The notes under the pieces are model-generated. The model saw only the letters and a program-made list of their open reading frames with translations, searched no databases and was not told where the DNA came from. A program made the position numbers and the translations under genes. 64,000 bases of DNA, from contig NZ_MCGV01000001.1 of the NCBI RefSeq assembly GCF_001705235.1, forward strand, positions 1,488,001-1,552,000, written 5' to 3'. Below, one piece after another: positions 1 through 64,000 of the stretch. The stretch is from Clostridium pasteurianum (GTDB lineage: Bacteria; Bacillota; Clostridia; Clostridiales; Clostridiaceae). Within the stretch, counting starts at the first letter, position 1, and every line of letters begins with the position of its first letter.

Positions 1-246
1 TACTTTCATTACATACGAAAGTATTTCTGCTACTACATCATATAATTCATAAGGAATACTCGAACCAACATCTACATTAGTTAATAAATCTGTAAGTTCT
101 TTATTATATACAACAGGTACTTCATTTTCAGAAGCCTTTTCTACGATTTTATCCGCAATTTTACCCATACCTACCGCTGTTACAATTGGTGCCTCATAAC
201 CGACCTCATATTTTAAAGCGGCAGCTTTTTTCCTCTCCTTAGGCAC
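1..246 (-). CDS. FlhB C-terminal-like export-switch protein (partial)
   Basis: The C-terminal end is cut by the window edge; 82 codons are visible. The reading begins MPKERKKAAALKYEVGYEAP and continues through AVGMGKIADKIVEKASENEV, which matches the cytoplasmic substrate-switch domain of FlhB/YscU. There are no membrane segments, so it resembles the short stand-alone FlhB-like proteins of Firmicutes (B. subtilis YlqH type) rather than full FlhB. The NPTH autocleavage motif of true FlhB is not seen in the visible part. I chose GTG at 244-246 because GGGAG lies seven bases before it. It follows the FliK-like gene by 68 bases on the same strand, the same pairing as ylqG/ylqH, so a shared flagellar or export role is inferred. 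Confidence 0.8.
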   Translation of the reverse strand, partial: MPKERKKAAALKYEVGYEAPIVTAVGMGKIADKIVEKASENEVPVVYNKELTDLLTNVDVGSSIPYELYDVVAEILSYVMKV

Positions 247-314
247 AAAATCACTCCCAGTATCAAATTTTTTTACATATTGAGGTCTCTTTAAAAATGA
301 ACTTAATACAAAAT

Positions 315-2222
315 TTATACTCTAGTATCTATTTTAAAATACTTATTATCATTAAAAAAGTCTCTACACTCAACTAAATTAACTTCTTCGCTGTCATTTT
401 TTTTCTTCTGAACAGTCATATTTATATTATACCCCATCTCAGATATCTTTTTAACAATATCTATTTTGGCTCTATCTAAAGAACTTACCCACTCTTTATC
501 ACACTTAATATTAACATTCATATTGTTATTAAGCACTGCTATGTAGGCATCTACAACACCTATATTAATAGTCTTAACAGAAGTCACAATTTTTACATTT
601 TTACTATCAATTCTTTTACCTGATTTTCTGTCATCTTTTATTATAAGCTTACATTGATAATCTTGATTATTATTATTTACAGGAACATCCATATAATAAT
701 ATTCGCCGCTTATAGAATTAAACATTTTAAAATCATTCATATTATTTTTTAGCATTAAGGATATTTTCTGTTGAATATTTAAATCTTTATTATCACTAGG
801 AGTCAAAAGCTTATTTATAATATCCTTCATGTCATTTATTTTCAAATTTATTTGCTCTTTTACACTATCAGCAACTGTTTTAGGAACATCTTCATTTAAT
901 ATATTTTTATTAAGAACTCCATTTTGCTTTTCGCTATCAGCATTTTTAACCAAATTTTGTAAGTTTTCATCTTGAGCTTTTATCACAGCATCATCTAAAG
1001 CTATTTTACTCTCAGTATCTTTCACTTGCGATGTATCAACATTTTTATTGTCATTTATAAAATCCTTAAGTACAAAAGATAACCTCTCCTTGGAAATACC
1101 AGTTTGTTCAGAAATTTTATTTATAAGATTATTTATAGTTTGTTCTTTGGTATCATTTACTACACCTTTCCAGTTTTGTGCCACATACTTACTTATAATA
1201 TCATTAGTATTAACTTTTTGTCCTGACACTGTTACTTCACTTAAACCATTCCTATTTAAAACTTCTTTCATAGAATCCAGCATTTTAAGATTACTTTGAA
1301 GCTTATCTATATTCTCATCTTGTGACTTAAGTTTTACTCCACTTAAATCTTCTTCGCTCTCATTTTGAATTGCTTCATCATTATGCTTCTGTATTGCCTC
1401 TTTTATACCTATGCTAGAAGACATCTCACCCTTTAAATCAATATCAGCTATTTTACTATTAACATTATTACTATTAACATTATTTGATTTACTATTCTGT
1501 GGCAAATTTTTTTCTATTTCCTTTAACTCATCATAGATAGAACTATCACTTTTAAATAACTTTTTATAACTTTCAATGTTCTCTGGAGTTATATCAATAT
1601 TATTTTCCATGAGTGTAAACATATCTTCAGCAGTCATGCCTTTTAAGTTTTCTGCCAAGCTTTTCAAAGTATTTGTTATTTGTATACCCTCTTCACTATC
1701 TTGCGCTATATTCTTATTACTAAGATATTTTGCTATAAATTCATTAGTTTGTTCAGAATCACCAGATAGCTTTTCATTAAAGTCTACAATTGTCTCCATT
1801 TTTGATATATTTTCCTTTGTCAGAGGCATATTATACTTAATCATAAGCTTCAATACGTCTTCATCTACATCAGACTTACTTAATCCCAATTCTTTAATTA
1901 AATCACCAATAAAATCTTTGCTTTTAGCTGTATTATCACTAATAGTTTCTTCAGAAACAAATTTTATCTTAATTTGCCCATCTTCTAAACCTGTAACTAC
2001 AAACTTGGCAGGTTGTCCATTATTATCATTTATATCATTAGAATTCTCTACTCTAGCCTTAAAACTCCATCCATCAGAAGTTTTTAAAGTAACCTCACTT
2101 CCACCATCTTCTCCTGAAACTATTCTTGCTGAAAAAGTATCTCCTACATCAAAAGAAATCTTCTTAGATATCCCTGAACTTCCACTAGACGTATTACTAT
2201 TAACTTTAGATATGCCTGGCAT
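315..2222 (-). CDS. FliK-like flagellar hook-length control family protein
   Basis: A 635-residue, Ser/Asn/Asp/Lys-rich, low-complexity protein without signal peptide or membrane segments. Residues about 1-95 look like a small beta domain (FDVGDTFSARIV, SDGWSFKARV), the middle is a long helical linker, and the last 120 residues (IINIGVVDAYIAVLNNN-like strand region, then MGYNINMTVQKKK) resemble the FliK C-terminal Flg_hook fold. FliK measures hook length and triggers the FlhB specificity switch. The downstream FlhB-like gene supports this relationship. Sequence similarity in such proteins is weak, so the assignment leans on composition, the C-terminal pattern and context. The start has a good AGAGGTGA ribosome binding site eight bases upstream. 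It could be an orphan B. subtilis YlqG-type protein with no direct hook role. Confidence 0.6.
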   Translation of the reverse strand: MPGISKVNSNTSSGSSGISKKISFDVGDTFSARIVSGEDGGSEVTLKTSDGWSFKARVENSNDINDNNGQPAKFVVTGLEDGQIKIKFVSEETISDNTAKSKDFIGDLIKELGLSKSDVDEDVLKLMIKYNMPLTKENISKMETIVDFNEKLSGDSEQTNEFIAKYLSNKNIAQDSEEGIQITNTLKSLAENLKGMTAEDMFTLMENNIDITPENIESYKKLFKSDSSIYDELKEIEKNLPQNSKSNNVNSNNVNSKIADIDLKGEMSSSIGIKEAIQKHNDEAIQNESEEDLSGVKLKSQDENIDKLQSNLKMLDSMKEVLNRNGLSEVTVSGQKVNTNDIISKYVAQNWKGVVNDTKEQTINNLINKISEQTGISKERLSFVLKDFINDNKNVDTSQVKDTESKIALDDAVIKAQDENLQNLVKNADSEKQNGVLNKNILNEDVPKTVADSVKEQINLKINDMKDIINKLLTPSDNKDLNIQQKISLMLKNNMNDFKMFNSISGEYYYMDVPVNNNNQDYQCKLIIKDDRKSGKRIDSKNVKIVTSVKTINIGVVDAYIAVLNNNMNVNIKCDKEWVSSLDRAKIDIVKKISEMGYNINMTVQKKKNDSEEVNLVECRDFFNDNKYFKIDTRV

Positions 2223-2509
2223 AACTTATCACCTCTACAAATTTCATCATATAATCTTATTATCGGTTATATTTAAGCCTTTCTGAATAAATTTAACATA
2301 TTATTATAGCCCTAAATCTTTTATGTACTACATTTATATACTATATGGAAACCAGTTCAACTACCAAGTTATACATGTACCATAACAATTTTATACTAGG
2401 TTTTAATACATATATAACTTAAATTTATCCTTGGTTTTCCATGAATAACACAAAAGATCTGGGGCTTTATTTTCTTCTAATTAATGTAGAGACTAACCTT
2501 ACAATAATT

Positions 2510-3730
2510 TTACTCTATTACAATTTTATAATACTTTTTCTTTCCCCTTCTTATAAGAGCAAATCCCTTTTCAAAGTCATCCTTTTTCATTTGATATTTG
2601 AAATCATCAACCTTTTCATCATTCAAATTTATGCCTCCCTGCTGCACTAGTCTTCTTCCCTCACCTTTTGAAGGTATTATTTTTGTATAGACTAATACAT
2701 CAAGTATTGAAGCTGAAACCATACCCTCAGGTATTGAAACTGTAGGGACATTATCCATATTCTGTCCAGCACCAAAAAGAGCTTTCGAAGAATTCAACGC
2801 TTTATTTGCTTCTTCTTCGCCATGTACAAGCTTTGTAACTTCATAAGCCAAGATTTCCTTAGCTTTATTTATCTCTTGATCCTTTAATGCTCCAAGTCTT
2901 CTTACTTCATCCATTGGTAAGAACGTAAGCATTGCAAGACACTTCTCAACATCTGCATCACTAACATTTCTCCAATATTGAAAGAAGTCATATGGAGAAG
3001 TTTTTTTAGGATCTAGCCATACAGCACCTTTTTCTGTCTTACCCATTTTCTTTCCTTCACTGTTTGTTAAAAGGGCACTTGTCATTGCATAGGCTTTTTT
3101 ATTTGATTTTCTTCTTACAAGTTCTACACCAGCTATCATATTAGACCACTGGTCATCTCCACCAAGTTCCATTTTACAATCATACATCTGATTTAATTTA
3201 TAAAAATCAAATCCCTGCATAAGCATATAATTAAACTCAAGGAAAGATAAGCCTTTTTCCATTCTCTGCTTAAAGCACTCTGCTGTAAGCATCTTATTTA
3301 CTGTAAAATGAACACCTACATCTCTTAAAAATTCTATGTAATTTTGATTCATAAGCCAATCTGCATTATTTGCGATTATTGCTTTATCATCACTAAAATC
3401 AATAAATCTAGACATCTGCTTTTTAAGACATTCTACATTATGATCAATTTGTTCTCTTGTAAGCATTTTTCTCATATCTGTTTTTCCTGTAGGATCACCA
3501 ACCATAGCTGTTCCTCCACCTATAAGCACAATAGGTCTATGACCTGCTCTCTGCATATGTGCCATAAGCATAAGTGCTATAAAATGTCCTACATGCAAAC
3601 TATCACCAGTAGGATCAAATCCTATATAAAAAGTTATCTTTTCCTTTTCAAGCAGTTCTCTTATTTCTTCCTCATGCGTAAATTGTTTGGCGTATCCACG
3701 CTCTATTAACTCATCTAAAACATTTGCCAT
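2510..3730 (-). CDS. tyrS: Tyrosyl-tRNA synthetase
   Basis: 406 residues, normal for class I TyrRS. It charges tRNA-Tyr with tyrosine in the cytoplasm. The HIGH-type motif appears in [17 protein letters not shown], the tRNA/tyrosine-binding region has [20 protein letters not shown], and the KMSKS loop is KMGKTEKGA. An S4 RNA-binding domain closes the protein ([20 protein letters not shown]). KMGKT and the sequence around [17 protein letters not shown] fit the TyrZ-like subgroup better than B. subtilis TyrS; this is a judgement by eye. I start at MANVLDEL because AAGGAGG lies just upstream, rather than at an earlier in-frame ATG inside the preceding gene. It follows a diguanylate cyclase gene by 31 bases with no terminator between, so co-transcription is likely. 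No T-box is visible in front of either gene, which is unusual for a clostridial tyrS. Confidence 0.97.
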
Positions 3731-3761
3731 TAAATGTTCCTCCTTAAAATGTCTTTTTATT

Positions 3762-4850
3762 TTATATTGACGAAACCACTTTGTTTCTGCCACTGTTCTT
3801 CGCTTCGTAAAGCATAGCATCAGCAACACTTAAAACTTTCTGCACCGTATCTCCATCTTTAGGATAATAACTTATACCAAAACTTGCCGTAACCTTTTTT
3901 TCAATACCACCATAATTTACTGAATTATTACTAAGCTTATATCTTATTTCATCAACTATGTCAAATACCTCATTATGATTCTCAACATCATCAAGATAAA
4001 TTACTATTTCCTCTCCCCCATATCTTGCAATTTCATCTTTACCATCAATATTTTGAGATAGAACTCTAGCCGTTTCAATTAAAACTTTATCACCAAATTG
4101 GTGACCATAAGAATCATTAAAATTCTTAAAATAATCTATGTCCACCATAACCATAGCAAAACTTTTATTAGGGTTCCTTTTAACTTTATCTTCTATAATA
4201 TCAAAGAAATGTTTTCTATTATAAATTCCAACTAAAAGAGGATCTTTTATAGAAGATTCTTTAACCTTTTTATAAAGAACATTATTCTCAATAGCAATAG
4301 CTATTTGATTTGCTATTGCCGATATAAATTTTATATGGCCATTAACAAAAAAATCATAAAGTGTATGTTCAACTATGATATATCCCTTAAATTTGTCACT
4401 TAAAGTTATTGGAACACCTATAATTGAATGCACCTTTAATTTTTTTTCGAATTCTTCAAACATAGGCTTTTTACTGTTAATTATAACAGGTTTCTTATTA
4501 CTAAATGTTGAAAAAACTTCATTTTGTATAATATCATAATTATCCATTACATTTGAAGCTTTTACAATCAGTTTTCCATTTTCCCCAAGTAAGTATATTG
4601 TAGAATATGTGGCTCCAAGTATTCCTATAATCATATCATTTATCATAGGTATTAAATTATCATCACTTATATTAGAATTTATATAATTACTTACTTCAAT
4701 AACATTTGTCAAAATATCTAACTTTTTTTCAAGTTCAGTATTTTTTCCATTCATGCGCTGAATCTGAGCTTCTGCAAAATTTTGATACGTACTAAATTCG
4801 TTTTTTAACCTTTTATACTTATCATATAAATCACTATAATTATTATCCAT
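3762..4850 (-). CDS. GAF-GGDEF diguanylate cyclase
   Basis: 362 residues and soluble. An N-terminal coiled coil (about 1-40, [20 protein letters not shown]) is followed by a GAF-like sensor domain (about 45-190) and a GGDEF domain (about 200-362). The active-site loop reads [14 protein letters not shown], a functional GGEEI variant, and the metal-binding [18 protein letters not shown] segment is intact. It should make cyclic di-GMP from two GTP. The inhibitory RxxD site five residues before GGEEI is absent (DGKD there), so product feedback through that site is not expected. It is transcribed just ahead of tyrS with a 31-base gap. The sensed ligand is unknown. No membrane segment is seen, unlike the second cyclase at 21.6-23.2 kb. 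Confidence 0.9.
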
Positions 4851-5002
4851 ACATACCCACTTTTCCTATAAATTAAAACCTTATTTTTAGCTATATCTTT
4901 ATAATTATTATATAATTATATTCCCATTTTGGCTACAATAATTTCTACAAATCACCAAAATTATATACGATTACATCAGCATTATACAAGAAATATTTAT
5001 AT

Positions 5003-5139
5003 TGTTTTTTTCACCATTTATGCTATAATTACATATAGAGTGTAAGCTCAATATTTTATAAATTAGGTTAATTATCAAGGTCTTGTTTACTCCTCAGGCA
5101 TAGGAGATAAAACTTTATCCAAGATAAATTAGTCCTATG
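5003..5139 (+). promoter_or_regulatory. Promoter and leader of the zinc-ribbon gene
   Basis: An extended -10 box TGCTATAAT (TATAAT at 5024-5029) is preceded by TTGTTT at 5003-5008 with a short 15-base spacer. The leader runs about 120 bases and contains the complementary segments CATAGGA (5099-5105) and TCCTATG (5133-5139), which could fold just before the AAGGAGG ribosome binding site. A regulatory role for the hairpin is inference. Confidence 0.5.
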
Positions 5140-5157
5140 TTTAAGGAGGTTTTTATC

Positions 5158-5328
5158 GTGCCAGATAAAACTATAGTATGTAAAGATTGTGGAAAAGAAT
5201 TCGTATTTACTGAGGGTGAACAGGCTTTCTATAAAGAAAAAGGATTTGAAAACGATCCTGTAAGATGTCCTGAATGCAGAAAAGCTAGAAAAGCAAAGAG
5301 AAATAACTTTCACAAAGATTTTAGGTAG
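5158..5328 (+). CDS. Small zinc-ribbon protein
   Basis: A 56-residue protein with two CxxC knuckles, CKDCGKEF and CPECRKARKAK, and a basic C-terminus. This matches the small bacterial probable-zinc-ribbon family (zf-trcl type), widespread in clostridia. The role is not established; a nucleic acid or ribosome contact is a guess from the basic tail. I start at GTG 5158 (MPDKTIVCKDCG) because TTAAGGAGGT sits eight bases upstream; the ATG at 5137 would place this ribosome binding site inside the coding region. It stands alone, with its own promoter and terminator. Confidence 0.85.
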   Translation: MPDKTIVCKDCGKEFVFTEGEQAFYKEKGFENDPVRCPECRKARKAKRNNFHKDFR

Positions 5329-5335
5329 AAATTAA

Positions 5336-5360
5336 AGAGAGGATTTAGCCTCTCTTTTAT
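5336..5360 (+). terminator. Intrinsic terminator of the zinc-ribbon gene
   Basis: AGAGAGG and CCTCTCT form a seven-pair stem with a six-base loop, followed by TTTTATTAT, eight bases after the stop codon. Confidence 0.85.
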
Positions 5361-5409
5361 TATATAATACTTTTCTAAAAATTAGAAGGAAAATAATTCC
5401 ATGATACTT

Positions 5410-5967
5410 TTATCTTATAACATTTGCTTTTTTTAATATTTTACTTATAGGTAAAGCTATAATAATCCCAACAACTACTTGAGCTACATCTGGTGCTATA
5501 TGTGTTGCTTGAAGAATAAAACATTGATTCCATGGAAATTTCATAAGATAATGATCCAAAAAAGCTCCTGAAAAATAGTAAGCTCCAATCATCCATATTC
5601 CGCCAAGAATGCATCCAACTAAATTAATAATTATATTATTTCCGTTATAATTTTTTTTGTAAGCTATTGATGCTGCTATATAAGCCATAATTCCTTTTAT
5701 TACAAATGTAAAAGGTGTCCACATGGGTGCAGTAGAAAGAATATCAAATAGACTCATTCCTATTGCAGAAGCAAAAAAAGCATTACGCCTTGAAAGTATA
5801 ATGGCTGCTATAAATACCATGCTATCTCCAACATGTACAACTCCTTTATATCCTAATCCAACAGGTATTCCTGTTAACTTGGTAGCTGCAAAAATCACTG
5901 CTGCCATAAGTGCTATCTGCACTATATCTTTAACATCATATTTAGTTTTTATTGAATTTCCCTCCAT
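5410..5967 (-). CDS. ECF transporter S component (substrate unknown)
   Basis: 185 residues with about five to six hydrophobic segments. The start (VQIALMAAVIFAATKLTGIP) and GYKGVVHVGDSMVFIAAIIL, then FVIKGIMAYIAASIAY, follow the pattern of the ECF_RibU/DUF1393-type S component family, where a small membrane protein binds a vitamin and docks with a shared EcfAAT energising module. No EcfA or EcfT gene is in the window, so it would use a module encoded elsewhere (group II type). No riboswitch was seen upstream, so the vitamin cannot be inferred. The ribosome binding site is AGGAGG about eight bases before the ATG. It could also be described as a general DUF1393 membrane protein. Confidence 0.75.
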   Translation of the reverse strand: MEGNSIKTKYDVKDIVQIALMAAVIFAATKLTGIPVGLGYKGVVHVGDSMVFIAAIILSRRNAFFASAIGMSLFDILSTAPMWTPFTFVIKGIMAYIAASIAYKKNYNGNNIIINLVGCILGGIWMIGAYYFSGAFLDHYLMKFPWNQCFILQATHIAPDVAQVVVGIIIALPISKILKKANVIR

Positions 5968-6030
5968 ATAAATAAATCCTCCTAGAAATTATATTTTACT
6001 AATATGCGCATAAAAGCTTCTTTAAATTAA

Positions 6031-6058
6031 ATTATATATAATAGTATATTTTATGCAA
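6031..6058 (-). promoter_or_regulatory. Promoter of the ECF S component gene
   Basis: On the minus strand TTGCAT (6053-6058) and TATAAT (6031-6036) are separated by 16 bases, about 65 bases before the start codon. Confidence 0.5.
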
Positions 6059-6174
6059 ATGTATCCATACAATTTAAGAATAATTTTATTTATATATCAA
6101 ATACTATTTAGTGAAACATCTCAAAATCCAAAACATATTAAAATTTTTTCTACTATAATTGGGGGCTGATTTAT

Positions 6175-6330
6175 ATGAATTTTTTAAGATGGTTATGTGG
6201 ATTATTCATTCTCATCCTTCTATCAATGGTAATTTTCAAAACCGGCTTAACTGGAATAAACTTTCTAATAGGATTATCAACTTTCATTTTTGCCTTTGAT
6301 ATAATTTCAAATAGAATAAAAATTTTTTAA
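6175..6330 (+). CDS. Small hydrophobic protein, 51 residues
   Basis: The reading begins MNFLRWLCGLFILILLSMVI and contains two hydrophobic stretches, about residues 6-22 and 27-45, ending with a basic tail. GGGGGCTGAT lies just before the ATG and a terminator-like hairpin follows, so translation is plausible. I do not recognise a family. It is probably a lineage-specific small membrane protein. Confidence 0.5.
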   Translation: MNFLRWLCGLFILILLSMVIFKTGLTGINFLIGLSTFIFAFDIISNRIKIF

Positions 6331-6355
6331 ACAATCCATAATTTTATTTTTTCAT

Positions 6356-6384
6356 TAGCTGCCCTGTAATCGGGTAGCTTTTGC
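6356..6384 (+). terminator. Terminator-like hairpin after the small membrane protein gene
   Basis: AGCTGCCC and GGGTAGCT pair around a seven-base loop, with one G-T pair, followed by TTTTGCTTTC. Confidence 0.65.
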
Positions 6385-6563
6385 TTTCTATTTACCTTTC
6401 TTTTTCACAAATTATATAGACATAATACCCCCATAAATACTTATCAGTTTTCTTTTAATGCATAATCTGATTTTTGAGCATACTTTATCCATCATTTAAT
6501 TAATTTACATTTAATCTTATAAACAAAATATGTTATAATAAGACTTATTATGGAGGTAGTTAA

Positions 6564-7526
6564 ATGAAACAATTCAGCATAAAAACGTTACAACCTTATT
6601 TTAAAAAATTTATTGATTTTCTCAATAACTTTTATCCATTTATAATTGGAATAGGTCTTTTAGTCTATCGTTACCATACGTATATCGGCGCAAGTTCTCC
6701 TGGGTACAAGCTTACGTTACTTATATATCCTTTTATATTCCTAACAGCTTTTAAGGATATGAGAAAAGATGTTCGATGGATTACATTTATACTTTTAAGT
6801 ATACCATTTTTAGGATTTTTAGCTTGTTTAAACAAGTACGGTTATTCTTTTTGGGGGAGTGTATTAAGATTTGAAACAAAGGCAAAAATAGTAATCAATC
6901 TAAATCCTTTATTTGCTAGTATACCGTTTAATGATGCTTCTTTCGCAAGAATATATCAGAGCGATAATTTAACCTGGTTCTTACGTCTCGTATATAATAA
7001 TGGCTTTGTACTGCCACCTTTAATATGCGTTTATCGTTCTGCAATATGTAAGGATTTTAAAAAGATGTTAAAATATATATGTAGTGCTCACGTATTTCAA
7101 ATATTTTTAATAAGTCCTTTTTATGCTATTTTTCATCTTCAAGAAGTATGGTTTGTTTCAGGACATCCTGATAGGCTTCTTAGACATCTTACTTATAACC
7201 AAGCATATGGTTGGACATTAAATTGCTTCCCATCTATGCATACATCTATAGCTTTTGCAGCCTTTTTGCTAATTCTTAGAGAGAAAAATAAAATCTTTAA
7301 GGTTGTATGGGGATTTTTCTGTCTAAGCGTAATTTTCTCAACAATGTACCTTGAGATACACTGGACACTAGATGTTATTGGAGGATTAATTTTAGCTTAC
7401 TGCACTGTAAAATTAACTGACTTTGTATTTGCTAAACTCCAACCAAAATTTCAATCTTTAATAAATAAGTACTATTACGTAAACTCACATGAAGTAGTAT
7501 CAAATGGAAATTCAGTTTCTATATAA
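6564..7526 (+). CDS. PAP2-superfamily membrane protein
   Basis: 320 residues with about six membrane segments. The PAP2 core is present as FPSMHTSIAFAAF (about residue 220) and EIHWTLDVIGGLILAY (about 257), which carry the two conserved histidines and the aspartate of the phosphatase/phosphotransferase site. The spacing and the absence of a clear KxxxxxxRP first motif put it in the inositolphosphotransferase-like (Aur1/Ipt1) branch rather than simple lipid phosphatases. It probably acts on a phospholipid or prenyl phosphate at the membrane, but the substrate is unknown. The ribosome binding site is TGGAGGTAGTTAA before the ATG. It is a single-gene unit with a strong terminator. Confidence 0.8.
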   Translation: MKQFSIKTLQPYFKKFIDFLNNFYPFIIGIGLLVYRYHTYIGASSPGYKLTLLIYPFIFLTAFKDMRKDVRWITFILLSIPFLGFLACLNKYGYSFWGSVLRFETKAKIVINLNPLFASIPFNDASFARIYQSDNLTWFLRLVYNNGFVLPPLICVYRSAICKDFKKMLKYICSAHVFQIFLISPFYAIFHLQEVWFVSGHPDRLLRHLTYNQAYGWTLNCFPSMHTSIAFAAFLLILREKNKIFKVVWGFFCLSVIFSTMYLEIHWTLDVIGGLILAYCTVKLTDFVFAKLQPKFQSLINKYYYVNSHEVVSNGNSVSI

Positions 7527-7555
7527 AGAATATTGATATAACTCTATGTTATTAA

Positions 7556-7603
7556 AAAATCCCCTATAAGGCACTTTAATTTATAACCTTATAGGGGATT
7601 TCA
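7556..7603 (+). terminator. Strong hairpin terminator
   Basis: AAATCCCCTATAAGG and CCTTATAGGGGATTT form a 15-pair stem. The A-run before and T-run after allow it to work on both strands, but only the plus strand has a gene feeding it. Confidence 0.85.
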
Positions 7604-7651
7604 AGTCACTACCACATTAGAAATTAAGAACAAAGGATGGGAGATACAGTT

Positions 7652-8293
7652 ATGATAAAAGCATTTATATTTGATATGGATGGTGTACTTATAGATAGTG
7701 AACCATTGCACTTACAATTTTCGCAAGAACTTTTTAAAGAACTCCAAATACAAATGAGCATTGAAGACTATAGTAAGTTTGTAGGAACTACCTCTAAATA
7801 TATGTGGGGTGTTATAAAAGATAGATATTCTCTAAAGAACACTGTGGATGAGCTAATAAAAATGGAGCGAGAAGGTTTCTTTAAATATTTATCCTCAGTA
7901 GACATAGAACCTATAGACTATATACCTGAGCTCTTAAACAAACTAAATGAAAATAATTTCAAAACTGCAGTAGCTTCATCTTCACCTATAAATGTTATAG
8001 AGTTTATAATAAAAAGCTTTAAACTAGAAACTTATTTTAATGAGCTTGTTACTGGGGATTATGTTAGTAAAAGCAAACCAAATCCTGATGTTTTCTTATA
8101 TGCTGCTAAAAAACTTAATGTTTTACCTGAAGAATGTGTTGTCATTGAAGACTCACATAATGGCGTTCTCGCAGCTAAAAATGCTGGGATGAAATGCATA
8201 GGATTTAAAAATCCACATTCAGGTAAACAAGATTTATCAAAAGCAGATATGCTAATAAGTTCCTTTCGCGAAATAGATATATTCAATCTATAA
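7652..8293 (+). CDS. HAD hydrolase, beta-phosphoglucomutase/phosphatase-like
   Basis: 213 residues. HAD motif I is FDMDGVLIDSEPLH with the nucleophile Asp and the acid/base Asp. Motif II lies in VASSSP, the lysine of motif III in SKPNPDVF, and motif IV in VVIEDSHNGVLAAKNAGM. The cap inserted after motif I marks subfamily IA with a helical cap, as in beta-phosphoglucomutase and small sugar-phosphate phosphatases. The substrate cannot be told from sequence. I start at the ATG at 7652 because GGGAG lies eight bases before it; the upstream ATG at 7637 has no good ribosome binding site. Confidence 0.88.
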   Translation: MIKAFIFDMDGVLIDSEPLHLQFSQELFKELQIQMSIEDYSKFVGTTSKYMWGVIKDRYSLKNTVDELIKMEREGFFKYLSSVDIEPIDYIPELLNKLNENNFKTAVASSSPINVIEFIIKSFKLETYFNELVTGDYVSKSKPNPDVFLYAAKKLNVLPEECVVIEDSHNGVLAAKNAGMKCIGFKNPHSGKQDLSKADMLISSFREIDIFNL

Positions 8294-8336
8294 AATAAGT
8301 GGCTACTGCATTAATACAGTAGCCACTTATTTTTAT
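8294..8336. terminator. Bidirectional terminator between HAD gene and prfC
   Basis: AAATAAGTGGCTACTG and CAGTAGCCACTTATTT form a 16-pair stem with A- and T-runs on either side. It serves the convergent HAD and prfC genes; the prfC stop codon lies inside its T-run. Confidence 0.9.
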
Positions 8337-9913
8337 TTACTTATATCCGAAAGAACAAGTCCTTTATTATGTTCTAATGCCCAACTTATAGACCATTCAC
8401 TCTGGAATAATAAAATGCTTCTATCTTTAATATCTTTAACAACTTTACTATCAGATGTTAGTGTAAGTTCTTCAGCATTTCCTTCCTCTATCCACCTTAT
8501 ATATCTAAATGGTAATCTATCCATTTTTATATCTACATTATACTCATTTTTAAGTCGATACTCTAAAACTTCAAATTGAAGTACACCTACAACTCCAATT
8601 ATAAGTTCTTCTATTCCTATATTTATTTCCTTAAATACCTGAATAGCACCTTCCTGCGCTATCTGAGTTATTCCCTTTATAAACTGCTTTCTCTTCATTG
8701 TATCTAAAGTTCTAACTCTTGCGAAATGTTCTGGAGCAAAAACAGGAATTCCCTCAAACTTAAATTTATCTGAACTTTCACAAAGAGTATCTCCTATACT
8801 AAAAATACCTGGATCAAATACACCTATTATATCACCTGCATACGCTTCATTAACTATCTCTCTATCTTGAGCCAAAAACTGCTGCGGCTGTGTAAGTTTT
8901 ATAATATTATTCTTTTGAACATGAAAAACCTCCATGCCCTTAGTAAATTTACCAGAGCATATTCTCATAAAGGCAATTCTATCCCTGTGAGCTTTATTCA
9001 TATTTGCCTGTATTTTAAATACAAATGCAGAAAACTTTTCATCAAATACATCTATTGTTCCTTTATCTGAATTTCTAGGTGTAGGCGGTGTAGTAAGCCT
9101 TAAGAATTCTTCCAAAAATGGTTTTACACCAAAGTTAGTAAGAGCACTTCCAAAAAATACTGGCGTTATTTCTCCCTTTCTAACTTTATTTATATCAAAT
9201 TCATCTCCTGCTATATTGAGAAGTTCTATATCTTCTATAAGCTTTTGATGAAGCTCTTCACCTAAAATTTCAGTAAACGAAGGATCATTTACATCACCTT
9301 CAATATCTTCTACCTCTGTCTGTCCGTGATTTCCACCATTAAACGCATGAATAAGTTTCTTTGCCCTATCATAAACACCTTTAAAATCTTTTCCTGACCC
9401 TATAGGCCAATTCATTGGATAAGATTTTATACCAAGTTCATCTTCTATATCCTGCAATAGTTCAAAAGGATCTCTACTTTCTCTATCCATCTTATTTATA
9501 AAAGTAAAAATAGGAATGCCTCTTAAGCTACATACATGAAAAAGTTTTTTGGTCTGAGCTTCTATCCCCTTAGCAGCATCAATTACCATAACAGCACTGT
9601 CAGCAGCCATAAGTGTTCTGTATGTATCTTCACTAAAATCCTGGTGACCAGGAGTATCAAGTATATTAATACAATATCCTTCATAATTAAATTGCATAAC
9701 AGATGAAGTAACGGATATACCTCTCTGCTTCTCTATTTCCATCCAATCAGAAACTGCATGTTTTGATGCCTTTCTTGCTTTAACAGAACCAGCAAGCCTT
9801 ATAGCTCCTCCATATAGCAAAAGCTTTTCAGTAAGAGTTGTTTTACCAGCATCTGGATGGGATATTATAGCAAAAGTACGTCTTTTTTCTATTTCACTAA
9901 TCAAATCTGACAT
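8333..9913 (-). CDS. prfC: Peptide chain release factor 3
   Basis: 526 residues, the usual RF3 length. It is a translational GTPase that recycles RF1/RF2 after termination. GTPase motifs are all present: P-loop SHPDAGKTTLTEKL, switch I region with KQRGISVTSSVMQF, G3 ILDTPGHQDFSEDTYR, and G4 FINKMDRESRDP. The later LPFRYIRWIEEG segment is also typical of RF3. Its own convergent terminator and a separate upstream region suggest a single-gene unit. No anomaly is seen. Confidence 0.97.
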   Translation of the reverse strand: MSDLISEIEKRRTFAIISHPDAGKTTLTEKLLLYGGAIRLAGSVKARKASKHAVSDWMEIEKQRGISVTSSVMQFNYEGYCINILDTPGHQDFSEDTYRTLMAADSAVMVIDAAKGIEAQTKKLFHVCSLRGIPIFTFINKMDRESRDPFELLQDIEDELGIKSYPMNWPIGSGKDFKGVYDRAKKLIHAFNGGNHGQTEVEDIEGDVNDPSFTEILGEELHQKLIEDIELLNIAGDEFDINKVRKGEITPVFFGSALTNFGVKPFLEEFLRLTTPPTPRNSDKGTIDVFDEKFSAFVFKIQANMNKAHRDRIAFMRICSGKFTKGMEVFHVQKNNIIKLTQPQQFLAQDREIVNEAYAGDIIGVFDPGIFSIGDTLCESSDKFKFEGIPVFAPEHFARVRTLDTMKRKQFIKGITQIAQEGAIQVFKEINIGIEELIIGVVGVLQFEVLEYRLKNEYNVDIKMDRLPFRYIRWIEEGNAEELTLTSDSKVVKDIKDRSILLFQSEWSISWALEHNKGLVLSDISK

Positions 9914-10056
9914 CTTATATCTCCTCTACATAGACATAATTTATATAATAAAACTATACTAATTTTATTCAATTTTAAATATAAAACAAAGTAATTATAT
10001 CAGTTTATATAATATTTTTCAACACAGGTAGTATACATGCTTAATCCAAAACAATA

Positions 10057-10112
10057 AAAAATGCTAGTTTAAAAGCGACATATAACTTCAACTCTTAAAC
10101 TAGCATTTTCTA
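10057..10112 (-). terminator. Terminator of the MarR-family gene
   Basis: On the minus strand AATGCTAGTTTAAG and TTTAAACTAGCATT pair around a loop of about 22 bases, followed by TTTTTTATTG. It lies directly downstream of the regulator stop codon. Confidence 0.8.
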
Positions 10113-10117
10113 ATAGG

Positions 10118-10558
10118 TTAGTATGAATTACTATTATTTTTTATAGATTCCATTAAAACATCAAAGTTTTCCATCATACTTCTTTTATTTTCCTTTGGAA
10201 TAGAGTCTAAAATATTTTTACAATAAAAACTAAAATCTTCACAGATGCCTTTATATATCTTCTGACCATTTTCAGTTAATTTTATAATTACATGCCTCTT
10301 ATCCTCAGGATGTATATGCCTTAAAACAAATTTTTCATCTACAAGGTTATTTACTATTTTGTTAGTAGTAGTTTTGTCCAAATACACCGCTCTAGAAAGC
10401 TCACTCATAGAAATATCATTAGATTTTCCTATTTCAAAAATGGCATGAACTTGTACAACAGGAATCTCAAATTCATTTGACTTTTGCTCTTCTATTATTC
10501 TTATTTCATCCAACATTATTTGTAAAACTCTAACAGCACATGATTTATTCTGAGACAC
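10118..10558 (-). CDS. MarR-family transcriptional regulator
   Basis: 146 residues with the winged helix-turn-helix layout of MarR proteins. SMSELSRAVYLDKTTTNKIVNNL is the recognition helix region, and VLRHIHPEDKRHVIIKLTENG is the wing with the conserved DxRxxxxxLT-type signature (here DKRHVIIKLT). Helices at both ends form the dimer interface. MarR proteins repress genes until a small phenolic or oxidant signal releases them. The gene stands alone, so its target may be its own promoter or a distant gene. Confidence 0.9.
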   Translation of the reverse strand: MSQNKSCAVRVLQIMLDEIRIIEEQKSNEFEIPVVQVHAIFEIGKSNDISMSELSRAVYLDKTTTNKIVNNLVDEKFVLRHIHPEDKRHVIIKLTENGQKIYKGICEDFSFYCKNILDSIPKENKRSMMENFDVLMESIKNNSNSY

Positions 10559-10700
10559 TATTACATCACCCCAATTAAGTGTATACTACAATATTATATA
10601 ACCAGACTACATACTATAACTTATACTAAATAATAATACCATCAATCTTATTTAATTTCCATAGCCTCGTTATATAATTTAGCAAAACTTAATTTTTTAT

Positions 10701-11708
10701 CTATTTTTCTGGCAAAATAAATCCAACTTTTCTCTTCATTTTTGATACAGTTTTATTAGCTACATAAGAAGCTTTCTCTGCTCCTTTTTTACATATGTTT
10801 TGTAAATATTCTTTATCCTGTAATAGTTTATTAACTTTCGTTTGAATTGGTTCCAATTCTTTTATAAGTGCTTCGGCAACATCTTCTTTAAATTTAGCAT
10901 ATCCCTGTCCTGCATATTTCTTTTCTATTTCCTCTGCACTCATTCCTGTACAGCAGTTAAGTATATTCATAAGGTTCTTAACTCCTGGTTGATCATCAGT
11001 ATATTTTACAACTCCTATATTATCAGTAACTGCCCTAGAAATCTTCTTCCTTATAACATCAGGTGGATCCATTATAAGTATAAAGCTATTAGGATTATCT
11101 GCTGATTTTGACATTTTCTTTTCTGGTTCCTGAAGACTCATTATTTTTGCTCCACCCTTTGGTATATATCCTTCTGGAAGCTTAAATGTTGGGCTATACA
11201 TATTATTAAATCTTTGAGCTAAATCTCTTGTGATTTCTATATGCTGAGTTTGATCTTTTCCTACTGGCACTAAATCAGCTTGATATATAAGTATATCTGC
11301 CGCCATCAAAACAGGATAATTTAAAAGACCTGCACCTATACCAGTTGCTTCATACTTTTTAGATTTATCCTTGTATTGTGTCATTCTTGAAAGCTCACCT
11401 ACATAAGTCATACAATTTAGAATCCATCCTGCTTCAACGTGTGCTGGAACATGTGATTGAATAAAAATGGTATTCTTTTCTGGATCTATCCCTGCTGCAA
11501 TATATGTTGCAATAAGCTGAAGTGTTCTTCTTCTTAAATCTTTTGGCTCTTGTTTTACTGTTATAGCATGTAAATCCACAATACAATAGTAACATTCATA
11601 TTCATCTTGAAGTTTAACCCAGTTTTTAAGTGCACCAAAATAATTTCCTATTGTAAGTTCACCTGATGGTTGTATTCCACTAAATATAACTTTCTTATTT
11701 TCACCCAT
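10701..11708 (-). CDS. trpS: Tryptophanyl-tRNA synthetase
   Basis: 335 residues, typical for bacterial TrpRS. It charges tRNA-Trp. The HIGH-type motif is in SGIQPSGELTIGNYFGALKN, and the KMSKS loop is intact in EPEKKMSKSADNPNSF. The insert with YPVLMAADILIYQADLVPVG and DQTQHIEITRDLA is typical for the class. The ribosome binding site is AGGAGG about seven bases before the ATG. Expression should respond to uncharged tRNA-Trp through the T-box leader directly upstream. Confidence 0.98.
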   Translation of the reverse strand: MGENKKVIFSGIQPSGELTIGNYFGALKNWVKLQDEYECYYCIVDLHAITVKQEPKDLRRRTLQLIATYIAAGIDPEKNTIFIQSHVPAHVEAGWILNCMTYVGELSRMTQYKDKSKKYEATGIGAGLLNYPVLMAADILIYQADLVPVGKDQTQHIEITRDLAQRFNNMYSPTFKLPEGYIPKGGAKIMSLQEPEKKMSKSADNPNSFILIMDPPDVIRKKISRAVTDNIGVVKYTDDQPGVKNLMNILNCCTGMSAEEIEKKYAGQGYAKFKEDVAEALIKELEPIQTKVNKLLQDKEYLQNICKKGAEKASYVANKTVSKMKRKVGFILPEK

Positions 11709-11748
11709 AATAAAATTCCTCCTATAAAATTCAAATTCAAAAAATATA

Positions 11749-12035
11749 AAAACGCCCTATGAAATAAATTAATTTATTTCATAGGGCGTAAATCTTCACG
11801 CGGTACCACCTATTTTCAGGAGCAAAACTCCCCTCAAAAGCTGTATACACATATCTTATAACGTAGATATTACGTTCAAAATTACTAATATAAGAATTTA
11901 TATTTTCACTTTAAATCTCAAAGATCCATTCGATTTAAGCATAAATACTGCCACTCTCACCACACTGCAGTTCTCTTTAATTTTGTCTTTAAATCTACTT
12001 ACTTCTTATCATCGATTGTTTGTTGTTACATTTAC
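11749..12035 (-). promoter_or_regulatory. Trp-specific T-box leader of trpS
   Basis: The T-box core AGGTGGTACCGCGT lies on the minus strand at 11798-11811. The intrinsic terminator follows at 11752-11789, with ACGCCCTATGAAATAAATT paired to its complement. Stem I shows the usual GAGAAC...AGTGTGGTGAGAGTGGCAGT architecture, and the specifier loop reads CGAATGGATC, giving TGG (11926-11928), the Trp codon. Uncharged tRNA-Trp should pair with the specifier and the T-box bulge and prevent termination. Confidence 0.95.
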
Positions 12036-12040
12036 TATAA

Positions 12041-12069
12041 ATGATAATATTTATATTGAAATTTGTCAA
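12041..12069 (-). promoter_or_regulatory. Promoter of the trpS T-box transcript
   Basis: On the minus strand TTGACA (12064-12069) and TATCAT (12041-12046) are spaced by exactly 17 bases. The boxes lie within the terminator hairpin of the upstream desulfoferrodoxin gene. Confidence 0.7.
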
Positions 12070-12090
12070 TATAAATATTATCATTTTTCC
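12042..12090 (-). terminator. Terminator of the desulfoferrodoxin gene
   Basis: ATGATAATATTTATATTGA pairs with TCAATATAAATATTATCAT around a short loop, giving about 19 pairs. The dfx stop codon lies inside the right arm. On the minus strand the tail is not a clean T-run, but on the plus strand a TTTTT follows. Confidence 0.65.
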
Positions 12091-12455
12091 CATAATCCGT
12101 GTACATTGCAATATTCCCTAGCAGAAATTATATCTTCATCAATTTTAAATTCTGCCCTAGGTTTATCTTTAGGACTTAGATATTTTCTATAAACTTTATC
12201 TTTTGTGTTAACTTCAATCCATTGTATGTAATGCTCTGGCAACATTGGATGCTCTTTTTCTCCAACCTCAACTATAATATTATATCCATCTCTTTCTATA
12301 ACAGGAATATGCTTTTCTACAGCTGCTTCCTTACTATTTGCTATAAGTTTTGACATTGGTTTTCCACAACAGACTAGCGTTCCTTTAGCATCATTCAAAA
12401 CTTCAACCATTTTGCCGCATATATCACATTTATAAATACATTTTTCTTCAGCCAT
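12081..12455 (-). CDS. dfx: Desulfoferrodoxin (2Fe superoxide reductase)
   Basis: 124 residues, the family length. It reduces superoxide to hydrogen peroxide without making oxygen, a main oxygen defence in anaerobes. The N-terminal desulforedoxin centre has its four cysteines in YKCDICGKM and LVCCGKPM. The catalytic Fe site ligands are visible as KHIPV (His), EHPMLPEHYIQW (His, His) and CNVHGLW (Cys, His). The conserved Glu-Lys loop is in VEKHIPVIE. The ribosome binding site is AAGGAG. A PerR box was looked for upstream but not recognised with confidence. Confidence 0.97.
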   Translation of the reverse strand: MAEEKCIYKCDICGKMVEVLNDAKGTLVCCGKPMSKLIANSKEAAVEKHIPVIERDGYNIIVEVGEKEHPMLPEHYIQWIEVNTKDKVYRKYLSPKDKPRAEFKIDEDIISAREYCNVHGLWEK

Positions 12456-12602
12456 ATTTATTCTCCTTAATAAAAAGTATTTTTTATTTTTATTATGAGC
12501 GGCAAATCATGTATTTATTCCCTATTAGTTTTATGAATTAATTTTCATTTTTCACACACACTATTAATGTTACAAAAATCCTATAAGTGAGGAGGAGTCA
12601 AT

Positions 12603-12788
12603 TTGAAAAACAAAAAGATTTATGCTCCTCATATGAGGAACTATTTTGAACAAAAACCCCATAATATAAGATCTTATTCAGAAAAAGATCACACAGAATT
12701 ACCAGACCCTGTTGTCGATCCTATAGTAAGTAATAATATTTCATACTCAGAATTTGATTACACTTACAATGGCGGCGACGATATTTAA
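12603..12788 (+). CDS. Small hypothetical protein, 61 residues
   Basis: It starts with TTG behind a strong GAGGAGG ribosome binding site (MKNKKIYAPHMRNYFEQKPH when read as Met). It is hydrophilic, with a tyrosine-rich acidic tail ending YTYNGGDDI, and no membrane or metal motif. I do not recognise a family. It diverges from desulfoferrodoxin across about 150 bases. The strong ribosome binding site and following hairpin suggest it is real. Confidence 0.6.
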   Translation: MKNKKIYAPHMRNYFEQKPHNIRSYSEKDHTELPDPVVDPIVSNNISYSEFDYTYNGGDDI

Positions 12789-12837
12789 TTTAAATCATCC
12801 AAAACATTAACTATATGGTTTCTATAGTTAAACACCT

Positions 12838-12893
12838 AACTTATATATGTACCGAAATGCTGATACCAAAGCATTTTGGTACTTGTATAAGTT
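12838..12893 (+). terminator. Long hairpin after the small hypothetical gene
   Basis: TAACTTATA pairs with TATAAGTTA, and an inner TACCGAAATGCT pairs with AGCATTTTGGTA, leaving a small internal loop and an eight-base loop. There is no clear T-run, so it may be a processing or stabilising hairpin rather than a classical terminator. Confidence 0.55.
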
Positions 12894-12970
12894 AATTACA
12901 CACAACTGATTAAGTATATATTATAAAGCCATAATACCCTATAACAAATAACTTTCAATATATAAAAATT

Positions 12971-13210
12971 GCGAAATAATAGTATTTTGAAACATTAAAT
13001 AAAAATCATAAGACTAAGTTTCAAATTATAAAAATACTAAGAAATTTTAATAACTCGCTGAAGAAATTGCTCAGACAAATTAAAATTTTTAAGTCTTTTT
13101 ATAATTTAAAACAAGTCTTATTGAATTTTATTTAAATCGTTTCCAAAATACTATTATTTCGCTTTAAAAAAAGGCAGGGTAAATTTTTCTCAACTTCACT
13201 GCGAAAAATA
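12971..13210 (-). repeat. BHR copy 1 (full)
   Basis: The long hairpin spans 12971-13162 with termini GCGAAATAATAGTATTTTG and its complement, and an apical loop containing the reverse complement of TCTGAG and CAGCGAGTTATT. The short hairpin of the element is at 13172-13210 (GGGTAAATTTTTCT pairs with GCGAAAAAT). The element reads on the minus strand: short hairpin, linker, long hairpin. Arms match along nearly the whole 80-base length. Confidence 0.85.
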
Positions 13211-13262
13211 ATATATTAATTTATTTAAAAATCAAATAATTTAATCATAACCATCGGCTTAG

Positions 13263-13559
13263 TGAAGTTGTAAGATAAAAGTAGACATTGGATTTAACCA
13301 CCAATTGTCTACTTTTTTTAATATAAAATATAAGAGAATGATGTGATGTTTATGGTAATACTTAAAGGAACAAAAAAATAAAATGAACCTTTGAAGAAAA
13401 AAAGAACTTTCCTAATTTTCTAAATAAATATGTTGAATATTTCAATAATGAAAGACCAGCATATACATTAGGATACTTAAGCCCATTTGAATACAAGGTA
13501 AAAAATAGATTTCGATAATGGTGGTTTTTATAGTTGTCTACTTTAGTTTGACAACTTCA
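13263..13559 (+). mobile_element. Internally deleted IS3-family insertion remnant
   Basis: The ends are inverted repeats: TGAAGTTGTAAGATAAAAGT at the left and the complement of TGAAGTTGTCAAACTAAAGT at the right, both continuing into AGACA. Both flanks are CTTAG, a five-base target duplication. Between them is only the 3' end of a transposase reading frame. The copy has lost most of its transposase and cannot move by itself. Joining the flanks restores a hairpin, ACCATCGG-CTTAG-CCGGTGGT, so the element entered its loop. Confidence 0.8.
13387..13518 (+). pseudogene. IS3-family transposase OrfB, C-terminal fragment
   Basis: The frame reads TFEEKKNFPNFLNKYVEYFN followed by NERPAYTLGYLSPFEYKV and a stop. 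The pattern YxxxYNNxRPHxALGYxSPxEY is the C-terminal hallmark of DDE transposases of the IS3 family. The catalytic D, D and E region is missing and a stop (TGA) precedes the fragment in frame. A further remnant (LKGT) is readable just upstream in another frame. Confidence 0.8.
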
Positions 13560-13592
13560 CTTAGCCGGTGGTTTCCTTTGTTACACAATGAC

Positions 13593-13800
13593 GAAAATTC
13601 CGCAAGTACGGAGGAATTTTTTCCTTGCATCACCATAGAAGGCGAAGGAATAGTACTGAAGGAACGATTTAAAAAAATCCTAATAAATCTTGGTAAAGAA
13701 ATTGGAAAATACTTAGATATTTCAATTTGTCTGAGCTTCTTCCCAGCGAGTTATTGAAATATCTTAGGTTTTTATGATTTTCATACCCTTGATTTATGGA
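13593..13800 (+). repeat. BHR copy 2 (truncated at the 3' end)
   Basis: The short hairpin AAAATTCC...GGAGGAATTTT and CCTTGC linker are followed by a long-hairpin left arm, the conserved loop TCTGAGCTTCTTCCCAGCG and a decayed right arm. The right terminal repeat is missing. It ends about 30 bases before copy 3 begins, in the same orientation. Confidence 0.8.
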
Positions 13801-13833
13801 TAAAACCAACTATGCACTACAACGCTTCACGCC

Positions 13834-14076
13834 CAAAATTCCGTAGGCACGGAGGAATTTTTTCCTTGTATCACCATATAAGGCGAAATAATAGTGCTGA
13901 AGGAACGATTTAAAAAGAATCCAATAAATCTTGGTAGAAAAATAGCAAAATACTTAGATATTTCAATTTGTTTGAGTATTTTCCCAACGAGTTATTGAAA
14001 TATCTTAGGATTTTGCCATTTTTCTACCTTAGATTTATGGATTCTTTTTAATGTTCCAAAGCACTATTATTTTGCC
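13834..14076 (+). repeat. BHR copy 3 (full)
   Basis: The short hairpin starts AAAATTCCGTAGGCACGGAG, then the long hairpin spans 13882-14076 with termini GGCGAAATAATAGTGCT and AGCACTATTATTTTGCC. The right end lies six bases from the stop codon of the chemotaxis receptor gene. The middle of the stem contains TAGAAAAATAGC in one arm and its near complement in the other, different from copy 6 where both arms have TATGAAAATCAC. Confidence 0.88.
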
Positions 14077-14082
14077 CTTTTT

Positions 14083-15795
14083 TTATATTTCAAATCTTTG
14101 TATCATCACATTAAGCTTCTGTGAAAGTTCCGCTTGACTCTGAGAAGACTTTGCAACCTCAGTAATGGCAGCGGTAATTTCTTTAACACTAGAAAGTATT
14201 TCTTCCGTACCGTTAGCAGATCCTTCTGCTACTGCAGATACATTTTGCATAGCACCACTTATCTGGACAGTTGCTTCATTCATCTGACTTGAAGATGTTC
14301 CAAATCTTTTTATGAGTTCAAACATAAATTGAGCATCTTTTTCATATTGAATTCCTGTTTTCATAAGAAGTTCATAACTAGGTTTTACACTATTATCCAT
14401 GAATTCCAAAACATTTTGTCCACTTTCAGCAAGCTTTTGAACTGCTGCTTCAACCTGCACTACCATATTTTGAATATTAGTAACAGCATCCGCTGCTTGT
14501 TCTGCAAGTTTGCGCACTTCATCAGCAACAACAGCAAAGCCCTTGCCTTGTTCTCCCGCTCTTGCGGCTTCTATTGCCGCATTTAAAGCAAGTAAATTTG
14601 TTTGCTCAGCAATACTTCCAATAGAATCAGCCATTGTTTTTACTTCTTTAACAACCTTAGATTCTTCAATTGCTTTTAAAATATTAGAGCGACTTTCGTC
14701 ATAAATTGAATTACCTTTTTCTATACTTTTTGAAGCTTCATTCTTTATTTTAACAGCACGATTTGCTATTTCCTGCACCGAATTTTCAGCTGAATTAGCA
14801 TCCTTTGAAAGCACATCTGCCGTAGCATTTATTTCTTCAGCAGAAGCACTTACTTCTTCTGTAGTTGCACTTAAATCTTGAACTCCATTAGATATTTGAC
14901 CTGTAGATTCATTTACTGATTCCATTTTAGCTGATATCTCTTCTGTAGTTGCAGAAAGTTCCTCACTGGTAGCACTTATGTCATTTGCACTATTCATTAT
15001 CTCAATTATTAGCTTCTTTATATTATCTTTTGCTCCAGTTAATTCTCTTAGCATATTGCCAATTTCATCTTTTGAAGTCACTTGAATAGACTTAGTTAAA
15101 TCACCTTTGCCCAAGTTCTCAGCAAAAGATAGCGCTTCTTTAACTTGTTTTGAAATCATAGTTGCTATAAATGTACCCAGTAAAATAGCTACTGCAAAAC
15201 TTAATATCACTATAAATCCTGTAATAATGAAAGAACTCTTATACGTTGAATTACTTTCTTCATAAGCTTGATCAGCTTGATTTACATTATCTTTTATTAA
15301 CTTGTCCATATCTGAATATATCTTTTTTCTCGTTGCGGTAACCTTAAAATAATTATCAGAAGCAGCTGCATAATTATTTTCATCCACATATTTTACTACT
15401 GAATTACTTAGCTCCATATATAAACTATAATCCTTCTTAATGTCAGAAAAATTACTTTTTTCTGATTCTTTAAGTGATGATTTTTCATATGTATTTATAA
15501 GTTTATTATTGCTTAAAAACAACTTATTAATGTCATTCTTTATAGTATCTTTTTCATTAATATTCCTTTGATACACAAGCTTTAATAAATCAGCACGTAT
15601 ATCAGCAAAATTTTGTTTTATACTAGTCAAAGTTTCTACAGAAGCTAAATTATACTCATACATGGACTTTGCATTAGAATTAATTTTATTCATATCAAAC
15701 AAACTAAGCATTCCTACAATTCCTACTAACACCGCGACCACAATAAAAGCTGATACTAATTTTTTTGCTATTTTAAGATTTTTAAACCACCTCAT
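14083..15795 (-). CDS. Methyl-accepting chemotaxis protein
   Basis: About 570 residues. A first membrane segment ([20 protein letters not shown]) and a second ([20 protein letters not shown], about residue 190) enclose a roughly 150-residue helical ligand domain of the four-helix-bundle type. HAMP follows, then the coiled-coil signalling domain with the invariant tip [20 protein letters not shown] and [14 protein letters not shown]. It senses an unknown extracellular ligand and signals through CheA/CheW. I prefer the second ATG (MRWFKNL) because GGGGG sits ten bases before it; the first ATG (15804) has it only one base away. The gene is flanked on both sides by BHR repeats and appears monocistronic. 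Confidence 0.95.
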
Positions 15796-15959
15796 AATTT
15801 TCATTCCCCCATAATTTAATTCCGTAAAAATTTATACAACATATAAAAATATTATATCTAAAATTTAAGCCAAATACTAAATGTAAGTTATAGGCCTTTT
15901 ACCTTACAATTCAGCATTAAACAATATTTTATAGATAATGCATTATAAAAATTTATATC

Positions 15960-16192
15960 CAAGATTTCTTATACATAGAGGAATTTTTTTCCTTGCACCA
16001 CCATATAAGAAGAAGTAATAGTGCTGAAGGAACAATTTTAAAAATCCTAATAAGTCTTGGTAGAAAAATAGCAAAACACTTAGATATTTTACCGTTATCA
16101 TACACAAGATTTAAGCTAAACCTATAACATGCTGACGAGCAAAGCAATGTCAGCGCTCCTTAGCTTAATTATGACTGATACACATTGTTTAC
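15960..16192 (+). repeat. BHR copy 4 (left half plus replacement segment)
   Basis: A decayed short hairpin and CCTTGC linker lead into the long-hairpin left arm (AGAAGTAATAGTGCTGAAGG), which stops at CTTAGATATTTT. A different segment follows, with TAAGCTAA (16112) paired to TTAGCTTA (16160) and an inner GCTGAC/GTCAGC. It is repeated almost exactly in copy 5. Confidence 0.8.
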
Positions 16193-16196
16193 GCCT

Positions 16197-16432
16197 AAAA
16201 TTCCGTAGGCACGGAGGAATTTTTTTCTTGCACCACTGTATAAGGAGAAGTAATAGTGCTGAAAGAACAATCTTAAAAAATCCTAATAAGTCTTGGTAGA
16301 AAAATGGCAAAACACTTAGATATTTTACCGTTATCATACACAAGATTTAAGCTAAACCTATAACATGCTGACGAGCAAAGCAATGTCAGCGCTCCTTAGC
16401 TTAATTATGACTGATACACATTGTTTACGCCC
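16197..16432 (+). repeat. BHR copy 5 (tandem duplicate of copy 4)
   Basis: A 236-base direct repeat of copy 4, including the replacement segment with TAAGCTAA (16348) and TTAGCTTA (16396). The few differences fall mainly in the BHR-derived half. The short hairpin is better preserved here than in copy 4. Confidence 0.85.
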
Positions 16433-16674
16433 AAAATTCCGTAGACACGGAGGAATTTTTTCCTTGCACCACTGTAGAAGGAGAAGTAATAGTGCTTTGG
16501 AACGATTTAAAAAGAATCCAATAAATCTTGGTATGAAAATCACAAAATACTTAGATATTTCAATCTGTCTGAGCTTTTTCCCAGCGAGTTATTGAAATAT
16601 CTTAGGATTTTGTGATTTTCATACCTTAGATTTATGAATTCTTTTTAATGTTCCAAAGCACTATTACTTCTCCC
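16433..16674 (+). repeat. BHR copy 6 (full)
   Basis: A short hairpin (AAAATTCCGTAGACACGGAG) leads to a long hairpin at 16479-16674 with termini GGAGAAGTAATAGTGCTTTGG and the exact complement. The conserved loop is TCTGAGCTTTTTCCCAGCG. The right end is immediately adjacent to the stop codon of the ABC permease gene. Confidence 0.9.
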
Positions 16675-18933
16675 TTATTCTCTATTTTTAAGTGCTTCTG
16701 CCATACTAATTTTATTTATTCTTTTTACATGCAGCAAATTTATTACTAAATAAGTTACAATTCCAACTGCAACAATTGCTACAAATAAATATGACGGTAT
16801 CCATATTTCCATATACCCATTTACCTTGTTAAGTGCAAATGAGAAACAATATTTAAGTGCTAAATAATCAAGTGGAAGCCCTAAAATAAGTGACAGAATG
16901 ACTACAATGGTTGTTGCATTAAGATACAAACTCCTTATTTCTTTTGCTTCATATCCAAACACCTTCATATAAGAAATGTACAGAGAATTTTTATCAATTA
17001 CTATCTTTGTAAGTATATACATAAGTGCTATATAAATAAGTATTGCTGCAATAATACACATATTAGCGCTGCTGCCAACAGAAGAAGTCATCTGCTGCCC
17101 CAATTTAACCATATCCTTAGAAGTGATGACAGATGCCAAATTCTTGCTGCTAATATTAAGCTTTTTGTTTGAAAAATATCCATTATAATAACTTTCATCG
17201 TACTTAAGCAACCTATTTAACTGTTTGTTATTCATAAATACTGCAAATCCAGATGAATAATGTATACTTCCAATTACCTTCAAATAGTAAGTATCGTTAG
17301 TATATGGATCTAAAAATTTTACTCTGTCGCCAACCTTATTACCAAGCTTTTTCATAACCCCATCAGACATGTAAATTCCTTTTTCTTTGTCACTTAAGGA
17401 TAAGTTTTTTAAATATTTAGATTTACTGCTTATTCCATAAAAAGAAACATCTAAATTTCTATTTCCTGCCTTGTAATATGTTTTTAGTGAATAAACCGTA
17501 AAACTTTCTGCACTGTTTTTCCTAACAACTTCAGGAGCTTTTAAAATGTACTGATAATTAGATACGCTGGTATTCTGAATATCTTCTACATAATGATTTA
17601 TTATTGGCATCATGGCGAGTCCAAATAGTAAAATAACACTTCCAAGAAAAATGCCAATGAAGAGCATAAAATAGTTTGCTTTGTTTTGGAGTATAACTCT
17701 AAGACGAAATCTTTTTACAAATTTAAAAGGAGGTAATTTCACTGGCTTGCCATTAGAATGTTTCTTTAAATCCTTCTTTAGAAATTGAAGTGGAGATGCT
17801 TTTAACTTTAATGAAATTACTGATATATTTATAAAAATCATAATACATATAGGAATAATTGTGGTAAGCATAAGTGCTTCACTGTTTAATTTTATTGTAC
17901 ATGGTGGAAGACTGTAGCTATTGTAATACATAGCCTTAAAGGTTGGAGGGAGAACAAAATATCCAATAATGTTGCCTATAACAGCACTTATTATTGTAAC
18001 AAATATAGGCATCCTCATATAATGGCCTAATATTTCTCTTTTGCTGTAGCCATTAGAAAGCAGTGTTCCTATTATCTGTGATTCTTCATCAATAGTGCTC
18101 ATGACAATAATTGCAAATACAAATGCCATAATTGCAATTGTAATGTAACAAAAAACCTTCATTGACGGTACATCTGAACCCATATCCTCCTGCACAAAGG
18201 AAATGCTCTGGTTATTAGCTGCAGTACAAAAATCCGTTAAACCTGCTCCATTTTTCACTAAACTTTTTTCAATTTTATTTGATAAATCCTTGCTTTTTCT
18301 TTCATTTAAATTTCTATTTTTGAAATAATAAGAATAGTTATAAACTAAATTGCTGTCATTAAAGTTTTTAAAATCTTCCTTTGACACAACAGCGATGCCA
18401 AAGTACTTTGTTTCCATCATAAGATTTGAGTTTTTTTCAAATAAGGAACTGTAATTTGGAAGCGAAATTGTACCCGTTATTTTATAGTACTTTCCTTTAA
18501 TTTTAAGCTTATCACCAACTTTAAGAGAATTGTTTCTTGCAAAAAGCCTGTCTAGTGCTATTTCATATTTGCCTTCCGGAAGCCTTCCTTCAATAACTGT
18601 TGGAATATCAATATCTTTTTTACTTTCATAAATTCTAAGTTTTGTGCTTTTCAAAATTGGTTCATTGGAATAATAATTTTCATAAATATTAGCCCCTAAT
18701 TTTTCAGTTTTTGTTATTGTTTCTTTAGGAATTTTAAAATAAGAAGTAAAAAGTCCATTCTCTACCTTGCAATTCACTCTGTTGTTTTCAAAGGCTTCTT
18801 TTATTCCATCTGCTGTTGATAGAAAACCTGAAAGCATAGCTACTGAGGCTATCATTATAACTGCTACTGCTATATACCTTCCTGCATTATGTTTTAAATC
18901 ACGAATAAGTCTTTTATTTAATGGATTTCTCAT
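16675..18933 (-). CDS. ABC transporter permease, MacB/FtsX-type
   Basis: About 750 residues. One N-terminal membrane segment (YIAVAVIMIASVAMLSGFLS) is followed by an extracellular domain, then three segments (around 265-380), a second extracellular domain, and another segment set at the C-terminus (about 650-740). This duplicated FtsX layout, with two periplasmic-type domains, is typical of long clostridial MacB/LolC-like permeases. The start is ATG 18933, with AGGTGA overlapping the stop of the ATPase gene. It forms an operon and presumably a complex with that ATPase. The exported substrate (peptide, lipid or antibiotic) is unknown. A BHR repeat begins right after the stop codon. Confidence 0.9.
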   Translation of the reverse strand: MRNPLNKRLIRDLKHNAGRYIAVAVIMIASVAMLSGFLSTADGIKEAFENNRVNCKVENGLFTSYFKIPKETITKTEKLGANIYENYYSNEPILKSTKLRIYESKKDIDIPTVIEGRLPEGKYEIALDRLFARNNSLKVGDKLKIKGKYYKITGTISLPNYSSLFEKNSNLMMETKYFGIAVVSKEDFKNFNDSNLVYNYSYYFKNRNLNERKSKDLSNKIEKSLVKNGAGLTDFCTAANNQSISFVQEDMGSDVPSMKVFCYITIAIMAFVFAIIVMSTIDEESQIIGTLLSNGYSKREILGHYMRMPIFVTIISAVIGNIIGYFVLPPTFKAMYYNSYSLPPCTIKLNSEALMLTTIIPICIMIFINISVISLKLKASPLQFLKKDLKKHSNGKPVKLPPFKFVKRFRLRVILQNKANYFMLFIGIFLGSVILLFGLAMMPIINHYVEDIQNTSVSNYQYILKAPEVVRKNSAESFTVYSLKTYYKAGNRNLDVSFYGISSKSKYLKNLSLSDKEKGIYMSDGVMKKLGNKVGDRVKFLDPYTNDTYYLKVIGSIHYSSGFAVFMNNKQLNRLLKYDESYYNGYFSNKKLNISSKNLASVITSKDMVKLGQQMTSSVGSSANMCIIAAILIYIALMYILTKIVIDKNSLYISYMKVFGYEAKEIRSLYLNATTIVVILSLILGLPLDYLALKYCFSFALNKVNGYMEIWIPSYLFVAIVAVGIVTYLVINLLHVKRINKISMAEALKNRE

Positions 18934-18942
18934 AATAATCAC

Positions 18943-19641
18943 CTACCATTCTAGCTTGCTTGCTGGCATTATATTTTCATTTTCATATTCTTTAATTATT
19001 TTGCCATCACGCAGCTTTAAAACTTTATGAGCCATATTTTTTATAGCGTCATTATGAGTTACTATTATAATTGTATTTTTATACTTTTGATTTACATTTT
19101 CTATGAGTTCTAATATTTCCTTTGATGTACTATAATCAAGGGCTCCTGTTGGCTCATCACAAAGTAAAATTCCTGGATTTTTAACAAGTGCTCTTCCAAT
19201 AGCGCATCGCTGCTGCTGTCCACCTGATAATTGATTAGGGAATTTATCCTTATGTTCCCAAAGCCCCAAAGTTTTAATCAAATCATCAATATCAAGAGGT
19301 GACTTACTTAAATATTCACAAACCTCTATATTTTCTTTTACAGAAAGGTTTGGTATCAAATTGTAAAATTGAAATACAAAGCCAAGATTATTTCTTCTAT
19401 AAAGTGAAATTTCTTTTTTACTCATATGTAACATTGATTTCCCATCTACAGTTATTTCACCATCATCAAATCCTTCAATACCACCTATGATATTAAGAAG
19501 AGTAGATTTTCCTGAACCAGAAGGTCCAAGCAAAACACATATTTGTCCTTTTTCCACCGAACAATTTATTCCTTTTAAAACCTGAATCCTACTTCCATCT
19601 TCTCCATAATATTTGATTAAATTTTTTACTTCTAAGTACAT
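18943..19641 (-). CDS. ABC transporter ATP-binding protein, LolD/MacB type
   Basis: 232 residues. Walker A is LLGPSGSGKSTLLNIIGG, the Q-loop lies in LGFVFQFYNLIPNLSVKENI, the signature is QLSGGQQQRCAIGRAL, Walker B is ILLCDEPTGALDYS and the switch His is in IIVTHNDAI. PTGALD after Walker B is the MacB/LolD subtype. It energises the downstream permease, whose start lies nine bases after the stop. The upstream region has two promoters, one with palindromic sites and another with Fur-like boxes. Confidence 0.95.
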   Translation of the reverse strand: MYLEVKNLIKYYGEDGSRIQVLKGINCSVEKGQICVLLGPSGSGKSTLLNIIGGIEGFDDGEITVDGKSMLHMSKKEISLYRRNNLGFVFQFYNLIPNLSVKENIEVCEYLSKSPLDIDDLIKTLGLWEHKDKFPNQLSGGQQQRCAIGRALVKNPGILLCDEPTGALDYSTSKEILELIENVNQKYKNTIIIVTHNDAIKNMAHKVLKLRDGKIIKEYENENIMPASKLEW

Positions 19642-19660
19642 ACTTCCTTCCCCCTTTTAT

Positions 19661-19730
19661 ATATAATCAACATATGAACATATGAGCTCTTATTCATATG
19701 TATTATAAACAAATAGCATAACCTTGTCAA
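19661..19730 (-). promoter_or_regulatory. Promoter and palindromic operator of the MacB-type ABC operon
   Basis: On the minus strand TTGACA (19725-19730) and TATAAT (19702-19707) have a 17-base spacer. Immediately downstream lie three CATATG-type half sites: two CATATGA copies at 19671 and 19679, and the opposing TCATATG at 19694-19700. This is the position where a TetR- or MarR-type repressor would bind; no cognate regulator is in the operon. Confidence 0.75.
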
Positions 19731-19776
19731 TAAATCCAAATCTTTTTTGTTTAATCCTTATTAAGATTTCCATATT

Positions 19777-19864
19777 TGATAATGATTATCATTTTCTCGT
19801 ACATGAATTAGTATACTCTTATTGAGAATGATTGTCAATAAATACATTGATAATTATTCTCAAC
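19777..19864 (-). promoter_or_regulatory. Three Fur-box-like sites around a second promoter
   Basis: TGATAATGATTATCATTT (19777-19794) is close to the Fur consensus. TTGAGAATGATTGTCAATA (19822-19840) and ATTGATAATTATTCTCAAC (19846-19864) are further close matches. On the minus strand TTGACA (19833-19838) and TATACT (19810-19815), spacer 17, lie between and within these sites. Iron-controlled transcription toward the ABC operon is inferred. Confidence 0.65.
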
Positions 19865-19874
19865 ACATTTTTAT

Positions 19875-19954
19875 ATTTAATAAGTAAAAATAAAAACACT
19901 CATATTTCACTCAAATACATAAAATACAAATGTTTTTATTTTTACTTATTAAAT
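19875..19954 (-). terminator. Long hairpin terminator of the hemerythrin operon
   Basis: ATTTAATAAGTAAAAATAAA and its complement form a stem of about 23 A-T-rich pairs around a 32-base loop, downstream of the hemerythrin gene. Confidence 0.65.
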
Positions 19955-20037
19955 TAATTTTCAAAGCTTACTTAGTTCTTCTTATATTTATGCTATTCTC
20001 CCGATACCAAAATTACTAACTGTGATCTATCGTGGCA

Positions 20038-20592
20038 CTAATTATACTTTTGTTCAAGTGTTTTTAATATTTCAATATACTTATCCTGAACTCCAGCTTC
20101 ATCCATTTCCTTCTCAAATTCACTACATTCCATATTTATTTTATTTAATGTTTCTTTACTGAGTTCTCTCTTGGCAAAAGAATACACGACATTATCCTCT
20201 TTATCTATATGCCTATTTAACAAATTAGCATACCCTACAGCATTAGCTATTACATCAACTTTTGCCTCATCCTCACCAGCTTTAACCTTGCTTATAGCTT
20301 CTTCAAGTTCCATAATATATAACCTTCCAAAGTCATGTTCTACAAGCATTCCATACCTAACTAACTTTTCAGCTGGCCCACTAATTTCATCTATCATTCT
20401 ATTAAATAAAAACTTTTCTTCCTTTCCATGATGATGCTTATCTGCATAATTTCTCACAAAGTCAATCATCACTTCAAAATCCTTGTAGTCAATTTCTCCT
20501 CCTTTAACAATTCCTATGGAGGCCTTTCTAATAACTTTAAGCATTCTTTTTATATTTTTATGCTCGTCAATCATTAATACAATTCCATCCAT
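20038..20592 (-). CDS. Hemerythrin-domain (HHE) protein
   Basis: 184 residues forming a four-helix HHE-type bundle. Candidate di-iron ligands are His in IDEHKNIKRM, His/His/Glu in YADKHHHGKEEKFLF, His in VEHDFGRLY, and His/Asp/Glu in LNRHIDKEDNVVY. This spacing fits the bacterial hemerythrin HHE family, which binds oxygen or nitric oxide or repairs iron centres (RIC/YtfE/ScdA). The gene is the last of three in an operon with a DUF1858 protein, like a split RIC. The exact role is not proved. Confidence 0.85.
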   Translation of the reverse strand: MDGIVLMIDEHKNIKRMLKVIRKASIGIVKGGEIDYKDFEVMIDFVRNYADKHHHGKEEKFLFNRMIDEISGPAEKLVRYGMLVEHDFGRLYIMELEEAISKVKAGEDEAKVDVIANAVGYANLLNRHIDKEDNVVYSFAKRELSKETLNKINMECSEFEKEMDEAGVQDKYIEILKTLEQKYN

Positions 20593-20596
20593 AAAA

Positions 20597-21223
20597 TCAC
20601 TTCTTTCCTATAGTCTTTATACCATTTTCTTCTCTAATGTATTTATACCCAGTGCCACTTTCATTTAAAAATCCATTAATCCATGCATCTACAAAATAAT
20701 TAAAATTATTAACATCTCCAGAAACCTGCTGCCAATAATCCTTATGAAGATCATTTGTCGTTCTCCATACAATTTTATTTTCATCATCTTCAATTACTTC
20801 ATTCACTCTATCACATGGCATGCCTTCAAGCATATAATTAAAGATTAGGCTAAAAAAATCTTTTGGTGAACCACCAATTACTTCAAGTTTCTTCATTGCC
20901 TCTACTCCATTTTGATAAAAAACATCAGAAACTTCTTCTTTTTTAATAACATTACTATTTAATAATTCAGTTGCAACATACGCTAATCGGCTTTCTACAC
21001 TTATTATTCTTTCTTGCAGCCATCCATGAATATTACTATGTTCTATATTTTCTTCAAGCGAACCTTTTATAGGATATCCGTACTTAAAGAAACTTCTGGT
21101 TAAAAGATTATTACTATCATAACCATTTTTTTTTGCTAATTCTGCTATATCTTCTATTAGTTTTTCATGTAATTGAATTTTATTGTATAACAAATAATGT
21201 ATTTTCCCTAAAAATGCACTCAT
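20597..21223 (-). CDS. Conserved hypothetical protein between DUF1858 and hemerythrin genes
   Basis: 208 residues, soluble and largely helical, with no signal peptide or cofactor motif I can name. It has two cysteine-poor helical halves, an aromatic cluster (FFSLIFNYMLEGMPCDRV) and a C-terminal segment with WWQQV-like tryptophans (DYWQQVSG, YFVDAWINGFLNE). I do not recognise the family. Its neighbours, four bases before the hemerythrin gene and 18 bases after the DUF1858 gene, put it in an oxygen/NO or iron-repair context. The start has TAAGGAGAGG a few bases upstream. Confidence 0.75.
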   Translation of the reverse strand: MSAFLGKIHYLLYNKIQLHEKLIEDIAELAKKNGYDSNNLLTRSFFKYGYPIKGSLEENIEHSNIHGWLQERIISVESRLAYVATELLNSNVIKKEEVSDVFYQNGVEAMKKLEVIGGSPKDFFSLIFNYMLEGMPCDRVNEVIEDDENKIVWRTTNDLHKDYWQQVSGDVNNFNYFVDAWINGFLNESGTGYKYIREENGIKTIGKK

Positions 21224-21241
21224 CTACTTCCTCTCCTTAAA

Positions 21242-21433
21242 TTAAATCGCTTCGTTTAAGACTTTAACAAGCTGTTCTGCGTCTATACCGTGAACGGCAC
21301 ATGCCTCTTCTATTGTTTCAGCTTGAGCTGATGGACATCCTACACAGCCCATTCCGAAACTAAATAAAATTTCTACACTATCTGGATAATTTCTAACAAC
21401 CTCACCTATTGTCATTTCTCTTGTGATTTTCAT
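21242..21433 (-). CDS. DUF1858 redox-disulfide domain protein
   Basis: 63 residues. The sequence MTIGEVVRNYPDSVEILFSFGM, then GCVGCPSAQAETIEEACAVHG, matches the DUF1858 / hybrid-cluster-protein-associated redox disulfide domain. The CVGC pair is the proposed redox disulfide. In ScdA/RIC proteins a related small domain is fused to hemerythrin; here it is a separate gene at the head of the hemerythrin operon. The ribosome binding site is GGAGGTAAACAT before the ATG. Confidence 0.9.
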   Translation of the reverse strand: MKITREMTIGEVVRNYPDSVEILFSFGMGCVGCPSAQAETIEEACAVHGIDAEQLVKVLNEAI

Positions 21434-21525
21434 ATATGTTTACCTCCATTATTTTTTAACTTATGGCCTAATTATATACTGAATTTTTTCTTTATTCGGT
21501 ACCATTTGATACAAAAATAATAAAA

Positions 21526-21582
21526 AGAAAATGTATTACAGGATATTAATTTTATTTAAATCATCCTATAATACATTTTCTT
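21526..21582 (-). terminator. Terminator of the 7TM-GGDEF gene
   Basis: AGAAAATGTATTA and TAATACATTTTCT pair, extended by AGGAT/ATCCT, giving about 18 pairs. On the minus strand a T-rich tail follows. Confidence 0.8.
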
Positions 21583-21628
21583 TCTATTACATAAATCTAT
21601 GAAACTTTTCATACTAAAAAATCAAATT

Positions 21629-23218
21629 TTAATTTACAGCAACCTGATTTCTTCCATTTCCCTTTGCTTCATATAGTGCAACATCAGCCCTTTTAATCAA
21701 GTCTTTATATGAAAATTTTTCTCCACATTTATTTCTATAACATTCTGTTACACCAAAGCTGGCAGTAACTTTAATAGATACATTATCATAAACAAAATTA
21801 TAATTTTCAAAAGCAGACCTAATGCACTCAATTAAAGATACTGCCTCTTTTAAATATAATTTAGGCAAAAACCCAATAAACTCTTCACCACCATATCTTC
21901 CCATAAATCCTCTATTTTTAATTATATTTTTAGCTATATATGACATTTCCTTTAAAATGTAATCTCCTATTTGGTGACCATAATTATCATTGATTTGTTT
22001 AAAATGATCAATATCAAACATAAATATTACGCCAAGATAAGTTTCCCTTGCTAATTTATCTAATTCATTACTTACAACCTCTAAAAAATATCTTCTATTT
22101 AATACTTCTGTAAGCTGATCAAACCTAGCCATTTTTTGCAGTTCAAGCACCATATTTTTTTCCTTTGTAATATCAGAAATTAATATAGTACTCCCTATTT
22201 TATATTCTTTATAATACAAAGCTTTTAGCCTTGCTTTAAAATAGCTAATATTTTCCTCCTTCGCAATATTAAATTCAAAAACATCTTCTTTAAAACTTTC
22301 TTCTGCGCACTTTTTGTCTTGCTTATACCACATTTTTAATAGCTTTTCAAACTCAGGAGCTTCCCTTGTGCAAAATTCTATTTTCATGCCAATTATGCTT
22401 TTATCTAAAGATTTAAATATTTCTTTAGCCGCATAATTAAAATCTTTAAGATTAAAATCAGTATCAACAACAATTACACCGTCATGAACCCAGTCAAATA
22501 TTATTTCCCTTGATATAGGAGCAATATGCATCATATCAAAAGGATAAACAGCATATGCAAACATTGCATAGACAAAAAACATTATAAAAGCTCCATAATC
22601 CATTTTTAGAGGTACTATCTGGAATTGATCAAGCCCTTCAAAGAATAAGACACTGGTTGATATGCAGATCATAATCTTAAGTTGACGGCGAGCAAGTCCT
22701 GATGATTTTAAGAAGGCTTTATAATACATTACATCTGAAATTATCATACACCCAAAGAAAAAAATATAATACAAATAATACCAAAAGCACTTTTCATAAG
22801 ATATAATATAAAAATATCCATTACTAACTAATCTTTCATTAGCATACATGAAGTGAAAATATTCATTAGTAAACCTAAATATACATGTAAGTGCAGGAAT
22901 TATAAAGAGAACTATTATCAATACTTTACTTATTTTTTTATCTTTAGCTGATAAAGAACGAGCTTGTATAATCCAAAGCGCCGGAACAAATGATAAACCA
23001 AAATACTCAAATTTACTCCAAAAATTCACATAAAAAAGTGAACTGGATGTTATCTCCATCCCATATCCAAATGAATAAACAGCTGAACATAAGCAAAGTA
23101 AAAAAAGTGGGAATGCACCGACGGCCTTTTTTCTTTTCCAAGAATAAAAAGCAATAATAAGAATACTGAATGTTTCAATATAAAGAAAACTGCTTAAAAG
23201 ATTACTTAGTCTTTGCAT
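21629..23218 (-). CDS. 7TM-sensor PAS-GGDEF diguanylate cyclase
   Basis: 529 residues. The first roughly 225 have seven membrane segments with the pattern of the histidine-kinase N-terminal 7TM domain (FWSKFEYFGLSFVPALWIIQ is diagnostic). A PAS domain follows (about 230-350), then GGDEF (about 360-529) with GRYGGEEFIGFLP and metal-binding DIDHFKQINDNYGHQIGD. It makes c-di-GMP at the membrane. No RxxD inhibitory site precedes GGEEF (KNRGFMGR). It is a single gene with its own terminator. The signal sensed is unknown. Confidence 0.92.
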   Translation of the reverse strand: MQRLSNLLSSFLYIETFSILIIAFYSWKRKKAVGAFPLFLLCLCSAVYSFGYGMEITSSSLFYVNFWSKFEYFGLSFVPALWIIQARSLSAKDKKISKVLIIVLFIIPALTCIFRFTNEYFHFMYANERLVSNGYFYIISYEKCFWYYLYYIFFFGCMIISDVMYYKAFLKSSGLARRQLKIMICISTSVLFFEGLDQFQIVPLKMDYGAFIMFFVYAMFAYAVYPFDMMHIAPISREIIFDWVHDGVIVVDTDFNLKDFNYAAKEIFKSLDKSIIGMKIEFCTREAPEFEKLLKMWYKQDKKCAEESFKEDVFEFNIAKEENISYFKARLKALYYKEYKIGSTILISDITKEKNMVLELQKMARFDQLTEVLNRRYFLEVVSNELDKLARETYLGVIFMFDIDHFKQINDNYGHQIGDYILKEMSYIAKNIIKNRGFMGRYGGEEFIGFLPKLYLKEAVSLIECIRSAFENYNFVYDNVSIKVTASFGVTECYRNKCGEKFSYKDLIKRADVALYEAKGNGRNQVAVN

Positions 23219-23300
23219 TAATTTTACCCACTTTCTATTAAATATACTAATTTTATTTTAATATATATAAACTAACAATGAAACATTTATAATTAGAAAT

Positions 23301-23340
23301 AAAAAAAACCTTTAAATTGACGTTATACCAATTCAAAGAT
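23301..23340 (-). terminator. Terminator of ppk
   Basis: On the minus strand CTTTGAATTG and CAATTTAAAG form a ten-pair stem with a nine-base loop, followed by eight T residues. Confidence 0.85.
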
Positions 23341-23379
23341 TCTTTCAAAAATTTGTTTTTAGGTGTAGCAATCTTACTA

Positions 23380-25476
23380 CTATTTTACATTTATTATAGG
23401 TTTGAATTTTCTGCGTTTTTTTCTTATGTTGTTCTTCCTAGCAAGCCTTTTAAATTTATCCTCAAAATACTTCTGGGAACTTAACAATTCACCATCTTTA
23501 CGTTCTATTCTTTCATATGAACCTTGACTATTTAAAACTCTTGCCTTAACGTTATCCATAAGATATATTTTAAGCTCATCTTTTATTCTAGCTTTAATTT
23601 TCTTATCTTCAATAGGAAATAGTATTTCAACTCTCCTATCCAAATTTCTAGTCATCCAATCTGCACTTGAAAGATATATTTTTTCTTCATCCTCGTTGCA
23701 AAAATAAAATATTCTACTGTGCTCTAAAAACCTACCAACTATGCTTATTACTCTTATATTTTCACTTACACCAGGCATATTAGGTCTTAAACAGCATATT
23801 CCTCTAACTATTAAATCTATTTTAACGCCCGCCGCAGAAGCATCATAAAGTTTAGTTATTATTTGCTTGTCCACAAGTGAATTTATTTTTGCTACTATCC
23901 TTACACTCTTACCACTCTCAGCAATTTTAATTTGTTCCTCAATAAGTGAACTGATTTTTTTTCTTAAATTTAAAGGTGCTATATAAAGCTTATTCATACC
24001 CTCAATTTTTGAATATCCTGAAAGCATATTAAAAAGTGCGGAAGCATCTCTTCCTATAGCATTGCTTGAAGTAAATAGTCCAAGATCAGTATAAAAATTT
24101 GCAGTTACATCATTGTAATTTCCAGTAGCCATATGTACATATCTCTTTATGCCATCCTCTTCTTTCCTAACTACAATAAGTATTTTACCATGAGTTTTAA
24201 GTCCTACAAGGCCATATATAACATGGCACCCTGCCTTTTCAAGTTTCTTAGCCCATACTATATTATTTTCCTCATCAAATCTGGCCTTTAATTCTACAAG
24301 TACAGTAACTTCCTTTCCATTTTCAGCTGCTTCCATAAGTGCTTTTACAATAGGAGAATTACCACTAACTCTATAAAGCGTCTGTTTTATAGCAAGCACA
24401 TTAGGGTCTCTAGCTGCATCCTTTACAAAATCAACCACATGCTCAAAAGATTGATAAGGGTGATTCAAAAGTACATCTCTTTCAGATATAACCTGAAACA
24501 TATCCTTGTCTTTAACATTAAATTCAGGTACTATTTGAGATTTAAATCTAGGATATTCCAAATAATCATAGCCCTTAGTATCAGCAATTTTGCTTAAAAA
24601 CGTTAAATCAATAGGTCCATCTATTTTATATATATCAGCTTCATCTGCTTCTGCTTCTGTTTTAAGTATATTTAGAAGTTCTCTGTCCATGTCCTTTTCA
24701 ACTTCTATTCTTATTACTTCTCCCCATTTTCTTCTTCTTATAGACTGCTCTATAGTTTCAAGTAAATCTTCTGCCCCTTCTTCATCTATAGTTAAGTCTG
24801 CATTTCGAGTTATCCTGTAACAGTTCATATTTAAAATCTTATGACCTCTAAATAAGTCCTGGGCAAACATCTTTATTACATCCTCTAAAAGCATAAACTT
24901 ATTTTCCATGGGGAATTTTACGATTCTGCCTATTACAGATGGCACTTGAACTGTTCCAAATATACTGGAATAATCATCTCCCTCTATAGATAAAGCTATA
25001 TTAAGACTTTTATTAAGTATAAGTGGAAATGGCCTACTTTTATCAACCACAATTGGAGTTATTACTGGAAAAATTGTATCGTAATAATAGTTAGTTATAT
25101 ATTTTTTTTGTCTATCATTAAGTTCTTCAGCCTTGACTAAAGTTAATTCCTGCTTATTAAGTTCTTCCATTAAATCCTTAAAGCATAAATACTGCTCATA
25201 AATCATTAAGTGAACCTTTTCCCGTATCATATGAAGCTGCTTAAACGGCGTATACCCTGCAATATCCGCCATTGTAAATCCGGCATTCACCTGCTCAACT
25301 ATGGATGCTACCCTTATCATAAAGAATTCATCTAAATTAGAGCTAACAATTGAACAAAACTTAAGTCTCTCAAAAAGTGGATTACTTTTATCTTCTGCTT
25401 CTTCTAACACTCTGCTATTAAATTCAATCCAGCTTAATTCCCTATTTATAAAATTTTCACTCTTGTACTTTTCCAT
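23380..25476 (-). CDS. ppk: Polyphosphate kinase
   Basis: 698 residues, the usual PPK1 size. It reversibly transfers the gamma-phosphate of ATP to polyphosphate. The N-terminal ENFINRELSWIEFNSRVL box is diagnostic. The autophosphorylated histidine is in GLVGLKTHGKILIVV, and the second conserved histidine is in LEHSRIFYF. The start (MEKYKSENF) is chosen because GGGGG sits five bases upstream; the first ATG has no ribosome binding site. It is divergent from ppx, so polyphosphate synthesis and degradation genes face away from the same intergenic region. Confidence 0.97.
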   Translation of the reverse strand: MEKYKSENFINRELSWIEFNSRVLEEAEDKSNPLFERLKFCSIVSSNLDEFFMIRVASIVEQVNAGFTMADIAGYTPFKQLHMIREKVHLMIYEQYLCFKDLMEELNKQELTLVKAEELNDRQKKYITNYYYDTIFPVITPIVVDKSRPFPLILNKSLNIALSIEGDDYSSIFGTVQVPSVIGRIVKFPMENKFMLLEDVIKMFAQDLFRGHKILNMNCYRITRNADLTIDEEGAEDLLETIEQSIRRRKWGEVIRIEVEKDMDRELLNILKTEAEADEADIYKIDGPIDLTFLSKIADTKGYDYLEYPRFKSQIVPEFNVKDKDMFQVISERDVLLNHPYQSFEHVVDFVKDAARDPNVLAIKQTLYRVSGNSPIVKALMEAAENGKEVTVLVELKARFDEENNIVWAKKLEKAGCHVIYGLVGLKTHGKILIVVRKEEDGIKRYVHMATGNYNDVTANFYTDLGLFTSSNAIGRDASALFNMLSGYSKIEGMNKLYIAPLNLRKKISSLIEEQIKIAESGKSVRIVAKINSLVDKQIITKLYDASAAGVKIDLIVRGICCLRPNMPGVSENIRVISIVGRFLEHSRIFYFCNEDEEKIYLSSADWMTRNLDRRVEILFPIEDKKIKARIKDELKIYLMDNVKARVLNSQGSYERIERKDGELLSSQKYFEDKFKRLARKNNIRKKRRKFKPIINVK

Positions 25477-25743
25477 AAATGCCCCCATTTTTATTTTAAT
25501 ATATGCTATTTCTACACACTCAAAAATAATCTTTCCTTCAGTAATTTTAAGTCTGTTTAAAAAATATTGATATTAAATCCCCGCTTGTATTAATGACAAT
25601 ATGCCTGAAAGTTCGACAGTTTTAAGCTTATTTTTTGTTATTATTATATCATGAAATTACCAATCATAATACATAGAAATTTTTAGTAATAGTATGATAT
25701 AATTATTGAATATTTAATCTACATTATTCGAGGTGATGATACT

Positions 25744-27240
25744 TTGAAACATATTGGAATAATTGACATAGGATCCAATTCAGTAAGACTTCTATTTGCC
25801 GAAATAACCAGTCCACATTCCTTTAAAATCATAACTGAACTCAAAGAATATGTGAGGCTCGGTGCTGGTTTTGATGAGGACGGTAATATTAATGACGAAA
25901 AAATAATTTCTACCATTAGAGTACTAAATTTATATAAAAACTTTTGCAGCATGTTTGAAGACACCAAAATGCTTGTAACTGCCACTGAAGCTTTCAGAAA
26001 GGCCAAGAACAGGGATTTCATCTTAAAAAGAATTAAAGATGAACTTAATATTGACATAAGAATACTTTCTGGAGAGGAAGAAGCATATTACGATTATTTT
26101 GCAGTAATAAACACCTTAAATTTAAAAGACGGACTTGTTATGGATATTGGAGGTGCAAGTACAGAACTCATATGGATAAAAGATAGAGACTTAAAGGAAT
26201 GTATAAGTCTTCCTTTCGGTGCCATAACCTTAACCAAAAAATTCAAACTTGAAAATTCAATAAATAGTGAACAGGAAAAACTTTTAAATGATTTTCTACT
26301 CGAAAATTTTTCTAAAATCCCCTGGCTTAAAAATTTAGATTCTTTGCCTTTAATAGGCATAGGCGGAAGTATAAGAAACCTAGGTAAAATATCAAGAAAG
26401 AAAAAAAATTATCCTCTTAATTTAATACATAACTACACCATGTCTTCCAAATGTGCAGAAGATATATATGACGAAGTTAAAATTAAAACTAATGCTCAAA
26501 GAAGAAAAATCAAAGGATTATCAAAGGATAGAGCAGATATATTCGTAGGTGCCGCTGGAGCAGTTAAATCCATAATCTCTTTGTGTAAAATAAAAAAGAT
26601 TACAATCTGCAGAAACGGAATAAGAGAAGGACTTTTATTGTCAGAGCTTTTCAATAAAAAACCTATAGAAAATATACTCGATTTTTCAATAAATAACGTA
26701 CTTATGAGCAACACAAATATTAATCATAGCAATCATGTATATAAGCTTACAAACTTGCTTTTTTCTTCACTTAAATCTGTTCATAAAATAGAAGAAAATC
26801 TTAATAACGTTATAAAGACCTCAGCTATGTTTCATGATGCCGGAATAAATGTATCTTATTACTACTATCATAAACACTCTGCATACATAATATTAAATTC
26901 ATCTTTGTACGGCATCTCCCATAAAGAACGTGTAATGAGTGCCTGTGCTGCAGTATATCAAAGAAGTGAAAACATACAGTCAATGCTTGATGAATATAGA
27001 AATATTATAGATAAATCAGATATTTATAAAATAAAAGTAATTGGTCTATTATTAAGAATTGCAGAAAACCTTGACAAAGATCTATCTGGATCAATTAAAG
27101 ATTTAAGCTGTACAATAAACGATGATACTGTAATAATTAAAACTTATTCCAAACAGCCGTGCGAGTTTTTAATACGTGAAGCTCAAACTTCATCAGAATT
27201 ATTTAAAAATATTTTTAATAAATCTCTTTATATAGTATAA
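25744..27240 (+). CDS. ppx: Exopolyphosphatase (Ppx/GppA family)
   Basis: 498 residues. The ASKHA phosphate loop is IDIGSNSVRLLFAE and the second motif is VMDIGGASTELIWI. A C-terminal helical HD-like domain (SAMFHDAGINVSYYYYHKHS) follows, as in longer Ppx/GppA proteins. It cleaves terminal phosphates from polyphosphate and may act on pppGpp. It starts with TTG behind GAGGTGATGATAC. The reading frame is intact. It lies back-to-back with ppk. Confidence 0.93.
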   Translation: MKHIGIIDIGSNSVRLLFAEITSPHSFKIITELKEYVRLGAGFDEDGNINDEKIISTIRVLNLYKNFCSMFEDTKMLVTATEAFRKAKNRDFILKRIKDELNIDIRILSGEEEAYYDYFAVINTLNLKDGLVMDIGGASTELIWIKDRDLKECISLPFGAITLTKKFKLENSINSEQEKLLNDFLLENFSKIPWLKNLDSLPLIGIGGSIRNLGKISRKKKNYPLNLIHNYTMSSKCAEDIYDEVKIKTNAQRRKIKGLSKDRADIFVGAAGAVKSIISLCKIKKITICRNGIREGLLLSELFNKKPIENILDFSINNVLMSNTNINHSNHVYKLTNLLFSSLKSVHKIEENLNNVIKTSAMFHDAGINVSYYYYHKHSAYIILNSSLYGISHKERVMSACAAVYQRSENIQSMLDEYRNIIDKSDIYKIKVIGLLLRIAENLDKDLSGSIKDLSCTINDDTVIIKTYSKQPCEFLIREAQTSSELFKNIFNKSLYIV

Positions 27241-27308
27241 AATTCAATAACTTATATATATCTAACTTCATAATATAAAGTAAACATTGTAATTAATTAG
27301 GAGGATTT

Positions 27309-28325
27309 ATGAAAAAGAGCTTTCCAAAAATATTACTATTGTTTACTTTAATATTATGCATTTCATTTGTAGGCTGCAAGAAATCAACTGATAAATCACT
27401 TACAACTGTACGACTTAATGAAGTTACCCGTTCTATCTTTTATGCTCCAATGTACGTTGCAATAAAAAACGGTTACTTTAAAGATAGCGGCATAAATATT
27501 GAGCTTTCTACTGGCGAAGGTGCTGATAAAACCATGCAGCAGGTATTAAGTAAAAATGATGATATAGGTTTTTGCGGTCCTGAGCAGGTTATATATATTT
27601 ATAACAAACATAGAAAAGATTACCCTATAGTTTTTGCCAAACTCACACAAAAGGATGGTTCTTTTATTGTGGGAAGGCATGCTGATAAAAATTTCACCTG
27701 GAAATCTTTAAAGGGTAAAACAGTAATCGGCGGCAGACCTGGCGGAGTTCCTGAAATGGCATTTGAATATGCTCTTAAAAAAAATGGATTAACTCCAGGC
27801 AAGGACGTAAATATAATAACCAATATAAACTTTTCCACTGTAGGTGGAGCTTTTAAAGGCGGCACCGGTGATTATGCAACTTTATTTGAGCCTACAGGAA
27901 GTCTCTTAGAACAAAGTAAATCTGGATATATCAATGCTTCTGTTGGCTCAGCTGCTGGCTTACTCCCTTATACCTGTTTCTTTACTACTAAATCTTACAT
28001 GTACAAAAACCCAAAAATAATACAAAATTTCACCAACGCAATTTATAAAGGTCAATTATGGATGAATAAGCATTCGGACAAGGAAACTGCAGAACTTATA
28101 AAGTCCTTTTTTCCTGGAGGCACTACTTCTTTAATACAAAACTCTATAAAAAATTATAAGAGTATAAATGCTTATGCTTCTGATCCAGTGCTTAAAAAAG
28201 GAGAAATGGATAGTCTTATGAATATAATTCAAGGCTATGACAAAGATTTAATTAAAACTAGGCCTCCATTTAATACCATAACAAATGAAAAATTTGCTAA
28301 AGAAGCTGTTAAAAAAATAAAGTAG
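27309..28325 (+). CDS. ABC transporter substrate-binding lipoprotein (SsuA/TauA/NMT1-like)
   Basis: 338 residues with a lipoprotein signal ending at the lipobox SFVGC. The mature protein follows the SsuA/NMT1 pattern: RSIFYAPMYVAIKNGYFKD, then ADKTMQQVLSKNDDIGFCGP, then WKSLKGKTVIGGRPGG. It binds an aliphatic sulfonate, taurine, nitrate, pyrimidine-like or other small ligand outside the membrane; the ligand cannot be read from sequence. It heads the operon with ATPase and permease, with AGGAGG before the ATG. Confidence 0.88.
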   Translation: MKKSFPKILLLFTLILCISFVGCKKSTDKSLTTVRLNEVTRSIFYAPMYVAIKNGYFKDSGINIELSTGEGADKTMQQVLSKNDDIGFCGPEQVIYIYNKHRKDYPIVFAKLTQKDGSFIVGRHADKNFTWKSLKGKTVIGGRPGGVPEMAFEYALKKNGLTPGKDVNIITNINFSTVGGAFKGGTGDYATLFEPTGSLLEQSKSGYINASVGSAAGLLPYTCFFTTKSYMYKNPKIIQNFTNAIYKGQLWMNKHSDKETAELIKSFFPGGTTSLIQNSIKNYKSINAYASDPVLKKGEMDSLMNIIQGYDKDLIKTRPPFNTITNEKFAKEAVKKIK

Positions 28326-28344
28326 TAGTTATGGAGATGATAAA

Positions 28345-29112
28345 ATGGATAAGGTTTATGTAAAAAATGTATCTGTTAATTATCACTCGGTAAAAGCAGA
28401 GACAAAAGCACTAAAGAACATAACCTTTAAAATTGAAAATGGTGATTTTGTAAGTATAGTAGGACCATCTGGATGTGGAAAATCCACACTTTTAAATATA
28501 ATTGCAGGACTTCTTGAGCCCTCTTCTGGAAAAGTTTATATAGATAATGTTCCTGTAAAAGGTGTCTCTCCTAAAATAGGATATATGTTTCAAAAAGACA
28601 ACTTATTTCAATGGCTTAATGTATGGGATAATGTAGCTTTGGGTCTTAAAATAAAAAAACAATTTAATAATACTACCAAGATCAAACTAGAAAATTTACT
28701 GGAAAAATATGATTTAAAAGATTTCAAATATCATTATCCAAATGAATTATCAGGCGGTATGAGGCAACGAGTTGCTCTTATAAGAACACTAGTTTTAGAA
28801 CCAGAAGTACTTCTTCTCGATGAGCCATTTTCAGCACTTGATTACCAGACCCGACTAAACGTAGGCAGCGAAATCTGCCAAATTATTAAAACTGAAGGTA
28901 AAACAGCTATAATGGTAACTCATGATATAGCTGAAGCAGTTTCAATTTCAGAAAGAATTCTAGTGTTTTCAAAACGTCCTGCTGTGCTAAAAAAAGAGGT
29001 ACAAATAAACCTTCCAGCAGTCTCCCCTATAAAAAGAAGGGAATGTCCTGATTTTTCATTCTATTTCAACTCTGTTTGGAAGGAGATGGACGATAATGAA
29101 AGTGAGCACTGA
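28345..29112 (+). CDS. ABC transporter ATPase (SsuB/TauB type)
   Basis: 255 residues. Walker A is IVGPSGCGKSTLLNIIAG, the Q-loop is in YMFQKDNLFQWLNVWDNVAL, the signature is ELSGGMRQRVALIRTL and Walker B is VLLLDEPFSALDYQTR, with the switch His in MVTHDIAEA. FQKDNLFQW and the LSGGMRQR signature are typical of sulfonate/nitrate/taurine importers. It overlaps the permease gene by 17 bases, indicating translational coupling. Confidence 0.95.
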   Translation: MDKVYVKNVSVNYHSVKAETKALKNITFKIENGDFVSIVGPSGCGKSTLLNIIAGLLEPSSGKVYIDNVPVKGVSPKIGYMFQKDNLFQWLNVWDNVALGLKIKKQFNNTTKIKLENLLEKYDLKDFKYHYPNELSGGMRQRVALIRTLVLEPEVLLLDEPFSALDYQTRLNVGSEICQIIKTEGKTAIMVTHDIAEAVSISERILVFSKRPAVLKKEVQINLPAVSPIKRRECPDFSFYFNSVWKEMDDNESEH

Positions 29113-29890
29113 ACAGCTTAATTATATGAAAAAACTAAAAAGTGATAAGAAGAAAGTCACTATAACAAGAATTTTAATACTAATTTTCATTTTTGTACTT
29201 TGGGAAATAGTTGGTGACTTAAATATAGTAGATCCATTTTTAATAAGTACTCCTTCTAGAATGATTCAAAGTCTGATAAAAATATATGGTGAGGGGACTT
29301 TATTTACACACATCGGTATAACTTGCTTTGAAACAATAGTAGGTTTCCTTTTAAGCACTGTCTTAGGCACAATAATAGCAATTCTTCTGTGGTGGTCAGA
29401 TTTTGCTTCAAAGGTTTTAGATCCTTACCTTGTAGTATTAAACTCTCTGCCTAAAATAGCCTTAGCTCCTATATTAATCTTCTGGATGGGCAACGGTATA
29501 AAAGCCATAATATTAATAGCTGTACTCATATCAATTGTAGTAACAATTATATCAGTTTTAAATAGCTTTAAGGCAGTTGATGAGGAAAAAATCAAGCTCC
29601 TGAAAACCTTCGGTGCAACAAAATTTCAAATATTAAAAAATCTAATAATTCCGTCTTCAATTCCAACTCTTATGTCTGCCTTAAAGATAAACGTTGGTTT
29701 ATCATGGGTTGGTGTAATCATGGGAGAGTTCTTAGTTGCAAAAGAAGGGCTTGGTTTTCTAATAGTTTATGGTGGTCAAATTTCAGAGCTAGATATGGTA
29801 ATGATGAGCATAATAATTCTATCTATTTTAGCTTATCTAATGTATTTATGTGTAGCTCTTTTAGATAAAAAATTGGCTAAAAGATACTAA
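29096..29890 (+). CDS. ABC transporter permease (SsuC/TauC type)
   Basis: 264 residues, about six membrane segments. The family's cytoplasmic EAA loop is LKTFGATKFQILKNLIIPSS, where it docks with the ATPase. The opening RILILIFIFVLWEIVGDLNI and PFLISTPSRMIQSLIKI are typical of BPD_transp_1 importers. The gene start overlaps the ATPase end. It completes a binding protein-ATPase-permease importer. Confidence 0.93.
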   Translation: MKVSTEQLNYMKKLKSDKKKVTITRILILIFIFVLWEIVGDLNIVDPFLISTPSRMIQSLIKIYGEGTLFTHIGITCFETIVGFLLSTVLGTIIAILLWWSDFASKVLDPYLVVLNSLPKIALAPILIFWMGNGIKAIILIAVLISIVVTIISVLNSFKAVDEEKIKLLKTFGATKFQILKNLIIPSSIPTLMSALKINVGLSWVGVIMGEFLVAKEGLGFLIVYGGQISELDMVMMSIIILSILAYLMYLCVALLDKKLAKRY

Positions 29891-29992
29891 TATAGTGAAT
29901 AAATTGCTGCTTAAAATGAACCTCTTTCATAATGTATAATTTTTATTTAATATGCAAACTATAATTTTGAAATAAATGAAGGAGGTATCATT

Positions 29993-30220
29993 ATGCAGCA
30001 ACCTAAACTTGGAATGCATGAAACAATGGAATTACACGAACTTTTAAATTTTAAAAACCTATGCTTAACAAAAACAACTGCTGTATCAGAATTAGTTTCT
30101 GATGTCAATCTAAGAACGATTTTAGAAGATGATAAAAACGTAACTAAGAGACAAATTGGCGAACTCAAAGGTCTTATCCAAAAATCGAAAATGGATTCAC
30201 CAAGCTTCATGAATAGCTAA
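29993..30220 (+). CDS. Small spore-coat-like protein
   Basis: 75 residues, helical and hydrophilic, with MQQPKLGMHETMELHELLNF at the start. The phrase HETMELHELLNFKNLCLTK and a ferritin-like helical pattern are typical of small proteins encoded next to CotF in clostridia. AAGGAGGTATCATT precedes the ATG. It is followed after 20 bases by the CotF-like gene, so the pair is probably expressed together late in sporulation. The sporulation promoter was not proved. Confidence 0.7.
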   Translation: MQQPKLGMHETMELHELLNFKNLCLTKTTAVSELVSDVNLRTILEDDKNVTKRQIGELKGLIQKSKMDSPSFMNS

Positions 30221-30240
30221 ACAAAGGAGATTGATTTATT

Positions 30241-30537
30241 ATGAATACAGTTTTAGAAAATGCACATAAAATGGATATACTAAACGACCATGTTATTGCA
30301 TCAGATTTTCTAATTGCTTCTAAATCTGCAATAAGAAATTATGCTATAGCAATCACAGAATCAGTTACACCAGAAGTAAGAACAACGTTAAAAAGGCATC
30401 TTGATGAAGCTATTAGTCTTCATGAAAGAATTTTAAACTATATGATGACAAATGGCTATTATCAGCCTTACAATACTCAGGAACAATATAAGGTTGATAT
30501 GAAATCAACTGATACTGCATTAAATTTAAATAGATAA
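30241..30537 (+). CDS. CotF-family spore coat protein
   Basis: 98 residues. The pattern DILNDHVIASDFLIASKSAI, then TPEVRTTLKRHLDEAISLHE and ILNYMMTNGYYQPYNTQEQY, matches the Coat_F family, a helical ferritin-like protein in the spore coat. ATG with AAAGGAG upstream. Co-transcribed with the small gene just before it. Confidence 0.85.
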   Translation: MNTVLENAHKMDILNDHVIASDFLIASKSAIRNYAIAITESVTPEVRTTLKRHLDEAISLHERILNYMMTNGYYQPYNTQEQYKVDMKSTDTALNLNR

Positions 30538-30626
30538 TTTTATTTTTTTGGGCATGCAACCGTTATATTTTAATATGAACGATTACATGTCTTTTTGAAT
30601 TATTATTCTCATTTATTAGCTTTCAA

Positions 30627-30822
30627 TTCAAATTTTCGGTAGCGGAGCAGACGAAAATCTTCCTTGCCATTACCCATTATGTGAAGTAACAGTAGTTTGA
30701 AAACGATTTAAATAAAACTCAATAAGACTTTGCCTCAAATTATAAAAAGACTTAGAAGTTTCAATTTGTCTGAGCTTCTTTTCAGCAAGTTATTAAAAGT
30801 TTATGCAGGGATAAACTTTTAA
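30627..30822 (+). repeat. BHR copy 7 (truncated)
   Basis: Short hairpin ATTTTC...GAAAAT with CCTTGC, then the left arm of the long hairpin (GTGAAGTAACAGTAGTTTG) and the conserved loop GTCTGAGCTTCTTTTCAGC. The right arm is replaced by a small hairpin, AAAAGTTTAT-GCAGGG-ATAAACTTTT. Confidence 0.85.
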
Positions 30823-31018
30823 TTCAGATTTCCCGCAGCGGAGCGGAAGAAAATCTTCCTTGTCTTTACCCTTTATGTGAAGTAACAGTAGTTTGAGAAC
30901 AATTTAAATAAAACTCAATAAGACCTTGCCTAAAATAATGAAAAGACTTAGAAGTTTCAATTTCTCTGAGCTTCTTTTCAGCAAGTTATTAAAAGTTCAT
31001 TCATGCATAAACTTTTAA
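30823..31018 (+). repeat. BHR copy 8 (truncated, tandem)
   Basis: About 85-90% identical by eye to copy 7 with a period of about 198 bases. The short hairpin stem differs (GATTTCC...GAAAATC) and the replacement hairpin is AAAAGTTCAT-TCATGC-ATAAACTTTT. The loop has one change (TCTCTGAG). Confidence 0.85.
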
Positions 31019-31264
31019 TTCAGATTTTCGGTAGCGTAGCGGAAGAAAATCTTCCTTGCCCTTACCTCTTATGTGAAGTAACAGTAGTTTGAGAACGATT
31101 TAAATAAAATTCAATAAGACTTTGCCTCAAATTATAAAAAGGCTTAGATGTTTCAATTTGTCTGAGCTTCTTTTCAGCGAGTTATTGAAACTTCTTAGTC
31201 TTTTTATAATTTGAGGCTTAGTCTTATGAGTTTTATTTAATGTTTCAAACTACTGTTACTTCAC
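31019..31264 (+). repeat. BHR copy 9 (full)
   Basis: Short hairpin ATTTTC...GAAAAT, CCTTGC linker, and a full 192-base long hairpin at 31073-31264 with termini GTGAAGTAACAGTAGTTTG and the exact complement. The stop codon of the ABC permease gene at 31256-31258 lies inside the right terminal repeat. Confidence 0.92.
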
Positions 31265-31963
31265 ACACCTTTTTATAAATACAAAAATTAGTATAATAGA
31301 ATAAATTACTGCTGCAGCTAAAGTATACATAACCCCAACTGAATTCTGCAAATTCACATAGTCTATTGAACTAAGCTTGTCTATTGTTAAATATACTGGT
31401 GGCAAAATTACAGTTATCCACTTAAATACAGGTAAGACTTGAACAAGAGGATTTCTAATAATAGACACAAGTAAAATAGCACTCAAAAATAGCACTACAA
31501 TTTTTTTATCTTTAATTATTCTAGAATTAAACAAGCCTCCAAGTGCTGTCCCCAAAAGTCCAATAACAGCATGACTCATAAAAGCAATAACAATATCTAA
31601 AGTATATATTTTTCTAATAAAACATCCTAATAAAATCGGATAAAAAACCGTAATAACTGATAATATAAGTATTAAAAAATATACAAAAGCTATCTTACCC
31701 AAATAATATAAATTTTCTTTTTTAAAATGCAAAATTGTAAGCTGCTGCTGAACAATGTCTTCACTATCTACAAAAGTAACCGAAATCCACGCTGCAATTA
31801 TATATATTATTATACAAGTTGCAGTATAAGATGTCATTACATAGCATGGTTTAACCGCATACACAACACCCATTAAAATCATATAAGCTAAAAGTGGAGG
31901 TATATACTTATTAGACCTTTTGTAATCTTTGAAAAAATATATCATTAAACTTTTAATACTCAT
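31256..31963 (-). CDS. ABC-2-type transporter permease (membrane subunit)
   Basis: 235 residues with about six hydrophobic segments and no extracellular domain, typical of a small exporter membrane subunit. It is encoded directly after, and nearly overlapping, the ATPase gene. I start at MSIKSLMIYFF (31963); an earlier in-frame ATG lies inside the ATPase gene. The last two codons (GTG AAG) and the TAA stop are part of the right end of a BHR repeat, so the C-terminus has been set by that insertion. The substrate is unknown. Confidence 0.8.
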   Translation of the reverse strand: MSIKSLMIYFFKDYKRSNKYIPPLLAYMILMGVVYAVKPCYVMTSYTATCIIIYIIAAWISVTFVDSEDIVQQQLTILHFKKENLYYLGKIAFVYFLILILSVITVFYPILLGCFIRKIYTLDIVIAFMSHAVIGLLGTALGGLFNSRIIKDKKIVVLFLSAILLVSIIRNPLVQVLPVFKWITVILPPVYLTIDKLSSIDYVNLQNSVGVMYTLAAAVIYSIILIFVFIKRCVK

Positions 31964-31971
31964 AATATAAT

Positions 31972-32802
31972 TTACCCTTCCTTCACTGAAACAATGCTGC
32001 ATCCCATATTGATTAAATGCATTATGCTGCTGTCACTGTACTTTGGGTCTACTAATATATTAGCTAGCCTTCCATTCTGACTTGCATTAAGTAATCCTTT
32101 AAAGCTTTTGACTAAATTTAAGTCAAAATCTTCACTTATTTTAAAAACTATAAACATATTTTTGTGTGTATCTTGAGAAAAGCATAACATTTTAGCATTT
32201 TGTATTTTCACAGTTTTATCCGCTAATTTTTCAACTAAATACGCTTCATGACAGGCTAAAACCATTGCAATTCCTTCTGATTTCAGTTTTTCTAATATAC
32301 TAATATTTTTTTCTTGTGAATCAACATCCTGACCTGAAAGTGGCTCGTCCAACAATAATATATCTGGTTTTGACAACATAGCTTGTATAACTGCGACCTT
32401 TTGTATGGTTCCCTTCGATAAATATTTTATTTGTGTATCCTTCATTGAATTTAAATTAAAATCGTTAAAAAGCTCTTTTTCCACCTTATCTATGTGATTA
32501 TTAGATAAGCCTTCAATCTTTCCCATATGTAATATATATTCATGAGGAGTAAAATTAAGTTTTGGAAATCTATCTGGAACATAACCAATATTTAATTTAA
32601 GTCTATCTCCTTTAACAATTCTTCTTCCCCCTGATACTTTGCTAAGTCCAGCTATTATTTTAAGTAAAGTACTTTTTCCTGCACCATTTTTACCAATAAC
32701 AGCTAAAGTCTGCCCCTTAAAAATGCTTAAATTTATATTGCTTAAAATTTTCTTATTTCTATAACTTTTACTGACATCTTCTAATTTGATTAATTCCTCC
32801 AT
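31972..32802 (-). CDS. ABC transporter ATPase, drug/export type
   Basis: 276 residues. Walker A is VIGKNGAGKSTLLKIIAG and Walker B is ILLLDEPLSGQDVD. The signature is unusual: YLSKGTIQKVAVIQAML, with LSKGT in place of LSGGQ, a variant common in exporter ATPases of Firmicutes. The switch His is in VLACHEAYLV. The last about 70 residues are an extra C-terminal domain. The start at MEELIKL has no ideal ribosome binding site (AAAGG about 13 bases upstream), so the start is uncertain. It is paired with the downstream membrane gene. Confidence 0.88.
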   Translation of the reverse strand: MEELIKLEDVSKSYRNKKILSNINLSIFKGQTLAVIGKNGAGKSTLLKIIAGLSKVSGGRRIVKGDRLKLNIGYVPDRFPKLNFTPHEYILHMGKIEGLSNNHIDKVEKELFNDFNLNSMKDTQIKYLSKGTIQKVAVIQAMLSKPDILLLDEPLSGQDVDSQEKNISILEKLKSEGIAMVLACHEAYLVEKLADKTVKIQNAKMLCFSQDTHKNMFIVFKISEDFDLNLVKSFKGLLNASQNGRLANILVDPKYSDSSIMHLINMGCSIVSVKEG

Positions 32803-32961
32803 AATACGCTTATAACCTTTCCTTATATTTATACTAATTGTAATATTTTTCACAATTTAAAACAATGAAATGTGTCTTAAATTAATATAAAATTTACCGA
32901 ATATTGAAAAAGTGTTACATTAGTAATTTCAGAAATTGCTAATGCAACTCTTATATTAAAA

Positions 32962-33471
32962 TTATTTTATATCGTTTAATTCAAGACTGATTATATCATT
33001 AACCCTAAGTCTAACATTTGCTTTCACCATGCAGCCGTTGACTTTTATTTTACCTTTCTCAATTGCCTTAACAACTTGTCCTCTAGTAAAATCAACTATC
33101 TTTTCTGCTAGAAATTTATCCAATCTTTCCTTTGTACACATTTCTTTAAGAAAAATTTGTACCTCATCAATTCCATCCTGTAAAACTTGAGCTATGCTGA
33201 AATTTTCATATATATTTTCCTTTTCATTATTTTCTTTATAATTATTTTTGAGTCCTGCAGTAGTTTTAAACGTATCAATTTTCTTATTCCAGGTATGTCC
33301 ATTAGGGCACTTATAAATAGCGTAATAAAATATATTTTTGCCATTTGCATTTTGTCTTCTCTTTAATGAATCCTTAAATTCAACCTTTGTACCACAGTTG
33401 TGACAATACCTAATTTCATGATCAGTCTCGTTTTTGTATATATACCAATTTAAATTTAATTTCTTTTCCAT
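32962..33471 (-). CDS. Zinc-knuckle plus S4 RNA-binding domain protein
   Basis: 169 residues. The N-terminal half has a CxxC/CPNGH cluster (YCHNCGTKVEF and YKCPNGHTWNK) that could bind zinc. The C-terminal half (about 115-169) is an S4 fold: ERLDKFLAEKIVDFTRGQVV and KVNGCMVKANVRLRVNDIIS. The S4 alpha-L motif suggests RNA binding, probably rRNA or tRNA. GGAGGTAAGGAAT precedes the chosen ATG. I do not know the precise function. Confidence 0.85.
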   Translation of the reverse strand: MEKKLNLNWYIYKNETDHEIRYCHNCGTKVEFKDSLKRRQNANGKNIFYYAIYKCPNGHTWNKKIDTFKTTAGLKNNYKENNEKENIYENFSIAQVLQDGIDEVQIFLKEMCTKERLDKFLAEKIVDFTRGQVVKAIEKGKIKVNGCMVKANVRLRVNDIISLELNDIK

Positions 33472-33489
33472 ATTCCTTACCTCCAACAA

Positions 33490-34021
33490 ATTTAATACAC
33501 GGTAAGGAATATAAAATATATTTTTTATTACATGGTAATGCGTAAATCATAAACTATTAAAATACTCCTTCCGTTTACTGATTTAAATACATTACCTTAA
33601 ATATAGGTTCCATATAATCACCACCAATCTTACGTACTAACCTGATGCACATTATATGAAATTATATAATTAAATACTGAAGGTTTACAAATAAAAAAGG
33701 TCGTAAGAAGACAGTATCCACTTACAACCTAATAATTCAATTAAAATTTATAATTATAATTAAGTAAGTTACCTTCAAAAATTGCTAATTTCATAAAAGC
33801 ACAACAAATAAGCCCAAAATAATTAGGCAAAAAATTAGTACCTTTAAAATATATATTTATTTTCATATAAAATAAATACTAGCAATTTGATGGTTCCATA
33901 AACTTACTTACCTCCTTAATTTCTTTCCTTTATCATTATATACAAAAATTTAGCATCTGTAAAATTTATTTGGATTCAATGACTTAATATCTAAATGTAA
34001 ACCCTTTAATGCTTCAAAATA
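33490..34021. other. 532-base intergenic gap without a recognised gene
   Basis: The region is AT-rich. It contains a minus-strand terminator (33699-33733) and an imperfect inverted repeat around 33760-33930. Two minus-strand ribosome-binding-site-like motifs precede very short frames: GGAGG at 33911-33915 before ATG 33899 (MEPSNC then stop) and GGTGGTGA before ATG near 33612 (about 12 codons). I see no stable gene here. Confidence 0.5.
33699..33733 (-). terminator. Terminator downstream of the aminotransferase gene
   Basis: On the minus strand AGGTTGTAAG and CTTACGACCT pair around a loop of about 15 bases, followed by TTTTTTATTT. It lies about 290 bases after the aminotransferase stop codon. 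Confidence 0.7.
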
Positions 34022-35173
34022 CTATTGCTTTAACTTTCTAAGTCTTTTTACAGCTTCAATTAGAGTTTCATCTTTTTTAGCAAAATGAAATCTTATATAA
34101 TTATTTACATTCTCCTTAAAAAAGCTTGAACCCGGAACTGCTGCAACCCCTATTTCTTTAGCAAGCCATTCGCAAAACTTATAATCATCCTTCTCACCAA
34201 ATTCAGATATATCAACTAAAACATAGTACGCACCCTGTGGCTCAAAATATTTTAGCCCTATCTCATCAAGTCCATTTATAAATATATCTCTTTTTCTAGT
34301 ATAAAGCTTAGTTAAATTTTCATAATATTCATCACTAAAATCAAGACCTGCAAGTACTGCTCTTTGAAGTGGTGCTGCTGCTCCCACTGTAAGAAAATCA
34401 TGTACCTTCTTGCAGCTATCAATAATTTCACTGGTTGCTATTATGTACCCTAATCTCCAACCTGTTATTGAATAAGTTTTTGAAAGTGAACTACAAGATA
34501 TAGTTCTTTCTCTCATTCCCGGTAGTGACGCCATATATATGTGCTTATTAGGTTTGTATACTATATGTTCATATACTTCATCAGTTATTATATATGTATC
34601 ATATTTCTTTGCCAGATCTGCTATATAAAAAAGTTCTTCTTCTGTAAAAACTTTTCCTGTTGGATTAGATGGATTACAGAGTACTAATGCTTTTGGTTTC
34701 TGTTCAAATGCTTTTTTTAGAGTTTCTTTATTAAATTTGAAATCTGGAGGTTCTAAAGGGACATATATAGGCTCTGCCCCAACTAAAATAGCATCTGCTC
34801 CATAATTCTCATAGAATGGTGAAAATACAATAACCTTATCTCCTGGATCACAAACTGACATCATTGAAACCATCATAGCTTCTGTACTTCCGCAGGTAAC
34901 AACAATATTTTTTTCAGGATCAATATCAATTCCCATAAACCTTTCCTGCTTTCGAGCAAGTTTTTTTCTAAATTCCGTTGACCCCCAGGTTATTTCATAT
35001 TGATGAGGTCCCTCGAAAGAAATTTTTCTAAGTTCGTCCATTATTTCCCTTGGTGGATCAAAATCAGGGAAACCCTGAGAAAGATTTATAGCTCCATACT
35101 TATTAGCTATCCTCGTCATTTTTCTTATTATTGATTCAGTAAATCCATCCAGCCTTCTGCTCAATTTTTGCAT
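34022..35173 (-). CDS. Class I/II aminotransferase
   Basis: 383 residues, PLP-dependent fold type I. The Schiff-base lysine is in SCSSLSKTYSITGWRLGYII. INLSQGFPDFDPP and VLCNPSNPTGKVFTEEEL are conserved for this family, and NNYIRFHFAKKDE carries the substrate-carboxylate arginine. The overall pattern resembles the aspartate, kynurenine or methionine aminotransferase-like group; the substrate is not decided by sequence. It has its own terminators on either side. Confidence 0.92.
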   Translation of the reverse strand: MQKLSRRLDGFTESIIRKMTRIANKYGAINLSQGFPDFDPPREIMDELRKISFEGPHQYEITWGSTEFRKKLARKQERFMGIDIDPEKNIVVTCGSTEAMMVSMMSVCDPGDKVIVFSPFYENYGADAILVGAEPIYVPLEPPDFKFNKETLKKAFEQKPKALVLCNPSNPTGKVFTEEELFYIADLAKKYDTYIITDEVYEHIVYKPNKHIYMASLPGMRERTISCSSLSKTYSITGWRLGYIIATSEIIDSCKKVHDFLTVGAAAPLQRAVLAGLDFSDEYYENLTKLYTRKRDIFINGLDEIGLKYFEPQGAYYVLVDISEFGEKDDYKFCEWLAKEIGVAAVPGSSFFKENVNNYIRFHFAKKDETLIEAVKRLRKLKQ

Positions 35174-35200
35174 TTTATCATCTCCTAACTATATTATACC

Positions 35201-35232
35201 AAAAAGGCTATCCCTTATAAGAAATAGCCCAG
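35201..35232 (-). terminator. Terminator of the glucan synthase-like gene
   Basis: On the minus strand GGCTATTTC and GGGATAGCC pair around TTATAA, followed by TTTTTTGG. Confidence 0.8.
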
Positions 35233-35317
35233 GTAAACCTATAAATCATATAGGATTAGTTGATTTATATTATATATATAGTACAACATTGTTTCTATAT
35301 CTGTCAATACACTTGCA

Positions 35318-38300
35318 TCATATAGTCACCTCAACATTATGCTCGCCACCATCTAAAAATGGTACTATACCACCAGTAACATTATCACCATCTAGTACTA
35401 TTGTTTTCTTTCCTGTTCTGTGTATGTTTATATTATAGATATTATTTTTAACTTTATACTGCATACTATAACTGCTCCACTTATCAGGAATACATGGTTC
35501 GATTGTAAAACCCATTCCTTCTTTTAATTTTAAACCAAGTATGCCTTCTATTCCGACTCTGTACATCCAACCTGCAGTACCTGTATACCAGGTCCATCCA
35601 CCTCTACCTACATAAGGTTCCTTTGCATAAACATCTGCTGCCATGACATATGGTTCAACCTTATAAGTTTGACAATCGTAAAATGATTTTGTGTGATTTA
35701 TTGGATTTATCATATTAAATAGCTTCCAGGCTTTTTTACCATCACCTAACTTTGTCATAGCAAGTATTACCCAGGTTGCTGCATGAGTATATTGGCCTCC
35801 ATTTTCTCTTACACCTGGCACATAACCTTTTATATAACCGGGATTTAACTTAGAATCATCAAATGGCGGAGTTAAAAGTAATACCATACCTTTATCTTCT
35901 TTTACCAGATACTTTTCAATTGACTTCATTGCTACTTTAGCTCTTTCATGCTTAGCTCCTCCAGATATTAATCCCCATGATTGAGCGAGAGAATCTATTT
36001 GGCATTCATCATTCTGTGCGGAACCAAGAGGTGTTCCATCATCAAAGTAAGCTCTTCTATACCAATTTCCATCCCACGCATTCTTTTCTATACTCTCTCT
36101 TACAAAATCGCTTAATTCCAAATACCTCTCACTTCTATATTCATCTTTTTTCATCTTTGCCACATCTTTAAAGTTTTTGAGTATAGAATACAAAAACCAT
36201 CCAAGCCATACACTTTCACCTTTTCCTTTGTTTCCTACGGTATTCATTCCGTCATTCCAATCTCCACTACCCATGAGCGGTATGTTATGAATTCCAAATT
36301 TAAGTGCTTTATCTATAGCTTTTATACAGTGCTCATATATAGTTCCCTTTTTGTCAGATGTTTTTGTAAGATTATATCTCTCATCTTCACCTTCTTTTAA
36401 AGGTTCATCTTCTATATACGAAACTATTTCGTCTAAAATAGAATAGTCTCCAGTATTTCTTATATAATCTAAAGTTACATAAGGAAGCCATAATAAATCA
36501 TCTGAAAATCTAGTTCTTATACCGCTATTTACTACAGGATGCCACCAATGCTGAACATCACCCTCCAAAAATTGCCTTGATGCACTTATAAGTATCTGCT
36601 TTCTAGTCATTTCAGGCTTAACAAAACTAAGAGGCATTGTATCCTGAAGCTGATCCCTAAAACCATAAGCTCCTCCAGACTGATAAAATGCAGTTCTAGC
36701 CCACAATCTGCACGAAACAAGCTGATACATAAGCCATCCATTCATCATAATATTCATACTGTCATCCGGAGTCTTTACAGCTATTGAAGTTAACATAGAT
36801 CTCCAATACTCTTTTGTCTTAGATAATTCATTTTCAGCATTTTGAACTGAAGAATATTTATCTGTTAAATTTTTAAGCTCTATTAGAGATTTTTCTTCCC
36901 CGAGCATTATTACAATTTCTTTTTCTTCCCCAGGATTCAAATTAATTTTTACATTTTCCGCCATACAGGCTTCTATTCCACTTCCTACCTCATTAGACAG
37001 CCTAATCTTTTTAATTGCAGCAGGACCATGGATATTATTTTCCTTACCAATAAATTCTTTTCTGCTTCCAGTAAAACTCTCATCATAACCACCATAAATT
37101 TTGAGAAAAGCATACAAATTTCCAAAACTTGTGCTGTAAGGATTTCTAGCGTAAATGACTTTACTATTCATATCTAAATATGTTGAAATATACTGCTTAG
37201 TATGCTCAGGTGTCACTCCTAAAACGAGTCTTGAATAGTACGTAGCTGATAATTTTCTTTCAACCTCTGTATTATTTTTAAGCTTTAAAATTATTACCTT
37301 TGTACTTTCTTCCATAGGCACAAACATAGTCATATTGCCCACTATGCCTTCTTTGTAATGGCTAAAGCTGCTGTATCCAAAACCATGCTTAATTATATAA
37401 TCGTCATTATCACGCACAGGTTCTGGACTTATACTCCAGTACTTACCTGTAACTTCATCCCTTACATAAAGTGCCTCACCTAAAGTATCTGAAACTGGAT
37501 CATTATCCCATGGAGTTATCTTATTCTCTCTACTATTTTCACTCCATGTATATGCAGAGCCTATTTCTGATACATGAAATCCAAACTTCTCATTAGATAT
37601 AACATTAATCCACGGAGCAGGTGTATTCTTACTATCATTAAGAATTATTACATACTCATTACTTTTTTCATCAAATCCTCCATATTCATTAAAAAACTTG
37701 AGGGCATTAATTGAAAATTTATATGGTTTAATATCATATTTAATTTCGTGAGATTCTAAATTTGGCATTTCATCCTTCTCATGATCTTTAGTCTTAAGCT
37801 GTGCTATTAAAAGTCCCTTATCTGAGTCTATAACCAATTTTGCTATACCTATTAAAAACTTCATGTCTTCTTCTGGCATCAATGCTTTATTAAATAGAAA
37901 AGTTTTTCCTGACTTATATCTATCCAATCTTACATTACTTCTATTTATTAAATCATTTATAGTATCTTGAAAATTTTGAATATAGGAATTATCCATTAAA
38001 TTTATTATTATAAGGTCAACACCTAAACCTTTAGTTTGAAAATATTCATGTGCCTTAATCATCTGTTTCACAATTCCGATATCACTTTCATATCTTACAA
38101 TAAGGAGTAATATTGGCAAATCCCCAGAAATACCGTAACCCCATAGTGCGGGCTGATTTTTATTTATATTTTTGATATAATAATCTCTATTTTTCAAATT
38201 ATCGCTTAAAAATAATATCTTTGATGCCATTAGCTCATATACATTAGCTTCTGATGATTTTATACCTAAGTATCCCATGGAAACTTGTGCTCCAGTAGCT

Positions 38301-41300
38301 GCAATTTCAAAAGCTCTTTTTATGCTTCCATAGAAAGAGTACTTTTTACAAATTGCAAGCACATTTTTCTTAGAATCAGCAGCAGCTGTAATATAAGATA
38401 TTCTAATGGTTTTCCCTGGTCTAATTTTAATTCTTCTTCTTAGACTCATTATAGGATCTAAGACATCTCCAACTGTATTTTTAAGTGGTGAATTCATCGC
38501 CTCAGGGTTATGAACATCCCTCGTTCTTCCAATAAAATTATTTCTGCTAGTTTCGTACTCAGCATTTCCTTTTGCTTCTCCTTCTACAATCATATAGTGC
38601 ATAACCCATAATTCATTTTCTTTTTCACTTCTCCTTCTCCTTGAAGCAAGTAAGCATCCATATTCTCCATTAAACTCTGTTCTCACAAACAAATTACTAA
38701 AAGCAGGGTGCACTAAATCCGCATCAAATGGCGCAATAGTAATTTCCATATAACTTGTTACCTCTAAAATCTTATCAGTTTTTCCATTATTGGTTATATC
38801 TAATCTCCTTATTTCTGCATCTTCCTCACTAGAAACAACAACAGTTGTACTGGTTATTATATTTTCATCCTTTCTTTTAAATTTTGCCTTATCCTCAGAA
38901 AATATGGCTTCATAATAATCGCCTTCACTTTGGCATGGTTCATACCCTGCGCTCCACCATTTGTTACTTCCTAAATCTTTTATATAGAAAAACATTCCCT
39001 TATTCTCTTCTATAGAATCATTACGCCACCTATATATATACTGTTTATCTCTTTTACTATATCCACTTCCACTATTAGAAATCATAATAGAGTAATTTCC
39101 GTTAGATAAAAGCTGAACTTCAGGAATTGTTGTTTTTGCTGTTTTATATCTTCTTTCTATTATCTTTTGTTTCTCATCCTTAAATTCTGGAACCTCAAAT
39201 GCCTTTTCTTCATTGTATACTATTCTCCTTGGCACTCTCTCCTGCAATAAAAGTTCTGTTGCCTTGACTTCCGGTATACAATGAAATCTTTTTTGTAGCA
39301 CATTATCATTTATAACATTATCAAGAGACATTAAACTCATTCCCTCATGATGAACCATAAAACACTTTACAACTTCTTTTTCTTTATTACCTTTTAATCT
39401 TACCTTAGTATAATCAATTGCCTCATAAAAACCGTATCTACCTTCAGCACCTTGATTTACAAGTTCATGCATATTACTTATAGAATTTTTAGCATCAATC
39501 TGAAGTGCCATAACTGAAGCATAAGGTGCTATTACAAATTCATCTGAAAGCCCCCTCTTAAGACCTATACCTGGAACGCCAAAAGCTTTATACATATAGT
39601 TGTTATCAGCATCTAATCTTGAAAATGCTGATTCTGAAATTCCCCAACATGGAAGTTTCCTTTTCTTGCAATATCTTCTCTGACTTTCAACTACTGTCTT
39701 GTAAGTCTGACTTAAAAGCGTTTCTGGATAATTCCTCATTATTATAATTGGCATAAGATATTCAAACATAGTTCCACTCCAGGAAACTAGACATTTTCTT
39801 TTATAGACATTTGTTATTGCCCTTCCTAGTTTAAACCAGTGATTTTGATTAACCTCACCTTTAGCTATAGCTATAAAACTTGCCTGTCTAGCTTCAGATG
39901 CTAAAAGATCATAAAAACTTTTTCCCAAACTGTCACTTTCTATATCATAACCAATAGCGAACAATTCCCTCTTATTATCAAAAAGCATTCTAAAATCAGT
40001 ATTATCTATAATCCTACTTAGCCTATTATGCAAATCATTTAAACCATATATAAGTTTTTCAATTTCAGCTTTTCCATCACTGATATCTTTAATTAGTTTT
40101 CGATAAATATCTCTATCTATTCTGTCACTGCTATTAATCTTATTTTGAATAAATACCTTTATTTCCTCTAACTTTTTAGGAAGAACACTAAGAGGTACCT
40201 CAAAAATTGCCGTATTAAGCGTTTCAAAAATATAATATTCGCTTTCTACATTTTTCATAAATGTATTTATCCACGGCATTAATTTATTACATTCATCTTT
40301 TAAATTCAAAGAAGCATTTTTAAGTTTAAGATTCCAATATATTCTTGATTTGTCTTCCTCACTTTCCACTAATTCTTCTTTTTCAATTAGACCCCAAAGT
40401 ATTTTATGAAATAACAGTAAATTGATTTTTTCATTTTGAAGTACATTTCTTATTTCTCCATAGTAGTTTTCTCTTTTTATATCAGTAGTCTTAAGCTCCT
40501 TTTCTGCTAAATTTATATTATCAATTAATCCTCTTATCAAATTTTTATTAAAGACCGAAGATTTTTTAAATTCTTCAATAGAACTGGTTAAAAGCCACAT
40601 ATATCCTACAAGATTTCCACTATCTACAGTTGATATATATTCCGGTTTGAGCGGCCTTTTAGTCTTTATATCATACCAATTATAAAAATGCCCTCTATAC
40701 ATAGGAAGTGACTCCATGCTTGAAAGCACTTTGTTCGTTCTACTTAGAAATTCAGTTATACCTATAAACCCCAAATCATATGCAGACAAATTTGAAGTTA
40801 ATCCCATTCCCATATTAGTTGGTGAAGTCCTGAAAGCAACTCCCTTATCTCCATATTCTTGATAATTATCTGGAGGAAGAAAATTTGATTCTTCATTCAC
40901 AAAATCCTCAAAATATGCAAATGTTTTTCTTGCCATCATTCGGAGAAATTTCATGTCAATGCTCTTTATACTTATATTATTTTTATTCTCTTTACTTATA
41001 AAGTATGCTGTAAATGGACTTATAAACCAAAGTACTGCCATTGGGAACATTATGAATCCAATTGCTGTTTCCCTATAAAAAGCCTCAGTACATACAATAA
41101 TTGCAATCAAACTTCCTATCCACATAGAATATGCAAAATCTCTAAATTCTCTCTTACTAGAAGCCTCTGAATCCGCAGAAGTTTGCCATTCAAGTAGATT
41201 CTTTTTACTTATAAAACATCTATATAACGTTCTTACTATAGCATCAACCATAAGATATGCTTTATACGGAAGGAAACTAAATATTAAAAACATCTGCTCT

Positions 41301-43909
41301 ATTACAACCTTACTGCTATCAATTTTCCCTGATAAATTCATACCCCTTATAGGCGATACTACCATTTCGGATATATCGAAAAGCCATGGACATATTAATG
41401 ATAAAAAAGCTATAGAAAGCCATTTATCTATATTGTATGGAAGTATGGTTATAGATAAAAATATTAAAAGCATGATTGAAGGTGCTATCATACTTCTTCT
41501 TAAATTGTCAAAAATTTTCCACTTAGACAAAGCGTTTATAGGAGATTTTTTTAATATCCAAGGCAAAAGCTGCCAATCTCCTCTAACCCATCTATGCAAT
41601 CTTTTACAGCTTGAATTATAATATGCAGGATATCCATCAATAAATTCAACATCCGTAACTAACGCTGTTCTTACATATGATCCTTCCAATAAATCATGAC
41701 TTAATATAGTATTTTCAGGTATTTGATTTTTCAACATACTCTGAAAAACATCGATATCGTATATTCCCTTTCCAGCGAAGATTCCTTCACCAAATAAATC
41801 CTGATATACATCTGAAACAGCAGTACTATATGTATCAATACCTGCTTCTCCGGAAAAAATCTTAGAATAAATCGTTTTATTAGCGCTAAGAGAATTTATG
41901 CTTACTCTAGGCTGCATAATCCCATAACCTCTTACAACTCTATCATTTTTTATGACAGCTCTATTCAAAGTATGAACCATAGCACCTACAAGCTTTTTTG
42001 CTGTATCCCTTGGAAGCTTAGTATCCGCATCAAGTGTAATAACATACTTAACATTATAAAGATTTTTTAAGCTGCCACTTATCACATTATAACTAGTATT
42101 CTTATCACCTTTTAAAAGTGAATTGAATTCAATTAGCTTTCCTCTTTTCCTTTCCCAGCCGATCCACATATTTTCACTTGAATTAAATTTTCTTTTTCGA
42201 TTAAGAAAGAAAAAGATTTCTTCTTCATTATCACAGTATTTTCTATTTAACCTTTTTACGCTATTAAGTGCAGTTCTATTTATCTTATAATCATCATCTT
42301 GTGTCTCATTTTTACTGTCCTTAAAATCACCTAAAAGTGCAAAGTAAAGATTTTTTTCTCTATTAGCAAGGTAATAAATTTCCATATCGCTAATTAATTT
42401 TTTTACTTCTTTTTCATTATTCAAAATTGCTGGAATTACTACTACTGTTCTAGCCTCATCCGGGATACCTTTTGATAAATCAATCTTGGGTACAAATTTA
42501 GGTATAGTTAAGTTATTTACACTCCAATTAACAATAGAATTCACTATTTCTGAGCATGGAATTAAAATAACAAAAAATCCTATTACGTATTGGGGTAGGT
42601 TACTATAATTTCTTCCTCTAAAAATAAGGTATAGCAAAAAGACATCTAACATAATAGTTCCAATTACATTAACACCTATATAAAATCCAACTTTATTTTC
42701 ATTTAAAATTTTCCATAATAACTTATTTACACGTTTCCTTAATCCAATTTTATCTTTTAATTCTTCAATTCCACAATCTACAATGTAATATCCAACATGC
42801 TTTCTTATACCCTTTCCCGAATACTCCTCTGCACATTTAACCGCCATCTTAGAAACATAAGACTCAGGCAAGTTCATTCCGTTTGAAATTCTCTCTATAT
42901 TATGTCTATAATAATCTTTTGATAGAAAATCCATGTGATTATATATTCCAGATGGATCTTTTCTCAATATGCTCTCTACGGAGCTAAGCCTTTCAAAACA
43001 TTCTTTCCAATTTAAGGCTTCAATTTCCCTTATAGCATTTATTGAGTTCCCCATAGATACCTGAAACTTGGCCTGTCTTTGATGCTCCAATATTATCATT
43101 TCATTGCTTGTAGTTTCCTGCATTTCAAGCCTTGTATCTATATAATCATAAATTTCTTTATTATCAACGCCGCTGTCTCTTAAAATTTTAAGAAATCTTT
43201 CTACAAAATGTGAGGTTAATATTTTTTCACTTTTTAATGCTCTTTTAACCTTCTTAAAACTAATATTTTCTGAATTTATTATGTCATCTCCATACTTATC
43301 TGCTTTCGACTTTTCAATTTGAGAAAATACTATACTTTCAGTGATTTTACTTATATTTTGAATAACCGCCATTCTAAACATAGTAGGCAGTGCCCAAAGC
43401 TCTGCACTGGTTAAGACAGCTCTCTTTTCATATTCTCCTATGTACGAAACTAAAGCCCCTTCATTTATCCTTCCATCCAATTTATTTATTATTTTAGTTC
43501 CAAGATAATATACCCTTGGAAGGCCCTTAAATGCCCCCTTACTTATAACCGGCATATTTCTATAGCATATTCCGGACATATTATGTTTTATATCCTTATA
43601 TTCTTTTTCTATGAGATACAAGTTATCAAGAAGCCACTCGGATGCAGCTGGTATTTCTCTCTTATTTCTTATTTCCCTGTCGAAGTATTCATATCCTTTA
43701 AGAATCCTATTATAACTTCTATCCAGCTTTTTTATAAGAATTCCTCTTCTGCTTCCCCTCGGTATTTCAAAGTAGCTTTTATCATGACTTAAATCATCAT
43801 TTTCTATAATGTTTTCATGATAATGATAACTTTTTCTTCTACCAACATAACGTAACATGTATATAGAACCAATAACTAAACATAGAAGAAAAATATATAC
43901 ATAAAGCAT
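35318..43909 (-). CDS. Cyclic beta-1,2-glucan synthase-like giant protein (NdvB/ChvB family)
   Basis: 2863 residues. After an N-terminal membrane segment there is a cytoplasmic region (to about 420) and further membrane segments. A GT84-type glycosyltransferase domain (about 490-880) follows, with VKYVITLDADTKLPRDTAKK and a QXXRW-like element in LHRWVRGDWQLLPWIL. More membrane segments come next, then a long C-terminal half with GH94-like domains (ACQxxxDHxW-type WHPVVNSGIRTRFSDDLLWL, then MGSGDWNDGMNTVG with the catalytic-type Asp). In Agrobacterium and Rhizobium NdvB/ChvB this layout builds cyclic beta-1,2-glucan. Single-gene homologues occur in clostridia, where the product is not established. 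The start is at MLYVYIF, with AAAGGA upstream. Confidence 0.9.
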   Translation of the reverse strand: MLYVYIFLLCLVIGSIYMLRYVGRRKSYHYHENIIENDDLSHDKSYFEIPRGSRRGILIKKLDRSYNRILKGYEYFDREIRNKREIPAASEWLLDNLYLIEKEYKDIKHNMSGICYRNMPVISKGAFKGLPRVYYLGTKIINKLDGRINEGALVSYIGEYEKRAVLTSAELWALPTMFRMAVIQNISKITESIVFSQIEKSKADKYGDDIINSENISFKKVKRALKSEKILTSHFVERFLKILRDSGVDNKEIYDYIDTRLEMQETTSNEMIILEHQRQAKFQVSMGNSINAIREIEALNWKECFERLSSVESILRKDPSGIYNHMDFLSKDYYRHNIERISNGMNLPESYVSKMAVKCAEEYSGKGIRKHVGYYIVDCGIEELKDKIGLRKRVNKLLWKILNENKVGFYIGVNVIGTIMLDVFLLYLIFRGRNYSNLPQYVIGFFVILIPCSEIVNSIVNWSVNNLTIPKFVPKIDLSKGIPDEARTVVVIPAILNNEKEVKKLISDMEIYYLANREKNLYFALLGDFKDSKNETQDDDYKINRTALNSVKRLNRKYCDNEEEIFFFLNRKRKFNSSENMWIGWERKRGKLIEFNSLLKGDKNTSYNVISGSLKNLYNVKYVITLDADTKLPRDTAKKLVGAMVHTLNRAVIKNDRVVRGYGIMQPRVSINSLSANKTIYSKIFSGEAGIDTYSTAVSDVYQDLFGEGIFAGKGIYDIDVFQSMLKNQIPENTILSHDLLEGSYVRTALVTDVEFIDGYPAYYNSSCKRLHRWVRGDWQLLPWILKKSPINALSKWKIFDNLRRSMIAPSIMLLIFLSITILPYNIDKWLSIAFLSLICPWLFDISEMVVSPIRGMNLSGKIDSSKVVIEQMFLIFSFLPYKAYLMVDAIVRTLYRCFISKKNLLEWQTSADSEASSKREFRDFAYSMWIGSLIAIIVCTEAFYRETAIGFIMFPMAVLWFISPFTAYFISKENKNNISIKSIDMKFLRMMARKTFAYFEDFVNEESNFLPPDNYQEYGDKGVAFRTSPTNMGMGLTSNLSAYDLGFIGITEFLSRTNKVLSSMESLPMYRGHFYNWYDIKTKRPLKPEYISTVDSGNLVGYMWLLTSSIEEFKKSSVFNKNLIRGLIDNINLAEKELKTTDIKRENYYGEIRNVLQNEKINLLLFHKILWGLIEKEELVESEEDKSRIYWNLKLKNASLNLKDECNKLMPWINTFMKNVESEYYIFETLNTAIFEVPLSVLPKKLEEIKVFIQNKINSSDRIDRDIYRKLIKDISDGKAEIEKLIYGLNDLHNRLSRIIDNTDFRMLFDNKRELFAIGYDIESDSLGKSFYDLLASEARQASFIAIAKGEVNQNHWFKLGRAITNVYKRKCLVSWSGTMFEYLMPIIIMRNYPETLLSQTYKTVVESQRRYCKKRKLPCWGISESAFSRLDADNNYMYKAFGVPGIGLKRGLSDEFVIAPYASVMALQIDAKNSISNMHELVNQGAEGRYGFYEAIDYTKVRLKGNKEKEVVKCFMVHHEGMSLMSLDNVINDNVLQKRFHCIPEVKATELLLQERVPRRIVYNEEKAFEVPEFKDEKQKIIERRYKTAKTTIPEVQLLSNGNYSIMISNSGSGYSKRDKQYIYRWRNDSIEENKGMFFYIKDLGSNKWWSAGYEPCQSEGDYYEAIFSEDKAKFKRKDENIITSTTVVVSSEEDAEIRRLDITNNGKTDKILEVTSYMEITIAPFDADLVHPAFSNLFVRTEFNGEYGCLLASRRRRSEKENELWVMHYMIVEGEAKGNAEYETSRNNFIGRTRDVHNPEAMNSPLKNTVGDVLDPIMSLRRRIKIRPGKTIRISYITAAADSKKNVLAICKKYSFYGSIKRAFEIAATGAQVSMGYLGIKSSEANVYELMASKILFLSDNLKNRDYYIKNINKNQPALWGYGISGDLPILLLIVRYESDIGIVKQMIKAHEYFQTKGLGVDLIIINLMDNSYIQNFQDTINDLINRSNVRLDRYKSGKTFLFNKALMPEEDMKFLIGIAKLVIDSDKGLLIAQLKTKDHEKDEMPNLESHEIKYDIKPYKFSINALKFFNEYGGFDEKSNEYVIILNDSKNTPAPWINVISNEKFGFHVSEIGSAYTWSENSRENKITPWDNDPVSDTLGEALYVRDEVTGKYWSISPEPVRDNDDYIIKHGFGYSSFSHYKEGIVGNMTMFVPMEESTKVIILKLKNNTEVERKLSATYYSRLVLGVTPEHTKQYISTYLDMNSKVIYARNPYSTSFGNLYAFLKIYGGYDESFTGSRKEFIGKENNIHGPAAIKKIRLSNEVGSGIEACMAENVKINLNPGEEKEIVIMLGEEKSLIELKNLTDKYSSVQNAENELSKTKEYWRSMLTSIAVKTPDDSMNIMMNGWLMYQLVSCRLWARTAFYQSGGAYGFRDQLQDTMPLSFVKPEMTRKQILISASRQFLEGDVQHWWHPVVNSGIRTRFSDDLLWLPYVTLDYIRNTGDYSILDEIVSYIEDEPLKEGEDERYNLTKTSDKKGTIYEHCIKAIDKALKFGIHNIPLMGSGDWNDGMNTVGNKGKGESVWLGWFLYSILKNFKDVAKMKKDEYRSERYLELSDFVRESIEKNAWDGNWYRRAYFDDGTPLGSAQNDECQIDSLAQSWGLISGGAKHERAKVAMKSIEKYLVKEDKGMVLLLTPPFDDSKLNPGYIKGYVPGVRENGGQYTHAATWVILAMTKLGDGKKAWKLFNMINPINHTKSFYDCQTYKVEPYVMAADVYAKEPYVGRGGWTWYTGTAGWMYRVGIEGILGLKLKEGMGFTIEPCIPDKWSSYSMQYKVKNNIYNINIHRTGKKTIVLDGDNVTGGIVPFLDGGEHNVEVTI

Positions 43910-44049
43910 AATAATCAATCCTTTCAGCAAATATACTCATTAATTTAACTTCGATTATTATTCCCACATATATATTTTTTTAAACAAAATTTTAAAGTTA
44001 CAAATTACAGATTTATATTAACTATTTAAATTTACCATCAAAAAAAATC

Positions 44050-44115
44050 GTGGGTTATTAGTAAAAACATGACCTTGTGCCCCAACATGATCAAGTGCTT
44101 TTACCAATAACCCAC
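44050..44115 (-). terminator. Terminator of lysA
   Basis: On the minus strand GTGGGTTATTGGTAAAAGC and GTTTTTACTAATAACCCAC pair around a loop of about 28 bases, followed by GATTTTTTTTG. Confidence 0.8.
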
Positions 44116-44176
44116 ATTTAACTTAGAAGCAGCTGATCAATAAAATCAGCCTTTATATTGAGCCCCCTAAATATTT

Positions 44177-45472
44177 TTATAGCAAAACTTCGTTCATGAG
44201 CATATCTTCATAACTTTCCCTTTTGCATATTAACTTAGCTTTTCCATCATTGACTAAAACAACTGCTGCTTTAGGAATCTTATTATAATTATTACTCATG
44301 GAATAGCCATAAGCTCCAGTAGTAGCTACAACTAAAATATCACCACTCTCTGCCTTCGCCATGCTTATATCATTTAAAAGTATGTCTCCAGATTCACAGC
44401 ACTTACCTGATACAGTAACCGTTTCTTTTGAATTTCTAAATTTATCTGCAATTTCACATTCATATTCGGCCTTATAAAGAGAAGGTCTTATATTATCAGT
44501 CATACCACCATCTACGGATACATATTTTCTTATTCCTGGTATTTCTTTTATAGAACCTACAGTATAAATAGTTGTTCCTGCATTTCCTATTATAGATCTA
44601 CCAGGCTCTATTATGAGCTTTGGAAGTTTTATATTAAATTCGTCAGCACTTCTTTGAGCTTCTTCTAATATGGCATTACAAAAATCTTCAGTTGATTTTG
44701 GTTTATCTCCTTCTTTATAGTAAATTCCAAAGCCACCACCTAAATCAAGCTCTTTTATTTCATAATTCAACTCATCTTTAATAGTCTTAACAAATTTAAG
44801 CATAACCTTCGTTTCTTCTTCATAAGGTCCTATTTCAAAAATTTGAGAACCTATATGTGCATGAATACCTACAAGCTCTACATTTTTAAATTTTAGAACT
44901 TCTTTAACAGCTTTGAGTGCATCTCCATTAGCTAAAGTAAATCCAAACTTAGAATCGATTTGTCCTGTTTTTATATACTCATGTGTATGTGCTTCTATTC
45001 CAGGAGTTATTCTAAGAAATACTTTTTGAACCTTACCCATTCTTTCAGCTATTTCATTTACTTTTTCTATTTCATAAAAATTATCTGCTACAAATCTTCC
45101 TACGTTTAATTTTATCCCCATTTCCATTTCATCTATTGTTTTATTATTTCCATGAAATAAAATATTATTCATATTAAATCCAGCTTTGTAAGCGGTATAA
45201 AGTTCTCCCCCTGAAACTACATCTAGACTAAGCCCCTCTTCACTAACAATTTGACACATTGCAATAGGTAAAAATGCCTTACCAGCATATGCAACTCTAT
45301 TTCCATCTTTTTCTGCCTTAAAATTTTTATAATATCTTCTACAATTTTCCCTCACTAATTGTTCATCAATTACATAAAGAGGCGTACCATAGTCTTTTGC
45401 AAGTTTCTTACAACTTATGCCCCCTATATATAACTCATTACTTTCAACATTCATACTTCCAAATAATTTCAA
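44177..45472 (-). CDS. lysA: Diaminopimelate decarboxylase
   Basis: About 431 residues. It decarboxylates meso-DAP to L-lysine, the last step of lysine biosynthesis. PLP-binding Lys is in VAYAGKAFLPIAMC, the glycine-rich phosphate loop is ELDLGGGFGIYYKEG, and the substrate/dimer motif GKCCESGDILLNDI has the catalytic Cys. I choose TTG at 45472 because AGAGGTG lies six bases upstream; the GTG three codons earlier overlaps that ribosome binding site. Expression is under the upstream lysine riboswitch. Confidence 0.97.
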   Translation of the reverse strand: MKLFGSMNVESNELYIGGISCKKLAKDYGTPLYVIDEQLVRENCRRYYKNFKAEKDGNRVAYAGKAFLPIAMCQIVSEEGLSLDVVSGGELYTAYKAGFNMNNILFHGNNKTIDEMEMGIKLNVGRFVADNFYEIEKVNEIAERMGKVQKVFLRITPGIEAHTHEYIKTGQIDSKFGFTLANGDALKAVKEVLKFKNVELVGIHAHIGSQIFEIGPYEEETKVMLKFVKTIKDELNYEIKELDLGGGFGIYYKEGDKPKSTEDFCNAILEEAQRSADEFNIKLPKLIIEPGRSIIGNAGTTIYTVGSIKEIPGIRKYVSVDGGMTDNIRPSLYKAEYECEIADKFRNSKETVTVSGKCCESGDILLNDISMAKAESGDILVVATTGAYGYSMSNNYNKIPKAAVVLVNDGKAKLICKRESYEDMLMNEVLL

Positions 45473-45497
45473 ATAAAACACCTCTTTATTTTTTTAT

Positions 45498-45724
45498 ATA
45501 AAAATAAACGGCAAAGGAACACCCTTGCCGTCTTAACTGCAATCTTGTGTACCTTGTAGCGCTCCACTTACCTAATGACAATTAAGTGACAACCCTTCAC
45601 ATATTTTGTGAAAAGCCAGCGAATAAATTTGCCAATTTATTTGCTTCGGCTAAAAGTCCCTTTCACTGCTTATCATAATTTGCCAACTCCAAACAGTTAC
45701 TCTTAACTTAAAGCACCTCTACAA
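45498..45724 (-). promoter_or_regulatory. Lysine riboswitch (L-box) of lysA
   Basis: The aptamer lies at 45554-45724 on the minus strand. P1 pairs TTGTAG with CTACAA. The core has AGAGGTGC, AAGAGTAACTG, CAGTGAAAGGGAC, GCCGAAGC, GCTGGC, TTGTCA and GGAGCGCTACAA, the conserved L-box elements. The intrinsic terminator ACGGCAAGGGTGTTCCTTGCCGT-like hairpin sits at 45508-45531 with a T-rich tail. Bound lysine should favour termination. Confidence 0.95.
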
Positions 45725-45813
45725 AAGGTCTATTTCTATTGTTTTTAATTCTACCACACAATGCATAAATATACAATACGTTTTTTTAACTTCATTCATA
45801 ATCTAATAATATT

Positions 45814-46052
45814 GCGAAGTAATAGTATTTTGAAACATTAAATAAAAATCATAAGACTAAGCTTCAAATTATAAAAATACTAATAAATTTTAATAACTCG
45901 CTGAAAAAAAGCTCAGACAAATTAAAATTTCTAAGTCTTTTTATAATTTGAAGCAAGTCTTATTGACTTTTATTTAAATCGTTCCCAAAATACTATTTAC
46001 TTCGCTTAAAATAAAAGCAAGGTGAATTTTTCTCCGCTTCCCTGCGAAAAAT
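45814..46052 (-). repeat. BHR copy 10 (full)
   Basis: The long hairpin spans 45814-46005 with termini GCGAAGTAATAGTATTTTG and its near-complement. Its short hairpin lies at 46018-46052 (GTGAATTTTTCTC/GCGAAAAAT). It reads on the minus strand, short hairpin first. Confidence 0.88.
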
Positions 46053-46089
46053 AGTATAGACATCAAACTAACTCTATGTAATTGATGTC

Positions 46090-46209
46090 CAAAATTCCGT
46101 AGGTACGGAGGAATTTTTTCCTTGCTTTACTCCTAAATCTAAATAACAGTGCTTTGTAACATTAAAAAAGCTCTAATAAATAATGTTACAAAGCATTGTT
46201 ATTTAGATT
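46090..46209 (+). repeat. BHR copy 11 (internally deleted)
   Basis: The short hairpin AAAATTCC...GGAGGAATTTT and CCTTGC linker are followed by a short version of the long hairpin: AATCTAAATAACAGTGC and TTTGTAACATTA paired with their complements, with no conserved loop. The right end lies three bases from the M18 aminopeptidase stop codon. It faces copy 10. Confidence 0.75.
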
Positions 46210-46212
46210 CGT

Positions 46213-47514
46213 TTACAAATTGAAAAATTCTTCAAATGATTTTTCTACATAAACATGATCTGAAACTCCGCACAATTCTCTTATTGAATGCATAGCCAAA
46301 AGTGCAGTACCAATATCCACAGTTCTTATTGCAGTGTGAGTAGAAGTTATAGGTCCTATGGTACTTCCACCTCTTTCATCTGATCTATTTGTGAACTTTT
46401 GACATGGTACTCCTGCCATTTTGCATATTTCATCATATACACCTATTGAGCTACTATCTGAGGTATACTTTTGAGCAGCACTTATTTTTATAACTGGTCC
46501 TTCATTTATATGTGGTCTTAAAACTGGATCTGCTTTTTCTCCTTTATTAGGATGTACTGCATGTGCAGAATCTGCTGATATCATAAAGGATTTATAAAGA
46601 GCTCTAAAAAAGTCTTCCCTATCTCCTCCAAATGCTAAAACAATTCTCTCTAAGGTATCAGATAAAAACTGAGAATCAGCTCCTTGTTTAGTTGCACTTC
46701 CAATTTCCTCATTATCAAAGCATGCTAAAACATTAGTGGATTCGGAAGTTTTAGCATTTATCATAGCCGTAAGACCAGCATGCACCATTTCCATGTCATC
46801 AAGTCTACTGCTGGATATAAATTCATTATTTACTCCCATAATGCATCCCTTGTCATACTCATACAGGAACAGATCAAAATCAAGTATATCAGAAACATCA
46901 ACCTGAAGTTCATTTGCAATAATTTTAAGAAGATAGTTTTCCTTTTCAAACTTTTCACTTATAAGCCCCAAAATTGGTAAAGTATCAATTTGAGGATTGA
47001 TATTTACACCACTATTTACACTTCTATTCATATGTATGGCTAAATTAGGAATTATAATTAAAGGTCTTTTTATATTAATTAATTTTGTTTGCGGAAAAAG
47101 TACATTGTTGCCCTTTATCATAACCCTTCCAGCTATAGAAAGTGGTCTATCAAACCATGTATTTAATATTGGTCCACCATATACCTCTGTGTTTAACTTT
47201 ATATATGAATTTTCAGAAATAATTTCCGGATTTGGTTTTATCCTAAACGTAGGTGAATCCGTATGTGCCCCTACTATTTTGAATCCTTTTTTAGCTATTA
47301 AACCACTTCCTACGTTAAAAGCAATTACAGCTGAGTCATTTCTTTTAACAAAATATTTTCCATTTTTATTAAGCTCCCACTTATTCTCCTCACTTAGTTC
47401 AGTAAAACCACTATCTTTTAGTGTTTTTTCAATATTTCTAACTGAGTGAAATGGTGATGGACTATCATATATAAAATCTATTAGTTCCTTGGCAAATTTA
47501 ATTTCATTTTGCAT
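46213..47514 (-). CDS. apeB: M18-family aminopeptidase
   Basis: 433 residues. It removes N-terminal residues, typically acidic ones, using two zinc ions. Metal-ligand regions are visible: VGAHTDSPTFRIKPNPE, the SSRLDDMEM segment with catalytic Asp, ACFDNEEIGSAT, and ADSAHAVHPN. The family also has the late STIGPITSTHTAIRTVDIG block. GGAGG precedes ATG 47514; upstream in-frame TTG lies in the untranslated region. A BHR copy sits just after the stop codon. Confidence 0.93.
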   Translation of the reverse strand: MQNEIKFAKELIDFIYDSPSPFHSVRNIEKTLKDSGFTELSEENKWELNKNGKYFVKRNDSAVIAFNVGSGLIAKKGFKIVGAHTDSPTFRIKPNPEIISENSYIKLNTEVYGGPILNTWFDRPLSIAGRVMIKGNNVLFPQTKLINIKRPLIIIPNLAIHMNRSVNSGVNINPQIDTLPILGLISEKFEKENYLLKIIANELQVDVSDILDFDLFLYEYDKGCIMGVNNEFISSSRLDDMEMVHAGLTAMINAKTSESTNVLACFDNEEIGSATKQGADSQFLSDTLERIVLAFGGDREDFFRALYKSFMISADSAHAVHPNKGEKADPVLRPHINEGPVIKISAAQKYTSDSSSIGVYDEICKMAGVPCQKFTNRSDERGGSTIGPITSTHTAIRTVDIGTALLAMHSIRELCGVSDHVYVEKSFEEFFNL

Positions 47515-47537
47515 TAGTTGTTCCTCCAATTATAAAT

Positions 47538-47622
47538 ATTTAACTCAACTTATGAATTAGCCAAATATTCATTAAAAATCAAGACCTTAAAGCTAATTTT
47601 TGTATGCTAAAGTTGAGTTTAT
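47538..47622. other. Long imperfect hairpin between MBL gene and aminopeptidase gene
   Basis: AACTCAACTT pairs with AAGTTGAGTT, and inner AATTAGC pairs with GCTAATT with the GCC-to-TTTTT region between. It could be a terminator or leader structure for the aminopeptidase transcript; no T-run decides its direction. Confidence 0.45.
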
Positions 47623-47717
47623 AATTCTACATTTTATAGTATACAAAACTTATTTATTTTTTTCCAGTAAATTATTAATAGAAGAATAATAAGCCTTAAG
47701 CCAAACCTCATATACAA

Positions 47718-48521
47718 TTACAATTTTATTTTGAACTCATCAAAGTCAAATACTCCATTACCTTGCCTTAACATGTTTCTGTCTTTAATGTTTTGAAATG
47801 CTTCCTTTACTCTATATATAAAATCAACTTGTATACTTATTTCATTATGTCCTGGCAATAATTTTGATATACCTTTAAGCCTACTAATTTTATCAACTGA
47901 TTCTTTAAAAAGCACAGGATCTGTAGTTGGATAAAAGGCATATAAAGTTCCCTTATAAATTAAATCTCCCGTGTATAGATATCCTCTATCCTCTTCAAAA
48001 AGGCAAATATGTCCTGGAGAATGTCCTGGCGTATGTATAACTCTTATCTTTCTTGATCCAATATCTATTATATCGTTATCATTTAATATTCTACTTGGAT
48101 TTCCTGTATAAATTTTATAATTGTTAATATTAAACTCAGCTGGAGACTGTTTAGTAAAAGGGCGAGCCATAATATTTTTCTTAACAACGTTAAGAGGTAT
48201 ACCTATACCGTTTTTCAACCAATCTGCTTCATCTTTATAAACATAAATAGTATTAAATAAATCATGACCACCTATATGATCCCAATGAATATGAGTAGTA
48301 ACCACTATTATAGGCAAATCCGTTAACTTTTGAACTTTCTTTTTTATATTTCCAATTCCCAACCCCGTGTCAATTAAAAGAGCATTGTTTTTGCCTATAA
48401 GTAAATAAGAGTGAGCTTTTTCCCAATGTCCATATTCACTTATAGCATAAGTTTCATTGTCTATTTTCTCAATCGTAAACCACTCATTATCATTTGAATT
48501 TTTAATTTCAGTATAACTCAT
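47718..48521 (-). CDS. Metallo-beta-lactamase-fold hydrolase
   Basis: 267 residues with the zinc-binding HxHxDH motif in VVTTHIHWDHIGGHD, followed by VIHTPGHSPGHICLF and LYTGDLIYKG and LLPGHNE for the other ligands. Substrates in the family include glyoxalase II-like thioesters and lactones; nothing here decides. GGAGGATAAA precedes the ATG. Confidence 0.9.
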   Translation of the reverse strand: MSYTEIKNSNDNEWFTIEKIDNETYAISEYGHWEKAHSYLLIGKNNALLIDTGLGIGNIKKKVQKLTDLPIIVVTTHIHWDHIGGHDLFNTIYVYKDEADWLKNGIGIPLNVVKKNIMARPFTKQSPAEFNINNYKIYTGNPSRILNDNDIIDIGSRKIRVIHTPGHSPGHICLFEEDRGYLYTGDLIYKGTLYAFYPTTDPVLFKESVDKISRLKGISKLLPGHNEISIQVDFIYRVKEAFQNIKDRNMLRQGNGVFDFDEFKIKL

Positions 48522-48593
48522 TTTATCCTCCAATTTAAATTTTATCTTTCTTTTTTTATGTTATATAGGGAAGATTAAAATCAGAGCTATTAT

Positions 48594-49007
48594 TTAATAT
48601 TCTAGAACATATTTAAATAAAATTGGTTGAATTTCTGGATATGTAAGTTTTTCTGGCATATAATCAAATAGTTTAATTTCTCCAATTTCAAAATCAGGAA
48701 GTTTTCCAAGTTCTTCAATTTGTGCATAATATACTCTACCATAATCCTGTGACTGTCCGTCATTTTTTACAGAATAATCGCATACAGGTTTTATTGTGAA
48801 TTTAATCGCTCCAGTTTCTTCTTTAAGTTCTCTTTCTGCCGTCTTATCAATATCCTCATTTAATTCTCTATGTCCACCTGGAATTTCCCACGTTTCTCTC
48901 TTTTTATGTTTTGCATATACAAATTTTCCATTAAATTTTGAAACTATAACCGCAAATTTTAATTCTTCATCTTTAATAATTCCTAAATTATATACTTCAG
49001 TTTTCAA
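48594..49007 (-). CDS. Nudix hydrolase
   Basis: 137 residues. The Nudix box is GGHRELNEDIDKTAERELKE followed by ETGAIKF, matching GX5EX7REUXEEXGU. It hydrolyses a nucleoside diphosphate-linked substrate. It starts at TTG with AAGGGTGA upstream. Possible housekeeping (8-oxo-dGTP-like) or specific role; undecided. Confidence 0.9.
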   Translation of the reverse strand: MKTEVYNLGIIKDEELKFAVIVSKFNGKFVYAKHKKRETWEIPGGHRELNEDIDKTAERELKEETGAIKFTIKPVCDYSVKNDGQSQDYGRVYYAQIEELGKLPDFEIGEIKLFDYMPEKLTYPEIQPILFKYVLEY

Positions 49008-49127
49008 TTAAAATCATCACCCTTACTTTATGGTCTGGCTTACCAATATAAATTTGTTATTAACAATTTCAATCTCCCACGTTCTATATTAATATTATAT
49101 CATTTGCCATAATTTTATATAAAAAAA

Positions 49128-49173
49128 TTCTAGGATATACAAATTTAACTTTAAATTTATATATCCTAGAAAC
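49128..49173 (-). terminator. Terminator of the DUF134/NifX-like operon
   Basis: TTCTAGGATATACAAATTTAA and its complement form a roughly 20-pair stem with a tiny loop; on the minus strand it is followed by TTTTTTTA. Confidence 0.8.
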
Positions 49174-49196
49174 TTTTATAATAAAAATGTTTATCT

Positions 49197-49544
49197 TTAG
49201 TGATTGCAATGATGATTACACATTACATTTTTATCTTCCAATTTACCATTAATATAACTTTCCATAACATCCTTGCATTCACCTTGAGCTCCTCTTATAA
49301 CTTTAAAACCTTTGCTTTTTAAAGCTTCAAGCGCACCCATTCCTATTCCTCCAGTTATAACTACATCTACATTATGTTTAACAAGTAAATCTGCAAGGCC
49401 TTCATGCTGATGTGCAAGCTGATCTGTAGATACTTCCTCCATTTTTTCAACTTTGCTATTTTCTATTGTTCCAATTATAAAACTTTTACTTTTACCAAAA
49501 TGGTGATTTAATTCAGTTCCATTATTAGGTATTGCTATTTTCAT
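49197..49544 (-). CDS. NifX/NifB-type dinitrogenase iron-molybdenum cofactor family protein
   Basis: 115 residues. MKIAIPNNGTELNHHFGKSK and VDVVITGGIGMGALEALKSK are the family core. The Cys/His tail (MCNHHCNH) could bind metal. Small NifX-like proteins bind or carry iron-sulfur or molybdenum-iron precursors; no other nif genes are here. The start overlaps the end of the DUF134 gene by 20 bases, so the two are translationally coupled. Confidence 0.88.
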   Translation of the reverse strand: MKIAIPNNGTELNHHFGKSKSFIIGTIENSKVEKMEEVSTDQLAHQHEGLADLLVKHNVDVVITGGIGMGALEALKSKGFKVIRGAQGECKDVMESYINGKLEDKNVMCNHHCNH

Positions 49545-50013
49545 TTAAATCTCCTCCAATACATTTATTATTTTTGCACTTCTTATGGCACACCTTACGA
49601 CAAAAATCACTTTTTTTGCTGCACATGACTTTATTTGAACCACATACCGGACACACACTTTTATCTTCTTCATACTTTATTTCATAAACATTGCCACAAG
49701 CTATACATTTAAACTTACACAAATTTCTAGTATAATTTCCACCACTTATATTTATTGCTTTTCCCTCCGTAAGTGCTAAAGCAACTTTTTTTCTTGCACT
49801 ATCTATTATATTTTGGAAGGTTTGCCTTGAAACATGCATTTTTTCCGCACACTCTTCTTGATTTAGTTCTTCTATATCCTTAAGTCTCATAGCTTCAAGT
49901 TCTTCAACCTTTATAAGTATTTCATGGAGTTCACATTTCCTTATTCCCTCTGGCACAAAATATGTATATTTCGGCAAGCTTTCAACTTTCCTAAATTTAA
50001 TTGGCCTTGGCAC
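49525..50013 (-). CDS. DUF134 family HTH/zinc-ribbon regulator-like protein
   Basis: 162 residues. The N-terminal part (MPRPIKFRKVESLPKYTYFV, then VEELEAMRLKDIEELNQEE) is the DUF134 domain, ending in a sigma-70-like helix-turn-helix (CAEKMHVSRQTFQNIIDSAR). The C-terminus has cysteine pairs in KCIACGN, VCPVCGS and RKVCHKKCK. It probably regulates its own operon, since the promoter is flanked by two palindromes. The start is ATG with AAGGAGGG upstream. Confidence 0.9.
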   Translation of the reverse strand: MPRPIKFRKVESLPKYTYFVPEGIRKCELHEILIKVEELEAMRLKDIEELNQEECAEKMHVSRQTFQNIIDSARKKVALALTEGKAINISGGNYTRNLCKFKCIACGNVYEIKYEEDKSVCPVCGSNKVMCSKKSDFCRKVCHKKCKNNKCIGGDLNENSNT

Positions 50014-50035
50014 TTAAATCCCTCCTTAAAATATA

Positions 50036-50090
50036 ATTGGCATTTGCCATTATTATATATTTAAATTTAGTTATTGTCAAATGCCAATTA
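50036..50090 (-). promoter_or_regulatory. Promoter of the DUF134 operon flanked by two palindromes
   Basis: On the minus strand TTGACA (50075-50080) and TATAAT (50052-50057) are exactly 17 bases apart. A palindrome, TGGCAAATGCCA, spans the start side (50038-50049) and a second, TTGGCATTTGACAA, overlaps the -35 box (50074-50088). This is a typical autoregulated operator layout. Confidence 0.8.
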
Positions 50091-50220
50091 CTTAATTAAA
50101 TATATTTAACCGCAATACAAAAGAAATAATAATGTTAATACCACTATTGGTAAGATATGATATAATATATTTGATTTGCAATTTTCAATTATGCTTTTAA
50201 AAGTATAGGGAGTGAACGCA

Positions 50221-51408
50221 ATGCTTGTAAAATTTATAGTTTCAAAATTTATAAAAGATTATAGCAATATAGATAATAAAAAAGTTAGAGAAAATTATGG
50301 AATCCTCAGCAGTATAATGGGCCTCATAATAAACTCTATTCTTTTTATAATAGAACTTACTATTGGTATTTTAATAAATAGTATAGCTGTAATAGCCGAT
50401 TCTTTTCATAATCTTGCAGATGTAAGTGCTTCAGTTATAACACTTATAGGGTTTAAATTATCAAATAAACCAGCAGATAAAAAACATCCTTTTGGTCATG
50501 GCAGAATAGAATATCTATCTTCGCTATTAATATCTGCAATAATAATTCTTGTTGGTGTTGAATTCGTTAAAACTTCATTTTCAAGAATTTTAAAACCAGA
50601 AGCAGTTAATTTTAATATGATTTCATTTATAATAATTTTAATTGCAATACCTCTTAAATTATGGTTAAGTTATTTTAATAAAACCATCGGGAAAGAAATC
50701 GATTCCTCAGCTCTAAAAGCTTCAGGTGCTGATGCTTTAAACGATGTTTACATACTTTCAAGTGTAATCTTATCACTTTTAGTATCTGTTTTTTCTACAA
50801 TATCTATAGATGGATATGTTGGTATTTTCATAGGTGCAATGATAATCTGGTCTGGTGTATCATCAATGCGAGAAACTATTGATCCACTACTAGGTCAAGC
50901 TCCTGATCCTGCTCTCGTAAAGGCCATAAAGAAAATGGCACTTGAATGTGATGTGATTTTAGGTATACACGATTTAATTATACACAATTATGGACCAGGC
51001 AGAATTATGATTTCTTTCCATGCTGAAGTTCCATACAATATTCCAATTATGACTTTACATAGTAAAATAGATGAAGTCGAAAACAAGATTTCTGAAACTT
51101 TAGGAATATTTGTAGTAGTTCATATGGATCCTCTGTTAATTGGATCTCCTGAAGTTGATGAAGCCAAAAAATACGTATCAAAAATATTAAAAAATGATTT
51201 TCCAGCTGTAGGTTCATTTCATGATTTTAGAATAGTCGGAAGCGGCGAGGACAAAAAATTAATTTTTGATGTAGTAGTTCCTTTTGATAAAAAAATAACG
51301 CCTGAAAAATTTGATGATTTAGTCGATGCTATAAAAAATGACATACAAAAAGAACACCCTCATTACAACTGCGTAATTACAGTAGACAGAGACTATACCG
51401 GCGCATAA
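50221..51408 (+). CDS. Cation diffusion facilitator (CDF) family transporter
   Basis: 395 residues with six membrane segments and a C-terminal cytoplasmic domain. VIADSFHNLADVSASVITLI carries the transmembrane Asp/His metal site; KKHPFGHGRIEYLSS is the family loop; SGADALNDVYILSS completes the second site. It exports zinc, iron, cobalt or manganese in exchange for protons; specificity is unclear. The start ATG has GGGAG eight bases upstream. The TAA stop overlaps the left end of a BHR repeat. Confidence 0.93.
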   Translation: MLVKFIVSKFIKDYSNIDNKKVRENYGILSSIMGLIINSILFIIELTIGILINSIAVIADSFHNLADVSASVITLIGFKLSNKPADKKHPFGHGRIEYLSSLLISAIIILVGVEFVKTSFSRILKPEAVNFNMISFIIILIAIPLKLWLSYFNKTIGKEIDSSALKASGADALNDVYILSSVILSLLVSVFSTISIDGYVGIFIGAMIIWSGVSSMRETIDPLLGQAPDPALVKAIKKMALECDVILGIHDLIIHNYGPGRIMISFHAEVPYNIPIMTLHSKIDEVENKISETLGIFVVVHMDPLLIGSPEVDEAKKYVSKILKNDFPAVGSFHDFRIVGSGEDKKLIFDVVVPFDKKITPEKFDDLVDAIKNDIQKEHPHYNCVITVDRDYTGA

Positions 51409-51647
51409 CGAAGTAATAATATTATGGAACATTAAATAAAACTCATAAGTCTAAGCCCCAAATTATAAAAATACTAAGGAATTTTAATAACTCGACTTTG
51501 GTCTCAAACAAATTAAAATTTCTAAGTCTTTTTATAATTTGGGGCAAGACTTATTGAGTTTTATTTAAATCGTTTCCATAATATTATTACTTCGTTTAAT
51601 TTAATAAAAGCAATGATGATTTTCTTCTGCTTTGCTCCCGAAAATCT
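51407..51647 (-). repeat. BHR copy 12 (full)
   Basis: The long hairpin is at 51407-51596 with termini AACGAAGTAATAATATTATGG and its complement, so this copy has a different terminal stem (ATAATATTATGG on both arms). The short hairpin lies at 51610-51647 (ATGATTTTCTTC/CCGAAAATC). The apical loop is more diverged (CTCGACTTTGGTCTC) than in other copies. The left end begins within the stop codon of the CDF gene. Confidence 0.88.
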
Positions 51648-51776
51648 AGGATCAAGAGCTTTCCCCCATTATTATATATATATACTATTATCCTACCTTA
51701 TCAACCATTAGCATTCTTCAAATATAAAATGCTATATCACATAAACAAAGCGCCTAATCTTGATGTATTTTCAGCT

Positions 51777-51905
51777 CTACTTATCCACAATTCTCGCAGG
51801 ATTTCACTATGCTGTTAGATTATCTAGTATATTTTTTGTAACTACACTTCCATCACCAATTACACAACTATCTCCAATTTTTACTCCATGAGATACAAAA
51901 TAGCA
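51777..51905 (-). pseudogene. Hexapeptide-repeat acetyltransferase remnant
   Basis: The frame reads FVSHGVKIGDSCVIGDGSVV and TKNILDNLTA, then two stops, then NPARIVDK. This is the C-terminal left-handed beta-helix of CysE/LacA/WbbJ-type acyltransferases, whose usual ending is AVGNPARVI. The Val and Gly codons of that motif have become stops, and the upstream gene body is missing. Confidence 0.75.
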
Positions 51906-51930
51906 CATACTCTTCACTATCTTTTCTCAT

Positions 51931-52794
51931 TTACAAGCTTAACTTTACTATAATTAAGCCATCTCCAGCAGTAAACCACAATACTCCACAAAAATATGTA
52001 ATTAAATCAAGTACATGTCCATGTGGTAGAAATGTTTTGAAAAGTATACTTACTATTAAAAGGCCTGAAACAGAAATAATGACTTTTATTAGGTTCTTAC
52101 ACACACTGGTTTTAGGATTGAATTTTATGTACTTATTTTCTATATTGTATCCAATTACAAAACCAATTATGGCTCCTAATTCCTTGTATAACTTAGAATC
52201 ATTAATATACACTGTAATTACAATCATTGGCAAAATAATAAAGAGAAACACAATTAAGTTCTTTTTATATCCATCATATTGAAATATCCTATTCAAAACT
52301 ATTACACAAATTATTCCAAATACAAATCCTCCCACAACATCAACAGGTCTATGCACTCCTAAATATAATCTAGAAAGTGCAACTAAAACTATCATAACAG
52401 CCCCAACTATATATACAATCATCTTTTTCAAACGTTTCATAAGGGAGCACCAAAAAACAGCAGCTCCCTGGGTATGTCCACTTGGGAATGAGTATCCGTC
52501 TGCTGTCTGAAGTCTAAGAGAACGCACCCCTGGAGTTCCTATTGGCCTTTTGACTTTAAAAATACATTTTACAAAATAATTAATAGTGCTGCTAAATAAT
52601 AATGTTACAGCCATTAAGTACCCAAGCTTTTTATCAATACATAAATACACTATCCCTATAAATATAATTATGAAGTATTCCTCCGCAGTCATTGTTATAG
52701 CTTGTGCTAATTTATCTAAAAAAGGATTAGAGAATTGCTGCAAAAACTTTATTGTAGTTATATTAAATTGTGCAGTTAAAATATTAAGTAACAA
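51931..52794 (-). CDS. PAP2-family membrane phosphatase
   Basis: 287 residues with about six membrane segments. All three PAP2 motifs are present: KCIFKVKRP, SFPSGHTQGAA and SRLYLGVHRPVDVVGG. It likely dephosphorylates a lipid or prenyl pyrophosphate (BacA/PgpB-like). The start is TTG, eight bases after GGAGG. It is not related by operon to the larger PAP2 protein at 6.6 kb. Confidence 0.9.
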   Translation of the reverse strand: MLLNILTAQFNITTIKFLQQFSNPFLDKLAQAITMTAEEYFIIIFIGIVYLCIDKKLGYLMAVTLLFSSTINYFVKCIFKVKRPIGTPGVRSLRLQTADGYSFPSGHTQGAAVFWCSLMKRLKKMIVYIVGAVMIVLVALSRLYLGVHRPVDVVGGFVFGIICVIVLNRIFQYDGYKKNLIVFLFIILPMIVITVYINDSKLYKELGAIIGFVIGYNIENKYIKFNPKTSVCKNLIKVIISVSGLLIVSILFKTFLPHGHVLDLITYFCGVLWFTAGDGLIIVKLSL

Positions 52795-52823
52795 TCTTCA
52801 ATCCTCCATCCTATTTATAAAAA

Positions 52824-53489
52824 TTAACGCTCTATAAGTTCTCTTACTTCCATTTTGCTTACTAAATCATCTAGTTCATTAAAAGCTTTTGCCATAGCCT
52901 TTTGTTTTCCTATATCAGCTGTATCTACTCCTTCAACAAGTAGTTTCTCAAATTTTTTTATTCCTACATATTTAAAAATATCATGAAGATAATTTATTCC
53001 ATGATTTAGCTTCCATGAAATTATTTTGGGATACGCTCCTCCAGAAGACTGTACACAAAGCATACTTCTCTCTTTATCATTTAAAAGACCATGAGCCTCA
53101 TCCTCAGAAATTTTAATAGACTTACCGTTTTGCATAATACAATCAATGTACATTTTAAGTCTTGGTGGAAAAAGAGAACTCCACATTGGATACGCAATGA
53201 CATACACATCTGCACTTATAAACTCACTGCAAAGCTCATTTATTTTATCTACAGCTTTTTTATCATTTTCATCTAGAGAATCATAATCTTTTCCAGATAC
53301 AATATCTCCTTTTTCCTTAAAATACTTATGATTAAGTTCAGGAATATATTCATTGCATATATCTCTTTCAATGAGTTGATATTCAGGATACTTTCTCATA
53401 AATCTGTTTACAAATTCTCTTCCAACAGTTTTGCTTACAGATATATTTTCAGGCTTACTATTTACGGAAATATACAATAATTTCTTCAT
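52824..53489 (-). CDS. azoR: FMN-dependent NADH azoreductase
   Basis: 221 residues, flavodoxin-like fold. Typical AzoR features are MKKLLYISVNSKPENISVSK at the N-terminus, then VYVIAYPMWSSLFPPRLKMY and CVQSSGGAYPK. It reduces azo dyes and quinones with NADH and FMN. The ATG lies nine bases after GGAGG, which sits in a hairpin. Ends at EVRELIER. It stands between a PAP2 gene and a HelD-like gene. Confidence 0.9.
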   Translation of the reverse strand: MKKLLYISVNSKPENISVSKTVGREFVNRFMRKYPEYQLIERDICNEYIPELNHKYFKEKGDIVSGKDYDSLDENDKKAVDKINELCSEFISADVYVIAYPMWSSLFPPRLKMYIDCIMQNGKSIKISEDEAHGLLNDKERSMLCVQSSGGAYPKIISWKLNHGINYLHDIFKYVGIKKFEKLLVEGVDTADIGKQKAMAKAFNELDDLVSKMEVRELIER

Positions 53490-53498
53490 CAAAAAACA

Positions 53499-53544
53499 CC
53501 TCCAGAATTATTTTTACCGTTCAAAATAAAAATTATTCTAGAGG
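53499..53544 (-). promoter_or_regulatory. Hairpin that would bury the azoR ribosome binding site
   Basis: On the minus strand CCTCTAGAATAATTTTT (53528-53544) pairs with AAAAATAATTCTGGAGG (53499-53515) around a 12-base loop, giving about 16 of 17 pairs. The GGAGG is the azoR ribosome binding site. Confidence 0.7.
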
Positions 53545-53591
53545 AATATTTTATAAGACACAATGTTAGAACTTTAATTCGTTATATTTAG

Positions 53592-55775
53592 TTAATCTTC
53601 AAATTTTTCCGGCAGAATGATGTCATGCAGCCTATGAAGCGCTCTAGTTGCCATTACATATAAAGTCCTATCTTCTTTTTCTCGCTTACCTCTATCTACA
53701 ATAATTACGCCATCAAACTCAAGTCCTTTAGCAAAATATGAAGGCATAACAGTCTCTCCACCAGTATAAATTTGGTTTTCCTTATCTATTATATTTACAT
53801 GTATCTTCGTTTTTAGAAGTTTACCACAGTATTCTGTATCAGTCATATTTTCACAAACTATACCTATAGTTTCAAGTCCTTCTTTTTTCATCTTAGATAT
53901 TTCATCAGCTACTGTATCTATAAATTGTTCCTTGCTACTAACATAGGTTCTCTCAACCTTATCACCGCTTCTAACCATTGGAACTGAGCTGTCTTCATTT
54001 ATAAAATCATTAGCATATTTCATTATTTCTGCTGTAGACCTATAACTTTTATTCAATTTAAACATTTCAACAGGAATATCATCAAATATACTATCTATTT
54101 CTTCCATTGCAAGTTTATCTTGAAATTTAGGTATAAGTCTTTGATTAGTATCGCCAACCACAGTCATCCCAAGACATTTTGTTAATTTCCTTATTATAAT
54201 AAACTGTAATTTACTATAATCTTGAGCTTCATCTATTACAACATGCTTTATTTCATGTTCAAATTTTAAACCATCTAACCTTATCTTTATATATATTAGA
54301 GGTGCTAAATCGTCTATTGTATACATTTTGTCACCATTAATCTTTTTATATACCTCTAAAATATTCATATTATCAAGCCATGTCAATTCTTTTTTAGTTT
54401 CCATAAGTTTCTTTATAGTTTCACGTATTTTCAACTTTCTCTGGAAAATAAGTTCATTTCCCTTTACATTAAGTTCTTCTTTAGAACAATTTTTGACTGC
54501 TTCTTCATAATCCTTTTGTATTTTTCTAAATATTTCATCTCTTATATCCTTAAGCTTTCCAAAGATTATTCTTCTTATCTTGTTATTTCTTCTATAAAGG
54601 GACATATATCCATAATAATCAGTAAAAAGTTCCATCACTTCTTCACGGCTTAAGGCCTTTCTATCTCCATAAAAAACATCTTTTATATTATTTTTATAGC
54701 TTTCTTCTACTTCAGAAATAAGTTTATTAAGAACCTCTATGTATCTATCAGAAGTTTTATACTTAATGTCTTCTATAAACTCACTATTATTTTGCAGAAT
54801 TTTCTCCATATAATTTTTAGTACTCATAACATCATAAGTATCTAGTGGAAGCATCTCAAGGGCAAAATCCAAAAAAGTTTCCTGCCTTACATTTTCTTCT
54901 CCAAGGCTTGGAAGTACATTCTTTATATATTCCATAAACACAGGATTTGGTCCTATAATTAAAACTTTGTCCTGAAGTATATTCCTGTAATTATATAAAA
55001 GATATGCAACCCTATGAAGAGCTATAGTGGTCTTTCCACTTCCTGCAACTCCATTTACAACCGAAATTTTATTTCTTCCCTGTCTTATTATATTGTCCTG
55101 CTCTGACTGTATTGTCATTATAATATCACGAAGCTTATCGCCTGAGTTCTTGCTGAGAACCATTTGAAGTATTTCATCCTTAACATCTACTTCTGAATCA
55201 AAAAAGCCTTGAAGTATACCTTTTTTTATTACATACTGCCTTTTTTTATCTATATTAACCTCTACCTCACCCATAGGTGCCTTATACTTAGCTTTGCCTA
55301 AAGAAGAAGTATAAAAAATTGATGCTATGGGAGCTCTCCAATCAACTATAAGAGGTTCATAGCTGTCTACTGGCGTTACACCAAATCTACCAATATATAT
55401 TGTGTCTTTAGCTTCATCATTTTCATCAAAATCAATTCTTCCAAAGTAAGGTGATCCCAATAAAACATTCATTTCCTTAAGCTTTTTGTATATTATTTTA
55501 TAAGTTTCTTCTTTTACATAAGTTTCATGATCAAAGTAGTCTATTACCTTATCTTCATCATCCTCGTAATCTTCTACTTTCCTCTCTCTCTCTTTAACTA
55601 TGTACTCAGAAATTTCTTTTTTCTTATTTACACACTGAATTATTTCCCTATTTATAATATCAAGAACACCTTTTAATTTTAAGGATTCCTTTTCATATTC
55701 TTCAACTTTATTTTTTTCTTCTACTATTCTGTTAATTTCTGTGTTTCTGTTTCCTCGCTCATCATTTCTTTCCAC
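53592..55775 (-). CDS. helD: HelD-like UvrD/Rep superfamily helicase
   Basis: 727 residues. A long N-terminal coiled coil (about 1-120) precedes superfamily 1 helicase motifs: Walker [21 protein letters not shown], motif [16 protein letters not shown], motif IV region [16 protein letters not shown], and a late motif [19 protein letters not shown]. The family removes or recycles stalled RNA polymerase in Firmicutes. The GTG start has GGAGAG upstream and overlaps the ftsH end by about 52 bases. Confidence 0.9.
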
Positions 55776-57595
55776 GCCGAACTCTCCTTTACAATTTTCA
55801 TAAATTCATCCCCACTTAATGTTTCTTTTTCAAGAAGAATTTCTGCAATATTATCAAGAAGTTCCCTATTAGTCTGCAAAATATCTTTTGCCTTATTATG
55901 TGCTTCTTTTATTATTCTTAATACTTCTTTATCAGCTTCATATTCAACCTCATTGCTGCAATTTTTAACCGGTCTTCCATCTAAGTACCTATTGCCTGCT
56001 GATTCAAGTGCCATCATATCGAATTTATCAGTCATTCCATATATTGTGACCATATTTCTAGCTGTTTGTGTAGCCTTTTCTATATCATTAGATGCTCCTG
56101 TAGAAATAGTTCCAAAAACAACTTCTTCTGAAGACCTTCCACCGAGCATAACACATATTTGATCTGACATCTCTTCCTTAGTTACTAAATACTTCTCTTC
56201 TTCTGGAAGCTGCATAGTATATCCCAAGGCTCCCATTGTTGTAGGTATAATCGTTATTTTATGTACTGGATTTGTATGTCTTAAAAGAGCAGCTACAAGT
56301 GCATGACCAACTTCATGATATGCAACAGTTTTCTTATCCTGATCTGATAATATTTTATCTTTTTTCTCCTTGCCTGCAACTATAACTTCAACTGCCTCAT
56401 CTAAATCTTCCTGTATAACTTTACTTCTGCCCCTCTTTACAGCTAAAAGTGCAGCTTCATTTACTATATTAGCAAGATCTGCTCCAACTGCACCTGAAGT
56501 TGCCTTAGCAATATCTTCAAGAGATATATCCTCGGACATTTTTACATCTTTAGAGTGAACTTTAAGAATTGCCTCTCTACCTTTTAGGTCAGGTCTATCA
56601 ACAATAACTCTTCTATCAAATCTGCCAGGTCTTAAGAGAGCTTTATCAAGTACTTCTGGTCTATTAGTTGCAGCTAAAATTACAACTCCCTTTGACGAAT
56701 CAAAACCATCCATCTCAGCCAAAAGTTGATTTAAAGTCTGTTCTCTCTCATCATTTGAGCCACCAACTGCGCTTTCCCTACTTTTACCTATTGCATCTAT
56801 TTCATCTATAAATATTATGCATGGTGCCTTTTCTTGAGCCTGCTCAAATAAGTCTCTTACCCTTGCAGCTCCCATTCCTACAAACATTTCAACAAAATCA
56901 GAACCCGACATTGAAAAAAATGGTACTTTAGCTTCTCCTGCTACTGCTTTAGCTAAAAGGGTTTTACCTGTTCCTGGCGGTCCAACTAAAAGTGCTCCTT
57001 TAGGCAGTTTAGCACCTATCTCAGTATATTTATTAGGATTATGAAGAAAGTCTACAATCTCAATTAAAGATTCTTTGGCTTCCTCCTGACCCGCAACATC
57101 ATCAAAGGTTTTCCCGGTTTCATTTTCAGCATAAAGCTTTGCATTATTTTTGCCAAATGACATGACACCGCCGCCAAATTTTTTATCAAGCTTTCCAAAT
57201 AATATTTTCCCCAAAAATGTCAATAAAATTATTGGCAAAATCCAATTAATAACAAAACTTTTTATAGGATCATCATTCTGTATTTGAGGCTTAATTTCTG
57301 CCCCAGAATCTTTAAGCTCATTCTTTAAATCTGAATCGTCTATTCTTCCAGTATAAAGAATCTTTTTCTGATATCCTGCATTATCCTTAGGTACTATCAC
57401 TATTTTCTGCTGCGACACGTTAACCTGCGAAATCTTTTTTGCCTTAAGTAAATCAAGAAATTTGTTATAACTTATTTCTTCTGTTCTTATAGAGGATGCC
57501 GCATAATTAAACAATAAAACGAAAACTATCACACCTAATGTATAATAAATGGCATATTTAAATTTTTTATCTTTAAAATCTTTATTATCAAACAT
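55724..57595 (-). CDS. ftsH: ATP-dependent zinc metalloprotease FtsH
   Basis: 623 residues. Two membrane segments (about 15-30 and 110-130) precede the AAA module: Walker [21 protein letters not shown], Walker [15 protein letters not shown], arginine region [20 protein letters not shown]. The M41 protease site is [12 protein letters not shown] with a downstream zinc Asp region. It degrades membrane and some soluble proteins and is involved in stress and sporulation. A typical length and intact. Confidence 0.97.
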
Positions 57596-57670
57596 CCCAC
57601 TTCCTCCTTGCTTGTTATACTATAATAACACAATTTACGTCCAAAAGTTATTAATAATTTTAAAATTATA

Positions 57671-59254
57671 CTATTTTGCAACAATAACCTTTTTATAATT
57701 AATTACTTTCCCTACATTGTTTATATAAACATTTTTTTTAGCCGCTAAAAAGCCATGTAATTTAACATTAGCAATTCCATTGTAGAAATCACCAGCCTCA
57801 GAAAACTTAGCCTCAATTACAATTTTACCACTTAAATCTACATATCCCCATTTTTTAGTTCCAAATTTTCCTACGTTAAATGCTGCAAGACCATCATGAA
57901 AGTCTTTTACCATATTAAATTTAGGCTGTATTACAATTTCACCATTTAAATTTATAAATCCCCATTTACCATTTATATTAACTCGTGCAACTCCATCATA
58001 GAAACTTCCTATATAATCATACTTTGGTTCTATAATAATTTTTCGCTTTGAACTATCCATATATCCATATTTACCCTTATCACTTATATATCTCATAAGA
58101 TTAAGTTCCATATTAGTATCAAAATTCATATCGTTTGAATTGTCGTTTTCTGTTACCCTAGAAATAACTACCTCGCTATTTTGTGACTTATAATCTAAAC
58201 TTATAGTTTTGTTAAAAGTAATAGCCTTTATTTTATCAATAGAAACCTTATCATCATCAACTAAAAAACTTATATATGTGTCATAAATTCCTCCTCCTCT
58301 ATACAATTCCTTAGCATCATTTCTCGGCACATTAATTGAAAATGAACATAACTGTGCTGTAAATCGTACAGCCCACTTTTTCCATATAACATCTGCCAGA
58401 AATATTTCTTTTTCAAAATCGTATTTACTAGGATTCAATCTTATTTTTCCTGCACTAATTAGTGAAATGTTTTTAATATTTTCATTAAATTTATCTTCAT
58501 CATGAAAATCAAATTTATTAACACAAATTGAATAAATGGGCATAAAATTGTCATCTGCCATTATAAATAAACTCCCCATATCAATGCTTATAATTTTATC
58601 CATTAGCATAAGTTTACCATATAAAACATATTCCCTATCTTTTTCACATATCTCTTTTACATGTAAATTATCAATGATTGAAAATAATCCGTATACTTTA
58701 GGCACATTTATTTCCTTTATTATATTCCAATCATTGTTTAATATAATTGAAGATGTTTTTATATCGTAATTATCCTTGCTAAATTTAATTTTACCAAGAG
58801 GAATAGGTTTTATATTAGTTATCCTGTTTTTGAACTCATCACAACTTTCAAATGCTTGTCTATATAAATTTACACAATATATTTTATAATTCTCTCCATT
58901 AATGCCTATATTTAAACTTTCATTATCAATATATACTTTCTCACCTATAGAAACAAATTTACAGTACACATCATATTTGTCATTAAAATCAATGTTACCA
59001 TTTAAAGTACTGCTACTTATCATACAAAAAAAATATTGACTTTTCATTTTTTCTACTGAATCAATGCCATACCACTCAATTTTAACATAGCAAAAACCGT
59101 ATTCACTGTCATAACTTTCCTCCTCAAGCGCAGCTTTTCCTATATTCACAGACTTTATACTCTTTATGCGTTTTTCATAATCATCATATTTTTCAAAAGC
59201 ATCTCTTTTGAGCGATTCCTGAAGTTTACTAAGCTCGATTTTACTATCCATCAT
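57671..59254 (-). CDS. WG-repeat protein
   Basis: 527 residues. The C-terminal third has three WG (KWG) repeats: KYGYMDSSKRKIIIEPKYDY, KWGFINLNGEIVIQPKF and KKWGYVDLSGKIVIEAKF, each followed by an F-x-DG-A motif. The N-terminal 350 residues are repetitive beta-rich units containing QSFEACDEFKNRITNIKPI-like blocks (IKPIPLGKIKF, ISLISAGKIRL), spaced about 110 residues apart. No signal peptide is present. WG proteins probably form beta-propellers; their role is unknown. The start is at ATG 59254, with GGGGG eight bases upstream. Confidence 0.8.
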   Translation of the reverse strand: MMDSKIELSKLQESLKRDAFEKYDDYEKRIKSIKSVNIGKAALEEESYDSEYGFCYVKIEWYGIDSVEKMKSQYFFCMISSSTLNGNIDFNDKYDVYCKFVSIGEKVYIDNESLNIGINGENYKIYCVNLYRQAFESCDEFKNRITNIKPIPLGKIKFSKDNYDIKTSSIILNNDWNIIKEINVPKVYGLFSIIDNLHVKEICEKDREYVLYGKLMLMDKIISIDMGSLFIMADDNFMPIYSICVNKFDFHDEDKFNENIKNISLISAGKIRLNPSKYDFEKEIFLADVIWKKWAVRFTAQLCSFSINVPRNDAKELYRGGGIYDTYISFLVDDDKVSIDKIKAITFNKTISLDYKSQNSEVVISRVTENDNSNDMNFDTNMELNLMRYISDKGKYGYMDSSKRKIIIEPKYDYIGSFYDGVARVNINGKWGFINLNGEIVIQPKFNMVKDFHDGLAAFNVGKFGTKKWGYVDLSGKIVIEAKFSEAGDFYNGIANVKLHGFLAAKKNVYINNVGKVINYKKVIVAK

Positions 59255-59355
59255 TCTCTCATCCCCCATTTTAAATAAATACTACAGTGAATATCTTATT
59301 CGTCTTTATATACTATTATTAAAATTCCTTTTTTATACATTTGTGAATTAACATC

Positions 59356-59431
59356 GATGAAGTAACATTAAAAAAATTCTATAAAGCTAAGGTAAAAAAA
59401 TCATAAAATCCTAAGAGTTTTAATAACTCGC
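59356..59431 (-). repeat. BHR copy 13 (decayed fragment)
   Basis: GAAGTAACATTA joins directly to a right-arm-like segment that reads AAAATCCTAAGAGTTTTAAT and ends AACTCGC. The terminal stem is partly deleted. It is inverted relative to copy 14. Confidence 0.6.
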
Positions 59432-59504
59432 AAAGCTTGCGAAATTTAAATAATTGATTTAATTTAATATCTATATTATTTGATCTTTAAATAAGTTAAT
59501 ATAT

Positions 59505-59743
59505 TATTTTTCGCAGAGAATCGGAGAAAAATTTACCTTACTTTTATTCTAAGCGGAGTAATAGTATTTTGGAAACGATTTAAATAAAATTCAATAAGAC
59601 TTGCTTCAAATTATAAAAAGACTTAGAAATTTTAATTTGTCTGAGTTTTTTTTCAGCGAGTTATTAAAATTCCTTAGTCTTTTTATAATTTGAGGCTTAG
59701 TCTTATGATTTTTATTTAATGTTTCAAAATACTATTATTTCGC
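59505..59743 (+). repeat. BHR copy 14 (full)
   Basis: The short hairpin ATTTTTCGC...GGAGAAAAAT is followed by TACCTTAC and the long hairpin at 59553-59743 with termini GCGGAGTAATAGTATTTTG and the complement. The conserved loop is TCTGAGTTTTTTTTCAGCG. Unlike most copies it is not next to a stop codon. Confidence 0.9.
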
Positions 59744-59764
59744 AATTTTTTTATATTTAATGCA

Positions 59765-59982
59765 TATAAAAATTTTTATGGGGCATTATAAATATTGTCG
59801 AAGGATTTAAAGTTGTTGAGCGAAGAGTAATGAGGGTCTTATTAACACACGGGCTCAAAATTATTCGACCAAAGATGTATATAGGATCACAATCGTCTTT
59901 AACTCTGACCGCGCGGTTCTATGTATGTCGGAGGAAGGCTGTTATAAGTTTGTATACAGCTTTTTATAGGATAAACTATGAA
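59765..59982 (+). ncRNA. Candidate structured RNA
   Basis: This non-coding stretch has no ORF and is richer in G than surrounding intergenic DNA. GTCGAA and TTCGAC, TTGAGC and GGCTCAA, and GACCGCGCGGTT can pair in the plus-strand transcript, and the 3' end is GGCTGT-(loop)-ACAGC followed by TTTTTAT, a possible terminator. No family is recognised. A promoter was not identified with confidence. Confidence 0.35.
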
Positions 59983-60243
59983 AGGTTATATATGTATTTA
60001 CAATAGTCGAGCGAAGATTTATTGGTTTGTTTATTTAGGTCATGTTAATTGAGATATTGGCATGGTTCTTATAAATATATTAATAAATCGAATGAAAACT
60101 TATGTATGTAACAAAATGCTCATGTAACAAAATAGAAGGTTTACTTGGGTACGCAGCTATGTATGTAGGTCATAATTAAGATGGCTTTAGGTTCTTTTAG
60201 ACATGAAAGCTGTCCTGAAATTGTAACCAATACTTACATTTAA
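59983..60243. other. Noncoding stretch after the candidate RNA
   Basis: No ORF was seen. The stretch contains AGTCGAGCGAAGATTTATT, which resembles TTGAGCGAAGAGTAATG of the previous segment, and three copies of TATGTATGT. A stem GAAAGCTGTCCT/AGGACAGCTTTC at about 60203-60253 precedes the end of the next (convergent) gene. It could be a degenerate second copy of the preceding RNA-like unit. Confidence 0.35.
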
Positions 60244-60254
60244 AGGACAGCTTT
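60203..60254. terminator. Hairpin between noncoding region and DUF1648 gene
   Basis: GAAAGCTGTCCT and AGGACAGCTTTC form a 12-pair stem around a loop of about 27 bases. A plus-strand tail TAAATTATTTTT makes it more likely a plus-strand terminator, but the minus-strand gene also ends just beyond it. Confidence 0.55.
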
Positions 60255-60259
60255 CTAAA

Positions 60260-61387
60260 TTATTTTTCAAAAATACTCATAGCAATAGCTACAATAATTA
60301 TCGCAACTGTTGCTATATAAAATAGCATTCCTATCTTAGTTCCAGCATTTACAGTCCATCCTATTCCAAATCTCTTTTCAATAAAAATAGAAGGATCATT
60401 TTTATTATAATATATTGTATTTCCAAGCTTCCAATATTTGTCATCATCTCTTACATTGGTCTCAAAATTTTTATCACTTGGCTTCTCCTTAAGCCTGCTT
60501 CCTCCTTGACCAACCTTTATAGCTATAATTATAGAAACTATTCCTATTCCAAATGAAATTGCAAGAACAAAAATAGTTATAAATACAGTATTTACTTTAA
60601 CTATCTGCATAACTTGAAAATCTTCAATCATAAATATAATTTGCATTACAAATGTAACTAATACCGTGTACATTATCCATATGTTTCTACATTTTATATT
60701 TTTATTTTTAGATTCTTCTGGATTTTTAGCATCTATTTCACGTTTGCTCCAAACTATCATTTTATACGAAATAAACATAATTACAGTTAAAACAACTTGT
60801 TGTATTGGAACAGAAAAAATTGACATATAAGACTTATATGTGTATCCATTAGGTTTTCCATTCATAGCCCAGTGTGTTGGGTAAACCTTGGGAAGGCTTG
60901 GATACTGTTTAATATTGATAATTATACATACAATAATGAAAATAATCGATATAGCAAACCATTTAGAACCTGAAATTATTTTTTCACCATTCAATTTACT
61001 AAACGAAGTATCAATTACAACAATCTGCTTTTTTGTCTTAAGCCATCCTTTTTCTCGTTTAAGTTCTGCCATCTTTCTATTATAAAAATAGTAAATAATA
61101 AAATCTATAAAAATAAACACAAATATACTTGCTGTATAAACAAATGTATACATGAATTTATATACTAAATATGAAAGTATGATAGCAGTGGGTACTCCAA
61201 TAATAAAATTGGCTCTTACATAACTTTTGCCAATAGCTTTAACCTCAGAGCTTTTCCTTTCATCTTGTGGAATTCTAATACCTAAATATATATCTTTTCT
61301 AGATACGTATAATGACACTACCTGACATGCAATAAGAATTATCATAAATATGAAAGAAAATAAGCTTAACATCAACTCATCCTGCAT
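60260..61387 (-). CDS. DUF1648/DUF5808 membrane protein
   Basis: 375 residues with about eight hydrophobic segments. The DUF1648 motif LPKVYPTHWAMNGKPNGYTY and the C-terminal DUF5808 block YWKLGNTIYYNKNDPSIFIE followed by KRFGIGWTVN are clear. Proteins of this type, related to SdpI immunity-like membrane proteins, are often encoded with a GntR regulator. The start is the ATG at 61387, with GAGGTGA five bases before it. The function is unknown; resistance or immunity to a membrane-acting compound is a guess from the SdpI likeness. Confidence 0.85.
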   Translation of the reverse strand: MQDELMLSLFSFIFMIILIACQVVSLYVSRKDIYLGIRIPQDERKSSEVKAIGKSYVRANFIIGVPTAIILSYLVYKFMYTFVYTASIFVFIFIDFIIYYFYNRKMAELKREKGWLKTKKQIVVIDTSFSKLNGEKIISGSKWFAISIIFIIVCIIINIKQYPSLPKVYPTHWAMNGKPNGYTYKSYMSIFSVPIQQVVLTVIMFISYKMIVWSKREIDAKNPEESKNKNIKCRNIWIMYTVLVTFVMQIIFMIEDFQVMQIVKVNTVFITIFVLAISFGIGIVSIIIAIKVGQGGSRLKEKPSDKNFETNVRDDDKYWKLGNTIYYNKNDPSIFIEKRFGIGWTVNAGTKIGMLFYIATVAIIIVAIAMSIFEK

Positions 61388-61402
61388 AAAAATCACCTCA
61401 AC

Positions 61403-61780
61403 TTATACATTGTACTTATCGTAAATTTTACTACACAAATACAAAAATTTTTCTCTATCAATACCCCTACATTTGCAATCAGCAATAATATATTCAAGCG
61501 TATCTTGCAATTTTTCTCTAAATTCTTCAGTATCTTGAGGCATATTTTCATTTATTACAGCCCCAATTCTTCTATCTATATTAAGGTATCCTTCTTGTTT
61601 TAATATATTATATACTTTATTAACCGTATGAAGATTTATTCCTATATCCTCTGCCATTTGTCTAACTGAAGGAAGACTCTCTCCCTTACTTATTTCACCA
61701 CTGGCTAAACCTTTAACTAATTGGTTTTTTAATTGCTCATATATCGGCGTATCTGAATCAAAATCTATTTTTATTAACAA
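61403..61780 (-). CDS. GntR-family regulator (YtrA type)
   Basis: 125 residues. The winged helix-turn-helix region is PIYEQLKNQLVKGLASGEIS, LPSVRQMAEDIGINLHTVNK and VYNILKQEGYLNIDRRIGAV. It has only a short C-terminal extension, the mark of the YtrA subfamily. I start at TTG 61780 (MLIKIDFDSD) because AAGGTGA lies four bases upstream; the longer frame has no ribosome binding site. It lies 15 bases before the DUF1648 gene, so it likely autoregulates that pair. Confidence 0.88.
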   Translation of the reverse strand: MLIKIDFDSDTPIYEQLKNQLVKGLASGEISKGESLPSVRQMAEDIGINLHTVNKVYNILKQEGYLNIDRRIGAVINENMPQDTEEFREKLQDTLEYIIADCKCRGIDREKFLYLCSKIYDKYNV

Positions 61781-62097
61781 AAAATCACCTTCTTCATAGA
61801 TTGATTTATTATACTTATAATATAACAAATGGAATTTTTTAAATCAACATTTTTTTTAAATTGTCAATATTTACTTCAACATTAATTAATCTCTTATGCT
61901 GCTACATTATTTTAATACATATTTTTTTATTATACAATATACATACAAAAAGCACTTAAATTTTGAACATTCTTATATTTATCCTAAAAAGCTAGACAAT
62001 TTTCATAATATTTTAACTTTTTTAAATATTATTCTAATATGTGAACCAATTAAAACGATATAATTAATACAATAATAAAACACAGAGGTGAGAGTGT

Positions 62098-64000
62098 ATG
62101 AAACTTACAAAAAAAATTCCTTTAGTAATAATAAGCATTACTATAATTTCAACAATTATAACCTGCGCAATCATGTATTATGAAACAAACAATGTTATGC
62201 TAAAACAAGTTAATTCAGAAATGTATTTATCTGAAAAAGGCTCTAATGACACTATAAGTAGCATGATAGAAAAGGAAAAATCAGAAATACAGAAACTTGC
62301 TCAAAGTAAAAATGTTGTTGAATTAGCTTTAAAAAGACAAACTCAAAATAATAGTGAGGATTACAATAATTCAACTAATGAAATGAATAATACTTTGATT
62401 CAATATGTAAAAGAACACAATTATATAGAACATACCTTTATAGTTGATACAAATTCAACAATTTATTCAGACAGTTCCCAAAAACTTATTGGCAAAAGCA
62501 TAGCCGATAGAAGTTATTGCAAAGAAGCACTTAACGGAAATGATGCTATAAGTGAAACTCTTATTTCAAAAGACACAGGCGCACAAACCATAGTATTTGC
62601 AAGTCCAATTAAGTATAACGGTAGTGTAATCGGTTTTGTAGGTTCTACTGTACGTGCTGAAAGTTTTTCAAAGTACATAAAAAGTACTAAACTTCAAAAT
62701 TTAGCTTCAAGTTATATTTATTTAGTTGACGAAAAAGGTAATGTTATCTATCATCCTACAAAATCCAAAATAGGCAAACCAGTAGAAAATGATGCAATAA
62801 AAAACGTAATTAATAGAATTAAAAAAGGTGATTATATACCTGCTTCTTCTATAGAATATACTTTTAATGGTGCTAAAAAACTATCTTATTATGGTGAAAT
62901 TCCAAGTACACATTGGGTACTAGTAGTATCTGTTGACAAACATGATGTAACTTCTTTTATAGGCAACATGATTTTAAAAATAGTGCTAATATCACTATTA
63001 TTAACTATCATAGCCATTATAATAGGTACTATACTATCAAAAACCATTACTACACCTATACTCAAACTAAAAGAACTTGTAAATAAAACTGCTTCTTTAG
63101 ACTTTAAACAGGATTCAAAATATGATTATTTATTACATTTAAATAATGAAGTTGGAGATATAGCATTGTCCGTAGGCTCTATGAGATCTGCTTTAAGAGA
63201 CGTTGTTAATCTCCTCAGTGAATCTTCCTCCGACTTAAATAATAATGCTGATTTAGTGAAAAAGTTAACTAGCAAACTCAGAAGTTTTTCAGAAGAAACA
63301 AGTAGTGAAACAGAAACTCTTTCTGCCGGCATGGAAGAAACAGCTGCATCTACTGAAGAGGTATCAGCTTCCTCGAATGAAATCACAAAAGCGGTAAATT
63401 CCATGTCTTTAAAAGCTCAAAACGGTTCACATGAAGCAGATAAAGTAGCAGATAGAGCTCATAATCTAATGACTTCCTTCAGTAAATCCAGTATTGAAAC
63501 AAAAGAGGTTTACAAAAAAGTTAAAGATGAGCTTGAGGAGTCAATAAAATCTTCATCGTCTGTATATGAAATAAATAATTTAACTAAGTCAATACTTGAA
63601 ATTACTGAACAAACAAATTTACTTTCTTTAAATGCTTCTATAGAAGCGGCAAGAGCAGGTGAAGCCGGAAAGGGCTTTGCCGTTGTAGCAGATGAAGTTG
63701 GTAAACTTGCAGAACAATCTTCTGAAACCACTAAAGAAATACAGAAAATTGTAAATATAGTTATAACTTCAGTGAAAAGTTTGACCCTAAATTCAAAAAA
63801 AATATTGGATTTTATAGATAAGGATGTTCTACCTAACTATGAAAGTTTTATGGACACCGCTAAACAATATGATATTGATGCTAAAACTATGGGCGACATT
63901 ATGATGGATTTTAGTGCCATTTCGGAAGAATTAAATGCATCTATTACAGGAATTTCTACTGCAATTAATAATGTAGCAAAAACCTCAAGTGATGGTGCTT
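62098..64000 (+). CDS. Methyl-accepting chemotaxis protein with dCACHE sensor (partial)
   Basis: 634 codons are visible before the window end. A membrane segment ([20 protein letters not shown]) precedes an extracellular double-Cache domain (about 35-275), with [19 protein letters not shown]-like pattern and [13 protein letters not shown]-like repeats. A second membrane segment ([20 protein letters not shown]) is followed by HAMP and the coiled-coil signalling domain with [20 protein letters not shown] and [14 protein letters not shown]. It is one residue different from usual at NAS (NAA in most). GAGGTGAGAGTGT precedes the ATG. Confidence 0.95.

What the first reader, a model, noticed from the sequence alone, without database searches (positions are those of the whole stretch)
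12971..59743. A dense family of bipartite hairpin repeats (BHR), about fourteen copies in 47 kb
Seven full and seven damaged copies share a layout: a short hairpin (stems such as AAATTCC/GGAATTT), CCTTGC, about 20 bases, and a long hairpin of 190-195 bases with termini like GCGAAGTAATAGT. The apical loop, close to GTCTGAGCTTCTTTTCAGCG, is the best-conserved part. One copy per 3-4 kb, if typical, predicts hundreds per genome. No family I know has this combination. It could be a non-autonomous mobile element, a structural RNA or both.
Basis: partly seen in the sequence, partly recalled or inferred. Interest (0 to 1): 0.88.

Follow-up and report, generated by a model that had tools for sequence, protein, structure and literature searches.

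The report
Hairpin repeats inserted at stop codons
A clostridial genome carries roughly three hundred copies of a long DNA hairpin that mostly sit, in one orientation, exactly where genes end, which suggests an unusual mobile element that settles at gene ends and may replace the natural stop signals for transcription.

Summary
The repeat is real: 7 full and about 7 partial copies in the window, at least 150 in the genome (a cap), and 21 full copies in a systematic 300-kb sample, i.e. about 310 per chromosome. No Rfam family matches at gathering score. It is dense in two sister species, not found in a third, and present in other genera. Orthologs end within about eight codons of the same place. 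At two convergent gene pairs a relative without the repeat has a bidirectional terminator where this genome has a repeat unit running from stop to stop. In one sister species two head-to-head repeats travel as a 527-582 nt unit. No clear target duplication was found. Best reading: a non-autonomous, hairpin-ended mobile element that inserts at gene 3' ends, often in place of the terminator, much as described for IS1272. No transposase was identified. Arms covary strongly; the apical loop is the landing site of an IS110-family element.

The parts
12967..13214 (-). full BHR; left half of a two-BHR composite 12967-14079; right end not at a stop codon
   Evidence: R1 207.4 bits; pair table
13590..13829 (+). 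tandem unit with degenerate right arm
   Evidence: R1 108.2 bits; sequence
13831..14079 (+). full BHR; right end 3 nt from the stop codon (14083-14085) of a gene for a methyl-accepting chemotaxis protein; a BHR remnant lies at the same place in C. hydrogenum
   Evidence: R1 235.5 bits
15961..16190 (+). tandem unit 1 of a ~236-nt-period array (approximate ends)
   Evidence: direct repeats D2, D6
16193..16398 (+). tandem unit 2
   Evidence: R1 26.1 bits, D6
16429..16676 (+). full BHR; right end overlaps the stop codon 16675-16677 of an FtsX-domain protein; the C. hydrogenum ortholog has its stop at the same codon and no BHR next to it
   Evidence: R1 240.2 bits
30630..30831 (+). tandem unit 1 of 3 (period 196), right arm replaced by a small hairpin
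   Evidence: R1 36.6 bits; D3
30826..31018 (+). tandem unit 2 of 3, right arm replaced by a small hairpin (approximate ends)
   Evidence: D3
31019..31268 (+). full BHR; the in-frame stop TAA of the convergent gene 31256-32002 lies inside its terminus
   Evidence: R1 252.7 bits
31160..31179 (+). conserved apical loop
   Evidence: exact match; its core is conserved in copies from five other genera
45810..46057 (-). full BHR, left half of composite 45810-46211; right end not at a stop codon
   Evidence: R1 228.5 bits
46087..46211 (+). short-form copy (~75-nt hairpin) ending 1 nt from the stop codon of the M18 aminopeptidase gene 46213-47529
   Evidence: R1 66 bits; inverted repeat I14
51404..51650 (-). 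full BHR; right end overlaps the stop codon (51406-51408) of a cation-efflux gene
   Evidence: R1 219.9 bits
59368..59421 (-). remnant of a second, opposite BHR arm (strand judged by eye)
   Evidence: D4
59501..59747 (+). full BHR; right end not at a stop codon
   Evidence: R1 230.3 bits

Best explanation
BHRs are the end modules of a non-autonomous, hairpin-ended mobile element family. The element spreads as a single BHR or as two BHRs head to head (527-582 nt in C. guangxiense). It lands at gene 3' ends with the BHR right end facing the gene, at the stop codon, often in place of the native intrinsic terminator, and without a clear target duplication. The long hairpin then stands as the 3' end of the gene's transcript and presumably takes over termination or protection. 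Shown: dispersal, polarity, stop anchoring, orthologs without the repeat, covariation. Inferred: a transposase that recognises hairpins or terminators and deletes the stem-loop, as described for IS1272; termination by the BHR.
For: Right end at the stop of a convergent gene: 71 of 96 copies in G000 against 3 of 96 for the left end; 17 of 20 in G003 and 11 of 16 in G002 against 1 of 20 and 0 of 16. Systematic sample 17 of 21 against 1 of 21; random positions 901 of 20,000 (4.5%), noncoding ones 281 of 3,691 (7.6%). Orthologs end within about eight codons. At L070 the two convergent stops are 44 nt apart in G001, with a bidirectional terminator starting at -4 and +1 of the stops (ORF coordinates and terminators); in G000 a 907-nt unit with a BHR at each end runs from stop to stop and no native terminator is seen at either stop. 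At L058 the stops are 23 nt apart in G001 and the C-terminal residues lost from one gene include those over the terminator stem. Recurrent two-BHR unit at nine places in G002, six with a 39-nt spacer, three pairs 93-97% identical. Terminator-hairpin targeting with stem-loop deletion and no duplication is described for IS1272 (PMC4923244, passages).
Against: No mobilising transposase identified. No strain-level empty site: comparisons are between species (about 66-90% identity), and left boundaries are unclear. Orthologs in G001 have a recognisable terminator in only 6 of 11 BHR-bearing genes against 13 of 44 others, weak support. The IS1272 paper reports insertions in both orientations at a target; BHRs keep one. 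Site L094c looks like an insertion right after a stop with little or nothing deleted. 25 of 96 copies are not at a stop. Shared words in outer flanks of the G000 pairs are slightly longer than in shuffled pairings (28 of 500 shuffles reach them), so a weak duplication is not excluded.
Confidence: 0.48

Rival explanations
1. BHRs are functional 3'-UTR/terminator modules. They spread by recombination between gene ends, or insert at random and are kept only next to stop codons because they terminate transcription or protect mRNA.
For: Convergent genes can each carry their own BHR, so units run stop to stop (8 of 17 pairs have both ends at stops). Where G001 has a terminator at the orthologous gene end it starts between -18 and +18 nt of the stop. 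Strong arm covariation.
Against: Several copies lie just upstream of the native stop and change the C-terminus, which selection for a terminator does not require. Many G002 units, some 93-97% identical, are just as tight to the stop. Selection alone should leave a wider spread of distances (inference).
Confidence: 0.28
2. IS200/IS605-like or RAYT-like single-strand transposition of hairpin elements (a REP system).
For: Hairpin ends with covarying terminal bases resemble guide/cleavage-site pairing (recalled).
Against: No Y1 transposase match in G003, which has at least 146 copies; G000 has 3 matches, G001 (no BHR found) has 4. No replication-strand bias: 50 leading and 21 lagging BHR genes against 194 and 70 ORFs.
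Confidence: 0.07
3. A structural RNA or RNA-mobilised element (group II-like, retron-like).
For: Covariation and a conserved apical loop across genera.
Against: No RVT_1 match in G000, G002 or G003; no Rfam match at gathering score. DNA hairpins under the same constraint would look alike.
Confidence: 0.1
4. An IS110-family element with guide RNA drives BHR spread, because it sits in the apical loop.
For: Four of four full-length IS110 copies read lie at the same point of the loop.
Against: REP sequences are reported as targets of insertion sequences (PMC1525189, title and abstract start), so landing there does not imply mobilising them; BHR ends are far from the loop.
Confidence: 0.04

Closest known systems
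IS1272 / TnSha1 (IS1182 family), passages of PMC4923244
   Same: Insertion at hairpins that are often terminators, loss of the stem-loop (here seen at two sites), no clear target duplication
   Different: BHRs encode nothing, have ~195-nt hairpin ends, and keep one orientation toward the gene; the transposase was not looked for
REP/BIME and REPIN-RAYT systems (PMC2817692, PMC3116915: abstract starts in listings only)
   Same: Over a hundred extragenic palindromes per genome, alternating orientation in composites, landing sites for insertion sequences
   Different: BHRs are ~250 nt, anchored at the stop codon itself, and Y1 transposases are not consistently present
MITEs (PMC10969869: abstract start in a listing only)
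   Same: Short, non-coding, inverted ends, high copy number
   Different: No clear target duplication; long palindromic subunits; no parent IS found
Stem-loop families Clot-1 to Clot-3 and Clop-1 of C. tetani and C. perfringens (PMC2267715, table passages)
   Same: Stem-loop repeat families of clostridia
   Different: 31-93 nt, 19-44 copies; sequences not compared here

Membership tests
Rfam RNA families | match at the curated gathering score | tested here: not met
   window: only lysine riboswitch and T-box; 12 of 20 relative loci searched: only rRNA and tRNA-Sec
MITE | short non-coding element with inverted ends in many copies | tested here: met
MITE | target-site duplication | tested here: inconclusive
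   none seen by eye in 17 G000 pairs; shared words in 20-nt outer flanks: G000 28 of 500 shuffles reach the observed mean, G002 (9 units) 212 of 500
MITE | ends shared with an autonomous IS | not tested
IS1272-type hairpin-targeting element | insertion at a hairpin/terminator with stem-loop loss | tested here: inconclusive
   fits at two convergent pairs; 6 of 11 vs 13 of 44 genes with a terminator; L094c does not fit
IS1272-type hairpin-targeting element | no target duplication | tested here: inconclusive
   none clear
IS1272-type hairpin-targeting element | IS1182-family transposase in the genome | not tested
   The genome search cap reached (12 of 12)
REP-RAYT / IS200-IS605 | Y1 transposase present where copies are dense | tested here: not met
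   G003: 0 Y1 matches, at least 146 BHR
REP-RAYT / IS200-IS605 | lagging-strand orientation bias | tested here: not met
RT-mobilised element | reverse transcriptase in the genome | tested here: not met
   no RVT_1 match in G000, G002, G003

The most novel reading that the evidence does not exclude
A mobile element whose integration is directed to translation stop codons in one orientation, either through mRNA 3' ends or terminating ribosomes or through a hairpin-replacing transposase that reads terminator polarity. In effect it swaps the 3' ends of hundreds of genes for a standard long-hairpin tail.
Probability: 0.2. Interest if true: 0.85.

Novelty: new variant of a known kind. Interest (0 to 1): 0.6.

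Why it matters
No element anchored to stop codons with fixed polarity showed in the listings of my paper searches; I did not read those papers beyond the passages named. If insertion at stop codons is active, it would reveal a targeting rule and a natural route for replacing terminators across a genome, in a group that appears to include a well-studied solvent-producing bacterium.

Tried and rejected
Target-copying (the left arm copies the host gene end): terminal bases mirror each other (mean extension 3.02 vs 0.98 shuffled), but at L094a and L094b the G001 orthologs stop before or at the codon where the outer GNG stands in G000, so GNG looks element-encoded; rejected. Positions 4-5, which look host-side, still match above chance; unexplained. 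Sequence-defined target: the right flank has no strong motif beyond CNC in stop-class copies, only a weak T excess. Integron attC sites: considered from memory, rejected because flanking genes are syntenic with BHR-free G001 at the two regions compared. Autonomous element between BHRs: no transposase-like ORF seen by eye among ORFs of >=60 aa in seven stretches. Multi-copy transposases among 727 ORFs of held DNA: none recognised by eye among pairs of >80% identity across loci; the IS110 of L095 was found otherwise. Plasmid and phage collections: no match. Literature on the family itself: nothing recognised in the listings beyond the table passages of PMC2267715.
Full report
WHAT IS THERE. The window is G000:C1:1488001-1552000 of an unnamed 4.68-Mb genome. 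I aligned the seven full copies (A1) and built covariance model R1 (249 positions, 97 pairs). R1 recovers the seven copies and several damaged ones. In G000 150 of 150 scored candidates match, so 150 is a floor. In 15 evenly spaced 20-kb stretches (300 kb) there are 21 full-length sense copies of >=120 bits, about 310 per chromosome. Weaker rows, and mirror hits on the opposite strand, which any long palindrome gives, were left out of that count.

DISTRIBUTION. In the genus (4 genomes held) R1 finds 150, 127, 146 and 0 matches in G000, G002, G003 and G001, out of 150 candidates scored in each. G001 has the chromosome length I recall for C. acetobutylicum ATCC 824; that name is from memory. In the family, 18 of 206 genomes (own included) in 8 of 46 genera match at E<=1e-6, with at most 10 candidates scored per genome and stricter filters. 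Plasmid and phage collections gave nothing. No Rfam family matches at gathering score in the window or in 12 relative loci; below it, for one tandem array, matches were mainly eukaryotic microRNA and snoRNA families and a few bacterial sRNA and CRISPR-repeat families, all under their gathering scores.

STRUCTURE. On the 96 sense copies of >=138 bits found in 369,960 bases of G000 chosen around copies (99 weaker or mirror rows left out), stem cells count 7,412 consensus, 1,011 changed on both sides to another Watson-Crick pair, 320 single changes that break the pair, 206 single changes to G.U, 145 single changes to a Watson-Crick pair where the consensus is not one, 67 double changes unpaired and 30 double changes to G.U. 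An unpaired T.T in facing CTTAG motifs holds in 94 of 96. Copies from five other genera keep mainly the apical part: across 23 sequences TGTYTGAG..GAGTT and the left TTA of CTTAG are (nearly) invariant, while 18 of 22 pairs show changes on both sides; covariation score 0.526 against 0.203 in shuffles, 0 of 500 reaching it. Several of those relatives have longer hairpins with other ends; one (L117) has a BHR-type short hairpin and an AAGTAA terminus with an opposite-strand gene 12 nt away. In G000 the closing stem reaches five bases outside AAGTAA and no further.

THE STOP-CODON LINK. In G000 the right end lies within 40 nt of the stop of an open frame of >=100 codons on the opposite strand in 71 of 96 copies; the left end in 3 of 96. 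With >=90 codons, G003 gives 17 of 20 against 1 of 20, G002 11 of 16 against 0 of 16; repeated fetches of one place were counted once and copies under 120 bits left out. The systematic sample, not chosen by the repeat, gives 17 of 21 against 1 of 21; 11 of these copies were not among the 96, and 9 of those 11 are at a stop. Random positions give 901 of 20,000, noncoding ones 281 of 3,691. In 26 of 71 genes the stop is the TAA of the terminus itself, in frame. Homologs were found for 16 BHR genes in the held relatives; apart from two distant ones (L059:2330 and L085, about 40% identity) their stops lie within about eight codons of the G000 stop. So most repeats came to genes whose ends already lay there. 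One ortholog (13831, C. hydrogenum) carries a BHR remnant at the same place. Genes with BHRs are leading-strand about as often as others (50 of 71 against 194 of 264).

INSERTION OR REPLACEMENT. Two convergent pairs are telling. At L070 the G001 stops are 44 nt apart, with a bidirectional terminator starting at the stops; G000 has a 907-nt unit with a BHR at each end and no native terminator visible at either stop. At L058 the G001 stops are 23 nt apart and the C-terminal residues missing in G000 include those over the terminator stem. Elsewhere the picture is mixed: L094c looks like a plain insertion after the stop, and recognisable terminators follow 6 of 11 G001 orthologs of BHR genes against 13 of 44 other genes. 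Left boundaries could not be fixed by alignment.

UNIT OF SPREAD. In G002 two BHRs lie head to head at nine places read (units 527-582 nt), six of them with a 39-nt spacer. Three pairs of units are 93-97% identical over 413-587 nt, and homology between units mostly stops within about 20 nt of the unit ends. Ten of the 18 outer ends read TAAAAA followed by TATTGCGAAGTAA or GATTGCGAAGTAA (by eye). In G000, 48 of 96 copies have a partner-like end within 1,100 nt on the left against 2 of 96 in shuffled sequence. Outer flanks show no clear direct repeats: the shared words match shuffled pairings in G002 (212 of 500 reach them) and exceed them slightly in G000 (28 of 500). The most alike pair of single copies in G000 is 98% identical, so spread was fairly recent.

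MECHANISM. No RT match exists in G000, G002 or G003 and no Y1 match in G003, against retro- and IS200/RAYT-type mobility. The behaviour resembles that reported for IS1272/TnSha1: insertion at hairpins, often terminators, blunt loss of the stem-loop, no target duplication (PMC4923244, passages). I therefore claim 'works like', not 'is'. The fixed orientation is not explained by a symmetric hairpin target.

THE LOOP AS LANDING SITE. An IS110-family element (PF01548 and PF02371) sits at the same point of the apical loop in G000 (L095) and in three G003 copies; of two partial G002 matches, one (L166) has the same right junction. REP elements are reported as targets of insertion sequences elsewhere (PMC1525189, title and abstract start).

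Noticed in passing
L095:5640-7205, L160, L161, L162, L166: An IS110-family element is inserted at the same position of the BHR apical loop in four of four full-length copies read (one in G000, three in G003); a partial G002 copy shows the same right junction.
   Followed up: partly
window 13240-13580: A small element with ~39-bp inverted ends and what looks like a piece of an IS3-type transposase frame (by eye) sits between two BHRs of the composite 12967-14079.
   Followed up: no
L163:1300-2009: An IS200-type transposase gene (Y1_Tnp) lies next to a BHR unit; its end hairpin seems to cut into the GCAAGG region of a second BHR (by eye).
   Followed up: no
spacers next to BHRs, e.g. left of L078:2063, L094:5301 and L089:1506: A second repeated hairpin with ends like AAGAAGGATAA..TTATCCTTCTT recurs in the spacers between BHRs.
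   Followed up: no
window 30609-31268 and 15961-16676: Tandem arrays (periods 196 and 236). In the first, only the last unit has the right arm and the earlier units carry a small ATTAAAAGTTTAT hairpin instead. Mechanism unexplained.
   Followed up: partly
window 45549-45729 and 11779-12021 (both -): Lysine riboswitch and T-box leader; the BHR composite 45810-46211 lies just upstream of the riboswitch.
   Followed up: no
G000 stop-class copies, terminus positions 4-5: The two bases just outside GNG, which look host-derived, pair with the left arm more often than expected (0.63 vs 0.34 and 0.48 vs 0.39, n=71).
   Followed up: partly
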